Shown here piece after piece: positions 1 to 64,000 of a DNA stretch of 64,000 nucleotides; within the stretch, counting starts at the first letter, position 1; every line of letters begins with the position of its first letter. The notes beneath the pieces were generated by a model. That model had not been told where the DNA came from. It saw only the letters and a list, made by a program, of their open reading frames with translations, and ran no database searches. A program made the position numbers and the translations under genes. This DNA is from Amaurobius ferox. Its lineage: Eukaryota > Arthropoda > Arachnida > Araneae > Amaurobiidae. Location of the stretch: NCBI GenBank assembly GCA_951213105.1, contig OX578152.1, forward strand, positions 95,292,568-95,356,567, in the 5' to 3' direction.

Positions 1-954
1 TTTGGCGAGATTTGGTGGAATGTCGCCAACTTGGCGACTTTTTTAAATGTTGTAAAATTAACGGAAATCTCGCCAAATGGATAAAAATGATACTAAATCA
101 GTGAAAATGACGACTCACTGACGAAAATTCAATTTCTTGGAAAGAATATAAATAGCTACCATAAGAAAAACCTATTTTTTTTTATTGTAAAAACCAATTA
201 GTTTTGGATTGAACCCGTGTGGAAAAAATGAAAGACATTGAACCCTATCGGACCAAATTCTTCAAACATTTTTTAAGCGGATTTAAAATTCACAAATTTC
301 TTCGAAAGTTTAATGAAATATTAAAATTCTCACATAAAATATATAAAAAAAATTTCAGCAAAATATATTCAGTAGTTTTTAAAGTAAAAATTAAAATAAT
401 AATTACACCCTTTATATGGAGAGATCACGTGACCATTATATGAATGGATCACGTCACCCACTTCAAAATAAAATATGGCATCCATCTTGTGTCAAAATCG
501 TAATTTTTAACATTCTTTTTAATTCATATTTAGTGTTGTATCCGTCCTAAAACCGCTTTATTTTTGCTTAAATTATGTGCATCTACATATTGAAACAACG
601 CAATTACAATATAGTTGAGTTTAAATGATTATCCAACTTTGATTATTTCTACAACCTAATTTTGACTTCTGGAGGATGAAAATACCAAAAGATGTAGAAT
701 GAGTTGTATAAGAATTGCTGCATTTCTTTAACACAAAATTATTTAGCCCATGGAGTCTGCAATATAGCTGATATGAATGAAACATTCATTGATTTTATGC
801 AGAGAAGCAAACGATTTTTCGATGAAGTTTTAAGCATAGAGTTAAATTACTTGTTCTTCCATGGTTTTAGGTTTTTAAATAAAATACATTATTATAGTAT
901 TGTGATGAATGAAATGAATGGAAAAATATTTTTGAATGAAATGTTGCTTTTATA
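1..954. other. AT-rich non-coding stretch
   Basis: No gene, RNA or clear repeat is recognised. The left edge carries several copies of the word TTTGGCGA/TCGCCAA. Similar words recur at about 4020-4100 and 4978-5000, but I cannot align them into a defined element. Confidence 0.5.
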
Positions 955-1094
955 GAGAGAGCCAGGCGTGTTATTAACACTTTACAACAAAGTTGAAAAG
1001 TGTTTATGACTTTGTTCATTCTATCTGTCTGTCTGTCCTTTAGCACGATAACTGCCGTAAAAATAACTTGGATACATACAGTACTCAAACAGAC

Positions 1095-1825
1095 AGACAC
1101 ACACAGACGTCACGCTAAAAATAGTTTTTTCGTATTCTAGAGGTCTCGAAACGTGTAGATCCGTCGAAAACTGGAGTTGTGATCTTCGGTATGATTCCAA
1201 TACTTTCCCTATACATTACCATGTATTGCAGGGAAAGTGAAAATATTACCGAGAAATTTATCGCATTTTAGAGATGTTTAAATGAAATTGCATTGAAGTT
1301 GGAAAGTGTTTCGTAATCAATGCTTCATGCATGATTGATCTGATCTTTCTTGTTTATTTTAGATTTTGACGATTTTTGAGAGCTATTTCGCAAAAAAAGA
1401 CAGGCTATCTCTTCCCGAATCGTACCAAAATCTAACCAGCACCAGGGTGATCCACAAGCGACTTATCTACCGAGTTTTGTAAAATTCGGTCCATTAGTTT
1501 TTCAGCTAGAGTGGATACAGGCAATTTTTGCGGGCCATTTCGCAAAAGAAGTTGAGTTCATACCGATTCGTACCAAAAACTAATCAGCACCAGGGTCACA
1601 CCCAAGTGACTTATCTACCAAATTTTATGAAATTCGATCTATTAGGGTTTGAATTATAGTGAATACATACATTGCACAGACAGATACAGACGTCACGCTA
1701 AAAATTGCTGTATTGTATTCTATAGATCCGGAAACGTGTAGATCCGTCGAAAACTCGAATTGCGACTTTCAGTATGATTTAAATACTTTCCCTATACATT
1801 ATCGTATATTGCAGGGAAAGTAAAA
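1095..1825. repeat. Nested direct repeats with hairpin ends
   Basis: Two copies (about 1095-1238 and 1681-1821) share a run beginning with the word cagacgtcacgctaaaaat, continuing through gtgtagatccgtcgaaaact. Each ends in an imperfect hairpin whose arms are ACTTTCCCTATACAT and ATGTATTGCAGGGAAAGT (1202-1238 and 1784-1821). Between them, two shorter units (from about 1385 and 1531) share the words atttcgcaaaa, gattcgtaccaaaa and cagcaccagggt. It looks like a dispersed non-autonomous element that duplicated in place. I cannot name its superfamily. Confidence 0.6.
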
Positions 1826-1865
1826 AATTAAGGTTGAGCGTCAGTAAATTTTCTGCCCTATCCGC

Positions 1866-2563
1866 GCTTTGTTAACTTTCGCGGCACACGTTTTTCGCCG
1901 AAATTCTGTTCAAACAGTTGCGAAATATTTTCTGAAAGATAACATGCAATACTTAGATTATATTAAAACTAAATTTAATACTCAATAAAACATAGAATAC
2001 ATTTTTTATTTTAATTCAAAATATTTTTGGTGCTGCCATCTGTTGTAATTTAATTCATACCGATTATTTTTATTTTTTAATGGACATTTTTAAATGTCTA
2101 TTCCTTCTAATACTCTTTTAAATACAACAACAGAACAGATCATATATAATAATGCCACAATCACGGAAATGTAATTGAAATTGGACTTGAGGCAAAGCTA
2201 CAGTCCTCAATAATGTACATTCAGATCCCCCTTATTAAATTTATAGAATGAGAAATTACCTTTCCGTGATTGTGGCATTATTATATATGATCTGTTGTTG
2301 TATTTAATACTGTATTAGAAAGAATAGATATTTAAAAATGTTCATTAAAAAAATAAAAATAATCGGTATGAATTAAGTTACGACAACAGATGGCAGCACC
2401 AAAAATATTTTGAATTAAAATAAAAAATATATTCTATGTTTTATTGGGTATTAAATTTAGTTTTAATATAATCTAAGCATTGTAATTTATCTTTCTGAAA
2501 ATATTTCGCAACTCTTTAAGCAGAATTTCGGCGAAAAACGTGTGCCGCGAAAGTTAACAAAGC
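1866..2563. mobile_element. 698-bp foldback (long inverted repeat) element
   Basis: The left arm (1866-2176) and right arm (2255-2563) are inverted copies of each other over about 310 bp with few mismatches, separated by a 78-bp spacer. Outer ends read gctttgttaactttcgcggc and its reverse complement; inner ends meet at the word aatgccacaatcacggaaa. There is no coding capacity. The arms could fold into a very long hairpin if transcribed. It is most likely a MITE or foldback transposon. I could not define a target duplication. Each arm carries a CTCF-like 15-mer. Confidence 0.85.
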
Positions 2564-5382
2564 CGGCATGACCAAGGCCACCTAGAATACGAATGTTTTA
2601 GATAGCCTTGGCATGACCCCCCCCCCCCCCGGTGTTACTGAACATGAATTCCATATGTGACTAAATTATTGATGCATTTCTAATTGACAACCTCATCAGT
2701 GTATTTGATATTTAATTAATTGATGTGAATTTAGTGTATTTATTTTTAACTTCTTTCTCTAAAATTGCTTTATTCTCTTTCTTTCTGAAACTCAAAATAT
2801 AGACTCAATTTCTCTCAAATTTTATCGAAAGATTCCAAAATTGAATTTTTTCATTGAAATTTAGCATTGTTCGCAATTAACGTCGCAAAATATTGAGGTA
2901 TTTTATGTTATAAACGAACGACTTAAAATGTAAGTTTATAGATTTGTTTACATTACTCACATATAGATGGCGCCAGCGCTACTTTTATGAATTAGTGAAG
3001 AAAATTTTAGGTTCCCGATTACAGTTTATATAATTTTTGGTGAAATGTATACCAAATTGTTCAATTTTCATGATATAATTTTCCAAAGCCATTATTATCA
3101 CCTGACACGACATCGTAAACGTAAAAAAGTACTACTTATAAATTGAAAGTGCAAAACTAACATGAAGAAAAAAAGAAACAACGCATTTACAAAAAGAAGA
3201 AAGAAATGAATTTACAAATAATAACGAAGTAAACAAAATACTGTAAACTACAGCATATCGTCTATACACACGCAACTACAGCTTATCGTCTTACACACGC
3301 AACTACAGATAAATAGCAAGAAAGTTGAACCATGTAAATAGACCAAGTTTGTGGAAATGCAGAAAACAGCTCGTTCAATGCATCGCATAGTGTAAATTGA
3401 AAGTTGTACGGGCAGCATTTAAACGGTCAATTTATTTATTCAACGTCTTGTGTCGTGTACAAGGGTCCTAACTGGCGGAATAATATCTAAGGGAATGTGC
3501 AATATTCAAAATATATCAATACTTTAAGTATAAAAAGATATAGCCAATAAGGATAAAAATTATCCAGTGTTAAAAGCAAAAATTTTAAAGGAAATAATTT
3601 TTTACTTAACAAAGTTGCAATCGCGATCAACTATATGCATAAGCATAACTTAAATTTGCTGTGACCTGAGTTACATAATTGATAAAAGAGCCTCAGCGAG
3701 TAGGATTTGTTTCAGCTAGCCTGATTGCATTGGACGATATGGAAGTTTCGTGGTCATCGTTGATTTAAATTATACAAAATGCCGATATACCAACAACATA
3801 ATCCGAACATCTAGAAAAACAACTTACCCAAGAATAGGTGAAGAAATATATTGATATCCACGAAGATAAAATACTTGTGAAGCTCTTTACTTAACACCAA
3901 AAAGAAACACGTGGTTACATACACAGGGTAAATCACAGACTATATAAACTAACTGTACCGTGCCTAGTAGGAGTGCCGACCTACAGATTAATATATACAG
4001 ATGTTTCACTCGACCGCAGCGCCCTCGACCGCCAACCAAAATATCAAGATTGGCATTCTTGGCGATGGTCTGTGACGGTTTTCGCCAAGACGTTCTGCTA
4101 ATATAACCCTATTTGGCACTGAACGAAACACTTGGAACTTGGAAGAACTTTGTTCTATCATCGCATGTTTACATGTGGTTAACATATTTTCGCTGCTATT
4201 TTGGATTTTATAATCAATTATTTTATTTTTTATGGATTACTAAAAGAAAAGGAATTACGTTTGCAAGGTATGTAAGTTATTTTTATTTAAATAAAAAAAT
4301 ATTTGTTAACTATCCCATATTTCATCTTATGCACATGTTCATTATAAGAAATTGGTGCAGTATTATCACTGCCGCCTAGATTAAATTCTAAGAAGCAGTG
4401 GCATTATTAGTTAAAAAACCTTTTTCGCATTTATATAAAATGCATAAAAATTGATATTTGGATAGCTTTTTCTAGAGAAAGTTGAATGTGTATATATTTA
4501 AATGCTTTTTACTAACTGGCGTAATGTGGAAAATAATCCCCCCCCTTCTAATTAACGATTGAGTTCGACACCTTTGATAATGCATTTATGTAAATTTATT
4601 ATTTAGTATAAGAATATTAGTGTATTTAAAAAAATATATATATAATAACAGCATCCCAGAATAAATTAAGAACTAAGCAATTTAACTATCAACATGCTAG
4701 TTTACTTTTTAGGCTGAAAATATTATATAATATTTTAGTCTTTTGGGTATGTTAGCTTGTAATTTTTAGTGTATAATGATTTACAGTGATGCAATGCGTC
4801 ATTTTTTTTATTTAGTTTATGATTGCATGAATGAAATATATATCTATGTTTATTTATTTAAATTTACACATATTACAGATAAAAGTATTTTTAAATGCTG
4901 ATCATGTTTATAGTTTAAAAAATTATAAAAGTACAGTTCCGTAATTTTTCTTTTTTGGGCCGCATTAACATAAAATTGCCAATTGAGCGATAGTCGCCAA
5001 ATCTAGCAGTCGAGCTCTTTATATGTCATAGCTGCAATGGTTGGCTCCTCGAACGCTAGTGTCTATGCGAAATCCTATGTTAACGATGTTGCCATAGGTT
5101 ACAAGGTTACTATATCCAAGGTTCCTATGGGAGTGAACCTTCTGAATATAGTATTCTGTGTGCCGACCGAGGCGAAAAACAGGTTCCTTAAAACCACCTC
5201 CGCCAGACGGCGTTGGTCCCGAATAAGCGGTTAAAAGCGGAGGAGTTAACATTGAAACTATTGGGAATTTAATGCAAATGAAATGACCGATATCTTTGGA
5301 AATAATTGAATTTGTCTGAAATTTGGTGTAATTATTTCAAGTGGTATACACAAAAAGTCATTTGATTTTCAGAGAGATTAAC
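2564..5382. other. Non-coding stretch
   Basis: It begins with a 14-base C run (2617-2630). A CTCF-like motif lies at 2960-2974. The frame at 4113-4379 is AT-driven with no domain. Nothing else is recognised. Confidence 0.5.
2960..2974 (+). promoter_or_regulatory. CTCF-like motif (12/15)
   Basis: The sequence catatagatggcgcc matches the CTCF core CCASYAGRKGGCRSY at 12 of 15 positions, including the whole AGRKGGCRSY half. A motif match alone does not show binding. Confidence 0.25.
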
Positions 5383-6075
5383 CTAGGGATATATTCGTAT
5401 TTTAAAAATTTTATTTAACTTTATCTGTGGTCGTTCAAACATTTGAGATCCAAAATAACCAAGTTCATTCATCACACTAACGTGAAATTCGATATGACGT
5501 TTTCTCTTGTGGTACATTTCAGTTCTTTCGATTTTGAAGCCTATCGGGCCAGCCCGTCTTGGACCCGCCATATGACTTTACTTGTATTTGGTATAATTCG
5601 AGAGTAGGTGTATCTAAAAATTCGAAGTTTAGCATATCCTTGTCATTTGCTGTATATTTTAACACTTTGGATTAAAAATGTTATCGGGTTTGCCCATCCT
5701 GAGTCCAACAAGAGGAATATATCATTTCTTGAAAATAACTCAAAATTCGGAGCATCTAGAATGTCTAAATTTAATATACCATTGTCCTTTGTGGTATATT
5801 ATATTTCATCGCATCTCAAACCTTATCGAGCTACCCCGCCTTGCCCGCCATAGAAATTTACTCGCTTTTCAAGAATAACTCGATCAAACGGAGTAGCTAA
5901 AAAATGTAGATTTAGTATATCATTTCCTTTAGGGTGGATTTCAATTTAGATTTTGAACCCCATCGGTCTAGCCCGTCCTGAGCCCAACAAGGGGAAAATA
6001 TCGTTTTTTGAGAATAACTCAAAATTCGGAGCATTTAGAATGTCTAAATTTAATATATCATTGTCCTTTGTGGTA
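5383..6075. repeat. Degenerate tandem repeat, period about 140 bp
   Basis: At least four diverged units can be followed by the recurring words gcccgtcctgagccc (and variants), aaaattcggagca, gaatgtctaaatttaatat and cctttgtggta, at spacings of roughly 135-146 bp. Open frames on both strands here are satellite-derived and not genes. Confidence 0.7.
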
Positions 6076-6150
6076 CAGTGGCCGTCGCTTAATTGGATCA
6101 CTTTCGTGTCATCGATGTTTGATCCAATAAAGCGGCTGATTCGAAAAAGC
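6073..6150 (+). mobile_element. Possible pogo/Tigger-like terminus
   Basis: The sequence CAGTGGCCGTCGCTTAATTG follows a TA dinucleotide and is answered about 50 bp on by a partly inverted GATCCAATAAAGCGGC. Terminal CAGT after TA with a GCTTA word is typical of pogo-type ends. No partner end or transposase is visible, so this is a tentative truncated copy. Confidence 0.35.
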
Positions 6151-6326
6151 GGCGGCGATGCAGTTTCGTTTCTTTTTACACAGCATAGTAATACATACAC
6201 AGGAGCGTTGAGGGGGGGGGGCAGAGGGAACTATTTTCCCCGGGCCCGAGAGTCAGCCACACCAGGTAGAAAATTACATAAAAACATATAGGGGAGGGGC
6301 CCGGAGTCCCCGGTTCAATGTCTGTC

Positions 6327-6713
6327 CTAGGGCCCGAAACCAACTCTCAACGGCCTTGTACATACATGAAACATACATAGTCGCATACATAGTAGCATAC
6401 ATAGGCATTTAACAGGGGTTTCTCTAGTTTTTGTGCACTCTCTGCTCGGGTGGTCCCCGCCACGCTTCAGACAACGAGGGGAGAGAATACACTGATCACT
6501 ATGGTGATTGAAGAGCTGGCAATTATAGCACATTTTATAACCCTTACTTTTAAATATTTGGATCTTTACTTGCTTACAGAGGATGCTTTTAATCTCATAC
6601 ACCCTCATCCATTCCTCTGTAGGCTCGAGGCCTGCCAGAAAAATGGGGAGGTGGGTTCTATCCTTCCTACTCCTAAACTGGGAAACTCCGATAATTTTAA
6701 GTCCTTCATTCAT
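6327..6713 (-). pseudogene. Jockey-type LINE ORF1 (nucleocapsid-like) fragment
   Basis: A 128-codon open fragment. It reads a PRE_C2HC-like stretch (PIFLAGLEPTEEW, then IYEIK-like VYEIKSIL and VKIQIFKSKG). This is followed by a CCHC zinc knuckle CYNCQLFNHHSDQC and a second, damaged knuckle CLKRGGDHPSREC in which the second Cys is Arg. Then comes CTKTRETPVKC. This order is typical of the RNA-binding ORF1 of arthropod Jockey/X-element-type non-LTR retrotransposons. No reverse transcriptase follows; downstream on the minus strand lies GC-rich low-complexity sequence. It is therefore a decayed orphan fragment. Its relation to the SINEs in the window is unknown. Confidence 0.8.
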
Positions 6714-6895
6714 TTACAAGGGCGGTTTTGATTTTCATAGATGAATATAGTATTCTGTGGGGCAAATAATCTCTAACCGGGTCTTGATATCCCCTTCGGC
6801 TAGCACACTCACAAACCTAAAGCAGCTCCGGGCAGGGAGGCTCTGTAACACAGACTAATACAAATCAAGGCGGTGCCACTCCTTTGCCACAAACT

Positions 6896-6953
6896 GTGAC
6901 GTCAGATGGAGTTCTGTGACGTTAGATGGAGTTCTGTGACGTCAGATGGAGTT
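6896..6953. repeat. Three 21-bp tandem units with CRE-like palindromes
   Basis: The unit (tgtgacgtcagatggagttc) is repeated three times. Units 1 and 3 contain a perfect TGACGTCA, the CRE/ATF palindrome; unit 2 has TGACGTTA. It may be regulatory or a chance minisatellite. Confidence 0.7.
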
Positions 6954-7357
6954 TACTTGCAGCGCGCGGGGTTTTTATTTTTTTGTTTTAAACAGGTGTA
7001 TTTTTAAGTATTTGTTGGTTTTCGAAGACTTCTTTCGAAGACAAGCTCAACTAGAATTTTAATCAAAGATTTGCATCTTAAATTCCAGGCAATGCTGGCT
7101 TTTTATGTGAATAAGTAAGTGTTCTTTTCGTAATATAATGTACATTTTAAAGTCGTGTTTGCCAACCTCAGATACATACAGAAATTTCAGTATTGAAGAA
7201 TATGACTAATTTAAATTATTTTATTAAACCAAAGATATTTTTTATTAAGAAATTAATGACTAAAAGTACATTTATACTTATACTTTCAAAATTTATTTAT
7301 ATTCGTTTTTTTAAGGTTGAATAATGCAAACTTTTATCAAAAATTTTCTTTCAAAAC

Positions 7358-7372
7358 CAACTAGGTGGCGCT
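7358..7372 (+). promoter_or_regulatory. Strong CTCF-like motif (14/15)
   Basis: The sequence caactaggtggcgct matches the CTCF core CCASYAGRKGGCRSY at 14 of 15 positions. It lies in otherwise AT-rich unique-looking sequence and is the best such match seen in the window. A motif match is suggestive only. Confidence 0.4.
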
Positions 7373-7539
7373 GCTGCTGTAGGGAATTTGAGAAATAGGG
7401 ATGCACTAGCCGAATATCCGTTGAAAATCAACAGTCTCGCAATAAGCAACCCCTGAATATTATCATTTTTTCTTTAATAATTCGCGTTTCGCATTTATTC
7501 GGCAAATCGAATATTTTACTGTACGGAACCTTCCAAAGA

Positions 7540-9055
7540 AAAAAATATTGTAAATTTTAAATTGCGCACGTCTTCCTTTCGAATTATCTACCAGTACACC
7601 AAATTAAAGTTTCTATCTCATCCCGAAGCATACTATTTTATCATTTCCCCTGTCAAACGTTTTTCTATGGAGCAGACCCATAAATGAACATTTTTGAAAA
7701 AATCTGTTCACCTTGGGTTTCTTATCGGATGATTGGCCCATATTCCAAATATCAAGCCTCTATGACATTCAAAAGGAAGCGTGTCTCATTTATTCCGAAA
7801 ATCGAACATATTGGTGTACGGCACCCCCTAAAGTTGCAAATATTAGAAATCTGCAATTGCACACTATCTTCCATTCAAACTATCTACCAGTACACCAAAT
7901 TTGATGTCTTTATCCTATCGTGAAGCATGTTTTTCTATCATTTCATATTTCGAACGTTTTTCTGTGTTGCACCCTCATGATCATTTTTGAAAAATCGTAA
8001 TAATCTTAGGGTTTTTTTTTATCAAATGATTACCCCATATACTAAATTTCAAGCCTCCATCACATTGTAAAGGAGGCATTTTTCATTTTTTCGTCAAATT
8101 GAATATTTTATAATTTAGCAAATGTTGGAAAACTAAAATTGCACACTTTCTTCTTTTCTAACTATCTACCCTTATACCAAATTTGAAGTCTCTATCTTAT
8201 CTCGAAGCATGCTTTTTCTATCATTTCACCTTTCGAATGGTTTTCTGTGGAGTACCCGCCCCCATGCATTTTTGAAAAACTCCATTCTTCTTGGGCTTTC
8301 TATTAAATGATTCGCCCAAATACCACATATCAAGTCTCTAAAGGAACGTTCTAAAAGGGGTGTTTCTACTTTATTCCGAAAATCAAACATTTTTGTGTGC
8401 GACACCCCCTAAAGTAGAAAATATTGGAAAACTGAAAATTGTGCACTTTCTTCCTTCTAAACTATCTACCCGTACACCAAATTTCAAATCTCTATCTCAT
8501 CCCGAAGTATGTTTTCTCATCAATTCGAACGTTTTCTTCTGGAGCACCCCCTATATTGAAAAACTATATTCGTCTTGGGTGTTTTCATCAAATGATTAGT
8601 CCATATTCAAATCTCTATCTCATCCCGAAGTATGTTTTCTCATCAATTCGAACGTTTTCTTCTGGAGCACCCCCTATATTGAAAAACTATATTCGTCTTG
8701 GGTGTTTTCATCAAATGATTAGTCCATATATCTAATTTCAAGCCTCTATCAAATTTTAAAGAAGTCATTTCTCATTTATTCGGTAAATCGAGCATTTTGG
8801 TGTGCGGCACCTTGGAAATCTGAAATTGCACACTTTCTTCCTTTCGAACGATTTCCATTCACCAAATATGAAGTCTCTATCGTATGGCAAAGTATGCTTC
8901 CCATCATTTCACTTTTCGAACGTTTTGGTGGGGAACACCCCTCTAGAGAACGTTTTCGAAAAATTCGATTTTTCCAGGGGTTTTTATTGAACGACCGAGC
9001 CGTGTACCAAATTGCAAGTCTCTATCTAACGGGAAGTGTCTAAAAAAAGCGTGGC
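7540..9055. repeat. Tandem satellite, period about 295 bp
   Basis: Five to six diverged units are marked by the recurring words caccaaatttgaagtctcta, atcatttcacctttcgaac and tgcacactttcttcctt, at about 7597, 7893, 8176, 8476, 8860 and 9008. Inside it a 123-bp segment is precisely duplicated (8484-8606 and 8607-8729). This produces a peptide repeat in one frame that is not a gene. The array ends at gcgtggcggacacttggtaa. Confidence 0.75.
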
Positions 9056-9332
9056 GGACACTTGGTAATTAGTATATAGATATGCTATTATATATATGTG
9101 TGTCTATCAAAAATCGAACAAATACAAAAATTGAACTGTAATTTTCCACATAAAGAAACCAACTGTCTTATCATTCATCTGCAGCCACACACCTAAGTGA
9201 CGTGACATAAAAAGACAAAGACGAAAAGAAACCAGCTGTCGTAAGGGCTGAGTCTGCTAAAATTCCTGCCTGACGTTTTTATCATGTGTTTTTTCTCAGG
9301 AGTTCATTGCGCAGACTAGCCGCAGATAATTA

Positions 9333-9362
9333 AAACCATGGAGTTAGAAAACTCCATGGTTT
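9333..9362. repeat. Perfect 13-bp inverted repeat hairpin
   Basis: Arms AAACCATGGAGTT and AACTCCATGGTTT are separated by a 4-base loop (agaa). The word ccatggagttagaa is partly echoed just downstream (9365-9400). There is no gene context. The flanks 9063-9332 and 9363-10888 hold nothing else that I recognise. Confidence 0.8.
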
Positions 9363-10897
9363 CCATACTCCATACTTCTAACTCCATGATTAAAACCATC
9401 GTCTGTTTCGTGAGAATGACTCTCGATGTTTTTTTTCCTTAACTTCAACTCAGTTAAAATCTCTGTTTTGGTGATTTTTTTGTGGGAGTGATATTTGAAA
9501 ACAAAATGTTAATTTTGTCTTATGATAATCCTGTTATTTTACTATATAAATAACTTCATCATATGAATATTTTATTTTTGTGGATTCTTAGCGTATTTGA
9601 AATCATTTAAAATTTACTCTTCCTTCTTCAGTCAGTTAAAACCATTAACAAAGGTGTGTTTATTAAATAATTCATATTTGCACAAATATAATGTGCTAAT
9701 TTAGTAGGAAAACGCTTTAAATGTCTTATCTTGTTCATCCGATTAGTATTCAAGTGATAATATAAATTGTGTACTAGAATTTTGATACACTGCAAGAACA
9801 ATTGCGTTCAAATAAGACGATTATTAGCTGTACGTTATTTGTAAAGTGTTTTAAGGAAAGATGCTTTCAGTGAGAAAATGCTTTTTAACAAGTAACAAAT
9901 TGTTGTCCGTGTTGCCGGAGGAAGCTTCATTTTAAATTCTTAAAATTACTTCAAAGCTTCTTTTAAAGTAAACCCCACAGACTTTATGTGATTGTTCTCT
10001 ACTCAGGAGGATCACAAGATTCATAATGTAAAAAAAGTTTCTCCTTGAAAGCATTTTTAAAAATCTTGCACAAAATTTTAATCTTGAAAAAGAACTAAGA
10101 AAAATTCCAATCATAAAAAGAGAAACTTTCCACATAATAAAAAAATGCAGGGATTCTTCATATTAGTTCTATATCACACTTTGACAAGAACAATAACTAA
10201 TATAGTCAGTTCAAACAGTGGGAAGAGAGGCAGATGATGCCGATTATATAAAAAAAACTGTAGAGAAAAAAATATTATATAAGTTTTCTTAGGTTTGCTA
10301 TGCAAGTTAAACATTCAATTTTGGGAAAACATTTTTTTATTTGTTTGTATACGGAAATGAAAGAAGAGGGCCGAGGATGAAAATTTACAAGTGGTTTCTT
10401 GATTTCTATAGGTGGTTCTGTTGAAGTATAGTATTTCTTACTATTCCCAAATATTGTTATCTTACAATTACTCAATGATAACAGAATCTAAAACTTGTCT
10501 TTTTCACCCCATCCAACATTCTGCAAAGTTTTAAATTACTATTTTCTAAGAAAACTTGAGCTGCATATTCAACCACAAATAAAATAAAATTGTAGCTACA
10601 GATGTTTTGAAGATTGACTGGATCACCTTTATTAGTACTAAAGATCTAACAAATCTGAAGTCATAAAGATGAAATAAGTATAAATAGAGGGGTGTATAAA
10701 TACCCAAGCCATGGATTGAAACCCTCAGAGAGTCCAGAAAGCAGAAAATGAAGGACAGTCCTGCTATTTTGAAACAAGATCTGATGCACAAGATTGAAGT
10801 GCACAAAACATAACAGAAATATCTCCAACAAGACTAGACAAGTCTAAACAAGATCAAATGAGTCCTAATAAGATGAAGTCCAAATGACACACAAGGG

Positions 10898-11278
10898 GCC
10901 AACGGCCCTAACGTGCTGAAAACACCGGTTCTCGTTAGATCACCGAAGTCAGCAGCATCGGGCGCGGTTAGTACTTGGGTGGGTGACCACCTGGGAACAC
11001 CGCATGCTGTTGGCACATTTCGGGCGCGGTAGTCCCGTGGTTTGCACACTGGATTTGCATGCTGCCACAACTGCCGCCGTGTTCATGCGGAGTATGATCA
11101 CGTTAAACATGTGGGTCCATAAGTCCTTCCGAGAGGTTGGTGGTAGGGGAAGGAGGGTATGGTCTTTGTGGATGCCTCCCCCACTGGATTCCAGTCTAAA
11201 TTGGGTGGCACTTCCTGGCCGTCCAAACGGTTACCTTACACCTTTCTGGTAGGTTGGACGGTCTGGGTCTCAACAACA
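10898..11278 (+). mobile_element. 5S-rRNA-headed SINE, copy 1
   Basis: The head (10898-11015) is recognisably 5S rRNA. It has the A-box-like aagtcagcagc, the intermediate element-like atcgggcgcgg, and a C box tacttgggtgggtgaccacc followed by tgggaacacc, which together form the type 1 Pol III internal promoter. It is followed by a core (about 11070-11130, cacgttaaacatgtgggtcc) and a tail hairpin (GGCCGTCCAA/TTGGACGGTC) ending in CAACAACAAC. Probable target duplications are acacaaggggcc (10889-10900) and acacaagagccc (11279-11290). Attachment to non-5S sequence, the duplications and a second identical-structure copy at 39692-40061 show that it is a retroposon rather than a 5S gene. This follows the known SINE3-type architecture; the family itself I do not recognise. 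Confidence 0.88.
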
Positions 11279-11290
11279 ACACAAGAGCCC

Positions 11291-12195
11291 CAAAGGCTAA
11301 GAAATGGAACAAATATTTAATGGAAATGGGAAAAGAATTACCTTGCACCCAGTGTTCAAAATTATCAGTCGTTAGTCGTAATTTGCAACTAGAAATTTTA
11401 ATTTGATGTCTAACAATGCTATTGTTAAATATCAGTCTTCCCTTTCCCTTTAACTAAATTATGATCCCTGGTAGAAGACTGGACAGCCGTCGGAAAAAAA
11501 GCGGCATTTTATACACACCCACAGTGATAAATCTGCAGGTAGTACACAGACAGTAAAATCCCCCTCTGTCTATTCAGGGAAGGAAACATTGTGATCTTTA
11601 TTGTACTTATCTCACCCCTACCCTTCAAGACCTGAAATTGCACTTCTAAAGAATTTATTTGTTTACTTTATCCTCAGACATTCTTATGTCCGAGACTCAG
11701 GGTATTTAACGAGTTTCTATTGCTCCCCTCCCCTTTATCCTCTCGTAGATCTATCTATCCCACTTGGAAGAAAATGGAGTGATCCTGCAGAGTCTTTACA
11801 TTCTAATTGCTTACTATTATAGAACACACTGCATTCCAGATTGAATCTTTCCAGCATCTTGCAAATTTGGTTAGCTAATATTTTGTTATCAGACATTGAA
11901 AATGACGTTTTTATAGCTGTCAAGTGTTCTGATTTTTATGTACTTGTTTTGTTTTTTCAGTCTTGTTCTGGGAATCCAAGTTTTCTTTTCCATAACATTT
12001 ATATTTTATTGTATGCAAATCTGCATAAGAGTATCTACAAGTCATGAAATCGGAAGCAGGTCACTCTCTAAATAAGAAACAAAGTCAGGAATTTTAAGAT
12101 CAAGGTTTTCCCGTTTTTTCATTTAAAAATCCATGTGATTGCGTCTGAAATTTCCATGTGACGCATCTGTTTTTAATTAATGTGGGAGAAACACA
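11291..12195. other. Non-coding stretch
   Basis: No gene or repeat is recognised. The open frames at 11601-11822 and 11841-12047 lack domains. Confidence 0.5.
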
Positions 12196-12564
12196 TTTGC
12201 ATCGACTAAAATTTTTATTATTGTTTCATGTTATATACAAGAAAACTATTTTTCAGATGTATTACTAAAAAAAGAGCTATATTGCACGAGTACCAGGTAC
12301 CGCGATAAATGGCATTTGTCCACGATCTTCTTTATATTTTATTGTGAAAATACTTTTCCACTTTTGCAATCTGTTTGCATCATTAAAACGTTTGTAATTA
12401 TTTCGTATATACTATATGATACAAAACAACTATTTTCAAGTGTATTTTTAATGACATGAAAGGCTATTTTGCAGCAGTATCGCGATAAACGGCATTTGGG
12501 CACGATCCTCTAAATTTTATTTTATTTTGAAAGTATTTTTCCACTGTTATAATTTGTTTGCATC
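12196..12564. repeat. Tandem array, period about 183 bp (left part)
   Basis: Units begin with tttgcatc at 12196, 12374 and 12557 and share words such as ggctattttgcagca, atcgcgataaacggca and ttttccac. The array resumes at 19899 after the 7.3-kb insertion, and a further weak unit is visible near 21240. Confidence 0.75.
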
Positions 12565-13754
12565 CAGGGACGTAAGTGGGCAATCTTGTCTGGGGGGGGG
12601 TGTGAAGGAAATTTTTCCGACTAATATTGAAAATTTCCGACTAATATTGAAAATTTCCGACTTTACAAACAAGTGAGTTAACTTTTGTTTTTGAGCGAGT
12701 GCATTGCTGTTCTAGTGACCTTTATGCATTTCAAAGTCTACACAGCAATTATTTGTTTTAATTTTCGAATGTTTGGTGTAATATGTCCAAATCATACCCC
12801 AATTTAAAAAAAGAAAAAGTCTCAAAACCAAATTTTTAGTTTTGAGGGTTTTGTTTTATAAATAATTGTACATTTGTTTAATTATCGGATATGTTATGCA
12901 AATGCCCAGATCTTTAGCTACCAGTTGAAACAAGGCAAGTTTCTAGGGCAAAAATTAGTAGAATTTTAAATATATTTAGAAAAGTATTAAATTTTGTACG
13001 TTTTGGGATTTTTCTTCAAATGCACTTGACACATTCCCAGATGATTGTCTAGCGCTTAAAAACCCGTGAGTTTCTATACCAAGAATTGGTTGTGTAAATT
13101 TCGGAACATGCATCTTTCTTTTGATAAAATTGGGTCTTTTGTTAGGTTTTTAAAAATTATTAAAACTTTATTACTTTTTTCTAATTTCCGAATGCACTTT
13201 GCACATTTCCAAATAATTTCCTCAAAAAAGAAGAAAAAACGCGTTTCTAGGCCAAGAATTAGCTTTGTAAAACACGGGATGTGTATAATAGCATGCATAT
13301 ATACACTGTTCAAAGGAAATTAATATGACATGATTTGCAGTGCTCACAAGGGGTTGCCGTTGTTTCATTTCCTCGATATTTGTTTTCAAACAATGGTCCA
13401 GACACGGACGTAAAAAAAAAAAAAAATTCCAAATGGTCCACCAGAAAACTTACCTACATGTAGCTACACACATATTCTTAAATACATTGAAATTACATTT
13501 CTTTAGGTTTTCTAATACTTATTTCGCCGCATCTAAAACAGGGAGATTAGCTTAATTCTACAGTTTGAATTCTACAGAAACTTGTATTTATCTTCGCATT
13601 CTAACAATTTTTTTTTTAATTACTACATTTTTTTTTTTAAGAAAACGCATCAAAGCAGCAAATGCATCTCCCTTAATGAGATGCATAGGACTGCGGTTTT
13701 TCCCCAGTAGATTACACATGCCTGAACACTCTCCTAGAGAAAGGAAACCGTGCG

Positions 13755-14062
13755 TTATGTTAAGAGTTGGTATAATATATATGTTTTTATAGAGAGATAT
13801 TATCCTATAAGAGATAGTAATAGTGAATAAGGAGGTGTATGACTCGTTTGTGACTGTGGATATTAGGAGCCGGTGAGAGGATCGGTGACAGTGGATGTCT
13901 GCCGGTTCCTGTTTCTCATGTATGGCCGTGGTGTACTTAGCCGAGCTTAGCGCCCGAAGTGCGCAGAACTTTGCTGGTTTATAAAAAAATTTCAACTTTG
14001 ATCAAAGTCTTTGAGATATAAATACTTCGAAATAACGTAAGATTAAATAAACCAATTGCAGA
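13755..14062. other. Moderately GC-rich block, LTR-like but undefined
   Basis: TATAAA-like and AATAAA-like words occur in a locally GC-richer block inside the 7.3-kb insertion. A perfect 9-bp hairpin (ATGCATCTC/GAGATGCAT) lies just upstream, near 13662-13686. I cannot find paired ends, so no element is assigned. Confidence 0.2.
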
Positions 14063-17000
14063 GACGGGAACTCCACAAAATATAAAAACATTTTCTTTTT
14101 AATTGAACACCAAAATTTTTAGTATAAGTAAATTATTACTGGAAACAAGTGCATATTAAGTGGCCCAAACAGAATCAGAAATGAATGAAGTAATATAAAG
14201 CATAGCATCACCATATTTTATGGACAGCTGACTTTTAAAAGCAAAAAATTATGTTATTCATTATTTTGATCTATTTTACTGGCTTCTTCATCGATATTTA
14301 ATATGTAAGATCATTTTATTACTTTTTTGTTTCCTACTTATAGTGGCAGCTCTGGTAGAAAGGTTGTGACTATTAAAATACCAAATAATGACCACAAAAA
14401 ATCTGAATACAATATTTCGCAACTATCAATGTTGGTATATTATTTTGAAATAACTCTGTTTAATTTTAAATAGTATTTTGGGGGATTTTTATTTGAACAA
14501 GAAAGAAATTTTTTAATTTAAAAATAAAATAATAGTAATTATAAATAAATTAATGATTATTTATTAATAAAAATATAATATATAAAATGTGTCTACAAAA
14601 TGTACAGCAGTAAAATTATAACTAATGGAAATTTTTATTTATTGGACGCTCAACTATTTAACATATTTTTTCGATTAATAAAAGGTTTATAAAAACATTT
14701 CGACATTGTTACCATTTTAGTGTAACATTCTAATTTATACACAATTTAATATCGAACGGTCGAGTAAATGTTGCATTATTATTATTTAGTATTTTTCAAA
14801 AAGATGTCTGTTTCTATGTGTGTGTAACGCTTAGCAGAAAATTCAAGCTTTCAACAATTTTGAAGATCTGTATAGAGTTAGTTGGCATCTTAGCTTATGC
14901 AAATATGCACCTCGCCGGGATTATTTTTCTTTTAAATTTCAATTAGTTTAAAGGTTATGAATATTTAAAATCGAAATTTCGTTGTTTCTAAATCCATTCC
15001 TTTAAATATTCAGAACATAAAGTTCCCAGCAGACTATTGTTTGAAGAATAGCAGATGTTTATAGACAATTAGCGCGACACAATATGGGTGATAAAGTCAA
15101 AAATTCTAAGTTCCAGAATTTTACAGATATCATTTTGATTTTTTTAAATGAGGAACTATTTTATTTTTATAAGAATTCGCTCGATAAATATCTTCTATAG
15201 CACGAAAGTATTCGGAGATAGTATTTAATTATCTAATTTTACTTTTCGGCATTTATTTCATGAAAGTGCAGCAGACGAAAGACATAAAGTGATTTAAACT
15301 GAGAAGTTTTCTTATTTCTTCAGTTTTAAAGATATTATTTATATTTTTCAAAATACAATTACTTGCCATTGAAAGCATTGTGAAAAAATCATTTAAACGG
15401 GATAACTACAACCATAATCCCGATTTTTACCTCCTTGCTTTTTGTTCAATCCTAAAGGTGTCGCAGCGCAACGAGAAAAGGCGTGTTTAAGCGCTTATTT
15501 AAGGTGTACGGTTTGCACATGCAGATTAAATGCGCGCCCACATATGCAAACCGACATCGCAGTGAATCGTTTAGATGTTTATAAAGGGCACATTACGCCC
15601 GTGTAGCATGTGCGGCCGCACAGTAGACTATCACTGTTATTTGCAATAGAAGCTGAATTCTATTTTCCTCTAGATTAGTCTTACTATAATGGAATTATCA
15701 AACAATAGTCTCGGCTACCAACAGGAAAACCAATGAATTGGTTGCCTTTACAGTATAGAAGAATGCATTTTAAAGAAAAACTTGCATGACTTAATGCTCC
15801 ATATCACTAAAACCGTTTATGTTTGCTAGTTCAATTTTGTTACAATATATTTTGGTGCTAGTCATTATAGTACATTATAAGACAAGCATGTAACCTAAAA
15901 TGTTATCTACTTTCTTTTAGAAATTTCTCTGGAAAGGCATTTTTCCTGAGAGCTTATCTGGCATAATTCTGTTTTTTTCTTCTTTTACTTATTGTATTTG
16001 AAAACTCTTGAAATTAACTTTATATAAATTTCTTAACTTTCTAGTAAAAATTTGTAGAATGTAATAGATTTTAAATCATATATTCAATAAAAGAAACTTT
16101 TAAAAAAATGCAAAGCACAAGTGCTCTTTCTGTGGTGATATTGACGGGAGAAAATTTTCTAATATGATAATTATTGTACCAAAAAGATTTAATTACAATA
16201 ATTTAAGAAAGGGAAACACATTAACTTTAAAAATTAAGGAAATTTATTAATTTTGAAAAAATACATTGAAATTTAAATACGGTAGAAATAAAACCTGTAA
16301 AATAATACTTTCTTTCGGAATTAAACATTTTTATAAATAAATTTCATCGCAATTTGTACTACAATAGATTACTTAAAAAGATAAAGCATTACTTAAAAAG
16401 AAAGAACATTATAAAAAAGATTTTATAAGGCAAAGATAGCATAACAGAGTCCTGCTGCTAAGAGAAGGTTATCTTTCGTGAAGGATTTTATAATGGAAAT
16501 TGTGCTTTATTTGTTTTACTGATCAGATAGTCAAAAAAGAACCTAATACACGCAATATGTCAAGACTATCCGAGCTGGGAAAAAACTGAATTTTAATTTT
16601 CGGCACTATTCTAATATTTATTCAACTTTCTACATACATATTACCATGCATTTGATTTATACGACGGAATTAATAAAACATTTTTATTTCAAAGTTGAAG
16701 ATATAAAATTTCATACGAATGACGACCGCATTTAAATATGTAATTGTATATACTTGAAATTCCTTAATCACAAATAATTTAAATACAAACATGTAAATAT
16801 CGTTCATTTTTTCTGGTAATATATCAACCAATTATATTCTATAAGGATTGCGTCCCCATTCAAAATCTGTAGATCGCTTTTGCACTTTTTAGTTCTCTGC
16901 AAGTAATACCTAATGCGGAATGGCAACACGAAAACTTGCTATATTCTACAAATTTGTGAACTTTCATAGAGACAGATAAATTCAGTCTTATCATTCAGTC

Positions 17001-17700
17001 GGCATTAAATTTCACAAAAATTGAGGCCATACTACACAGTTTATCTATGGACTATGACCAAAACCAAGTGTTAATGGTTACAGAACCCGCCTAAAGGGGA
17101 CGTTCCCCAAACTAGGATAACTTTAGCATCTATGTCGGAATCTGCAATGGGACTATCCTATGTTTTGGAACGCCTCTCTTTGGTGGTTTCTGTTAGTATT
17201 TATAACTTTAAAATTTACTACAATTTAAGAGTAACTTTATTTAAGTTATAAAATTAATAACATTTTAAGTTAATTAATCAAACTTCCAATTTTTCAAATT
17301 TTAATTTTTGCCGCATATGCAGCCATAAGTCAAACACAATGTTATTCAATACTTATATTTGTAGAAATAATTTGTTGCTATCATCTCTAGAATTTTTTTT
17401 TCTCCCGAGTTCTGCGTTTTATACATTCTTAACATCCATTTTTCAGGGTTACGAAGCCTAACTTTTTTATTTAATGAATTGGTTTAAATAATTAATTGCA
17501 AATATGTATTAATATATTAAACCCATTTTCACACATATGTTTAGGCAAATTATTTTTCTTTCAACTTAAAAAAGGAAATACATCATCATAAAGAAAAACA
17601 AGCAAAAATAAAAAGCATTAAGTTTTTTCGCCCTCATCAATTTGATATATAATATTTTCACGAAAAATAATCACAGTATGAAAGGACAAATTGCATAGAT
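14063..17700. other. Non-coding interior of the 7.3-kb insertion
   Basis: AT-rich sequence without domains or clear repeats on either strand. The same holds for 18965-19850, where a few peptide stretches (for example VAQMYLNEIYDTA) hint at a decayed coding region that I cannot assign. Confidence 0.45.
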
Positions 17701-18178
17701 TTTATAGATTTTAATATGAATAACATGTATGGTTGGGGAGTCTCTGGCAGACATCGGGGCGTTACGAGAAACATAAACACTTTGGGCGTTTATATCTCCG
17801 AACCTAACAGATAAAAATATCACCAACTTTTACTTGTTTTGTTGGAAATATAGTACCTTTTATGTATATATAGAGAGATAATTTCAATATTTTAGTATAT
17901 TGGCATTTTTGTTCCCGAAAAACTAAAAAGTTTTTGCCGGAGAGAATTTTAGTCTCCTTGCTTTCACTCGAACTATTTTCTAAATTATGAAAGATAAACT
18001 ATAAGGGATAAGAATGTTTAGTAGGAAATCCAAGTTCTAGCTTAGTAATGGATTTTTATAGATCTAATGCAATTTTCGAGGAATCGTCTTATCAAGTTTA
18101 AAAAGATTGAAATTTTCCTGTTTTTTAAGTTTATAAATGCTTATTTCTCGAAAACGAAAAGTGGTAGCTATGAACAAT

Positions 18179-18258
18179 ATTAGGTAATTTGTAGCCCTTT
18201 GAAAACCATATAGGAGTGTACAATTGGATTTTGGATAGGTTCTTAGTTTTTGAAACAT
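18179..18258 (+). repeat. Dispersed repeat, copy 1
   Basis: It shares gtaatttgtagccctttgaa and, 30 bp on, attggattttggat and ttcttagttttt with 57071-57148 in the same orientation. The family is unknown. Confidence 0.6.
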
Positions 18259-18435
18259 AGTGGCAACAATTTCGATATTTTAATATTTTGTAAATGTGGT
18301 CTTAATTTCGATATTTTAATAATTTAAAAAATTTGAAAAAAATGGTTCTAATTTCGATGTCTTAATATTTTGAACCATTTTGAAAAAATGACTCTAATTT
18401 TTCTATTTAATTATTTAAAATTATTTTAAAATTGT
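18258..18435. repeat. Tandem repeat, about 60-bp period
   Basis: Three to four diverged units share tctaatttcgatattttaat followed by an A/T stretch. It directly follows a dispersed repeat (18179-18258). Confidence 0.6.
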
Positions 18436-18745
18436 CAAAAAAGATATAATATCTGCATAGAAAAATGTTATTCAGGCGAAATCATTTCGACTCGGGCCGT
18501 GCCGAAATTTTATAACGCTGTTTCGGGCCGGGCTCGAACTTTGCTTTTAAAAAAGGCCAAACATATTTTGAAAATTTTTCTGGGGCCGAATATATTTATT
18601 TCCCTAGGCCGAACATATTTAATTTTAAAAATCTTTCAAATGAATTTTAATTGAATACATGAAATAATTGTCTTTATTTCACCTATATATAGATAAATGT
18701 TTAAAAAAAATTATCTCAATTCTTCGTAGAAAAATTTCACTCTTT

Positions 18746-18804
18746 CCCGGCCGTCCAAATAGTTGCTCAAGTCCTCGGGATGAGTCGGACGGTCTGGGTC
18801 TTCA
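18746..18804 (+). mobile_element. Short hairpin retroposon, copy E (59 bp)
   Basis: Full unit in SINE-tail orientation: outer stem GGCCGTCC with GGACGGTC, inner stems CTCA/TGAG and TCC/GGA, 3' end CTGGGTCTTCA. The 3' flank begins ACACA as in the other copies. No clean target duplication remains. It lies within the 7.3-kb hAT-type insertion. Confidence 0.8.
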
Positions 18805-20500
18805 ACACATTCATGTTTTTAACATGTATGAATATAAATTATTTCGGGCCGGATCAAACCGAGACTCAATAGTCTTTGGGCAGGGTTTAAGCACTGGTAC
18901 AGTCGTACCAGACAGGGAAAAAATCTAAATTTTCAGCCCGTTCTGACCCGTATTGGAACCACTGCTGATCTTTTTGTATAGTTTAGTATTTCATTCACAA
19001 TTTGTGATTTTATTTTATCGCAGAAAATTTATTTAAATGACGTATGAATTGTTAAATGATACCTTTAAAAGCACAAAAATTTTATAACAAAATTTAAAAA
19101 AGGAATAAAAATAAATAATAATCATTATGAGAAACGTATATAAACAATTCTTATGCATGCCTTTAAATAATTTAAAAATACTATCTTACTTTACGCGGTC
19201 ACAACACAGCTCTGCGAAAAATTGAAGCAATCTGGGCTGAATGAAGATTCCATGCTTTTCAGCATTCTACAGAAAATGCATTCACATTTTCTGAGGGTCA
19301 TAAATTACTTGCCCAATTAAAGACACTTTTAAGGGAATGCATACTGGGTTTGCTTTCCAAATCCCTGGACAATGTGTTTCAGTATTTTTCTCCTGCTGTT
19401 TTGCCGATTGCATAGCGAAGAAAATAGATTTTTTCCGAAGAACTCTTACGAAGTACTACAAATGATTTTCCGAAGTACCACAAATGATCTGCACCCTCCG
19501 GGCGCAAGGTCTGCTTCTCCGAATTTCCTCAAGTAAAAGGCCGAAAAAGATTGGGGACTTCCTAGACCGACCTCGTTATCATCGCCCTTCCAGGTGGCTC
19601 AAATGTATTTAAATGAGATTTATGACACCGCAAAGAAACCATTTGCCCGACGTTCATCAGATGGCTTTACTTCAACATGGACTTCAAGGATTTTGTTTCA
19701 CAAGAGAATCGGTGATTTTGTAGTGAACATTTAGAAAATTAAAGTAAAATATAAGTTTTTGAAATTTATGGTGAACAAAACTCACACTTATTCCGATTTT
19801 TTTTTCCGAGTGATTGCCAAATTTTCTGACTTTTTTGAGTCAGGGGGGGTGTGTGACACCCCCCCACCCCCACCCCCCCCCCGGTACTTACGTCCTTGTT
19901 TGCATCATTTAAAATGTTTGTAATTGTTTTGTATATTATATAGAAAAACTATTTTTCAAACATATTATTAATGAAATAGAAGGCTATTTTGCAGCAATAT
20001 GGGGAAAAACGGTATTAGTGCGCGATTTTTCCTCGTGCAATATATTCCTATCTTTCTTTCTGGTAGGTTGGCATCTATGCATTTTTTATATCAATCCCTG
20101 AAATTAATGTGATTCATACTTTTTTTTATTATTACCATGGCTGTCTAGCTCACCCAAAGGGTGTATATGAGTTTCAAGGGTATGATTTATATTTTGTCAA
20201 AGCGACAAGAAAAGGAGTAGCAACTATAAAACAAAAATTTATTATTGACTTGCAAGTACTGAACCCTAGCTGCTAACTCTGCATTTCTTCGTGAAGCTCC
20301 AATGTTTGCACTGACTGTCAATCTCCGGACAAATATGCAAATTCCTCCCCCCCCCCCTTCTCTTTTTATTTAAACTTTTAAGATGAATATAGTAAACAGA
20401 TTTTAAAATGAAATTCCATACTTTAACGAAATTGGCCACAAAAAGTGACTAAATTTCGCTCAAGATTCCCTTATAATATTTTAATTTTGAATGTATTTAA

Positions 20501-21114
20501 CCCCTTGCCTGTGCCACCCGAATCCAGTTCGGGCAACCTCTCTGTGCCAAATTTGGAATGCCCGAACTGACTTCGGGCAAGCGAAAAATCAGTGTTTCTA
20601 TTCCGTTGATCCCGAATTGAGTCCGTTTTGCTTTATCAAATGCTTTACAATATAATTCATTTCATTGTTTGTCCAATAGATGGCGATACTTGTCCACATT
20701 TTTTTCGGTAGGCAAGGATCAGCTAGCTTGATTAGGTGGGATATAAACCGAGTTTATTGTAAAGAGTGTGATGTCGGCTTGTGTGCTGTGTCATATTTTT
20801 CGTATATATCATACTATAAAAGATTTGCGAAATTCTGAAAAATGATTCTGTGAAATGATTTATGAAATTCAAAAGATTATTTGATTTATTTTGCTATAAT
20901 TAAACAATTTTGAGTAAAATATGAATATAATCCATTAATTTTCCACATATATGTCAAAATATTAAATATAGTAGTTATTTCATAGAAAAATTTATATTTT
21001 TACAAAATAAAATTTTTCTAACCTTTTTAAATGTTATAATGCACAAAACTGAAGCATAAAATTTTTTTTCCATTTTTGACACATTTTCCTAAAATATACT
21101 CCACAGGCAAGGGG
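20501..21114. mobile_element. piggyBac-type MITE (614 bp)
   Basis: Perfect 13-bp inverted ends CCCCTTGCCTGTG / CACAGGCAAGGGG are flanked on both sides by TTAA (20497-20500 and 21115-21118), the signature of piggyBac transposition. A subterminal word TTCGGGCA is repeated in both orientations near 20527-20580. There is no transposase, so the element is non-autonomous. It carries a CTCF-like 15-mer at 20673-20687. Confidence 0.92.
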
Positions 21115-22089
21115 TTAATTCTTATATTTGTAAATAATATGAGAAAGAATATATGGAAATGTCACTAAAATGTGCATTTATACGTAATTACTAGTTTATC
21201 CTGTTTTATTATCACATATTTTACATTTTTGCAATTTGTTTTCATCAATTAAAACTTTTATATTAATTGCTATTTTAACTCAGGAAAATTAATTTTCAAG
21301 CATGAAATGAAGGGGTATTGGGGCAATGATTGTACGAGATGACCATAATTGAAAATTGTTAAATAGAAGTTTATGTTTTTAATTTGTTGTTTTTTATGTC
21401 CTTTTTGCCAAGCAAAAACAAATTAGCAATTTTTCAATGTATTTTCTCTTGGGTTTCTTTATCAGTTTATTTTAAATTTTAAGAAAATTTAAAACAATTT
21501 TTAATACGAAAATCTGAATTATTCTTTGTTTATATCTTTAATAAAAATGGACATTTAAAAAATAGTTATTATTGTTAGAGATGTAAAAATGGCAACTAGC
21601 CATGTCTATTTGGCACTTAGTCAAAACTATAGGCGTCACATGATGCCTAGTTCAAATTTTTAATTTCTAACACTGCTTGCACCCCATCAGACTGCGGATA
21701 AAAATGCATTACTACACAAATATTATTAACTAACTAAATCACTAGACATTTTCTAAATATAGAAGGCTTAAAAAAAGATCATAGATCGACATGCTGATTG
21801 GCTCTATATACCCCTGTTTCTTCTATTTGTGCCCATTTTGACATCTTTCTGACTTCAGCTTTGTTAGTTCTTTAGCAGTGACAAAGGGGATCTAGCATAT
21901 CTTCAAAACTGCTATATACTGCATTTTTATTTTGAAACAACTTTTGTATAAAGAAAACTTCGAAATCTGCCATTTTTTCTTACGCCAAGGAAGAGTGTTT
22001 TGAAAAGTCCTAACTAATGCCATGTTAGGTTTTGTGCATAACAAATATAAAAATATATAATTAAAAATCAAAAATTCATAAAAACGTAA

Positions 22090-22490
22090 TGCATAAATAT
22101 AAATAAGTATAAAATAATGTATAAAAAAAAGACGATACTTAGAAAAAAAAAATAATGTATAAAAAAAAGACGATACTTAGAAAAAAAATTGTGCTTAATG
22201 AAATTTCAAAAGAACGATACTTAGCAAAAATATTAACACTTTAACAAAATTTTTAAAAACAATTCTTAGAAAAAAGATTATACTTTAACAAAATTTTAAA
22301 AAACAATGCTTAGAAAAAATATTGTACATTAACGAAATTTCAAAAAAATCTATGCTTATAAAAAATATTGTGCTTTAACGAAATTTAAGAAATAACGATA
22401 CTTAAAAAAAATTTTGCACTTTAAAGAAATTTAAAAAAAACAATACTTAGAAAATTTATTTAGTTTAAAGAAAGCTTAAAAAAAATGATA
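22090..22490. repeat. Minisatellite, period about 46 bp
   Basis: About nine diverged units follow the pattern (aaatattgtactttaacgaa then atttcaaaaaa-cgatacttaga). The first two units contain an exact 41-43 bp duplication. Strong A-strand bias. Confidence 0.7.
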
Positions 22491-23366
22491 TGTCTCACAT
22501 GACTGTTTGTGCGACAACTGCATGGACGTAACATGAAAATCATAAAATTTAATACAGTCAAGGCATTAAACTTTAAATTACCCGCTAAAACAAAGTAGAA
22601 GCTATGCTTAAATCAAAATCAAAACATAGTAGTACCTGGTTTACTGAAATCCAAAACTTTTCAAAGAAAAACACTTGTAAATATCCAAATTGCACAAGTT
22701 GCTGTTTCCACATTGCGGCCATCAGAGAACGATCATTCGTATGTAAATTTTCTGCTTCTACATTATTTTATCCATTAACATGTGCTATCTTTCATGTTTG
22801 TATGATATTTACATTTTTAATGCATTTTTACACACAAAGCAACAACACAACTAAAATAGAATTGCTGAAGCGGAAGATAACAGAAAGCTAAAAGAGGTTG
22901 CCAGAAAAACAGGTAGCTGGAAATTTCATGCCACATTTGGCAATTTATCTCTCCAGAAATAAAGATCATCAAATCCAAATTCTTTTTCTCAAAGCTGTAC
23001 CTTTATTTTATTTATGCTTGAATACATTGCTGCAGTTTTCTGTATTCTTTGTGCAAAATATTTTTTTATTTTAATACTTATTGATTACTACTTTTTATTC
23101 AAACTTTAAAACTTAGCTATGGTAATTTATTAAAAATTTTAAATTAGCACTTTGCTTGGGGGTATGGGTTCGGTGAGATAGCACAGTTTTTGAATTCAGG
23201 ATATGTCATTGTGGAGTGGATAATATATTACATCTGATGTATGGGTTAAATTGATATTTGCATTAACTGTGTAAAATTTGTGTTATTCAATAAAACCTTA
23301 ATCAAAGAGTATAAATTTAGAACTAAATTTTCATTTTATTGTACATTGATATTTTGTATTTTACAG
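22491..23366 (+). other. Sequence upstream of Vps18 exon 1
   Basis: No coding evidence; the frame at 22604-22891 has no domain. If the acceptor at 23365-23366 is used, this is the 3' part of a 5'-UTR intron. If not, it is the promoter region. I see no convincing TATA-Inr pair. Confidence 0.5.
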
Positions 23367-23367
23367 A

Positions 23368-23451
23368 ATGGCTTCCTTATTTGAACAGTATGAACAAGCT
23401 GCTTCATTGTCTTCAGGCTATATGACAGGAAAGCCTGTTATTCCTGAAATG
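23368..23451 (+). CDS. Vps18: Vps18 coding exon 1 (partial gene)
   Basis: First coding exon of the vacuolar sorting protein Vps18 (Drosophila deep orange), a core subunit of the HOPS and CORVET tethering complexes acting in late endosome and lysosome fusion. It encodes 28 residues starting MASLFEQYE, close to the MASILDQYE-type start I know for animal Vps18. The ATG has A at -3 and G at +4. The exon ends in phase 0 at a strong donor (ATG|gtatgt). Directly upstream lies a pyrimidine-rich tract ending ttacag (acceptor AG 23365-23366), so the ATG probably sits one base into an internal exon, with the 5' UTR start further left. On its own the exon would be weak evidence. The identification rests on in-phase joining with exons 2 and 3, which match the conserved N-terminus. 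The rest of the roughly 1000-residue protein (beta-propeller, clathrin-repeat region, RING) lies beyond the window. Confidence 0.85.
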
Positions 23452-23631
23452 GTATGTATTTTAAATTATCTATGGTCTTGAGATATATACTGCATATTGT
23501 CTTTTTACTGTTATTATCATATTATGAGTGCCAATTTTCTTATTTATATATAAAATAAGTTTTATTCTTGTGTATATTACTCATTTATATTACTAAGATT
23601 TAATAAACATATTTATTTTTAAGTACAGTAC

Positions 23632-23720
23632 AACCTCGAAAATCCGGACTTTGCCGATTACGGATTATCGATTTTTCCAGATTATAGAATTTGAATAAAA
23701 TTCAGATTTCATATTAACTA
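23632..23720 (+). mobile_element. pogo/Tigger-like terminus (left)
   Basis: CAGTACAACCTCGAAAATCC follows a TA and resembles the terminal repeat of Tigger/pogo elements. An inverted counterpart ending ..GAGGTTGTACTG|TA lies at 51452-51471. Whether these are ends of one element or of two copies is open; no transposase was seen. Confidence 0.55.
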
Positions 23721-24648
23721 AATACACTATAAAACACTATTTTTAGTAGAAATAATGGCAAAACTTAAGTTAATCAATTAAAATATATTATTTAATCTAA
23801 AAAATAGGGCAAAAGAAATTTCTAAGAAAAAATATACACATTAATAATTTAGAATGTGTGAACGAAACGAAATGATAAAAATACATTTTATCATTTCGTT
23901 TAAATATTTGAATTAACATTTGTTATTTCATTAATTTTGGTTTATGGTAAAGCAGTTTTCTTTATTCTGTAGATGGACATTATTTCTGCTCGGTTATAAA
24001 GCTTCTTTGTTCAAGACCTTTAATTGCATGATCGATTATTTGCATAAAATTATCAATGGGTATTTTTTTCTTCTCCACATTTATCGTCGCTACGTTGATC
24101 TTTTTTTATTTAATATCATATCACGAATTTCACCTTTACTCTATTTATGATTGGTGTATCATCATCACAGTGCAGAACTTCCGTTATATCGGCTTTGTCG
24201 AGATTTAATGAAGCGCTGGAAGATTTAATGAAGTACTGAGATTTAATAAAGGTCGAGGATTAGCACTTTTGATGATATATTTAAAGGTGTAAATGTGTTT
24301 AAACCGTTTTCACTGTTAATGAACGAAACACCAAAAATAAGAACTTAAAAGTTTGATTTATTTTCTAGTATCTTTATAATGTTATGTTTAAAAAGGCTGA
24401 TGACTCTGAAAAAAGTAAAAACTTTATTAGTATTAGTCAAATATGTAAAAAATATCGCAGTAGATAAAATAAATATCTTTTCCAAAAAAGAAAAATATCT
24501 GTCCTCTCAATGATTTTTCTGAATTACGATGAGTCATTACTAGATTGCAGCAGCAGCGGGACGTGGTGGTGCAGGGAAAGCGAAGAAAGGAATTTGCTTA
24601 GTTCCTTCCTAATCGTAAATGCAGCCGACCCCTTTAAGAGGTGTGTGT

Positions 24649-24708
24649 TGAAAGCCCAGACCACACGACCAGCCCGAAGGCTTATGGTAGCTAATTATGT
24701 GGCCAGTG
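24649..24708 (-). mobile_element. Short hairpin retroposon, copy D (60 bp)
   Basis: On the minus strand the outer stem is GGCCACA/TGTGGTC and the inner stem is AGCC-TTCG-GGCT with a UUCG-type loop. The 3' end is CTGGGCTTTCA. Flanking direct repeats are agaggtgtgtgt (24637-24648) and agaggtctgtgtgt (24709-24722), which differ by a two-base gap. Stem bases differ from the other copies but still pair. Confidence 0.75.
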
Positions 24709-25238
24709 AGAGGTCTGTGTGTTAATGACCTTGTTGCTCAGTTCTGTGTGATACGATATTATTAAGTTATTTATTTGCTATTTATAGTATGTAAATATGG
24801 CTTTCTAAACGAAAAAGGCGAAGTATACAATCAATTTGAAGCTGACACGTTCGACGAGAACGAAAAAAAATTGTCAGATATCGGGAGGGGGAGGAGATTC
24901 TGAAGACAAAACAGAATACATTGAAGAATGGAATTCGTACTCCGAAGTGAACAAAATAAATTTCCGTGAGGGTTAATATGAATTTTTGGGATTTTTAGAT
25001 TTAATTGAACAATCTGTGATAAAATGTTACGATAACATTTTAAAGTGTTTAATATTAAAAATTATATTGTTTCAGAAAAATGTCTTTTTCAATAATTAGA
25101 AAAGGAAATTTTGATAATAAAAATTCCGTATTTAAATAAAGATGTATATTTAATGCGAAATAATTCATCGGGAGTTGTGACTTGAATAAGGGGGAGGAGG
25201 GATTAACGCTAACAATGTAATTCATGCTCTAACCATGA

Positions 25239-25376
25239 GCCAATCGCATGTTCTGAAAACGTACCCGCTATACCCCTGGCTGTGAGGCCGATTCATTGCT
25301 ATTGGCTAAGTTAAATGATGTCATGTGCGGAGCCTAGTATACACTTTGAAGTTGTCGTCTTCGAGATTATACATGT
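25239..25376 (+). repeat. Promoter-like dispersed repeat, left copy
   Basis: About 140 bp, alignable to the reverse complement of 51093-51243. It contains a CCAAT box (GCCAATCG), a second inverted one (TATTGGCTA), a CRE-like aatgatgtcat, a GC-rich ggagcctagtatac and, downstream, atttag|gtaagt, which resembles a first-exon donor. It may be the promoter of a transposon. Confidence 0.65.
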
Positions 25377-26139
25377 AAAAAAATGTTTGTTATTAAATCG
25401 GGAAGAAAATTGTGATAAAAAGAAATAGTGCAAAGATATAACGTTGTGTGACAATATACGTTCGTAAAACTACAAAAATGTCTTAAATTTAGGTAAGTAG
25501 TATATGATATATTTATTACAATTTTTGCGAGTAAAATGTTGACACTGGAATGTTATACCTTATACATCTGTAATAATCCGATTGAATGATTTTCTAACTT
25601 ATTTTTTATAGTACCTAATTTTAGACTGAAGATCGCCGACCAAATATGAATATATCAAAACTTGTACTACAATATTTCACCTGGCCTATTTAAATAACTT
25701 AAGTGGTCAGATGTTTTTATTGTTGTATCAGTTAAATTAAAGGAGAAACTTTGATTTATTTCCTTCTAGGCTAATTAAATTTGTGTAGAAGATAGCAATA
25801 TATTTTTTAATCTGATTCATAGTTAATTTGTTTATCACAGTAGTGTGCTTTAGTATAAGAGTGAAAAGATGTTATACAAATTAATGAAATTACTAATAAA
25901 ATTAATATATATTCTATATGTATATACCAAGTTGTAATTTAAATAGCATATATTTGAAGTTTCATTTCAATTGTATGGGTGTTGATTTTGAGATTTTATT
26001 GATATTATTAAGTAACATTCTGAAGAAAGCAAACACTAATAGCCATTATCTAATGTTTATGAAATACTTTGAAGTTTGATCTGTACCCAGTAGTGAAATT
26101 GTGTACAAAAAAAAAATATTAGGAAAGCAAGTTTCGTGC

Positions 26140-27837
26140 TGTTTCCACGTCCCAAGCTTAGGGTGACGAATTGTTTGAAATTTACAGTCGCCAATGACCG
26201 CCGCGAGCCTTCAGAAATCTAATTTCTACCTGGGCAGCATTAGTGGAGCGAAAGAAAGTGAGCTTTTTCAATGGAAGGAAGTTTTAAAGGCATGCAAGCT
26301 CGAATAAGAGAACATTTTCCAGAAGCACTATGTTCATTGTAGTTCTCATTTCCTGAACTTAGCACTCTGCCATTCATGCGAAGTTGTTAGAATAAGAAAT
26401 TGCATTGGCACTGTTAAAGCCGTGGGAATTTTTTTAAAATCTTCATCTAAAAGAACAGGGTGTTTAAAAGAAAACATTGAATCTAACTTTCCTGAAACAA
26501 AATGGAAAACTTTAACAGCTATGTGCAAAACAAGATGGGTAGAAAACCACGATAGTCTTCTAAAATTCAAAGAAATCTACAAAGCTATTGTAGAATCTTT
26601 AGAAGATTTAAGCTTCAATCCTGATGTAGATACGTCTTCGAAAGCATCATTGTTGCTAAAATCTATTTTATCAAGCGAATTTATAATCAGTTTGTGCTGC
26701 TTATCTATGCTATTTTCATACACTCTGCCTGTGTGCAAAATGTTACAATCTCCGCAGTGTGATTTATCTGGAGCTATGCAACATGTAGACTTACTGCAAG
26801 AAACTTTTGCTGACATAAGGGTAAATATAGAATCGAGGTTTTTAAACATTTACAAATGTGCTGAACATTTGTTGCACTCTGTAAACGAAGAAATTAAAAT
26901 TCCATGAACAGCATCGAAGCAAAAATACCGAGCAAATATTTGTACATCGAATTCTGAAACTTATTTTCGAATTGCAATAGCTATTCCATTTTTTGATGAT
27001 TTTGATAATCAAATAAATAACAGATTTTCCAATTATAAAGCCACATTAATTACATTAGATCAGCTAATACCATCTGTTTGTTACGATGAAAACACAGTGT
27101 TCAATGTAGAAGCGTTACAATTGTACAAAAACAGGTTGCAGTGGGACACTTTAGAACTGGAATACGAAATGTGGAGAAAGAAATGAGTGTTGATAGACCT
27201 AAGTGTGCCATTACAGCTTTGAATGAATGCAGTGCAGATTTTTTCCCCAATATTTTTTGTTTATTAAAAATTTTATGCACCCTCCCTGTAACCACTTGCA
27301 CCTCTGAAAGAATATTTTCGACATTGAAAAGGATTAAAACTTACTTTCGAAATTCAACAAGTCAAGAAAGACTAAATGGACTGGCATTGATGTCAGTTTA
27401 TAGAGACATTGAAATTGACAATGAAGATGTGATAAATGTGTTTGCTTTAAAAAAAGCAAGAAAACTAAACTTTGTCCTTTGAGTGAGTTTTGAATATTTT
27501 TCATAAGTCATCAGACATTTAGAAATTTAATTTTTTTTTTATTCCAGATATTTCATTTGCATTATGTAATTGCATATTTTTATTTTTTATCACTATTTCG
27601 ATTGCTTATCTACTTATTTTCTTTTCGTTTGACTACTAAAAGGTAACTATAAAAGATATGTAAATATTATTTTATAATATTGTATATAATTAAAAAAATT
27701 AAATTCAAAAATATTTAAAACACTTTTTTTCGTAACTTCTTTTTCTAATTGCGAAACATCTTTTTATGTGTGTACATACGCATGTACGTAACATGATTTC
27801 TCTACCCCCCCCAAATTGAATTTCTGGGTACGGCCTT
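26140..27837 (+). pseudogene. hAT transposase pseudogene 1
   Basis: Decayed transposase of the ZMYM/THAP12-related hAT group. From 26311 it reads HYVHCSSHFLNLAL, the Cys-His catalytic-region signature. From 26422 an open stretch of 161 codons includes CKTRWVENHDSLLKF. A TGA at 26905 replaces the usual Arg in a P-R-T motif, followed by YFRIAIAIPFFDDF. The frame then shifts near 27181 and continues to 27480 with FPNIFCLLKIL and TCTSERIFSTLKRIKTY, the C-terminal hAT dimerisation domain. The N-terminal part with the zinc finger is missing or unrecognisable. A hAT-like right terminus (ctgggtacggccttg, with an adjacent C run) ends near 27837. At least one stop and one frameshift make it inactive. 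Confidence 0.9.
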
Positions 27838-29407
27838 GTCTATACCCAGTAGTGAGCTGCCAAATTTTTAACCACCAGTAAGCTATTATGCAAGATAATG
27901 GTTTCAAATGCTATCATTCTTCGCAGTTCACACTAACATAATATACATTTATTGTGCGTTTAAAATTCATTTGGTGTTCGAGTTAAAATTATTTACATTT
28001 TAACTCTGTTGTTGTTGTTTCTTATGACCTCCTGATTTTGACGAACATTTTAACTCTTAAACATGTTTATTTCAAATTATGTTTAAAATTTAACAACCAA
28101 TATTTAAACTTTGGAAATGTTTAATAACAATTACATGTGTATTATCCTACACTTTGAATTTTGAATATACAAAATTTCGATATTCAAATTTAAAAGGCAT
28201 GTATTGATACATCATTCAAATTTTTCAGAACATTTCTAATTTAACTCAACGTTAATTCAGTTAAAAACCTCTTTACACTTGCTATTCTGTATAATACATC
28301 TGAAATATAAAACCTGAAGTTTTATTCTTCAATCTCTTGAATAATTTCAGTTTGAAACATTTAGTCAAAATACTATTAATTTCTAAACTCAAATTTATTT
28401 ATTTGAAACAAATATTAATTTCAATATCTTTATTACTTCAACAACTATAATTTGATTTAGATAATATATTACTATCTAATGTTACCGAAATACTTTAGCA
28501 TCGGTTGGACGCAGTGATAACTAGTCAAACTTTTAACTGGTATATGTATTTTCAGCTTCATTATATCTCATTACATCAGGATAAATCAGATAACATCAGT
28601 ATTAACTAGGTAAGTCAATTTGCATCTATTCATGCATCCTAGGATATCAAATCCATCTTCATATAAAATTAAATTAGTAACTACTGTCTATTATTTTCAA
28701 AAACAGCATTCAGTAAGTTGATTTAAAATATCTGTTGGATAAACTCCTTCTTTATAAACATGTTATAAATTGAAATTAGTTAATATCATGCAACATTATT
28801 ATGCAGTTAAAGTTGTTCAAACAGATTGTACTGTTAAATAGAAAATGCATATTTTTAACTATAGTAAAGCACTATTTATCTATAGCACTTATAACACTAC
28901 TCTAGGGACCAGTGAAGTAAAGCGTATACCTGTGAAAATATGTAATTGAAATTAATGTCACTGGATAGGGATGTTTGACGAGCTATGTAGAAATGCATAT
29001 AAATGATGTATGTACTGTATTTCAAATATTTGAAATTTAATATTCACTGATTAAAATGGAAAATTAGACTATATACGATTTAATAAAATATTTGAAACAT
29101 TTTTATGTAAATAAAATTAAAATTTGTTTTGATTTGACAACAAATTATGAATTTTATACAAATATTGAAATTTAAATATAACTATCCATATTTCATTATC
29201 TGAAGATACATTCAATTGAGTAATAGAAAATTAGTACTAACTTTTGAATCATTTGTGAGATATCAGTGATTACAAATGTACACATGCTTATCTCAAAAGC
29301 ATTCAATTCGAAAATAAGAATATTTAAAACAAAAACATGTAAATTCATTGATAGTTCAAATATTTGATCCTATTACAATATTTTACTTTAACGTTAGTAT
29401 TATGTGT

Positions 29408-29470
29408 TGAAGACCCAGACCGTCCGACTCGTCCAGAGGACTTAGAGTAACTAGTTGGACGGCCGGGAAG
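29408..29470 (-). mobile_element. Short hairpin retroposon, copy A (63 bp)
   Basis: Flanked by perfect 15-bp direct repeats gttagtattatgtgt (29393-29407, 29471-29485). On the minus strand it folds as GGCCGTCC/GGACGGTC (one G-T pair) with inner ACTC/GAGT and TCC/GGA, and ends CTGGGTCTTCA. It has no promoter-like head and no coding capacity. This is the cleanest example of the stand-alone unit. Confidence 0.9.
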
Positions 29471-29716
29471 GTTAGTATTATGTGTGTAACAGTAGCGTAG
29501 TGTCCCCAGGCAATTCTTTTTTTTTTGAGGAAGAGGAGGGGGGGGGGGGGGATTGAATTGGTAACCAAACAGTTTGCTTCTCATTTTGCTAAATATCATT
29601 TCTATGAACTTAAATGGGTTTCTAGGGAATATGATTTCCCTACTTGGTAATGATATCGGTGGATAGAGGCAAAAAATATTTCTTAAATATATATCTATAA
29701 TTTTAAAAAAATCAAG

Positions 29717-29941
29717 GGTACTTCCTTATTATAGCGGCCCCTGAGGGTGAATCACCAAGCGTCCGAGATTTATCGCCAGGGTAGGTTGTAAAACCTCACC
29801 AAACGTTTGCAGTCCTAAAGAAACAGCACGTGTTTATATTATTGTCATATTACTTTTTCGTTAACGAAAACCTTGGCGAAATCTTAACTGCGACCTTGGC
29901 TCAATCAGATTTATAGGAGCCACTATAATAAGATAGTACTG
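29717..29941. mobile_element. 225-bp MITE with inverted ends
   Basis: The left end (ggtacttccttattatagcg) and right end (cactataataagatagtact) are imperfect inverted repeats. They are flanked by direct repeats aatcaag (29710-29716 and 29942-29948; an eighth base mismatches). The 7-8 bp duplication suggests a hAT-type MITE. Confidence 0.7.
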
Positions 29942-32418
29942 AATCAAGCTATATATACAATTTCTTTCTAATAGTACAATGATTCTAGCTAAAATTAAAT
30001 CTGCTTTTCAATTTCTTCGTCTACAGTTACAATTGAAATATATAGATATTAGTTTATTAAATGGGATGTTTTTATTTACTTTTGAAATATATTTTTACCT
30101 TTACTCTAAGGCAGGAATTTACTTTTATGCATCAAAATTCTTTTATCTGTACTACTGATGGGAAAAAATTAGTACAAATAAGATAACCGTATGCATTACC
30201 TAAAAAACATATTTTAGTTCATCCGGTGAACAATATCTTGAAAAATTATAAATATTTAATCAACTGAACCTGATTGACTTGTACCTACGTAATCAAATTT
30301 AAAACATTATTATTTTTATTACACAGTGTTTATGTTAATCCATGTCTAGCCAATCCGAATTTCTTATAGAAAGCTGAAGGTTAATTAGGTCCTTGTAAAT
30401 TGATCATCATTCAGTGAATTGTGAGTACCTACAGTTAACCAAATTTCAAAGGTAGCTGCAAAGTTTACAGTTAGTACATTACAAGGGCAGGTTCAGGCAG
30501 AAATAAAAAAGGGATTTATTTCGACATGTTTCTTTTACTGAACATTTGTTTTTGTAGTATATCAGTAAATAGTTATCGAAACTGATAAATTTTTTTGATT
30601 ACTCATAAAATGAAGCAAACTAGCCTGATAAAATGAATTTTGTTATTTTGGGATTTATGACATTGCAATAAACTTTTATAAGTGAATCTATAGAATCACA
30701 AGAAATGACACATATATCTGAAAAAGGGGGGGGGGGGTAATTGCCACAATGACCCATACCTGGATCTACATTAAGTTTCTTGTTACCATTATAGATATCA
30801 GATATCCTATATTGACGAAGCATAATAAGCATGAAACCAGTCCAAAAATGCTCATGCTGGTATCTGTAATAAGAATATCACCCCTATTTTTTAGAATGCC
30901 TCTTATAGATGGGCTTTGTGTTTAAAAACTTTGCCTTTGCAGCTTCATGTGGCCTGAGCTAAATTGTATATGAATTTTGAGCCGGCCACGTGAAAGAACT
31001 GAAAATGTTAGTTCCCCATAGAAGTTCTAAAAAATTGTGGTGCATGCTAACTTTCATGCTACCCCTGCAAATTTTGATTATTTCATGATAACTAGCATAT
31101 AATAAGTGAGAAACTAGTCCATGGATGCTAGTATCTGCAATAGGAGTGTCTTCTCCATTATATCCTATTCACAAATTGATGTATTAGAATGTTGCAAAAC
31201 TATAAGAGCAAAACAGTTTTATCAAGCTATTTTCACAAAAAATATTATGACTGGAGAAACAAATATGAGCAAGATAAATAGCAGATCTATTTTGAAGTTG
31301 AAATTGGGGCTGCAGCTAATATATTTCACATAACATCTTTGATGAACAAGTATTTTTGCTATATTTCAGGCATTTAAAACTAACTTGAATGTACTCGGAA
31401 AGCTGTATCTATTTACTCATATTTGTTTCCATTCACCTATTACGTGTACATATATTACGTAGATGGTTATCATAGAGACAAAATATCAATTTAGAATGTT
31501 CTGATATTAAAATATGGAATTATACGAGGGTTTTGCTGTCTAAGAAAAGTTGAAACCACTTTATGTGCAATATCAGTTAGCACGAACTGCAGGCTAGGCA
31601 TTATCAGTACCTGTTATATATTCTATTATATATTTATTTGTTACATATAAAGTAGTTAACATGAAATTTGAATTAATGTAAAAAAAAGCTATTCCTCTGA
31701 AAGTCAAATTCTTCAGGTAACACACTAAGTTAGAGTGCAAATCTCAACCAACTTGTTTATTTCTGGTGATATCAATTCAAATCCATAGCATCTATTCTAT
31801 TGGTATATAACTTTTTAATACTTCTGTAAAGAAACCAGGCATAAAAAAATTAGGTGACAAATCAGATTCTTTAAGAAAGTATTACAAATTTATATTCTCA
31901 AAAGCAGCAGTGTATTTATTTTGATCTATTGATATCTTTTATTCACATAGAAACAAGGAGCGAGCATTAAAGGAGAACTAGAGTCAGTATGTACATACTG
32001 ATTGTCAAAATTTTCAATGTTCAAATATCAGATGTTACATTGAAAATGTTTGAAGTAAATAAAAGTTTAATAAAGAATGCCAAGAAATTAACTTATATAT
32101 TTAAAAGTATGCACTGGTTGTGACTGATGGACTTACCTGTTTAAAGATACCCCCCCCCCCCCTCCCAACTACAGGAAAGATCTATTCGAATTTTTTTTAA
32201 TTACACTAAATCAAGACACAAATCATATTGTAATTGTTAATGTGTGTAAAAATTTCCTCAAAATTCAGAAGAAGGTGTATTGAAGTACTTTAATTGTAAA
32301 TCCATTGACACAGTTCTATAAAAATATAGGTATGTCCATAGGCGCCGAGTTTTCAAAATCTCAGGGGGGGCACAATCCGATAGATTATATAAAAATTCAC
32401 ATAGTCGATAAAGATATA

Positions 32419-32697
32419 ACAACTTACAAGGCCGCCTTGAAGAAAGCAAGCATATGTCAGTTAGGTGACTACAATTGGTTCATGGTCATTTTAAGCCCCT
32501 TCTTCAGGCCAAAAGAACAGTATCCGCCCTTAACAACCGCCAAGAACGAACTGTCCAACGAATGGCAGTAGTGGTTGTTAAGTGCTCATACGGTTATTTT
32601 GTCCTGAAAAAGAGGGATTATAATGCCATCGAAGCAACTGTAGTCACCTAACTGACATATATATGCTTTCCTCAAGGAAGTTTTGTAAGTTATTGTT
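32419..32697. mobile_element. Foldback element, about 280 bp
   Basis: The left arm (32419-32545) and right arm (32572-32697) are imperfect inverted copies. Both carry atgtcagttaggtgactaca (inverted on the right) and a cttaacaaccrc word near the centre. Non-coding. A hAT-like terminus (cataggcgccgag, 32337) lies just to the left. Confidence 0.75.
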
Positions 32698-32714
32698 TTA
32701 CAAGCAGGTGTTTT

Positions 32715-32923
32715 GGAGTGAGATAACCGAGTGGTTAAGTCACAGGATTGTACTCGGAGGACCCGAGTTCTGTTTTTGACTTTGCCTAAACTGTTCTCGT
32801 GTACGAGCACGTTAAATTTGTGGGTTTGAAAGTCCTTCCAAGCGATTAGATGGCATTGTCTCGGCGGTCTAAACAGATATCTTACACCTTCGGATAGGTC
32901 GAACGGGCTGGGTCGAAAGAAAG
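32715..32923 (+). mobile_element. tRNA-headed SINE, degraded copy
   Basis: Its head resembles a tRNA 5' half (gataaccgagtggttaag, A box), with a mutated B box (acccgagttct). Then come a core (cacgttaaatttgtgggt..aagtccttcc) and a tail (taggtcgaacgggctgggtc) shared with the 5S-headed SINEs. No target duplication was found; the tail stem no longer pairs well. Confidence 0.65.
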
Positions 32924-33039
32924 ATATCAGCAGTTTTATTTATTATACGATAAATATTTTTAATCTTTTTAGGCCTATTTTTATTTGTAAGCTAAGCTAA
33001 GAGTTGATTAGGAAAATCCATATAGTTACTACCCAACTA

Positions 33040-33535
33040 GCACACTTCCGTTTTTAATTCGTTGAAAAATCGGAACCCAGTTTCGTTTTTATTTCGTTGA
33101 ATATGTAACAAAATAAAAACGAAAAGATGTCTCGGCGCTTCCACTATTTTGCAACCAATTTTTAAAACGTTACTTTTTCGTTTTTCACACATTACTTTTG
33201 CATGGAGATTTATATGATAACGATATGTATCGCAAAAGAAACGAAAATGTAACGGAGCGGACGGAAAAAAAACGAAAATATAACGAAAGTTAACGCAAAT
33301 AGAGCGAATATGTAACGAAATATAGAAACGGAAATGTAACGAAACGGACGCAAAACAAACGAAAATATAACGAAATGGACGCAAAACAAACGAAAATATA
33401 ACGAAATGGATGCAAAACAAACGAAAATGTATCGAAAGTTTACGCAAAAAAAACGAGTATGTAACGAATGCTAACGAAAATAAAGCGAATATGTAACGAA
33501 ATATAACTCAAAAGAAACGATTATGAATCGTAACA
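33040..33535. repeat. ACGAAA-type minisatellite
   Basis: One strand is almost entirely built from acgaaa, atgtaacgaaa and gcaaaacaaacgaaaatata words. In the centre (33348-33440) there are three near-exact 31-bp units. The other strand reads as a 136-codon frame that is only a by-product of the repeat. The repeat keeps many CG dinucleotides in an otherwise AT-rich region. Confidence 0.75.
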
Positions 33536-35021
33536 TAGAGAATGCATTAAAAGGATATATTTCCTTCAATCTTTTGTTTCAGTTTTTCCATGCTAGAATA
33601 TGGGGGGGGGGGGGGATTAAACCTCGGGCTATGTCAGTTTTGGGGATTTTTCGCTGCTATTATTTGCAAGGACAGATGTTGAGAAATTCGATAGAGTAAC
33701 TAGATGTATCTCTAATATTTCTGAGCAGCATTAATTTTACAAAAATTTTAGAAACACTTCTCTAATTATTTTATCAATGTTTTAATAAAGCACAAATTTT
33801 CCTCTTTTTAGAATTTATGCCTTGCAAAAAACAACAGGACATATCCTAAAAACTAAATGATATTTAGTACTATATTCCATATGTTACCATGGAAAAACTG
33901 AAACCAACAGTTGAAAGGAAACTATCCTCTTAATGTACGAGTAGCATGCTAAACTGAGTAATGTAACGAATAAGCAAATATTTTTATGCAAAACAAACCA
34001 TTTTAAATAACTTTTATGCTCTGTTAAATAGCATTTTAAATTCTAGAAGAAAAATCCACTAAAAATTACATTTTAAATGTTATTTACGAAACACATCTTG
34101 TGTTTTTTCGTTGGAAAATATTTACATATTCTATTACATGTTTGTTACTGAATTCTGCACATTATTTTTCAGTTTCGTTGATTTGCTTCCTGGTGATTTC
34201 AAGCTTTACCTTGTAGGAGCATATGTTCCAAGTTTCAAATTCGAACATTATTCACATGCAATTTAATTAATATACTAGTGTTAACACTGTTGACTTTTTC
34301 ATATAAAGAAAAATTAACATATCTTTTTTTTTCCAAATTTAAGATTTTAAAAGTGTATACCTTTAGGAGTGTGGACCTTCCAATCTTATTAGATTGCATT
34401 TACCTAAATAAAATCACTTCAGGTAAAATGGAAAACTTTAAAAGTTAAATAATCATTCCTCTTTGTTGTCTACATTTTTCTTAAGCACAGGTGTAAAGAC
34501 TTGATCCCCCCCCTCCTCCACAAAAAAAAAAAAAAACCTGCAACAGTATATAAATGTTTTTCTTCTTTCTCTAGTTCTATTTTAAAATCTACTTCTGAAC
34601 TAGATAGATTGAGACGAGATGTTTTAGCTATCGATGCTATTGAAAATTTATTTCAATGTTTGATCTGTATTTAGCCATGTGATCAGACATAGATTTTATA
34701 ATCCTGACAACAGAAGGCTAAATAAAAAAATATCAGTTTCATTTTAACTTTGTAAATAAAATAATTTTAAGTTGTATTTCATAAAATTTTGAGTAATTAA
34801 CAAATAAAGACATTATAACAGCTTTTTAAAAAGAAATGAGAGTAGTAGTTTTAAAAATATTTTACAAATTATATATATATTCTTTATTTACATGTAACTG
34901 AAATTTTTGATAACTGTTAATTGTCTATTTTAAACAATACAGTATATTTAGATTTGTCCACTAACAAGACTCAACTAAGAATCCTGTTATCGCACATACA
35001 CTTTATACACCATTTAAATGG

Positions 35022-35079
35022 CCCGAACTACCATTCTGCTGCTCATGACTTCAGACGAGTCGATAGTTCTGGGCTTTCG
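35022..35079 (+). mobile_element. Short hairpin retroposon, copy C (58 bp)
   Basis: Flanked by perfect 15-bp direct repeats acaccatttaaatgg (35007-35021, 35080-35094). The outer stem here is GAACTA/TAGTTC and the inner stem GCTC/GAGT; the 3' end is CTGGGCTTTCG. The stem sequence is almost wholly different from copies A and E, yet it pairs at the same place. Confidence 0.85.
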
Positions 35080-35730
35080 ACACCATTTAAATGGAACAAG
35101 TTTTATCAGAAATTAATTTACTTTAATTTTTCAGTTTATAATAGAGTAACATAAAATCAAATCTCTTGTTATATTTACTTTGAATATAAAATGAGAAAAA
35201 ACAATATACTCTGAAATAAAATTAAACATTCGTTCTCTGCTTAAAGTGCGTACTTGTGGAAAGTTTATTCAAAATGACATAAGGTGATAATTGCATAAAA
35301 CCAATTTTGGATTTGGGGATTTATTTTCCATATATAAATTGTATTTTGGAATGATGCCATTTTTGTTGAGCGTGTTAGCTCAATGGAGCTTTTGGAGAAG
35401 TCAACATCATAAGATATTCCCAACTTTTTTTTATTCAAACACCTTAACTGTACTGCTACCATTTTGGGAACCATAAATTGTTAGGCTCATATTTTTGTGA
35501 TATTTTGTAAGAACATATTATTCTCAATAATTAAAGAACAATGTTTGTATATGAGACATAGATATATTAAAAGACTACCCTAATTTAAGAAGCAATTTAT
35601 GTATTCTATTTCCATCACGAAACAGCTTCAACAAAAACAAATAATGTTTCTTGGAATAAACAAAATTAAAATTTTTATTAAAGTAATTCTTCAGACATTA
35701 ATGACTGTAATTTTTCACTCTTGTATACAT

Positions 35731-35772
35731 GCAGTGTACATGAAAATTATAGCAGTGTACATGAAAATTATA
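35731..35772. repeat. 21-bp tandem duplication
   Basis: Two exact units of gcagtgtacatgaaaattata. Confidence 0.8.
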
Positions 35773-36110
35773 GCAAGATTTAAGGTTTAAGTTAAAAATA
35801 ATAATAAGGTTTCGAACTGCACACAAGACTCTGAAACAGATATTTTATTTAAAAATATCACAAAACTTTATACTAAAATTGAAAAACATCTAAAATATGC
35901 TTAAAAAAGAGAAATAACTTTTATTCAAAAATATACTTTAAGATGAATAGCAAACCATATATTTTTTATTTTTAAAGCATGATCAATGAGTTTCTGTTTG
36001 GAATCTGTAAGTTGATATCGGTTAAAGATATTTAGAAGTAATTTCCATAGATTTTAAGACAATTGTTTTATTGACGAGCAAGGTTGGAGACGTCATTGCG
36101 GTAGAAATTT

Positions 36111-36545
36111 GCTGTATTCAAAAATCCAAAATTTGCTGTATTCAAAAATCCAATACAGCATGCTTCATATCATTATTCAACTAGAAGCAATGTCCTTTTC
36201 ATGTCTTTTTCAATAGACTGAAGAAGTAAAAATTGCAAGGAGAGAGTTCTGAAGAGAGATCTACGGTTGCTTCAGTCTCAGTTTTAAAGGCTTGCAATCT
36301 GTTCTGCACAAGAAGTGGGTGTTCAACACATGTTCTTTACAACACCATTGTGGTCAAACTGCCACCATATTGAATATATGCTATCATAGCCTATTGAATT
36401 TCTTTGGACATGGAGAGGTCAAATGCTGTCATTGCATGATTTGTAACCATGCTATGGATTTGTAACCATACTATGCACCAGATTTCATCACCAGCTACAA
36501 TGAACTCCAAGACTGTGTTGCTTTCCATGTTGAAACTCAGCAAGT
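36111..36545 (-). pseudogene. mariner transposase fossil
   Basis: On the minus strand, in order: LEFIVAGDEIWC (first catalytic Asp block), later LQAF...TVDLSSELSPCNFYFF (third block, normally SPDLSPCDFYLF; the catalytic Asp is Asn here), then LLKKT.KGHCF and NDMKHAVLDF, as in mariner C-termini. Several stops and frameshifts and the lost Asp make it a fossil. Its 3' end carries a short tandem duplication (tgctgtattcaaaaatccaa, near 36109-36155). No terminal repeats were found. Confidence 0.7.
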
Positions 36546-38715
36546 GTTGCAGACAAACTGCTATACAGTAGGGCCTCTGATTACTACTGACAGCTCACAG
36601 GATCCACCATCAGCGCACTTTGCTGTATCCTAGGCTCCATATGATAATTCTATCAGTTCCATAGCTCCACCATCATCCTTTTTATGTTACTTTCACGGTG
36701 TTTCTAAGAAAACAAGAGACATAAATATCTTTAAAAATGAAGCAATTATATTTGTTAAAGATTATTAAACAATTAATTTATGTTACAGATAGGTTTGAGT
36801 ATTGTTTGTTTAAACATCAAGGATTTTTCTCAAGACATATGTAGAGCTTAAAAAAAATAACGCAGTTGTCAGACAAAGTATTTTAGCTTGAAAATAAGTT
36901 CAAATTTTGTTTGGTAGAATAGAAAAACAATTTTAATTCTTTCTTAGACAGTTGAAGTAAGACATATATAGAAATTATTACATGTTTACTTTAAAAAAAA
37001 TTTCTGCTTATATTTTTATTTTCTTTGTGTAGATCAAATGTATTTATTTTTTACATCTTGATGTTATTGTATTCGTGTAGTATTACATTTATAATAACAT
37101 TTATTTCTTTTAATATCCTCAGTAAAGATGCACACATTTATACAATTTTTTTTTAAAAAGTTAAATATACTAAAGAAAAAAAAATTAAGCTTTAATTACA
37201 AAAATGTCTTATGAAATAAATTATACTCTTAAAAGCTTTACTACTGAGTACTTTCTAATAAGGTATTTGACTATTTCTTAGACTGAATACTTTTGATCAG
37301 TATAAACATATGTTAAAAACAAATTAAAATTTATTAATGCTGGGCTTTTAAAAGTAATTAATACATATTTTAATGGGACATGCAAAAGAAATGCATATGA
37401 TTTGCTGATTATGGTTCTCTTTCAGATAATAAATTCAGTATTTGGCAAATAGCTATTTGTTGTATCCCAAGTAACTACTGTATATTTCTGAATATAATCC
37501 AATCAGTATATAAGCCAAGTCGAATATGTAATTGTAATGTAAGAAATTTGATTAAAACTGTAAACTTGTATATAAGTCGAATAATAATAAAAAAAAAAGA
37601 ATAAGAAGCATCGGCAAATGTGTGAACGACGAACTATCACAGCCAACCAAATCACATAGTTATGAGGGCATTGTTGATAATGAAAGATAATGACATAGTC
37701 TGTTCAGGTTGCTGTGTGAGATCGTCCAGTAGGTTGTGTCAGTAGATGTTCTGGTATATGATTGCCTCTGATTTACTTGTGAAAATAGCACCCACAAAAC
37801 AATGGTTTCATTGTGCTGTAGTAAGTATGAGATAATATTTTTATTAAATTGTTCTTCACTTTTGAAATTACCAGTTCCAAAATTTTCAGCTTTTCAACTT
37901 CTGATATTTTTGCCACGCAATCCAACAATATAATGGCTCGCCTAGTTTTTACCGAGTTTGTTATTTGGAAATCGAAATTCAAAATTTATGTAAAAAAAAG
38001 ATTATATAAAATTCATTAAAAAGAGACAACAGAATATGATCAATAAGAAAAATAACATATCGAGCTGTAACATGTATTCCACAAACTTATTTGGAAAAGA
38101 ACGCTCAAGTTAGGCCTCCATCCTCCAGAAACATCCAACCACATGCTAGCATTGAATGATGAATGTGATGTCACAATCTCAACATGTGCAGCTTAAAGGT
38201 TATAAATTATGCCTAACTATGTAAGAGTGAATGCTTATTACTTTATTATTGCATAAACAAATACACTTTGTTGCAAAAAATATATGCACCCATAAGAAAT
38301 TGAGCTACAGCCGTGAAACTCGGCATGAAGGTATTATTTGAGGAGATATGTAAGTGATTAGAATTTGGCGTAACCCTCTAAGTTCAGGTTCCCTTGTTTC
38401 AACAAACAAAGAATCTAACGTTTCAACTAGTTGTTCATATCGTGAGGAGATTCTTTCACAAGTCCGTCCATGTGAAAGCCAGCAAGAGGTGGACACTTTA
38501 ATAATTTTCAGCATGTTTAAATTGTATACGTTTCCTTGAATTTCTTTAAAAATTTCACCCTTATTTGGGCTATAATGGAACATTTCCCACAAAACTAAAA
38601 GTGAGTCAACTGATTGAAGATTGATTGTCATATTTCTTTAATAAGTGAACGAATACTAAAGCTAATCTGTGGTTTCTACAATTTACGTAGATACAATGAA
38701 GTAAATGTTGTTTCT

Positions 38716-39539
38716 TGTTGGAAAATTTAAAAATTTGAAGATGAACAGCAAAGTACGCACTGGCATAGAGTCAATAAGTGTTGGCTGGGTCATAAAAGTA
38801 CACAGATCCAGTTTCAAAGAAAAACATTGTTCTCTTTATTTCGTGAGAAACATAACTAGGCAAATTACACATTCCAGGTAATTTTCCATGCCACAAAACT
38901 TCAAAATATACTATGTACAAAAAGTTTGCAGTTGTAAATAATCAGACAGAGATTCCTTGAAGCATTGGTAGTAAGTAACTATACTACCTCTATCACTTGT
39001 GTGTATTTCCAGCCACCATCGAAGGTATCACACTTGGCAAAGGAAAACCAAAGGATAAGACATCAGAAAAATATTTAAAGTGACTTCCGAACGTTTGTAA
39101 GTAAATTTAACGTTCAATACATACTGGTCTAAACTGACCACATCTGCATCCGTCTCGACTAAAAACCGTCGTCAAACGATATCCCGCAGTGCTTCTGCCT
39201 AAAGCATTTCTGTCTGCCTGCATCAGACTATCAGCATATGTGTCTAATCGATCGTCGTGATCGGATTAAGTCTTCTGATTGAGTCGTCTAAAGTCGTCTG
39301 CTGAAGTCGTCTGATTGCTTCAAGAAACCTCTGCCCTATATATCCGAGAATGGATACTTCCGGAAACGCCCCCGGATATGCAAATCAGATGCGTACGCAT
39401 TGAGAACTGATTTGCATGAAACCTCATGTTGAAAAACGTCACGGTTCACGCCGGTGAACGGAAAGAGTCGTTCATATTAAATTTGCATAAACGCCCGTTC
39501 ACGGGAACGTGAATTGCGATATATTGATTTTTTCCAACA
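38716..39539 (-). mobile_element. Solo LTR (824 bp)
   Basis: On the minus strand it begins TGTTGGAAAA and ends TTTTCCAACA (TG..CA with inverted ends). It has a TATA-like word (ggatatatagggc, about 39333-39345) and a polyadenylation signal (aataaa, 38834-38839) in the right order for U3-R-U5. The U3 part carries three octamer words ATGCAAAT (39378-39385, 39410-39417, 39481-39488). Flanking bases gtttct and gtttaa agree at four of six positions, a weak target duplication. No internal retrotransposon sequence was found. It sits inside the hAT pseudogene between conserved motifs, which independently fixes its ends. Confidence 0.82.
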
Positions 39540-39691
39540 GTTTAATTCGACGTTGAACACCTGAAAGCTCTCCGCTCATTACATTGGTTCCCTCTAAAAC
39601 TATAAATAAACAATTGAACAGCTTAACATTTTTTGCTACAGTTGTTTTCTCAATAGCACTCATAATTTTTTCAGCATTGATAGTAGTTAAG

Positions 39692-40061
39692 TTGTTGTTG
39701 TTGAGACCCAGACCGTCCGACCTACCAGAAAGGTGTAAGGTGACTGTTTGGACGGCCGGGAAGTGCCACCCAATTTAGACCGGAACCCAGTGGGGAGGCA
39801 TCCACAGGGACTGTACCCTCCTTCCCTACCACCAACCTCTCGGAAGGACTTACGGACCCACATGTTTAACGTGATTGTACTCCGCATGAACACGGAGGCA
39901 GTTGTGGCAGCATGCAAACCACCGGGCTACAGCGCCCGAAATGTGCCAACAGCACAAGGTGTTCCCAGGTGGTCACCCACCCAATTACTAACCGCGCCCG
40001 ATGCTATTTGACATCGGTGATCTAACGAGAACCGGTGTTTTCTGCACGGTAGGGTCGTTGT
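39692..40061 (-). mobile_element. 5S-rRNA-headed SINE, copy 2
   Basis: Same layout as the copy at 10898. It has a 5S head (39944-40061, read on the minus strand), the core with cacgttaaacatgtgggtcc (one or two differences), the tail hairpin GGCCGTCC/GGACGGTC and a (AAC)n end. Target duplications are gatagtagttaag (39679-39691) and ggtagtagttaag (40062-40074), 12 of 13 identical. It is inserted in the hAT pseudogene. Confidence 0.9.
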
Positions 40062-41530
40062 GGTAGTAGTTAAGTGTACAAGTCCAAGGTACTTTTCTTT
40101 AACATTCTCATCGCCCTACATTTGGTAACGTACTATTATACCTAGCTGATCACGTTGAGATTCATCAATCGACTCGTCAGCCAAAATTGCATAAAATTCT
40201 GAACATGATAATTCAGTTAAGGTTTTTTGTTCAATGTAAGTAGAAATGGAATATAAGATATTGTCAACAGATATGCTTAATAAATGAGTTGCAATTTCTT
40301 TATCCTCTAAATTTTCACCTAAAAATCTTACAACTGACCCAAAATTTTCAAATACCGCCCACTGTTTTTTAACCATGAAGTATAAGATTTCGACACATTT
40401 GCTTAATAAATAACCTTCTATTGAAATTTGTTTTTGATTGTTTCACAGCCTCTGTGCCTTCAGTATTTTTTTTAGCAATTTCTTGTTTGTCGGCATCCTT
40501 TGGAAAGGCAATAGATTGTTTATGTCTATTACTATTTTCAAGCTTCTTTATAGTTCTGGTAGGATGACCTCCCTTCAAACTCACACCAACACTTGTTCAC
40601 TTGTTCAACACTTGTTATTACCACTGTACCCAATGGAACATATTTTACATAAAAAGCCTGAAGCTGCTAGACTAGTAAAACCAGTTATACTGTCTTTCAT
40701 AATATGTTTTTATGAAATAAGATTTTCTTTTTTTACTGTTTTCTGTAGTTAACAACATATCATCTATATTTTCTTCATCAGAAATATATAGATATTTTCT
40801 TATCTATATTTTCTTCATCACCTCATTATCAGAACCTTGTCATCACCTCATCATCAGAAAATTCAAGTCCAACGTCAATATTTTCTTTTATATCGTTTTC
40901 ATTTTAAGTATTCTTTTCTACATCATTTTCAGCATTCTTTTTACATCATTTTCAATTTCAGCATTCTTTTTCAAATTCACTGCATTTTCTCCTATAGAAA
41001 AATTCAACCTCATCTTCATTCGATAATTCAGTTGCACTGTTTTCTGCATTCCTCTTTACATAATATTTGGCGTCACTTTTCTGAATGAAATTTGTCGTTT
41101 CAGATGCGCTCTCTACTACTTTATCAGCATTCCGATTTGTAGAAAATTTGGTTGTAATTGTGGAAGTATTACTTTTCTAATCTGCTTGGAACTTGCTTTA
41201 TGGAAAAAAAAATGTAGGATGCTCTCACAACCACTGCTATCAGCACAACTGATTTTTTTTTACATAATAATCTGAATTTTTTTAGAAGCCCCAGGTTGGA
41301 GGACGTCTACTCTTCATAATATTTGGAGTATCACTAACTTTATCCGAAAATAATTATTGTTAATTTAAAATAAAAACTAACTAAACTAATTAAATAGAAC
41401 TGAAACTATGACGATGATGCTTCACCCTCACCCAGTGGTCAGCGAAGTAAAGGCAATCTGCCATTAGGGGGTTTGTATGCCTAACTGAAACTAAATGCAA
41501 GACCAAACAGCAAGCAGTGTTGCCATATTA

Positions 41531-41571
41531 CTTCCCAGACTGTCCAACCTACCAGAAAGGTGTAAGGTAAC
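41531..41571 (-). mobile_element. Truncated SINE tail fragment
   Basis: About 40 bp matching the tail loop and 3' stem of the 5S-headed SINE (accttacacctttctggtag on the minus strand). It abuts the left target repeat of copy B. Confidence 0.6.
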
Positions 41572-41587
41572 CGCGAATTGGCTGTGT

Positions 41588-41646
41588 TGAAGACCCAGAC
41601 CGACCGGCTCGTCAGCAAGGACATGAGCAACCGATTAGTCGGCCGG
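41588..41646 (-). mobile_element. Short hairpin retroposon, copy B (59 bp)
   Basis: Flanked by perfect 15-bp direct repeats gcgaattggctgtgt (41573-41587, 41647-41661). On the minus strand the outer stem is GGCCGAC/GTCGGTC and the inner stems are GCTC/GAGC and GTC/GAC; the 3' end is CTGGGTCTTCA. Confidence 0.9.
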
Positions 41647-44247
41647 GCGAATTGGCTGTGTGTCATTCCGCAAGAAATAGTTGATGTTTTTGTATATTTT
41701 TATTCTGCACAGAAATCGAAACATTTGAAAATAAAATGTACATGCAAAACACGCTTATGCTAACACAAGACATATTACTTTTGAATTTTCATCCATATTA
41801 ACAATAATTAAATGCATGACACAGTTGAGGGATAATAAATATAGGCATCAAAAATGAACAAAATTGTGTTTTTCACTTTCCTTAACTATTGTAAAGTGGT
41901 AAAATTTTCAAAATTCTTTGTGATATTATTCTAGAATTTAATGTGGCTGCTGTCACAATCGAGTGGAAGAAAAAGATTATTCTTCGAATATTGTCGCCCA
42001 TTCTTGGGGACAAGAATGTGCAATTTCACAAAAAATTATAGTTAAAAGTTTTAAACGAAATTACAGTAGGTTTCCCCAGCAGGAAAATATGTTTCAAGAT
42101 CCCTAGTGGATGCTTGAAACCATGGATAGTACCAAACCCAATATTATACTATATTTTTTCCTTCACATATGAGAAAGTTTAATATGAGAAACCGTTCTAT
42201 TTTCTATGAGAAAGTTAAATTTATAAATTAGACACTGTATAAGATAAACAACAATAACTAATAATAAAAAAGAACAAATATAATAATATACTGTAATAAA
42301 AGTTGTGAATGTGATCTCCCCCTCCCAATATAGCTTATTGTACAGTTTTAGACTAATCCTTGTTCTGGTGATAATGATACAATGCATATTTGATGGAATG
42401 AGAAAAATAATGTAGGCATTGTGATGCAAGGTTAGACTATTATTGAGAATCATTTGCTTTGGGAGATCCTGAATTATCAAGACATGACAATGTTGGTGAT
42501 TGGATGTAAGGAACAGACCTTGTCAATGGTTGAGGATTCTCGATAGTTGATTTTAGTGATGTTGACACTGCTAGTTATGCTTCAATTTCTTTACCTTCAT
42601 AGACAGGATACTTTTGACTTAACAAGTTCTTTCAATTCTGCATTTGTTACCACATCTTGATGGTCTTCAATATATTCTTTCACTTCTTAATCAAGAATGT
42701 TAGAAAAACCTTTTCTACCAACTTGTGACTACATAAATGATTTTCTCAACTTTTCCACTGATCCCTGGGAAACCTTTAAAATCATAAGGTCTTCCTGCAG
42801 GCATTTAATGTTACTAGTTTTAATTCATTCACTGCAGTTTTAGTAAATGTTATTGTGTCAACAATACTGATGATTTCCAATCACTGGTGTGTAATTTACA
42901 TTTTATGAATTGCTTATTTCCGAAATTTTCCATTTATGATTTTTTGATTGTGATTGACTGAAACCATAGAAAAGGGGTAACTATGGTATACCAATATTGA
43001 ATTACTTAAATTTTTTTATTTAGTGTGAGTATAGCTTTTACAATTTAAATTGAATTTAGAGTAGCCTACCTTTAAGCCATTGCCATTTGAATTAAGTCAA
43101 TAACGAGTAATAAAAATATGGAGTATAAAACATGACTTCCTATCCAGTCCAGAATTAGGGTTTTAAATTAATGTACCTATTCATATGTATAACTAACATG
43201 GTCGGATGAGTTTTAATTAAAAATATTTTATTGTTTTATCGTTTCTAAGACAAAGGACATCAGTTAGGAAAGCTGATATTTCAAGAACTCCCAACAGCTT
43301 ATTTTTGATACGATAAGGAACAGACTTACCTCATAGACTGTCAAAAGTGAATTAATTCAAGACTTGTTAATTGACACGGTACAATATACTTGGTAGATTA
43401 ATGCAGGAAGACAAAATTGACTCCAAAAGTGGGGTTCAACCCCACAATGGTTCCAGTATTTTCCTAGAATGATGAAGAAAACAATGTATTGAGACGTTTG
43501 AGCTAGGAAATATAAATATTCTACTCAAGATCTTTAAATTTATATGCAAAAATAATTTCCTATGGTTTTTCATAAACTTGTATCAATTACCGTTGTAAAT
43601 AAAAATTTCTGCCATTCTGCCAAACTAAAATTGTCGGCTCTTGATATGTTTTCACATTGCATTTTAAACATTTGTTCTACAATGGATTTGCTCAATCTTA
43701 GTATCTAAATGCTGTTACTATTAAAACAGTTTCTCTCCTACAATTGTTGTTCAAGTTAATCAAAATTTTTCTAAATCTTTATATGAACATGTTTCTGAAA
43801 AATATTTTACTATCATTTTTCAAGTTGAGCTGGCAGATTACTAAAATCCACAGAAAATTTAATTGCAGCAATATTGTGCTTATACCCAGCGATATAGTTC
43901 AGAAGACCCTCCCCCCCCCCCCCCCTCCGCACTAAAAAAATAATGTAGGTTCTTTATATATATATTTTTTAAGCCACTTCTTGAAAGAACAGGCTTTTTT
44001 CAATTAATATATTTTTAAATGTATTGTGAGATGTATACATATCTCAAAAATATATTGATCAATTATAAATGCATTTTATTTTAAAAAATGTGCTATGTTT
44101 TCATCCAGAAATTGTGGATCTTCCACACAAATTTTTTTTCTTCTTACATGTCTGTTAGTAAACACAAGCATTTTCTCCATCTAGTATGCCGAAGTTTTTC
44201 AATCTAAATAATCCTACAGATATTTTAAATAGTTAGGGTATTTGCAG

Positions 44248-44443
44248 GCGTGGTAGCCCATTGGTTAGCGCACGGGAATTGCATTCGGTAGACCCGGGTT
44301 CGATTCCTTCCGCTGCTAAAAAAACTGCTGCTGTGTTCACGTGGAGTACGATAATGTTAAACATGTGGGTCCATAAGTCCACAGGGGTGCGGAACTAAAC
44401 CTGTAAACCGAGAGGCAGGCTAGGTCCGCACTGCTGTCTCCAA
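44248..44443 (+). mobile_element. tRNA-headed SINE, 196 bp
   Basis: The head has an A-box-like region (ggtagcccattggttagcgc) and a perfect B box (ggttcgattcc), that is, a type 2 Pol III promoter. It is followed by an A run and the same core as the 5S-headed SINEs (gttaaacatgtgggtccata). The 3' end differs (gtccgcactgctgtctccaa). Target duplications are gttagggtatttgcag (44232-44247) and gttagagtatttgcag (44444-44459), 15 of 16 identical. Confidence 0.9.
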
Positions 44444-47400
44444 GTTAGAGTATTTGCAGTATTTCTTCCAAGAATGACCTTTGATATATATTGACAAAAC
44501 TAAATATGCTCTTAACTTATGTATTAAGGAATATGAAAACTATATCATAAAATGGGAAAATAAATCTCTGACTGCTCAACATTGTAGAAATTCTGTCTAT
44601 CGTTTTAAGTTTTCTTCCACTAGTATTATACAAAAATGTTTGTTAATTTATAATCTTGACTTTTCTATACCTTTCATATTCAGAAATAGTTAAGTAATTT
44701 AGCTAATGATTTGTTCAGTAACTTTTCCTTTTACTGTCTAGTTAGATGCCTTGTAATTGTACCATTTTTCTTTATATTTGTTTTATACCTTAAGGAACTC
44801 TTCAATGACATTTGGAATTGTTTTCACCAGGTTGTGTCTTGTCTCATCTTGTTGGGACATTTTTGTAATGTCTTTGAACAATCCAGCTTGTGTGTTAGTT
44901 CTATGTTGCTTGACTGACTTTCTAGTATCCAGAATCCTTCTTTAGTTTTCTGTTTTATAATTGTGAACGCATCTTTTAATTATAGGATACCTCTCTGGCT
45001 CTTCTATTTCTGTCAATTTGATCTTTGATCTTTTAGACTTTAGATTTGCTGGCACTGATGAAGAAGATCCAACATTTCCTCGAAACAGCTTTATGCTTCA
45101 CGTTCTATTATCATATTTTGCTTGATTCAGAGTCAGTAAAAATATACAGAATGCTAAATAAAACTATTTAAAAATAATTTTATATTGGAATATTTAATTT
45201 TTTAATAGTTTTTTGGAAATAAATTTAAGAAAAAGACACCAATAAAAAATCTATTAATATAAAATATTAAATATTAATTGCTATTTATATTGGTATCATA
45301 CTTGACATTAGAATACAAGAGTCAGAGTCGAAGGTTTGAAGTACTGACGCCACAACCCTGCTTGATACTGTGCTCTGTTATGTGACATCTTCCTGATCTT
45401 GTAATCTTACGTTCCACATAATTATTCTATATGTTCTATCCCTTTCCTGTAGTCCATCCGATTTCGTTCCTATTCATGTAATTTGTATGAAGTAATCAAC
45501 TTCCACCCATTTTATATAAAGTTAATGCTCTTGTTTTACTCATTTTAAAAGCATACCTATAATTTATACTATATTTTCTCATGGATACAATATTAATAAT
45601 ACTTTCGTACATTACAAACTTATGTGCATCGTAATAAAGTTTTAGAATTGTGTAAATGTTGTAAAATATAAATAAAATTAATGAATGAATTATTAGTGTA
45701 AAATGTGAAATTATGGTGGCGACCTGTACTTGGCATATGATGGAGTTTGTTTTCGTGCTCAGATAAAACTGGTAAGTTAAAATTTATCAACTGAAAAGCA
45801 TTTTAAAATGTTAAAATAAATATATTGTATTTTAATAAAAAAAAATTTTCAATGGGAATGTGATCATTAAAATTGGATCGTTTTTGACCCACTTCTGCAA
45901 ACTACATATCAAATTACTTTTCTGGGAACAAAAGGTAAGATAGCAGATAGTGACCGAATTATTTTGTATATATGTAAATTATTATTATTAGTTTTGTGCT
46001 CTATGTTCAAATATTTACACAGAGGAAAATAAAAATGAAAAGTATCTGCAAACATATATGTTGACTTAAAATTTGAAGCAAATTTCGGAAACTAATTATT
46101 TTTTGTACATTAGGATCCATGCAACAAATTAAGCATATCAGGGATCTATTTAAAGGAGAGGGTTGAGGTTCATTGCCCCCCCCCCCCCCCCAAAAAAAAA
46201 ATTAAATAAATAAAAAGTTCCTTTGTATAATCATATATTAATTTTAAAATATAACAGTTTGCTCAAATAAATTTTCATTAAGTATTTGTTATCGGAAAGA
46301 AACCGGTGAAATTGGATTTTAATTTATTATTAAAATTCATTTAATTTTGATAATTTAGAAACATTCAGAATCTACCTAATTGAAATTAAAACCACAGGAG
46401 AAATTGAAAATAAAATATCATTATTAAATTCTAAAGTAAACAGTACCCATTGAATTTCAAATTTTCACAATCAATCAAGCAATCATAGTGCAAAAGTAAT
46501 TCAACTTTTTTGCAATAAATTTAAAAATAACAAATTGCAACTCGCACTTGATCAATGATAACTGAATGATCATTTCCTCAAAAATAAATTTAAAATGTAT
46601 TCTTCTCTATTAAATTCACAGATCACATGATGTTCAATTTCTTCTGTCTGAAATATGACATCTGGTACATGGGCGTCGTATATTTATCTTGCTGCAATCC
46701 AGGCGAAAATACATTTTTTGTTCTGTTACTGTAACAACTTGAATGTTGTGAAGAACAATGTTTTATTTGAACTTTGAAATGTCGTCAAATAAATAAGCCT
46801 TAAATTTCTTATCTGGAATTATAATTATTTTTGTATCCGATTCTAATTTACCCATATGCATTCTTCATAGAACAAACTGTTATTACTTAGTACGGGGCAA
46901 GGATATTTTTATCCACTAATTGAGGATTTTGTTTTATGTGCAATTTCAAATGCACATTGAAACGTCTTATAATTTTAATAGCACTAGCACTACTTAATTT
47001 ACTTTATCTACAATGCATGGAATATAAAAAACAATAAAATCAACAATACAACAATCAGTTTTAAAATGTAAAAACAATTTACTTACCCTGACCCCTAACT
47101 AGACAAAAGAAGACAACAAACACGAGGTGTCTCAACAGTTCCACGCCAAGTTGCCAAACACTTTTGCGCCAATGTTGGTGTGAGCACGTGTCACAAGCTA
47201 GGAAACGCTGCTGTAGAGAGTTACCATACATTAAAGGAAAAAGGATACTTATCGCTGATTTGGCACAAATTTCGTGCAGTCTAGCGAGGAAATATTCTGT
47301 CTAATAAACTTCCACATTTTCTAGAAATCTATTCAGTCAATTTTATTATTGCTTGAAATATTAATAATATTGTAATATTAATATAAATTTATAATATTAA

Positions 47401-47479
47401 TAATAATTTTTAAATATATACCTTAAATAACGTGATTAAATTAAATAATTCAATAATTCTATAAAAGTTTATAGGTGGT

Positions 47480-47496
47480 GGGGGGGGGGGGGGGGG
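47480..47496. repeat. 17-base G homopolymer (longest of many)
   Basis: Longest of at least fourteen G or C runs of 9-17 bases in the window. Others include 2617-2630, 29538-29551, 33602-33615, 43911-43925, 46176-46191, 47612-47625 and 50231-50243. Confidence 0.9.
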
Positions 47497-47695
47497 CTAG
47501 AGAATGTATTGAAATTGAAGTTATCCATATATTGCTATAAGGTGAAATAATTTGTTTAATGGAATTTGCTGATGACGTGGTTAGGTTAGCAAATGAAAAA
47601 ACGGAGAAACGCCCCCCCCCCCCCCTCCGTTAAAGCAGGGTGCAGTTGTGTGGAATGGGGCTTAGAAGCAGTATTTCTTTCAGGACTTTTCGGCT

Positions 47696-47730
47696 GGTGT
47701 GTATGTGTGTGTGTGTGTGTGGGGGGGGGG
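47696..47730 (+). repeat. (GT)n-(G)n composite repeat
   Basis: A GT microsatellite runs directly into a 10-base G run. The same composite occurs at 49600-49631, and a related CA run follows four C bases at 48567-48600. Confidence 0.85.
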
Positions 47731-47979
47731 CAAGTTTTCTATTTTCTCGACAGAAAATATCTAAACGCTATGCCACATAAATAGAAACTAGGTAATATAA
47801 AATGTCTCCGGGGGGGCGATACTCATCTCTGAGGTGGAGGGGGGCGCATCGGCCCCAGAGGTATGCCTGAAAGAACTACTGATTGGAAGCACCCCCCTTC
47901 CTTGTCTGAACCATTAGTTATACATAAAGTCAATATTTGGAAAGGAAATTCAGGATTGCTACCTTCCCTATTAGGTTGT

Positions 47980-48490
47980 CAAAATTCTGGCTACGCCTAT
48001 GCGTGGGTGACGCAACTTACCCTTACCCTGTTAATGCCAGAATGCTCTAAAAATATACTAGTTCTTTATATGGTCTATACCGAATAACTAAATTCAACAC
48101 ATTCGATCGTCAACCCCCTTCCATTTTTCCAAAATCCTGGCTACGCCTATGTCTAAACATGAATATTGATTGTTAAATTTAGATCAGATAAATATGTTAA
48201 AATCCAGGAGAAAAGTAACTTGACTAATTTGCACAAGGAAATATCGAATGTATGCTTAAAGTTTATGTACAGATAAATTTTCGGTCATTAAATTTATTTT
48301 GAATATTCTTTTCGTGTATTATACAAAAGTATAAGCAAGAGTACCAATTCCTCCATCTCAACACTCATGCACTGATTCAAGGTCATTTACTCTCCATTAG
48401 TTAAACATATTTAGTCACTATCGATAAAATCTGACCGTCAACCTCCTCCCTCACTCACGACATTTCGGCTACGCCGATGTTAACTAGTCC
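47980..48490. mobile_element. Cluster of three hAT-like right termini
   Basis: Ends reading ctggctacgcctatg at 47987-48001 and 48137-48151 and a related ttcggctacgccgatg at 48474-48489. The last two are preceded by similar cgtcaaccyccty words. They resemble the CAGTGGCGTAGCCAGG-type ends of hAT elements. Left ends are not evident. Confidence 0.45.
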
Positions 48491-51092
48491 AAAGTTCTAT
48501 ATTTATATATTTCATAGTAATTTTACTTATGAGCGTTGTGCAGGATAGGATAAATTGGTATCCTTCTCCCCACACACACACACACACACCACCATCATCA
48601 CACACATACACACACTCCCTGAGACCATTTTTAGCAGAATTCATGCAATTTTTATTCAATCATAAAAAAACTAAAATAAGAATAAACAACTATTTCCTTT
48701 TAATGCCTACAAATATCAATGGTTTAAATAAATTTTTTAATTTTATCAACTGTCGAAAATTTAAAATTTACAATTTTAACAAATTTAAACAAAATAGAAA
48801 TAACAAAATATGCAAAAAAATAGAAATTTAATATTAAAAATACCCATTAAAAATCATAAATTCTAATAGCACATTGGGTCTTTACGCTAATGAGTTAAAT
48901 TTACGTATTAAGAAATTTAGCATCCGATTATTTTTTGGAGGAATATAGTTGATTGAGGAGCAGATATGAAAATATTTATCATGAATAAGTGTAAAAATTT
49001 TAGAAAAATGCAACAAAAGTAAAATGATTTAAAAACGAAATATATAATCCATTTTGCAACGTAACACATAATTCGTTTTAAAATAATTTTTAAATCGCAA
49101 TATTTGCAACCAAACGAAAAACCAACGATAGCAACAAGTTTGCAACGTTTTTAATCCAGATCGTGCTACTTGGGTATGCATCAATATTAAAATATATAAT
49201 AATTACAATGGATTTTACTATATAAGAATTAACTAGTAGCAAAGCTGTTAATTAATTAAAAAAGTCTGAAAGTTAATACACGTTAACGCTTAATATCAGC
49301 TCTTAACTACCTATCAGGTGATTTTGACACAAATTGAAGCAATGAACCCAGCAATAATACAAAAGTACCCAAATACTATTGTCTATATTTAAATATTTTT
49401 AAATTAAATATGTAAATAAATTGATCATCACTATAACCACACATTCAGCTAAATTAAAAAAATCTTTAAAACAAAGCAATTTCTAAAAAAATCTCATAAA
49501 TAATATTTTTATGCAAAATTTGGATGACATGTTGGTTGACATTTCTTATCACAACTAAAACTTTAATATTTATATCAGGGGGATGGGCTGAGTATAACTA
49601 GTGTGTGTGTGTGTGTGTGTGGGGGGGGGGGCTTAGCTCCCTCTGGCCCTTGCCTGACTACGGTGCTGCGTCAAACGTCCGGTGTTCACCAGGAATTTAC
49701 CCGCTGGGTTTGCAGCTTCAAACGGAATGGATGCCACCTGTAAAGACAGCACTGATATATAGAATCCAGGAGTCATTACAGATAAGATCTCTTTAGGTAG
49801 ACAAAATAAGTCATCCCTACTTCGTGGTAATCATTTATAGTTATTACTGGAGGGGAACAGCTATTTTTTGGAAATGCCAATAACATGGCACAAATATTCC
49901 ATTTCTCTTTGAATTAGGTGGTCATTCGAAAAAGTTGTGGTAACCAGGTGTTTTTGTCATTAGCGTAAACATGTTTCCTGGGAGTAAAGATCAGCTTGGT
50001 TAGTGTGCGAGATAGTCTAGGGAGCTATGGAAAGGAAGATGTGAACAAGACTGAACTGTGACTGAGATGTGACATTTACGTTGATAGGATTTTCTTTCAA
50101 ATATTTTTATGTTTAAAAAACTTCATTTTTTGGTATTTAGTAAAATATGAAGTTAGAAAAAAATATTGAAATTTCCCAGAGGGGGCTTTGCCCCCTCTGG
50201 AAAAGTTCAGCGGGGGCTCGTGCCCCTCTGCCCCCCCCCCCCCGTAGTCGGCGCCTATGGGTATGTTATTCTTTTGTTTTTGCCACTTTGTTTTCTTTCG
50301 GTTAGTGACAGTGGCATAGCATTAGCATTGCTCACACCTATTCAAATGGTAAAAAACCAATATGCATATCTATTTGTTTAGAATTTAATGGGAACAGCAA
50401 ACAATTGATATATATAATTTTCGAAGCATATCAGTTATTAAAAATTTTTAGCATAGAAAATTATTAGCACATCACTGGGTATATAGAGTGGGATGGATTA
50501 CCCACCCTCTACACTAAATATTTTACCCAGGATTACATTGTAAGCCTGCATTTTTATTAATTTTAGATTCATTTTTAAAAAAAATTTCCACATTTTTTCT
50601 TCCAAAATATTCCACTGTATGGCTTTTTCTTTTAAATCAAACACATAGTTTTGTTTACAAACTTGCATAAATATTTGAAACCGACTTCAAAAAAGGTTAT
50701 GGTAACCCACATTTAAACGGTTATATATTTTGTTTTGGATAGGTAACTTGCTTTTTTGTAGTTAAAACATTAATAAAATAAAATAAATTGCCTCAAGTGT
50801 TATAAGTCCTCAATGAAAATAGGATTAAAAACGCTGCGATACACGTACGGAATACAATATAAAATGGGCATAAGGTGCCTTTAATAAACATAATACATAT
50901 AACACAAGCATTTTAAACTGTATACTGTATATAATTTTTTCCCTGTAAATGAAGCATTTTTATCATTGATCAAGTAGTAATAATAATAATATATTTTATT
51001 TAATTCTTTAGTTTAAAATCATATCAAAAGCAAATAAATATGTGTGTATTAAGTAAAATACATGACGAAATGTATATAAGGAAAATGTAAAC

Positions 51093-51243
51093 ACGTATAA
51101 TCTCGAAGACGACAGATTTTGTCATAAACTGTCAAACTGTATACTAGGCTCCGCCCATGATGTCATTTAACTTAGCCAATAGCGAAGAATCGGCCTCACA
51201 GCAGGGGGTATAGCGGGTACGTTTTCGGAACATGCAAGCCAAT
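51093..51243 (-). repeat. Promoter-like dispersed repeat, right (inverted) copy
   Basis: The reverse complement aligns with 25239-25376 over nearly its whole length: aaaacgtacccgctatacccc, two CCAAT-type boxes, atgacatcat and gtcgtcttcgagattatac. It lies about 230 bp inside the inverted pogo-like terminus at 51452-51471. Confidence 0.65.
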
Positions 51244-51379
51244 CTATACGGCCGTCCATCTAAACTTTCGTTTCATTTTCAGGTTTAGAAAGTCGACCGG
51301 AAAATACGGTATTTGTTTGTAAAATATAATTCCATGTAAATAATATTACCCCATTGTTTTAAATCTGTGACTTCATCAG

Positions 51380-51471
51380 TCCGGGGAAAGAAATAATAAT
51401 AATAAAAAAAAAAACTGAAAATTTGGAAAATGTCCAGATTTTGAAGGTTTCCTGATTTTTGAGGTTGTACT
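51380..51471 (-). mobile_element. pogo/Tigger-like terminus (right)
   Basis: Ends ..GAGGTTGTACTG before TA, the reverse complement of the left terminus at 23632. The first 12 bases of the two ends agree. Confidence 0.55.
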
Positions 51472-53928
51472 GTATTTACATTTCAAAATATTATTAAACT
51501 AGTAAACTTGTAATTATTAATAGCATGTTTGGCATTTTCCCTTCCCACCCATTTGTGGTAGAAAAAAAAAATCAAATGCGAAATTAATCAATAAAGATAG
51601 CAGCTAATTCAATATATCTTGAGTATAATTTCAGCATTTGCTTATGATGTATTATGTAAAATGTTCAGAAAGATAAATAAAAATAGAGAGACTAATAAAG
51701 AATATTTTTCTACAGGAGCAAGGATCCCAAAAGTTTCTTATTCTCAGCCAGTCACTAATCATATTCATTGTTCGGTTTTACTGGTAGTTGGATAAATATA
51801 TGATTCAACTAAAAATGGCTCTTATAGCTCTTCTTAAAAGTTGCTTCAGTTTGATACAATAGACAGTTGAAATCTGAAAAGTAGGAATATACATTATATA
51901 TATCTTATTTAATAAAAAACAACACTCGATCTGTGTTTGTGTAGCTCATTGAGGTGAAAAGGGGTTTATATCTTGGGTCAAAGACGTTGCCATAACATGA
52001 TGTAATTGCATGGTCATGAGATTTTAATGCCTGAAGAAACTAATTGGAAAACTATTGAGCTTATGAAGTCAGAGATGCATCTCTTTACCTCCATGATTCA
52101 GCTGTATAGGAAAGTTAATATTGAAAGATCTTTCCAATTTAAAATGTCTGAATTTGAATATTTAAACCATAAAAGTAGAGAGATTTTCTTTATCTTAAAA
52201 TTTGTTTTAAATAATGAAATTAAAGCAAAATTGATTTATAGATAGATTAGTTTAAGCTGAATTGTATGACCCATGAAGTTAGAAAGAATTAGTTCCTCTT
52301 TTATCTCCATGGTATGACCAGTAATTGAAAACTTTAAATAAAAAATTTGAGGCATTAAACTTGATAAATTTGTTGTTAGGGGATCTAAGGGAGTGTAGAT
52401 TGTGTTATGTTAGTGGATGGTATAGTACCATGTGCTTAATAGGGAGCCGTATATAAATAATAATGTTGAATGTGTGGGAGGGGTATGTGATGTGGTTTGT
52501 ATGCGTAAGCATGGAGTGGGTGGCACAAAATCTTTTGCAACTTTATGAATAGCGGATCTGATATAGTAAGATCTATATCAGATCAACTACAACTGGCTAA
52601 TACAGAGCACTGAAAAAATATAAAGAGAAAGCCATCATAAATTATCAACTATATTTTTACTGAATATAAATGGACTGTCAGTTTGTTTTGGGAGAAAAAA
52701 GACAAACAGTATTGCATTTTGTAAGTGGTAGTAATTAATCTAAATGGACTATTTAGAGAAAAAAAATCTAAATTAATTTCAAGTATATTTCTTCAGTTTT
52801 TAGCTAGTCTCAAAATTATGTTATAATCAATTGTCAACCTTCAAAATTAAATGCTTATTTATCTTTGAATTAATACAATATTTCATGCAAAACTGTTAGA
52901 AAGAAAATAGAACAAGAATTTTAATTTTAAATCTAACTTTTCATTAGAAATAATTGTTTAAAATCTTAAATTGTGTTCTATTTGATGTCAATGAAGTTTT
53001 GAAACTTTAAATCATATTTTTGTGGTTCTATCTATTGTCTTGTTATATCAAATCAACAGTATTGCCTTCTTTAGCAATACTAGTAAACCTGTAGCCGTTA
53101 TCGGCTTATTTAGTGCTTTCTTTTTCTCTTAGAGAAATATATAGCCTAGGCTGCCTAACTGCATAGTGGCTGGTAGTGCACCCACAACCTGTTACCCCTT
53201 CAACCAAGCATTTCCCTGTAGCTTGCAAGAGAGTTCTTGCTTTAGCCAAAATAAATGCTCATGAAAAAAAAACCCTTTCTCCATCTGCTTCCTAGCAGAA
53301 AAGAAAGGAATAAATAGTAAATTGAGAAGAAATGGTAATTAGCCATTTTTTAAGAAATTCAGCAAAGGAATTTAAAAAGAAAATGGCTAATTATTCAAAA
53401 TCTATTATGATGTCAAATTTAGAGTATTTGCTTATGGTAATAAAATAGGTAAGTGTAAAATGCACTGCAAGTCATTCTGCTCCCCACCAATTAGTTTCTT
53501 TATTTAGCATTGTAAGGATAATTGGCAAAGTATAAGACATATTTGCTTTTATCAAGGAAGTGCAAATAATTTTTATTCTCACATGTAGCAGTTATATTTA
53601 TTGGGAAACTTATATATGAAATTGATATAATTTCAAAACAAGGAAAACATTTTTCTGAAATTAAAAAACTAATGTAAATCTCCCAAAATACTTGGATTTA
53701 TGCAAATGTTATCCAAGGATTTGGAAATTAAAATTTTGCCTAAGATTTGTGGTCCTGAAATAGCAATTCCCATAAAGTCAGTGCTACAAATTTTGAATCT
53801 GATTTTTTATTTCAATGGAATTGACAGTGTGTAGTATACAAAGTTAGGTTTGGCTATATATAATGTTTTTGGTTAAATATATATATGAAATTTACATATA
53901 AATTTCATTTCACATATCTGAAATTCCA

Positions 53929-55200
53929 GTGGCGTAGCCAGGATTCAGTTTCGGGGATGGCACAGGCAGTTTTGTCAAAAAGACTATCATACTAAATAAT
54001 CCTCACTAAATCATCAAATCATTAATTATCTAATTAAAAATATTATTAATTATACTAATTACTTGATTTATCTATAATTTTAAAATTGTAAATTATCTTA
54101 ATATTTGCACATGAATATTATAATTAAAGAAATTAATTGATTTAAAAGTTACAATAAAATCATATTTTATAAGCATTTAATTGATAATTCGTAATTTATT
54201 TAAAGTCGAACACAATTTATGCATGTTACAAATTGAGACGTCTGTTGCCTTGGCCATTCAAATTCTCTTGGTTATTGCTGTTTCGTAAATATGTCTTGAT
54301 GCGTTTCAGCACCGAAAATGTTCTCTCAACGGATGCTGTAGACAGCCAGTATCACAAGAAGAGTGTGAATGTTAGGAAAAATATCCATTTCATAATTTAA
54401 CAGAGCTTTCAGGGCATACCTTGGAAGAGTTTCTCATTCCAACCATTTCATCTTCCACACATTCCACTCTCCTTCCAAAATCGAAGCATTTCAGTTCACT
54501 AAATCATTAGAGTAGAATTCAATATCTGGTTTCAAATCGGAGAATTTTGATTTAATAACATTACTAGGGACTGAGCATTGCAGCCCAACAAAATTTCTTT
54601 ATGTTTAGAAAATCTTTCATGAAGCTATGAAATTATTTCATCAAGAAAGGGAATGAAAACGGTACGACGGAAGTATTCTTCAGGAGTGGTGACAGGTACA
54701 TTCGATCGGTGTCGTTATGTTCCTACTATTCTTGGCAGTACAGGCAATTGTCCAAATGAAAGAGCCAAATCTGATGTTCTTTCAAAAATGACTTTAAACT
54801 CTTCTTCCAATCTTGTCTCATTTTTTGTAACTTCTTCACAACTAACTCAATCTTCTCCAAGGCAATCGCTCTATCAACGTATGTGCCTTGTAAGTACTGC
54901 GATAGAATGTACGTTAAACCCAACATTCTGTCGCTGACACACAGGGCCACTAAAAAGGAAACTTGCATAAAGCAGACTGCAGCTGCTCTGCTTTGGAACT
55001 GTTTGGATTTTCCTCTATGATTTTTTCTAGTGATATCACTTCAGAAACAGCTTCACAAAATATAGAAACACTCTCATGGCATTTGACCTATCTCGTTGCA
55101 CAGTATATTTTTAAACTGAAATACGAATTTCCTGATATTTTCAAATTATTTTTTAAGGATCGCACTTCAATGTGAACTCCTGAAAAATACTCAACATTCC
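53929..55200 (-). pseudogene. hAT transposase pseudogene 3
   Basis: Reads right to left. Near 55100 is a TRWVKCHESVSIF block in which Trp has become TAG. It is followed by LVALCVSDRMLGLTYILSQY (54726-54968), then FPNIHTLL and TASVERTFSVLKRIKTY near 54290-54420, the C-terminal hAT dimerisation domain. The + strand left edge ccagtggcgtagccaggatt (53930) is a typical hAT terminus and would be the 3' end of the element. Several frameshifts are needed, so it is inactive. The matching terminus near 55200-55600 was not found. Confidence 0.85.
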
Positions 55201-55779
55201 ATGATCATCCCAAATGCATTCCTTATGAGTGAAACTTTAGCAGAGTCAACCAAACACAAATTTACTTTAAAATCCGAGGGGTCAACGGTACAGCGGTAAG
55301 AAAATCATTGTGTGATTTCTCAGCACCCATCCCCTACACCTGCTTTCAATTTCCACTTTCCCGAGAGGATAGTTCGGGAAAAACCAGTCATGATTGGTTT
55401 TAAAAAAAGACGATGGCTAAAAAAAAAAATCAGATTGAAAAAATCAGAATCAACGGTTCCAAAAATCGCATTTTGAGGCACATAAAACAATTTTAAATGA
55501 CCACATTGTATGAAAAAAAAAACATAATTGATGAAATGTATTATAAAATAAAAAAAAATATATATATTCAGGATATAGTACTTTCGTATCAATTATGAAG
55601 ATTTCGGAGGGAGGGGGGGGCTGGAAATTCTGATATTTGTTAAATTTGTACACAATTAATTCTCACAATTGATATTGCTAATCTGAACAGTTACTGTTTT
55701 CTAAAAGTAATGACCAGTATAATTTAATTTTTTTTTTATTTCAATTTGTATGATATTAATTAATGCTTTTCATTTTCAG

Positions 55780-55853
55780 ACAACTGCTGGCATAATAAAT
55801 GCCAATTTGGAAGATGAAGTTCCCATGTTTAGTAAGAAGAGAATTAACTTTAG
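55780..55853 (+). CDS. Vps18: Vps18 coding exon 2
   Basis: Second coding exon, 74 nt. It is preceded by a polypyrimidine tract ending tttcag and followed by a gtataa donor. It continues in phase from exon 1 and carries the segment LEDEVPMFSKKRINF, which corresponds to the conserved LEKEVPIFTKQRIDF-type segment at the start of animal Vps18 proteins. The last codon is split AG|T (Ser) with exon 3. The stretch between the exon-1 residues and LEDEV is poorly conserved in the family, which fits what is seen here. Intron 1 before it is 32,328 bp, unusually long for such a small exon pair, and is filled with transposons and satellites. Confidence 0.92.
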
Positions 55854-56206
55854 GTATAATTCAACATTGACCTTTACTTATTGAAAGGCACAACAAAATA
55901 AATGCATAAATATTCTATTTTATGAATTTTTATTAATTATGCACCCCATCTTTTGAAAGTTATATTATTGATTCATTACCTTTTCAAAAATATTTATAAA
56001 TGAAAATTATTTTAGGATTTCACTCCTGTTGCAAATAACAGCACCCATGGCCTAGTTTTGCACTTTTTATATGCTCGTCAATATGAAACAGCCAGCTTTT
56101 GCCAGCCTCTATAGTGGCTTGGGAAATTATGGCATAAAATTTTTTTCTATCTAAATGAGAAAATGCATTTTTATATTGTAATGTCACCTAGACTACTAGT
56201 CATATG

Positions 56207-56600
56207 AATATGGAATTTGATAAGCAAGTGTTGTATTAAAAAAATATATTAAAAGATATCATTAGTTATGCCACATGAGCTATTTTATTAATAAATGTTT
56301 TGGTAAAACAAAGATAATGCATGAACACATTCAGTGGTATCTAAAAATCCTTGCCTGTAATAATTTGTTTTATCTTGCTCACTGTGTGGAAAAAAAAAAA
56401 CTTTATGAAAATAATATGGAATTTGATAAATAAATGTCATACTAAAAATATATATTAATGAGACATTGTTAGTGTACATGAGTTATTTTATTATCAAATA
56501 TTTTTCTAAAACAAAGATTATACATACACATTTAGAGGTATCTAATAATTTGTTTTATTTTGTTTACTATGTGAAAAATAAAATTTTAGTGAAAATAATA
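56207..56600. repeat. Tandem duplication, about 207-bp period
   Basis: Two diverged units, each starting near atatggaatttgataa and containing gagctattttatta/gagttattttatta and aaacaaagat. Confidence 0.7.
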
Positions 56601-57070
56601 AAATTTGGTAAAAATAAAACTAATGTAAATATTTTTATTTTCTTATTTATCATTATTTTTAGAATTAAAGCCATAGCATTTGAGTTTAGAAGTTAAATAT
56701 TTACTGCATGCAGTTTTCTCCCCGAGTCTTGGGCAGTGAAAAAAAAAAGAGAATTAAACCAACAAGTCAAACATGTTAGTCAAACATTTCTAGGAAAAGC
56801 ACTATATCAATTATTCATTTTCATATCTTCCTGATCAGGTTTTAAGGGAAGAATTGGAAGTTTGAAATTCCAGTACATATTTATGGTCTGCCAGACAAGT
56901 TTATAGATTCACTAGACTCTTAAATCTTGTTAGAAATACTGTATGAGTTTAATTTATATCCTGCCAAATAAGTAGTAAAATAATTTGATATTTTGACATG
57001 TCGTGCATAGTTGGGGTATTTGACTGAAATCGGAGCGTAAACTGAAAGTGTTAACTATACACAGGTTGTG

Positions 57071-57148
57071 AGTAATTTGTAGCCCTTTGAAAGTCCTACA
57101 AGCATATATAATTAGATTTTGGATCAATTTCTTAGTTTTCAAAATATA
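57071..57148 (+). repeat. Dispersed repeat, copy 2
   Basis: Matches 18179-18258. It ends just before the long-inverted-repeat transposon. Confidence 0.6.
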
Positions 57149-58339
57149 GTTGTTGGGTCATTCCATGTCAATTCAACTAAGGCATGTCACCCACCTCCTC
57201 ATATTTTTCTGAAATTTTATTCAAAGTTACATACAACAAGCTTATACTATCATGCAACATTTTAGTTTGCTCTATGCATTAGTTTTTTAGCAATAAATTT
57301 TCAAAGAAATGGAGAATTCACTAAGTGTTGCTCTGCGGATGCATAAAATCAAAATCTTGTGTTTGATAAAATCCTTTCTTGCTCTGCACTTAATTGTCAG
57401 AAACACACAATTTTTTTTTGCGGATATTCTAGAATATATGCTTATTGCCAAACAGCACGTATTTTGATAACATTTTAATTACAAAATTTTTTTTTTTTAT
57501 TTTGGTAAAAAACAATTTTTTTCAAGATGAGCTCCATATTTAAATTTCCTGATAATTTTTTTTATATGTTCTTTATACAGTAACCTTCTTACTATAAAAA
57601 AATTAGAGAGGTGTTTTTTGGAAAATGTGAGAAATATTTTTTTTCTGTAAAATATAAAAATTTTACTTGGTTGCATTTTCATAAGTCAAGAGTAAAAATA
57701 ATTTATCTATTTAATAAGTTTATGTATAATTAACTAAATTTATTAATTTATTTATTAAAAATTAACAATTTTTATATATTATTATTGATTATCAGTTTTA
57801 TACAAAGAATTTTTTTAAATGTTCCTCTTGTTACTATATTGATAACTAAATTGTATAATTTTAAACCATATAAAAGCTAAATTAGAGTAATAATTTTAGT
57901 TTCCATCATTCCTTTTGAAGAAACAAGGCCCTTAATTTTAAATGTGAGATTATTCCCCCCAAATCATAGGAAACGTCCAGGACAATAAAAATAAATTTGA
58001 TACCCTCCCAGAAGCTGAGATATTCCCCTGCAGTAATAAATAATGTCAACTAAATTTTTAAAGTCATGACTACAGTCTAATTAGAAAAGTATTTTCCTAT
58101 AGGGTGGGCCACTAGGGCTTCTTTGTAGAATCCAAAGCAATGAATGTAGTTAAGAATGTGCAGTTGCTCTTTCAATATAATTTTCAAGTATTAGTGTATA
58201 TTTTATCTCATTGTTTTTTAAATAATGCCCTCATGCAGTTTTCAGTGTACAATAAGTATATAGTTTTCAAAATTATATAATAAAAATCTAAAGGACATTT
58301 TTGAATTATTTTGCAATGATCAGCAGCTTCTTATGTTGG

Positions 58340-59300
58340 GAACATATGATAGTATATACAAAGATGTATGTGCCTCCATCATAAACAAGAAATTTAAAAA
58401 GTGTTTCCTATGCATCCAGAAAAAGTGCTGTGATCTTTTTAATTACCACAAGAATGATATGAAATCAAAACAATAATGTATTATATTACAAACATATGAT
58501 AGTATATACAAAGATGTATGTGCCTCCATCATAAACAGAAATTTAAAAAAGTGTTTCCTATGCATCCAAAAAAAGTGCTGTGATCTTTTTAATTACCACA
58601 AGAATGATATGAAATCAAAACTATAATGTATTATATTACAATATGAAAAAAAAAAAATCTGTATCACATGCCAGAAAAGGAGAAGAAAAAGGAAGTAAAA
58701 CAAAAGTAAATGAGGTTATGTGAGTTTGATGTTGGTAATTCTTCTAAATCTACTGCTGAAAAGTTTGAAGGAAGCTCCATTTATATACCAGAAGTGTATA
58801 ATGAAAAGAAACAAGGTGCCGAAGCATAAAATTGTGTTCAGCTATTTCTCTTTTAAAATCTAAACTAGTTCTTGTTTATGTAGAACAATAGAAATTTGTA
58901 CAATTTCAAGTACAATATTCGAAGTTCAGTCCAATGATGGAAAGGTTTAGAAAACAGAAATATATGTTAATCAGTTAAAAGAGTTTAATGAATTAATCTC
59001 AAAAATTCAAAGGAAAGTAGGCCAGACAGGTTATCGTGAAAAAACTCAGTTATTAACCTTAGCTCCATTATCTTGGATGCATGAAAAAATAAGTGAAACT
59101 ATTGAAGTGACAGACTGCAAAGTTTGCTTGTCTTGTAAATTATTAAAAAGGGAATTTTATTTTTAACAGAGCCTAGAAGAGGAAAACAAATTTTACAAGT
59201 GATTATACAATGCTGATGAATTTTTAAGAATAATGCCAGGGCAGAAGGATAAAGTCATTGTTAATATAAAAAGTAACAATATCCATAAATGTTAGTGATA
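58340..59300 (+). pseudogene. Transposon-associated gene remnant with MPGxKD motif
   Basis: Decayed + strand coding segments. A Cys-rich KKCFLCIQKKCCDLF block is tandemly duplicated (2 x 150 bp). SIYIPEVYNEKKQG follows near 58780. Then comes REKTQLLTLAPLSWMHEKI near 59030-59090, followed by ADEFLRIMPGQKD near 59210-59250. I recall the pair TL.P.SW and (D)DE.SR.MPG.KD from uncharacterised repeat-associated proteins in arthropods and cnidarians, but cannot name the family. Stops and frameshifts are present. Confidence 0.55.
58341..58640. repeat. Recent 2 x 150-bp tandem duplication
   Basis: Units 58341-58490 and 58491-58640 differ at only a handful of positions, so the duplication is much younger than the divergence of the flanking inverted arms. 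Confidence 0.92.
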
Positions 59301-60857
59301 ATAGAGTTTGTGATTTTTGATGATCATTTTTGCATACACAGTTTCTTTTATTCATGATCATTAATGACTTTCATAATCCTTAGTCAAAAAGGTATATTGA
59401 TTTTTTTTTTTCTGGCCAACCAATGTTAGCCATAAAAGACTACTGTTGTAATGCTAATTAAAAAATAACTTGACAATTTGAAAATTATCAGTTAGAAATA
59501 TTGAAATTAAGTAAAAAACTTTTTTCTGAAATGCTATAAAACATTTCCTCAAATTAAGAATATCATTCTAAAATTTACAGATAAATAAAGTGTTCTTTCT
59601 TATCATTTTAATATTTAATATTTACCCTGTCTTAAACATATAGTATTTAGTTATCGATTTTATAGGAAGAATGAATACAAGGAAATATTTATTTTTTAAT
59701 TTACTGCATTGATAACTAAATTGTCGTATTTTGATCATATATATGATTAAAATAGGGTAGTTTAGTATCAATATGGTAAATTAAAAGAGACATATTTCAT
59801 TGTATTTATAACTGCATTCCGCCTATTAAATTGATATGAATCAATATTTTTTTTAAATGTTATGTTTTAATATATAAACTAATGTGATTAATTATTAATA
59901 AATTATTTACTTGGTCAATTATTTTTACTATTGACTTAATAAAAATATATCCATTTTATATCTTACAAAAAAAACAAAAAAAAAAAAACTTACATTTTCT
60001 AAAAAGTACCACAAAAATGATAACTAAAAACATATCTAATAAGCTTTTATATGGTTTAAAATTATGCAATTTAGTTATAAATATAGTCACGAGGAATATT
60101 TAAAAATTTTGTTTGTATTTTAGTCTATAAAACGGACAACAATCAATAATAAATACATATAAAAATTGTTAATTTTTAATAAATAAATTAATAAATTTAG
60201 TTAATTATACATAAATTTATTAAATAGGTAAATTATATTTACTCGTGACGTATGAAAATACAGCCAAGTAAAATGTTTATATTTTACACAAATTTTTTTT
60301 TTCTCACATTTTCCAAAAAGCACCTCTCTAATTTTTTATGAAGAAGGTTACTGTTTAAAGAACATATAAAAAAATTATCAGGAAATATAAATATGAAGCT
60401 CATCTTGAAAAAAATTGTTTTTGCTGAAATTAAGAATTTTTTTTTTTACATTTTTCAACTTTAAGGCAGCAAAAAATAACAAGGTTTTAATTAAAACGTT
60501 ACCAGAATGCATGCTGTTTTACAATAAGCATTTATTCTAGAATATCCACAGAAAAAATTATGTTTTTCTCTCACAATTGGGCACAGAGCAAGAAAGCATT
60601 TTATCAAACATAAGGTTTTCATTTCATGCATCCGCAGAGTAGCACCTAGTGAATTTTCCATTTCTTTGAAAATTTATGCCAATTTTTTCTTAGACAATTG
60701 CACTATTGTGGTTCTTCTGTAGATTAATAACACACATTAAATTATATTTAAGGACAGACATTTAACATTTATTACAGCATATTTTAAATTTCTAACACTT
60801 TTCTTTTTTTACTTGACTGACCTGTTGAACTGATGGATAATAAAATATTAATAACTA

Positions 60858-62272
60858 CACTGCTGGCCATTCAAAATGCAACACCATGAAAGACAAGAGA
60901 TATCAAAGCCAAATTTATTGGACAAAGAACATAAAGTACAAGGATGAATTGATTGCAATGCAGCCCCGTTCGACTTGTGGAACACAAAGAAATCAGTATT
61001 TTGTGCAGCCGCCATGGCTGACAATAACTGCTGCTACACTCCTCGGCATTGAAAGAAAGATACTTTGAATGTGCTCTTGTAGTATGTCAGTTCATACTGC
61101 TTCCACATGTTGCCAAACTTTATCTATCATAGCAGCGGGTGGTGTTTGCTGGGCCAGTCGTTTGCCAATCATCGACCAGACTTGTTCAATGGGCGACAGA
61201 TCTGGAGAACGGGCGGGCCAAGGGAGCAGTGAAACTTGGTGGGCAATGAAGAAATGCTGAACGATATGTGCCACGTGTGATTTCGCATTGTCCTGTTGAA
61301 ACTTGGCTGCAGGCAAGCCTTGAAGGTAAGGTAAGACAAGGACAACAGGCTCCAAAACTTCAGAAATGTAACAGTGGCTGTTGAGTGCACCGGCAAGGTG
61401 TATTAGGAGAGGTGCGGGAGTAAAATCCAATGCCACTCCAAACCATAATGCCAGGCGAAGGACCGGTATGGCGATGCATAATGCAAGAGTTATGCACTCT
61501 CTCGCCACGGTGCTGTCAAACACGGATACGACCATCGTGGTGTTGTAGGCAGAATCGTGATTCATCTGAAAACACAATGTCGTGCCATTCGTTTGTCCAT
61601 GTCCGACGTTCAACGCACCATTGCACCCGCATATGCCTAAGGCCTGTAGTCAAAGGTAATCACAGCAATGGACGCCTTACTGAAATTGCCTGTTGCTGCA
61701 GACGCCGCCGAATGGTACGTGCTGACACAGATTGTTGTGCAACAGACCTTAATTCTTGCACTAGGGTTGTTGATGTTGCAGTGCGATTCATCATTCCCAT
61801 CCGCACAACATGCCTGTCCTCACGTCCGGTGGTGCGACGAGGCTGGTGCAATCATTCCTGTTGGTTGATCCGTCCCTCCTACACCCACTGATTCCATATT
61901 CGCATCACTGTGGCTTGATTTCGTCCAACACGAGCACCGATTTCTCGGAAGGATAATCCGCAATCTCTATAAGCCACAATTCTTCCTCTGTCAAACTCAG
62001 AAACATGCTGGAATGGCTGCCGTATTCTTCGACGAGGCATACTGAAGCTTTCCACATAAAAACACAGGGTGAAAACAACATTCCTGTATTTAAAAACATC
62101 CTTCTCTTCTCCCCTTATATAGCGCTTGTAGGTGGCGCCACTGGCACACATGATTTGCATATGAGCTAAAATTCTAATCATTTGTATTTCCTATCGAGGT
62201 CTACGTATGGGGCAAATTTCATGCTTATTGGATGCTTCCTTCATGGTATTGCATTTTGGATGGCCAGCAGTG
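60858..62272 (-). mobile_element. Tc1-type DNA transposon, 1415 bp
   Basis: Inverted ends of about 32 bp (CACTGCTGGCCATTCAAAAT.. and its near reverse complement) are flanked by TA on both sides (60856-60857, 62273-62274). It is full length, with a transposase on the minus strand. It carries a CTCF-like 15-mer (62125-62139) in its 5' non-coding part. Confidence 0.95.
61092..62040 (-). pseudogene. Tc1 transposase, nearly intact, three lesions
   Basis: The ATG at 62040 gives MPRRRIRQPFQHVSEFDRGR and a paired-like helix-turn-helix (GLSFREIGARVGRNQATV). The catalytic core follows: FSDESRFCL (first Asp), FQQDNAKSH (second Asp) and SPDLSPIEQVW (Glu), with 34 residues between second Asp and Glu (DD34E, Tc1 class). 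In-frame stops occur after NQWV (TAG for Gln) and 13 codons later (TGA), with another after RRPLL. The frame shifts near 61405. Few lesions relative to length indicate a fairly recent insertion, now inactive. Confidence 0.93.
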
Positions 62273-62582
62273 TATTTATAATGAAAAACTATCTCTCAAT
62301 TTAATTTGTTCCTTAGCTGTCAAATAACTACTGGAGAAACACAAACAAAAGAAATTATATTCAATATTTGGTTGCATTTCTGAGTTAGTATGCATAGAAT
62401 CAGAGAAATTAAATTACAATCTTCTTAAGTAAATTAGATTGCAAAGTTTCTATGCTAATAAGTTTTACATTCTTTTTATATTTTAAATTTTCTATTTCAT
62501 TAAGAGCATTTACACAAAAGTTTATTTCTGAAATTTTCTGTCCCTAAAATGCTCATTTTACTAATAAAATTATTTATTTTAG

Positions 62583-62689
62583 TCCTAGTGATTACATTAC
62601 TCACCTGAGAATCTGCAACCATCAGCTTGTTCTTGGAATGCGGAATAAAATTAAAAGAATGGATTTAACAAAGCCAGATGTTTTTGACG
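62583..62689 (+). CDS. Vps18: Vps18 coding exon 3
   Basis: Third coding exon, 107 nt. The acceptor is ttattttag and the donor is gtatgt. It starts with the last base of the split Ser codon and reads PSDYITHLRICNHQLVLG, then a basic stretch and MDLTKPDVFD. This aligns with the family pattern PSERITSLVVSSNQL...DL.K, the first blades of the Vps18 beta-propeller. The exon ends one base into a codon (phase 1), so the gene continues to the right of the window. Together exons 1-3 give 265 nt, that is 88 codons plus one base, without a stop or frameshift. This argues for a functional gene rather than a processed copy. Confidence 0.94.
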
Positions 62690-64000
62690 GTATGTATGCT
62701 TACTTATTGATGTATTTCATACAATTGTAAATTCTTTCTTAGAGTCGTAGTCTTCAAGCTACTAATAACTGCAGATTCTTACTCTTTAAATATTTTTATG
62801 GAACCCTATTCTATATGGTTTGCTTTATTACATTTTTAGGAATAAAAATAAATGAATTGACATTTTAAAAAGATATAAATTTATTGAAAACAACAATTAC
62901 ATAATCATAATACAACAATTACATAATCATAAAATGATAATATCAGAAATAAATAATGATTAATAAAATTTGATGTCTTGAATGCATCTAATTTTAACTG
63001 CAGATATGTTGAAAATTTAGTGTAATTGTTCTGATTTGCAAACATATACAAGGTGACCAGTGCTATCGGTGCCCAATGGCTATTTCCTCAACTGTTAGTC
63101 ACAGACATATACTTCCAATTGTAAAAATGTTTTAAATTTTAAAATCTATTATCTTAGAAACAGTTTAAATCAATAAATACATTTTTGAAAGAAATACGAA
63201 ATATAAATTTTTATATGTTCCCTCAGTCCTACCAGTTATATTTAGGAAAATCATCCTCATACAATTTCATGCAAAATAAAATTTAAAAAAATCATCCTTT
63301 TACGATCAAAATTCACCGAGTTATGAAGCATTAAACTTTATGACTTAAGTCGCTTTTCCACGGATAAAAATGTCCCGTTTCAGGCAACCTTTAAGGGACC
63401 GTATAAATATTGAAATTTCGTATTCAAAGTATTATGTTTCTAATTGCATTTGCTGACATAATGTCGAGAATGAAGCAAAGCTTTTTATCGAATAGTAATT
63501 CGTTTAGAAGAGTATTATGGTCAGGGCTCGACTAAGATCTTCTAGGGGTCTTTCTAAGATCTTTATTGTAAATGAGGAATACATTATTGTTTAAGTCAAG
63601 TAGTTGAAGTCAATAAATGCATTTTTGTAAAAATTACGAAATTTAAATTTTTATACAGTAATAGACCAGTAATGAGACCAGTTGCAGCGTACCTGCAGAC
63701 AAAATAAAAAATTACACACATTAAATCTAAAATAAAGGCATATAACACCTAAAAAATAACAGATTTGTGTATATAATTATTTTGTGTATAACCCCTATCT
63801 CTCAGCACAAAAAGTGCTCTAACTTTAGGCAGCTATAAGTCGGTCAATTTTGGTCGTAAAAGGATGATTTTTTTTATTATTATTATTTTGCATGAAATTG
63901 TATGAGGATGATTTTCCTAAATATAACTGGTAGGACCAGAGTACTGTATAAAAATTTGTATTTCATATTTCTTTGATAAATGCATCTATTGATTTAAACT
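62690..64000 (+). other. Vps18 intron 3 (5' part)
   Basis: Begins with a gtatgt donor and runs past the window edge. Apart from the inverted repeat at 63162-64000 I see nothing structured in it. Confidence 0.8.
63162..64000. repeat. Foldback repeat at window edge
   Basis: The left arm (63162-63345) and right arm (about 63830-64000) are close inverted copies. They share taccagttatatttaggaaa, the word catcctcatacaatttcatg and atccttttacga. The right arm ends exactly at the window edge with tgatttaaact, so the element may extend further. The middle (near 63600-63665) holds another partial copy of the arm. Confidence 0.85.

What the first reader, a model, noticed from the sequence alone, without database searches (positions are those of the whole stretch)
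18746..41646. Ultra-short (58-63 bp) stand-alone retroposon with covarying hairpin
Five units (18746-18804, 24649-24708, 29408-29470, 35022-35079, 41588-41646) have the same borders, and four are flanked by 12-15 bp direct repeats, three of them perfect. All fold into one outer stem plus an inner stem. The outer stems differ but still pair: GGCCGTCC/GGACGGTC (A, E), GGCCGAC/GTCGGTC (B), GAACTA/TAGTTC (C), GGCCACA/TGTGGTC (D). Inner stems covary too (D has AGCC-TTCG-GGCT). All end CTGGGYYTTC. Discrete 5' borders argue against random 5' truncation. Typical SINEs are 100-500 bp. Here the mobile unit seems to be just the structured tail that a LINE reverse transcriptase would recognise, possibly in many sequence subfamilies. 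Compensatory change between copies implies selection on RNA structure. The family interpretation is inference; the repeats, borders and stems are seen directly.
Basis: partly seen in the sequence, partly recalled or inferred. Interest (0 to 1): 0.87.

Follow-up and report, generated by a model that had tools for sequence, protein, structure and literature searches.

The report
Sixty-base LINE hairpin tails inserted alone
The five short repeats look like copies of only the last ~60 bases, a structured hairpin, of a retrotransposon that keeps long open reading frames elsewhere in the same genome; in the copies sampled, tail-only insertions start at almost the same base and outnumber copies that keep the element's body, which ordinary random shortening does not explain.

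Summary
Five 58-63 bp units lie at the given places; three have perfect 15-bp direct repeats, one an imperfect repeat, one (18746) none. All share one hairpin whose stems co-vary. In the genome (3.56 Gb) the hairpin is also the 3' end of a LINE with an RNase H domain: unit 29408-29470 is identical to a LINE-type 3' end 0.66 kb downstream of a protein match in a 1189-aa open frame. I read the units as hairpin-only copies of LINE 3' ends, inserted before ACAC with ~15-bp target duplications.

Random 5' truncation does not fit. Of 60 sampled LINE-type tails with a duplication, 43 start 0-9 nt upstream of the outer stem, 10 inside the hairpin, 2 keep LINE body (396, 486 nt), 5 are ambiguous. Of 1304 exact hairpin starts of the 29408 type, 51 carry the adjacent LINE mark that I could search for. 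In the SINE-type control, 1 of 40 is a complete hairpin alone.

Inferred: the LINE's machinery inserts a ~60-nt 3' RNA fragment, or stops copying at the hairpin base. Whether units also copy themselves is open. New variant of a known kind.

The parts
18746..18804 (+). hairpin-only unit A; no target duplication found
24649..24708 (-). hairpin-only unit B (GGCCACA/TGTGGTC type)
24637..24648 (-). 3' copy of B's imperfect target duplication (ACACACACCTCT)
24709..24722 (-). 5' copy of B's imperfect target duplication (ACACACAGACCTCT)
29408..29470 (-). hairpin-only unit C; identical to the LINE-type 3' end at G000:C18:26770154 (-)
29393..29407 (-). 3' copy of C's perfect 15-bp target duplication
29471..29485 (-). 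5' copy of C's perfect 15-bp target duplication
35022..35079 (+). hairpin-only unit D (GAACTA/TAGTTC type)
35007..35021 (+). 5' copy of D's perfect 15-bp target duplication
35080..35094 (+). 3' copy of D's perfect 15-bp target duplication
41588..41646 (-). hairpin-only unit E (GGCCGAC/GTCGGTC type); identical over the 60 bases compared to L041 and L050
41573..41587 (-). 3' copy of E's perfect 15-bp target duplication
41647..41661 (-). 5' copy of E's perfect 15-bp target duplication
10900..11281 (+). 5S-rRNA-headed SINE whose 3' tail (11213-11280) is the related hairpin
39693..40063 (-). second 5S-rRNA-headed SINE with the hairpin tail (39694-39761)
32714..32921 (+). old tRNA-like SINE (left border approximate) with a decayed hairpin tail (32859-32921)
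41534..41573 (-). 40-bp piece of a SINE-type hairpin tail next to unit E; starts inside the hairpin

Best explanation
The units are hairpin-only retro-insertions of a LINE. Shown in the samples: a LINE family with an RNase H domain ends in this hairpin followed by YYTTCA; many copies of just that 3' terminus sit before ACAC with ~15-bp target duplications; their 5' end mostly lies 0-9 nt upstream of the outer stem; stems change in a compensated way between subfamilies; sampled copies keeping more of the LINE are few. Inferred: the LINE protein binds the hairpin, nicks the bottom strand after TGTGT and reverse-transcribes from the 3' end (target-primed reverse transcription). The border is set because the template is often only the ~60-nt 3' fragment of LINE RNA that survives 5' decay or cleavage (a bound hairpin stopping a 5'-3' exonuclease would give a scatter of a few nt); or, less likely, because the enzyme stops once it has passed the hairpin. 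An insertion leaves an ACAC site at its 3' end, so units and SINEs can pile up in chains.
For: Unit C equals a LINE-type 3' terminus 60/60, the bases CTT before it match too, and that copy is followed by ACAC; a protein match in a 1189-aa open frame lies 0.66 kb upstream on the same strand. RNase H domain in L011, E 7.8e-8. The hairpin model finds the tail in 3 of 4 regions fetched downstream of protein matches; one of them is identical to a free unit. Lengths: 73 distinct LINE-type ends, 60 with a duplication: 43 complete hairpins starting 0-9 nt upstream, 10 starting inside the hairpin, 2 LINE bodies (396, 486 nt), 5 ambiguous (read); swapped-flank control 9/356. C type: 1304 exact 23-mers; ACAC 11-17 nt upstream of CCC in 389+244 matches against 76+40 in a shifted window; adjacent LINE mark AACT in 51. 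ACAC begins both copies of the duplication in 4 of 4 window units that have one. SINE-type control: 20 of 40 clean full length, 8 start inside the hairpin, 1 complete hairpin alone. Pairing: 89.6% against 76.0% under a tree-aware null, 0/500.
Against: No RNA or biochemical data: fragment and binding are inference. The 60 focal loci are early hits on one contig, chosen by an exact 3' end. 13 of 73 ends gave no duplication: 3 are LINEs, one is in a chain, 9 are unresolved; of 9 free hairpins in evenly placed sequence 4 show no repeat's measure. The AACT mark misses LINEs of the L135, L049 and L137 kinds, so 51 of 1304 is not a ceiling for attached copies. The stretch between the 1189-aa frame and the C hairpin was not read. 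With 8 LINE hairpins compared, 26 of 77 free ends score 0.90 or better; units B, D and E do not. In the large set the number of pairs with a double change is not above the tree-aware null (10 against 9.95, 298/500). Unit A has no duplication.
Confidence: 0.8

Rival explanations
1. A self-propagating mini-retroposon: free units are themselves transcribed (by read-through), and the hairpin RNA is retro-inserted by the LINE, so units descend from units.
For: Subfamilies with identical copies at different sites: C equals L047, L052, L070; E equals L041, L050. 40 of 77 free ends have another free end at 0.95 or better, 9 of 77 a sampled LINE hairpin (the 40 include three pairs of loci with identical surroundings). 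AACT-marked copies are 51 of 1304 for the C type.
Against: C and the L010 unit are identical to LINE 3' ends. In the five window units no A or B box above background and no TTTT; their flanks share only weak matches. Only 8 LINE hairpins were compared.
Confidence: 0.15
2. Ordinary random 5' truncation of a LINE or SINE, of which the reader happened to pick the shortest.
For: Truncation exists here: 10 of 60 start inside the hairpin and 2 LINEs are 396 and 486 nt. Published truncated HaSE1 copies range from 75 to 356 bp (PMC3272025, passages).
Against: 43 of 60 start within 0-9 nt of the outer stem, and none is recognisably a LINE piece of 66-395 nt (5 ambiguous rows of 82-170 nt were read by eye). 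SINE tails with the related hairpin rarely show this class (1 of 40).
Confidence: 0.03
3. Abortive reverse transcription (a sub-case of the best explanation that differs in mechanism): the template is full LINE RNA, but the enzyme regularly lets go on leaving the hairpin that its own protein holds.
For: The same sharp border; 8 of 40 SINE-type copies begin inside the hairpin, several at similar points, so structure may stop copying.
Against: SINE RNA with the related hairpin is often copied to full length (20 of 40 with clean full-length repeats); a stop expected on entering a stem is not where most copies end.
Confidence: 0.25
4. The units are cut-off tails of the window's 5S or tRNA SINEs.
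For: Same hairpin architecture.
Against: Units end YYTTCA or YYTTCG without (CAA)n and have other inner stems; the two 5S SINE tails end TCTCAACAAC. Unit C matches a LINE 3' end exactly.
Confidence: 0.02

Closest known systems
5'-truncated LINE copies
   Same: 3' end as in the LINE, target duplications, insertion at the LINE's kind of site
   Different: 5' ends are mostly at the hairpin base instead of variable; a review says most LINE copies are truncated at various 5' positions, 100 to 1,000 bp long (PMC3747384, passages)
SINEs with a LINE-derived 3' tail (stringent recognition, e.g. eel and plant pairs; PMC3747384, passages)
   Same: structured 3' end shared with a LINE, compensatory changes in the stem
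   Different: the units have no RNA-gene head, no body and no pol III box; the unit is the tail alone
R2 and R2/R1 SIDEs of Drosophila (PMC3414825, abstract and passages)
   Same: short non-autonomous elements reduced to what the LINE machinery needs; the R1-site ones have 14-bp duplications
   Different: SIDEs keep a 5' self-cleaving ribozyme and sit in rRNA genes; here no Rfam ribozyme match and dispersed ACAC sites
Tailless retropseudogenes (mentioned in PMC3747384, passages)
   Same: short retro-inserted RNA fragments
   Different: [quoted passage not shown] here the 3' end is fixed and the 5' part is missing
HaSE1/HaSE3 insect SINEs (PMC3272025, passages) and 5S-derived PxSE4/PxSE5 (PMC8010984, passages)
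   Same: tRNA- and 5S-headed SINEs that share body and tail (HaSE1/HaSE3), as in this genome
   Different: sequences were not compared here; truncated HaSE1 copies vary from 75 to 356 bp

Membership tests
SINE | RNA pol III promoter from a small RNA gene | tested here: not met
   no Rfam hit on the five units (permissive search on unit C only); no A/B box above background
SINE | 3' end shared with a LINE | tested here: met
SINE | target-site duplications | tested here: met
   4 of 5 window units; 60 of 73 sampled ends
5'-truncated LINE copy | sequence identical to a LINE 3' terminus | tested here: met
   unit C 60/60; not shown for B, D, E; A best 0.95
5'-truncated LINE copy | variable 5' start points | tested here: not met
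   43 of 60 within 0-9 nt of the outer stem; shifted-window control for one type
stringent-type LINE 3' recognition | conserved 3' hairpin with compensatory changes | tested here: met
   (not every measure exceeds its null: 66/500, 298/500)
stringent-type LINE 3' recognition | LINE protein binds and copies this hairpin | not testable with these tools
   needs biochemistry
SIDE | 5' self-cleaving ribozyme | tested here: not met
   no Rfam match on the units at gathering threshold; permissive search on unit C gave one chance-level hit beside it
AC-targeting non-LTR retrotransposon | insertion at AC-rich sites | tested here: met
   ACAC begins both repeat copies in 4 of 4 window units with a duplication; shifted-window control
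AC-targeting non-LTR retrotransposon | reverse transcriptase clade | not tested
   only the RNase H end was read

The most novel reading that the evidence does not exclude
The ~60-nt hairpin is itself a mobile unit: free copies give rise, at least in part, to further free copies beside those made from LINE RNA, so that this would be, as far as I know (recalled, not searched exhaustively), the smallest retroposon described: a bare recognition tag that parasitises and outnumbers its LINE, with subfamilies evolving under selection on RNA structure alone.
Probability: 0.2. Interest if true: 0.87.

Novelty: new variant of a known kind. Interest (0 to 1): 0.68.

Why it matters
It suggests from genomic data the minimal RNA that a stringent LINE needs for insertion: about 60 nt of hairpin plus YYTTCA. 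If the copies are as many as the samples suggest, the LINE's template choice, its ACAC target and the compensatory evolution of its recognition signal can be read from the genome. Repeat annotation that discards very short hits would miss a class that I put very roughly at 10^5 copies here (9 free hairpins in 190 kb of evenly placed sequence; a small sample). The question of where the 5' border comes from is directly testable with small-RNA reads and one in vitro assay.

Tried and rejected
Considered and rejected. Ribozyme: no Rfam match to the units. Relatives in viral and prokaryote collections: one pattern found nothing; the 7 loci of the other two scored 14-23 bits with the hairpin model, against 58-85 bits for the window's full hairpins, which include the model's own training rows. 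Tails of the window's SINEs: rejected on 3' ends and inner stems. Random truncation: rejected on lengths. A simple motif scan for a reverse transcriptase catalytic box in the window printed none.

Literature. Ten searches were answered, of open-licence PMC papers only; I saw no hairpin-only LINE class in their listings, which does not show that none is in print. Papers seen by passages only: PMC3747384, PMC3414825, PMC3272025, PMC8010984, PMC9191728, PMC4640811; all others by listing only. That Waldo and Mino elements prefer AC-type repeats is recalled, from no call; (TG)n-specific Togen elements in fish are from passages of PMC4640811.

Unfinished: total and LINE-attached counts for the E type (not completed). 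The species was not determined. The hAT remnant has named relatives in aphids and an ant, the LINE RNase H in the spider Araneus ventricosus at 34-44%, and an unnamed one at 61%; an arthropod is likely, no more.

Rows handled by hand; ends with an identical 130-nt context were dropped as duplicates and ends closer than 130 nt to a locus edge left out; two of 12 'trunc' rows (L037, L065; lengths 57 and 59) are misses of the stem finder and were counted as complete; five 'long' rows were read by eye as AC microsatellite (L047, L054), T run (L075), internal insertion (L014), chain (L077). One search kept such duplicates; rows with many gaps in paired columns and identical rows were dropped (68 of 79 kept); nested rows were collapsed, and two places with the same string as a neighbour (C3:105359638, C4:125881714) were left out; five repeat calls of SINEs with body (L096, L115, L124, L126, L133) are internal-repeat artefacts and not counted as full length.
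Full report
What was checked. Three are flanked by perfect 15-bp direct repeats, one by an imperfect repeat; none was found for 18746. A scan of all 436 ACAC sites of the window for 13-nt direct repeats returned seven pairs: these three units, three pairs in the 7.9-8.8 kb tandem region and one pair 293 nt apart; ten shuffles gave 0-2 each. A covariance model built from the eight hairpins finds those eight in the window (58-85 bits, as it must), one further 28-nt stretch at E 0.024, and then nothing below E 1.9.

Three of the eight hairpins are the 3' tails of SINEs: two with 5S rRNA heads (10900-11281, 39693-40063) and one old tRNA-like one (about 32714-32921). The two 5S SINEs end TCTCAACAAC and have other inner stems than the free units, which end YYTTCA or YYTTCG straight before ACAC. 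The 5' copies of the SINEs' imperfect duplications also begin ACAC.

Structure. In the eight window hairpins 9 of 19 pairs have changes on both sides, and none of 500 shuffles reaches that number or the covariation score; the number of further pair types is not above shuffles (66/500). Against sequences evolved without pairing on the inferred tree, paired cells are 94% against 76% (0/1000) and 10 pairs have double changes against 3.4 (3/1000). In 74 distinct genome hits 89.5% of cells pair, at most 50% when the partner is slid. The tree-aware null for 68 of the 79 rows gives 76.0% against 89.6% observed (0/500) and 27 double-changed cells against 67 (0/500); the number of pairs with any double change (10) is not above this null (9.95, 298/500).

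The genome. The window lies in a 3.56-Gb assembly. TCTGGGTCTTCAACAC with up to 2 mismatches occurs 58,117 times, its reversed control 1,069; the SINE-type end CGGTCTGGGTCTCAACAAC occurs 134,684 times, control 6. One LINE 3'UTR motif, GAGTTGGNNTCCGCTAACT, occurs 1,422 times, control 53; other LINE subfamilies have other motifs. In 19 stretches of 10 kb at one fixed coordinate of 19 contigs the model gives 20 hits at E up to 0.05. Reading them: 9 are free hairpins of the non-SINE type, 8 are attached to a SINE body, 1 is a SINE tail cut inside the hairpin, 1 is cut by the stretch end, 1 is doubtful. Of the 9 free ones, 5 show a direct repeat's measure (one of them in a chain) and 4 do not.

Lengths. 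I fetched 60 loci around exact hits early on one contig besides the 8. Of 72 exact ends, 57 have a duplication of at least 11 matches; 42 of these give 56-65 nt, 8 give 28-51 nt, 7 more than 80 nt. Swapped flanks reach that mark in 9 of 356 trials. With identical contexts removed and YYTTC ends included, 60 of 73 have a duplication: 41 start 0-9 nt upstream of the outer stem plus 2 that my stem finder missed, 10 start inside the hairpin, 2 are LINE bodies of 396 and 486 nt, 5 are ambiguous. Of the 13 without a duplication, 3 are longer LINEs, one is part of a chain and 9 are unresolved. SINE-type control: of 40 loci, 20 give a clean full length (285-290 nt with tRNA head, 374-389 nt with 5S head), 8 start inside the hairpin, one is a complete hairpin alone (L097), 2 have other lengths (117, 122), 4 gave no repeat, and 5 gave only internal-repeat artefacts.

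The LINE. L011 has an RNase H domain (E 7.8e-8), a 3'UTR with AATAAA, then GCTAACT, a pyrimidine tract and the hairpin. L049, L053, L063 and L083 have the same kind of 3' end (GTTGG or GTTAG, then a GCTAACT-like word before the tract) with different hairpins. A protein search gives 21,011 candidates; the 150 scored all match, with open frames up to 1213 aa. Four regions downstream of such matches: three hold the hairpin, one does not within 900 nt. Unit C is identical over 60 of 60 bases to the LINE-type 3' end at G000:C18:26770154, the bases CTT before it match as well, and ACAC follows; a protein match in a 1189-aa frame lies about 0.66 kb upstream of it, but I did not read the sequence in between. 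The free unit of L010 is identical to the 3' end in L137. Of 77 free ends (5 of the window, 72 sampled), 9 score 0.95 or better to one of 8 LINE hairpins, 26 score 0.90 or better, and 40 score 0.95 or better to another free end; three pairs of loci with identical surroundings inflate the last number.

Genome-wide counts for one type. The first 23 bases of the C hairpin occur 1304 times, control 0. ACAC lies 11-17 nt upstream of CCC in 389 forward and 244 reverse matches (nested ACAC starts are counted more than once, chiefly on the forward strand), against 76 and 40 in a window 14 nt further up, many of these in AC-rich stretches. In 84 distinct places taken from the 100 rows listed, the implied duplication is 13-16 nt in 67, and 19 carry CTT before CCC. 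AACT 3-7 nt upstream of CCC, the mark of several LINE 3' ends, occurs 51 times, 19 of them exactly AACTTTCCTT; four of the 51 lie 0.6-0.7 kb downstream of protein matches. LINE ends of the L135, L049 and L137 kinds lack this mark, so 51 is not a ceiling for attached copies; the statement about sharp borders rests mainly.

Chains and hotspots. Several loci hold two to four units or SINEs in a row at one site with the same duplication between them (L010, L034, L015). Some units sit inside the SINE's own hairpin at TTACACCTTTCTGGTAG (L058, L070, and L068, whose surroundings equal L072), as does the LINE copy L053. Both fit a need for ACAC.

Reading. The class is real in the samples: hairpin-only LINE insertions with a nearly fixed 5' border. 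That the LINE's enzyme makes them by target-primed reverse transcription follows from the duplications, the shared target and established knowledge of LINEs. How the border arises is inference: a protected 3' RNA fragment is my first choice, abortive copying second, self-copying third. Novelty: new variant of a known kind.

Noticed in passing
window 44247-44420: tRNA-headed SINE sharing the SINE core but with a different hairpin tail (GTGCGGA/TCCGCAC), flanked by AGTTAGGGTATTTGCAG and AGTTAGAGTATTTGCAG, so another LINE partner is possible.
   Followed up: partly
L010, L034, L015, L038, L077: Chains of units and SINEs inserted one after another at the same ACAC site, with the same target duplication between them.
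   Followed up: partly
L058, L068, L070, L072, L053; also C1:12211070 (the same place as L070) and C1:21997975: Insertions inside the SINE's own hairpin at TTACACCTTTCTGGTAG.
   Followed up: partly
L100, L103, L125, L127 and L117, L123, L132: SINE-type copies that start at similar points inside the hairpin (near GTTACC and near CCTTTCTGG), as if RNA structure stops the enzyme.
   Followed up: no
window 18805-18820; L071, L090, C3:9864844: Unit A's 3' flank ACACATTCATGTT recurs at other units, so the target may lie in a repeat.
   Followed up: no
L075: A complete hairpin preceded by a run of about 25 T inside the target duplication.
   Followed up: no
window 26308-27482 (+) and 61095-61649 (-): Remnants of a hAT transposase (Dimer_Tnp_hAT in the second part) and of a DDE_3 transposase; the first hAT part has insect relatives.
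   Followed up: partly
window 7470-9020: Tandem repeat region with copies about 280-300 nt apart.
   Followed up: no
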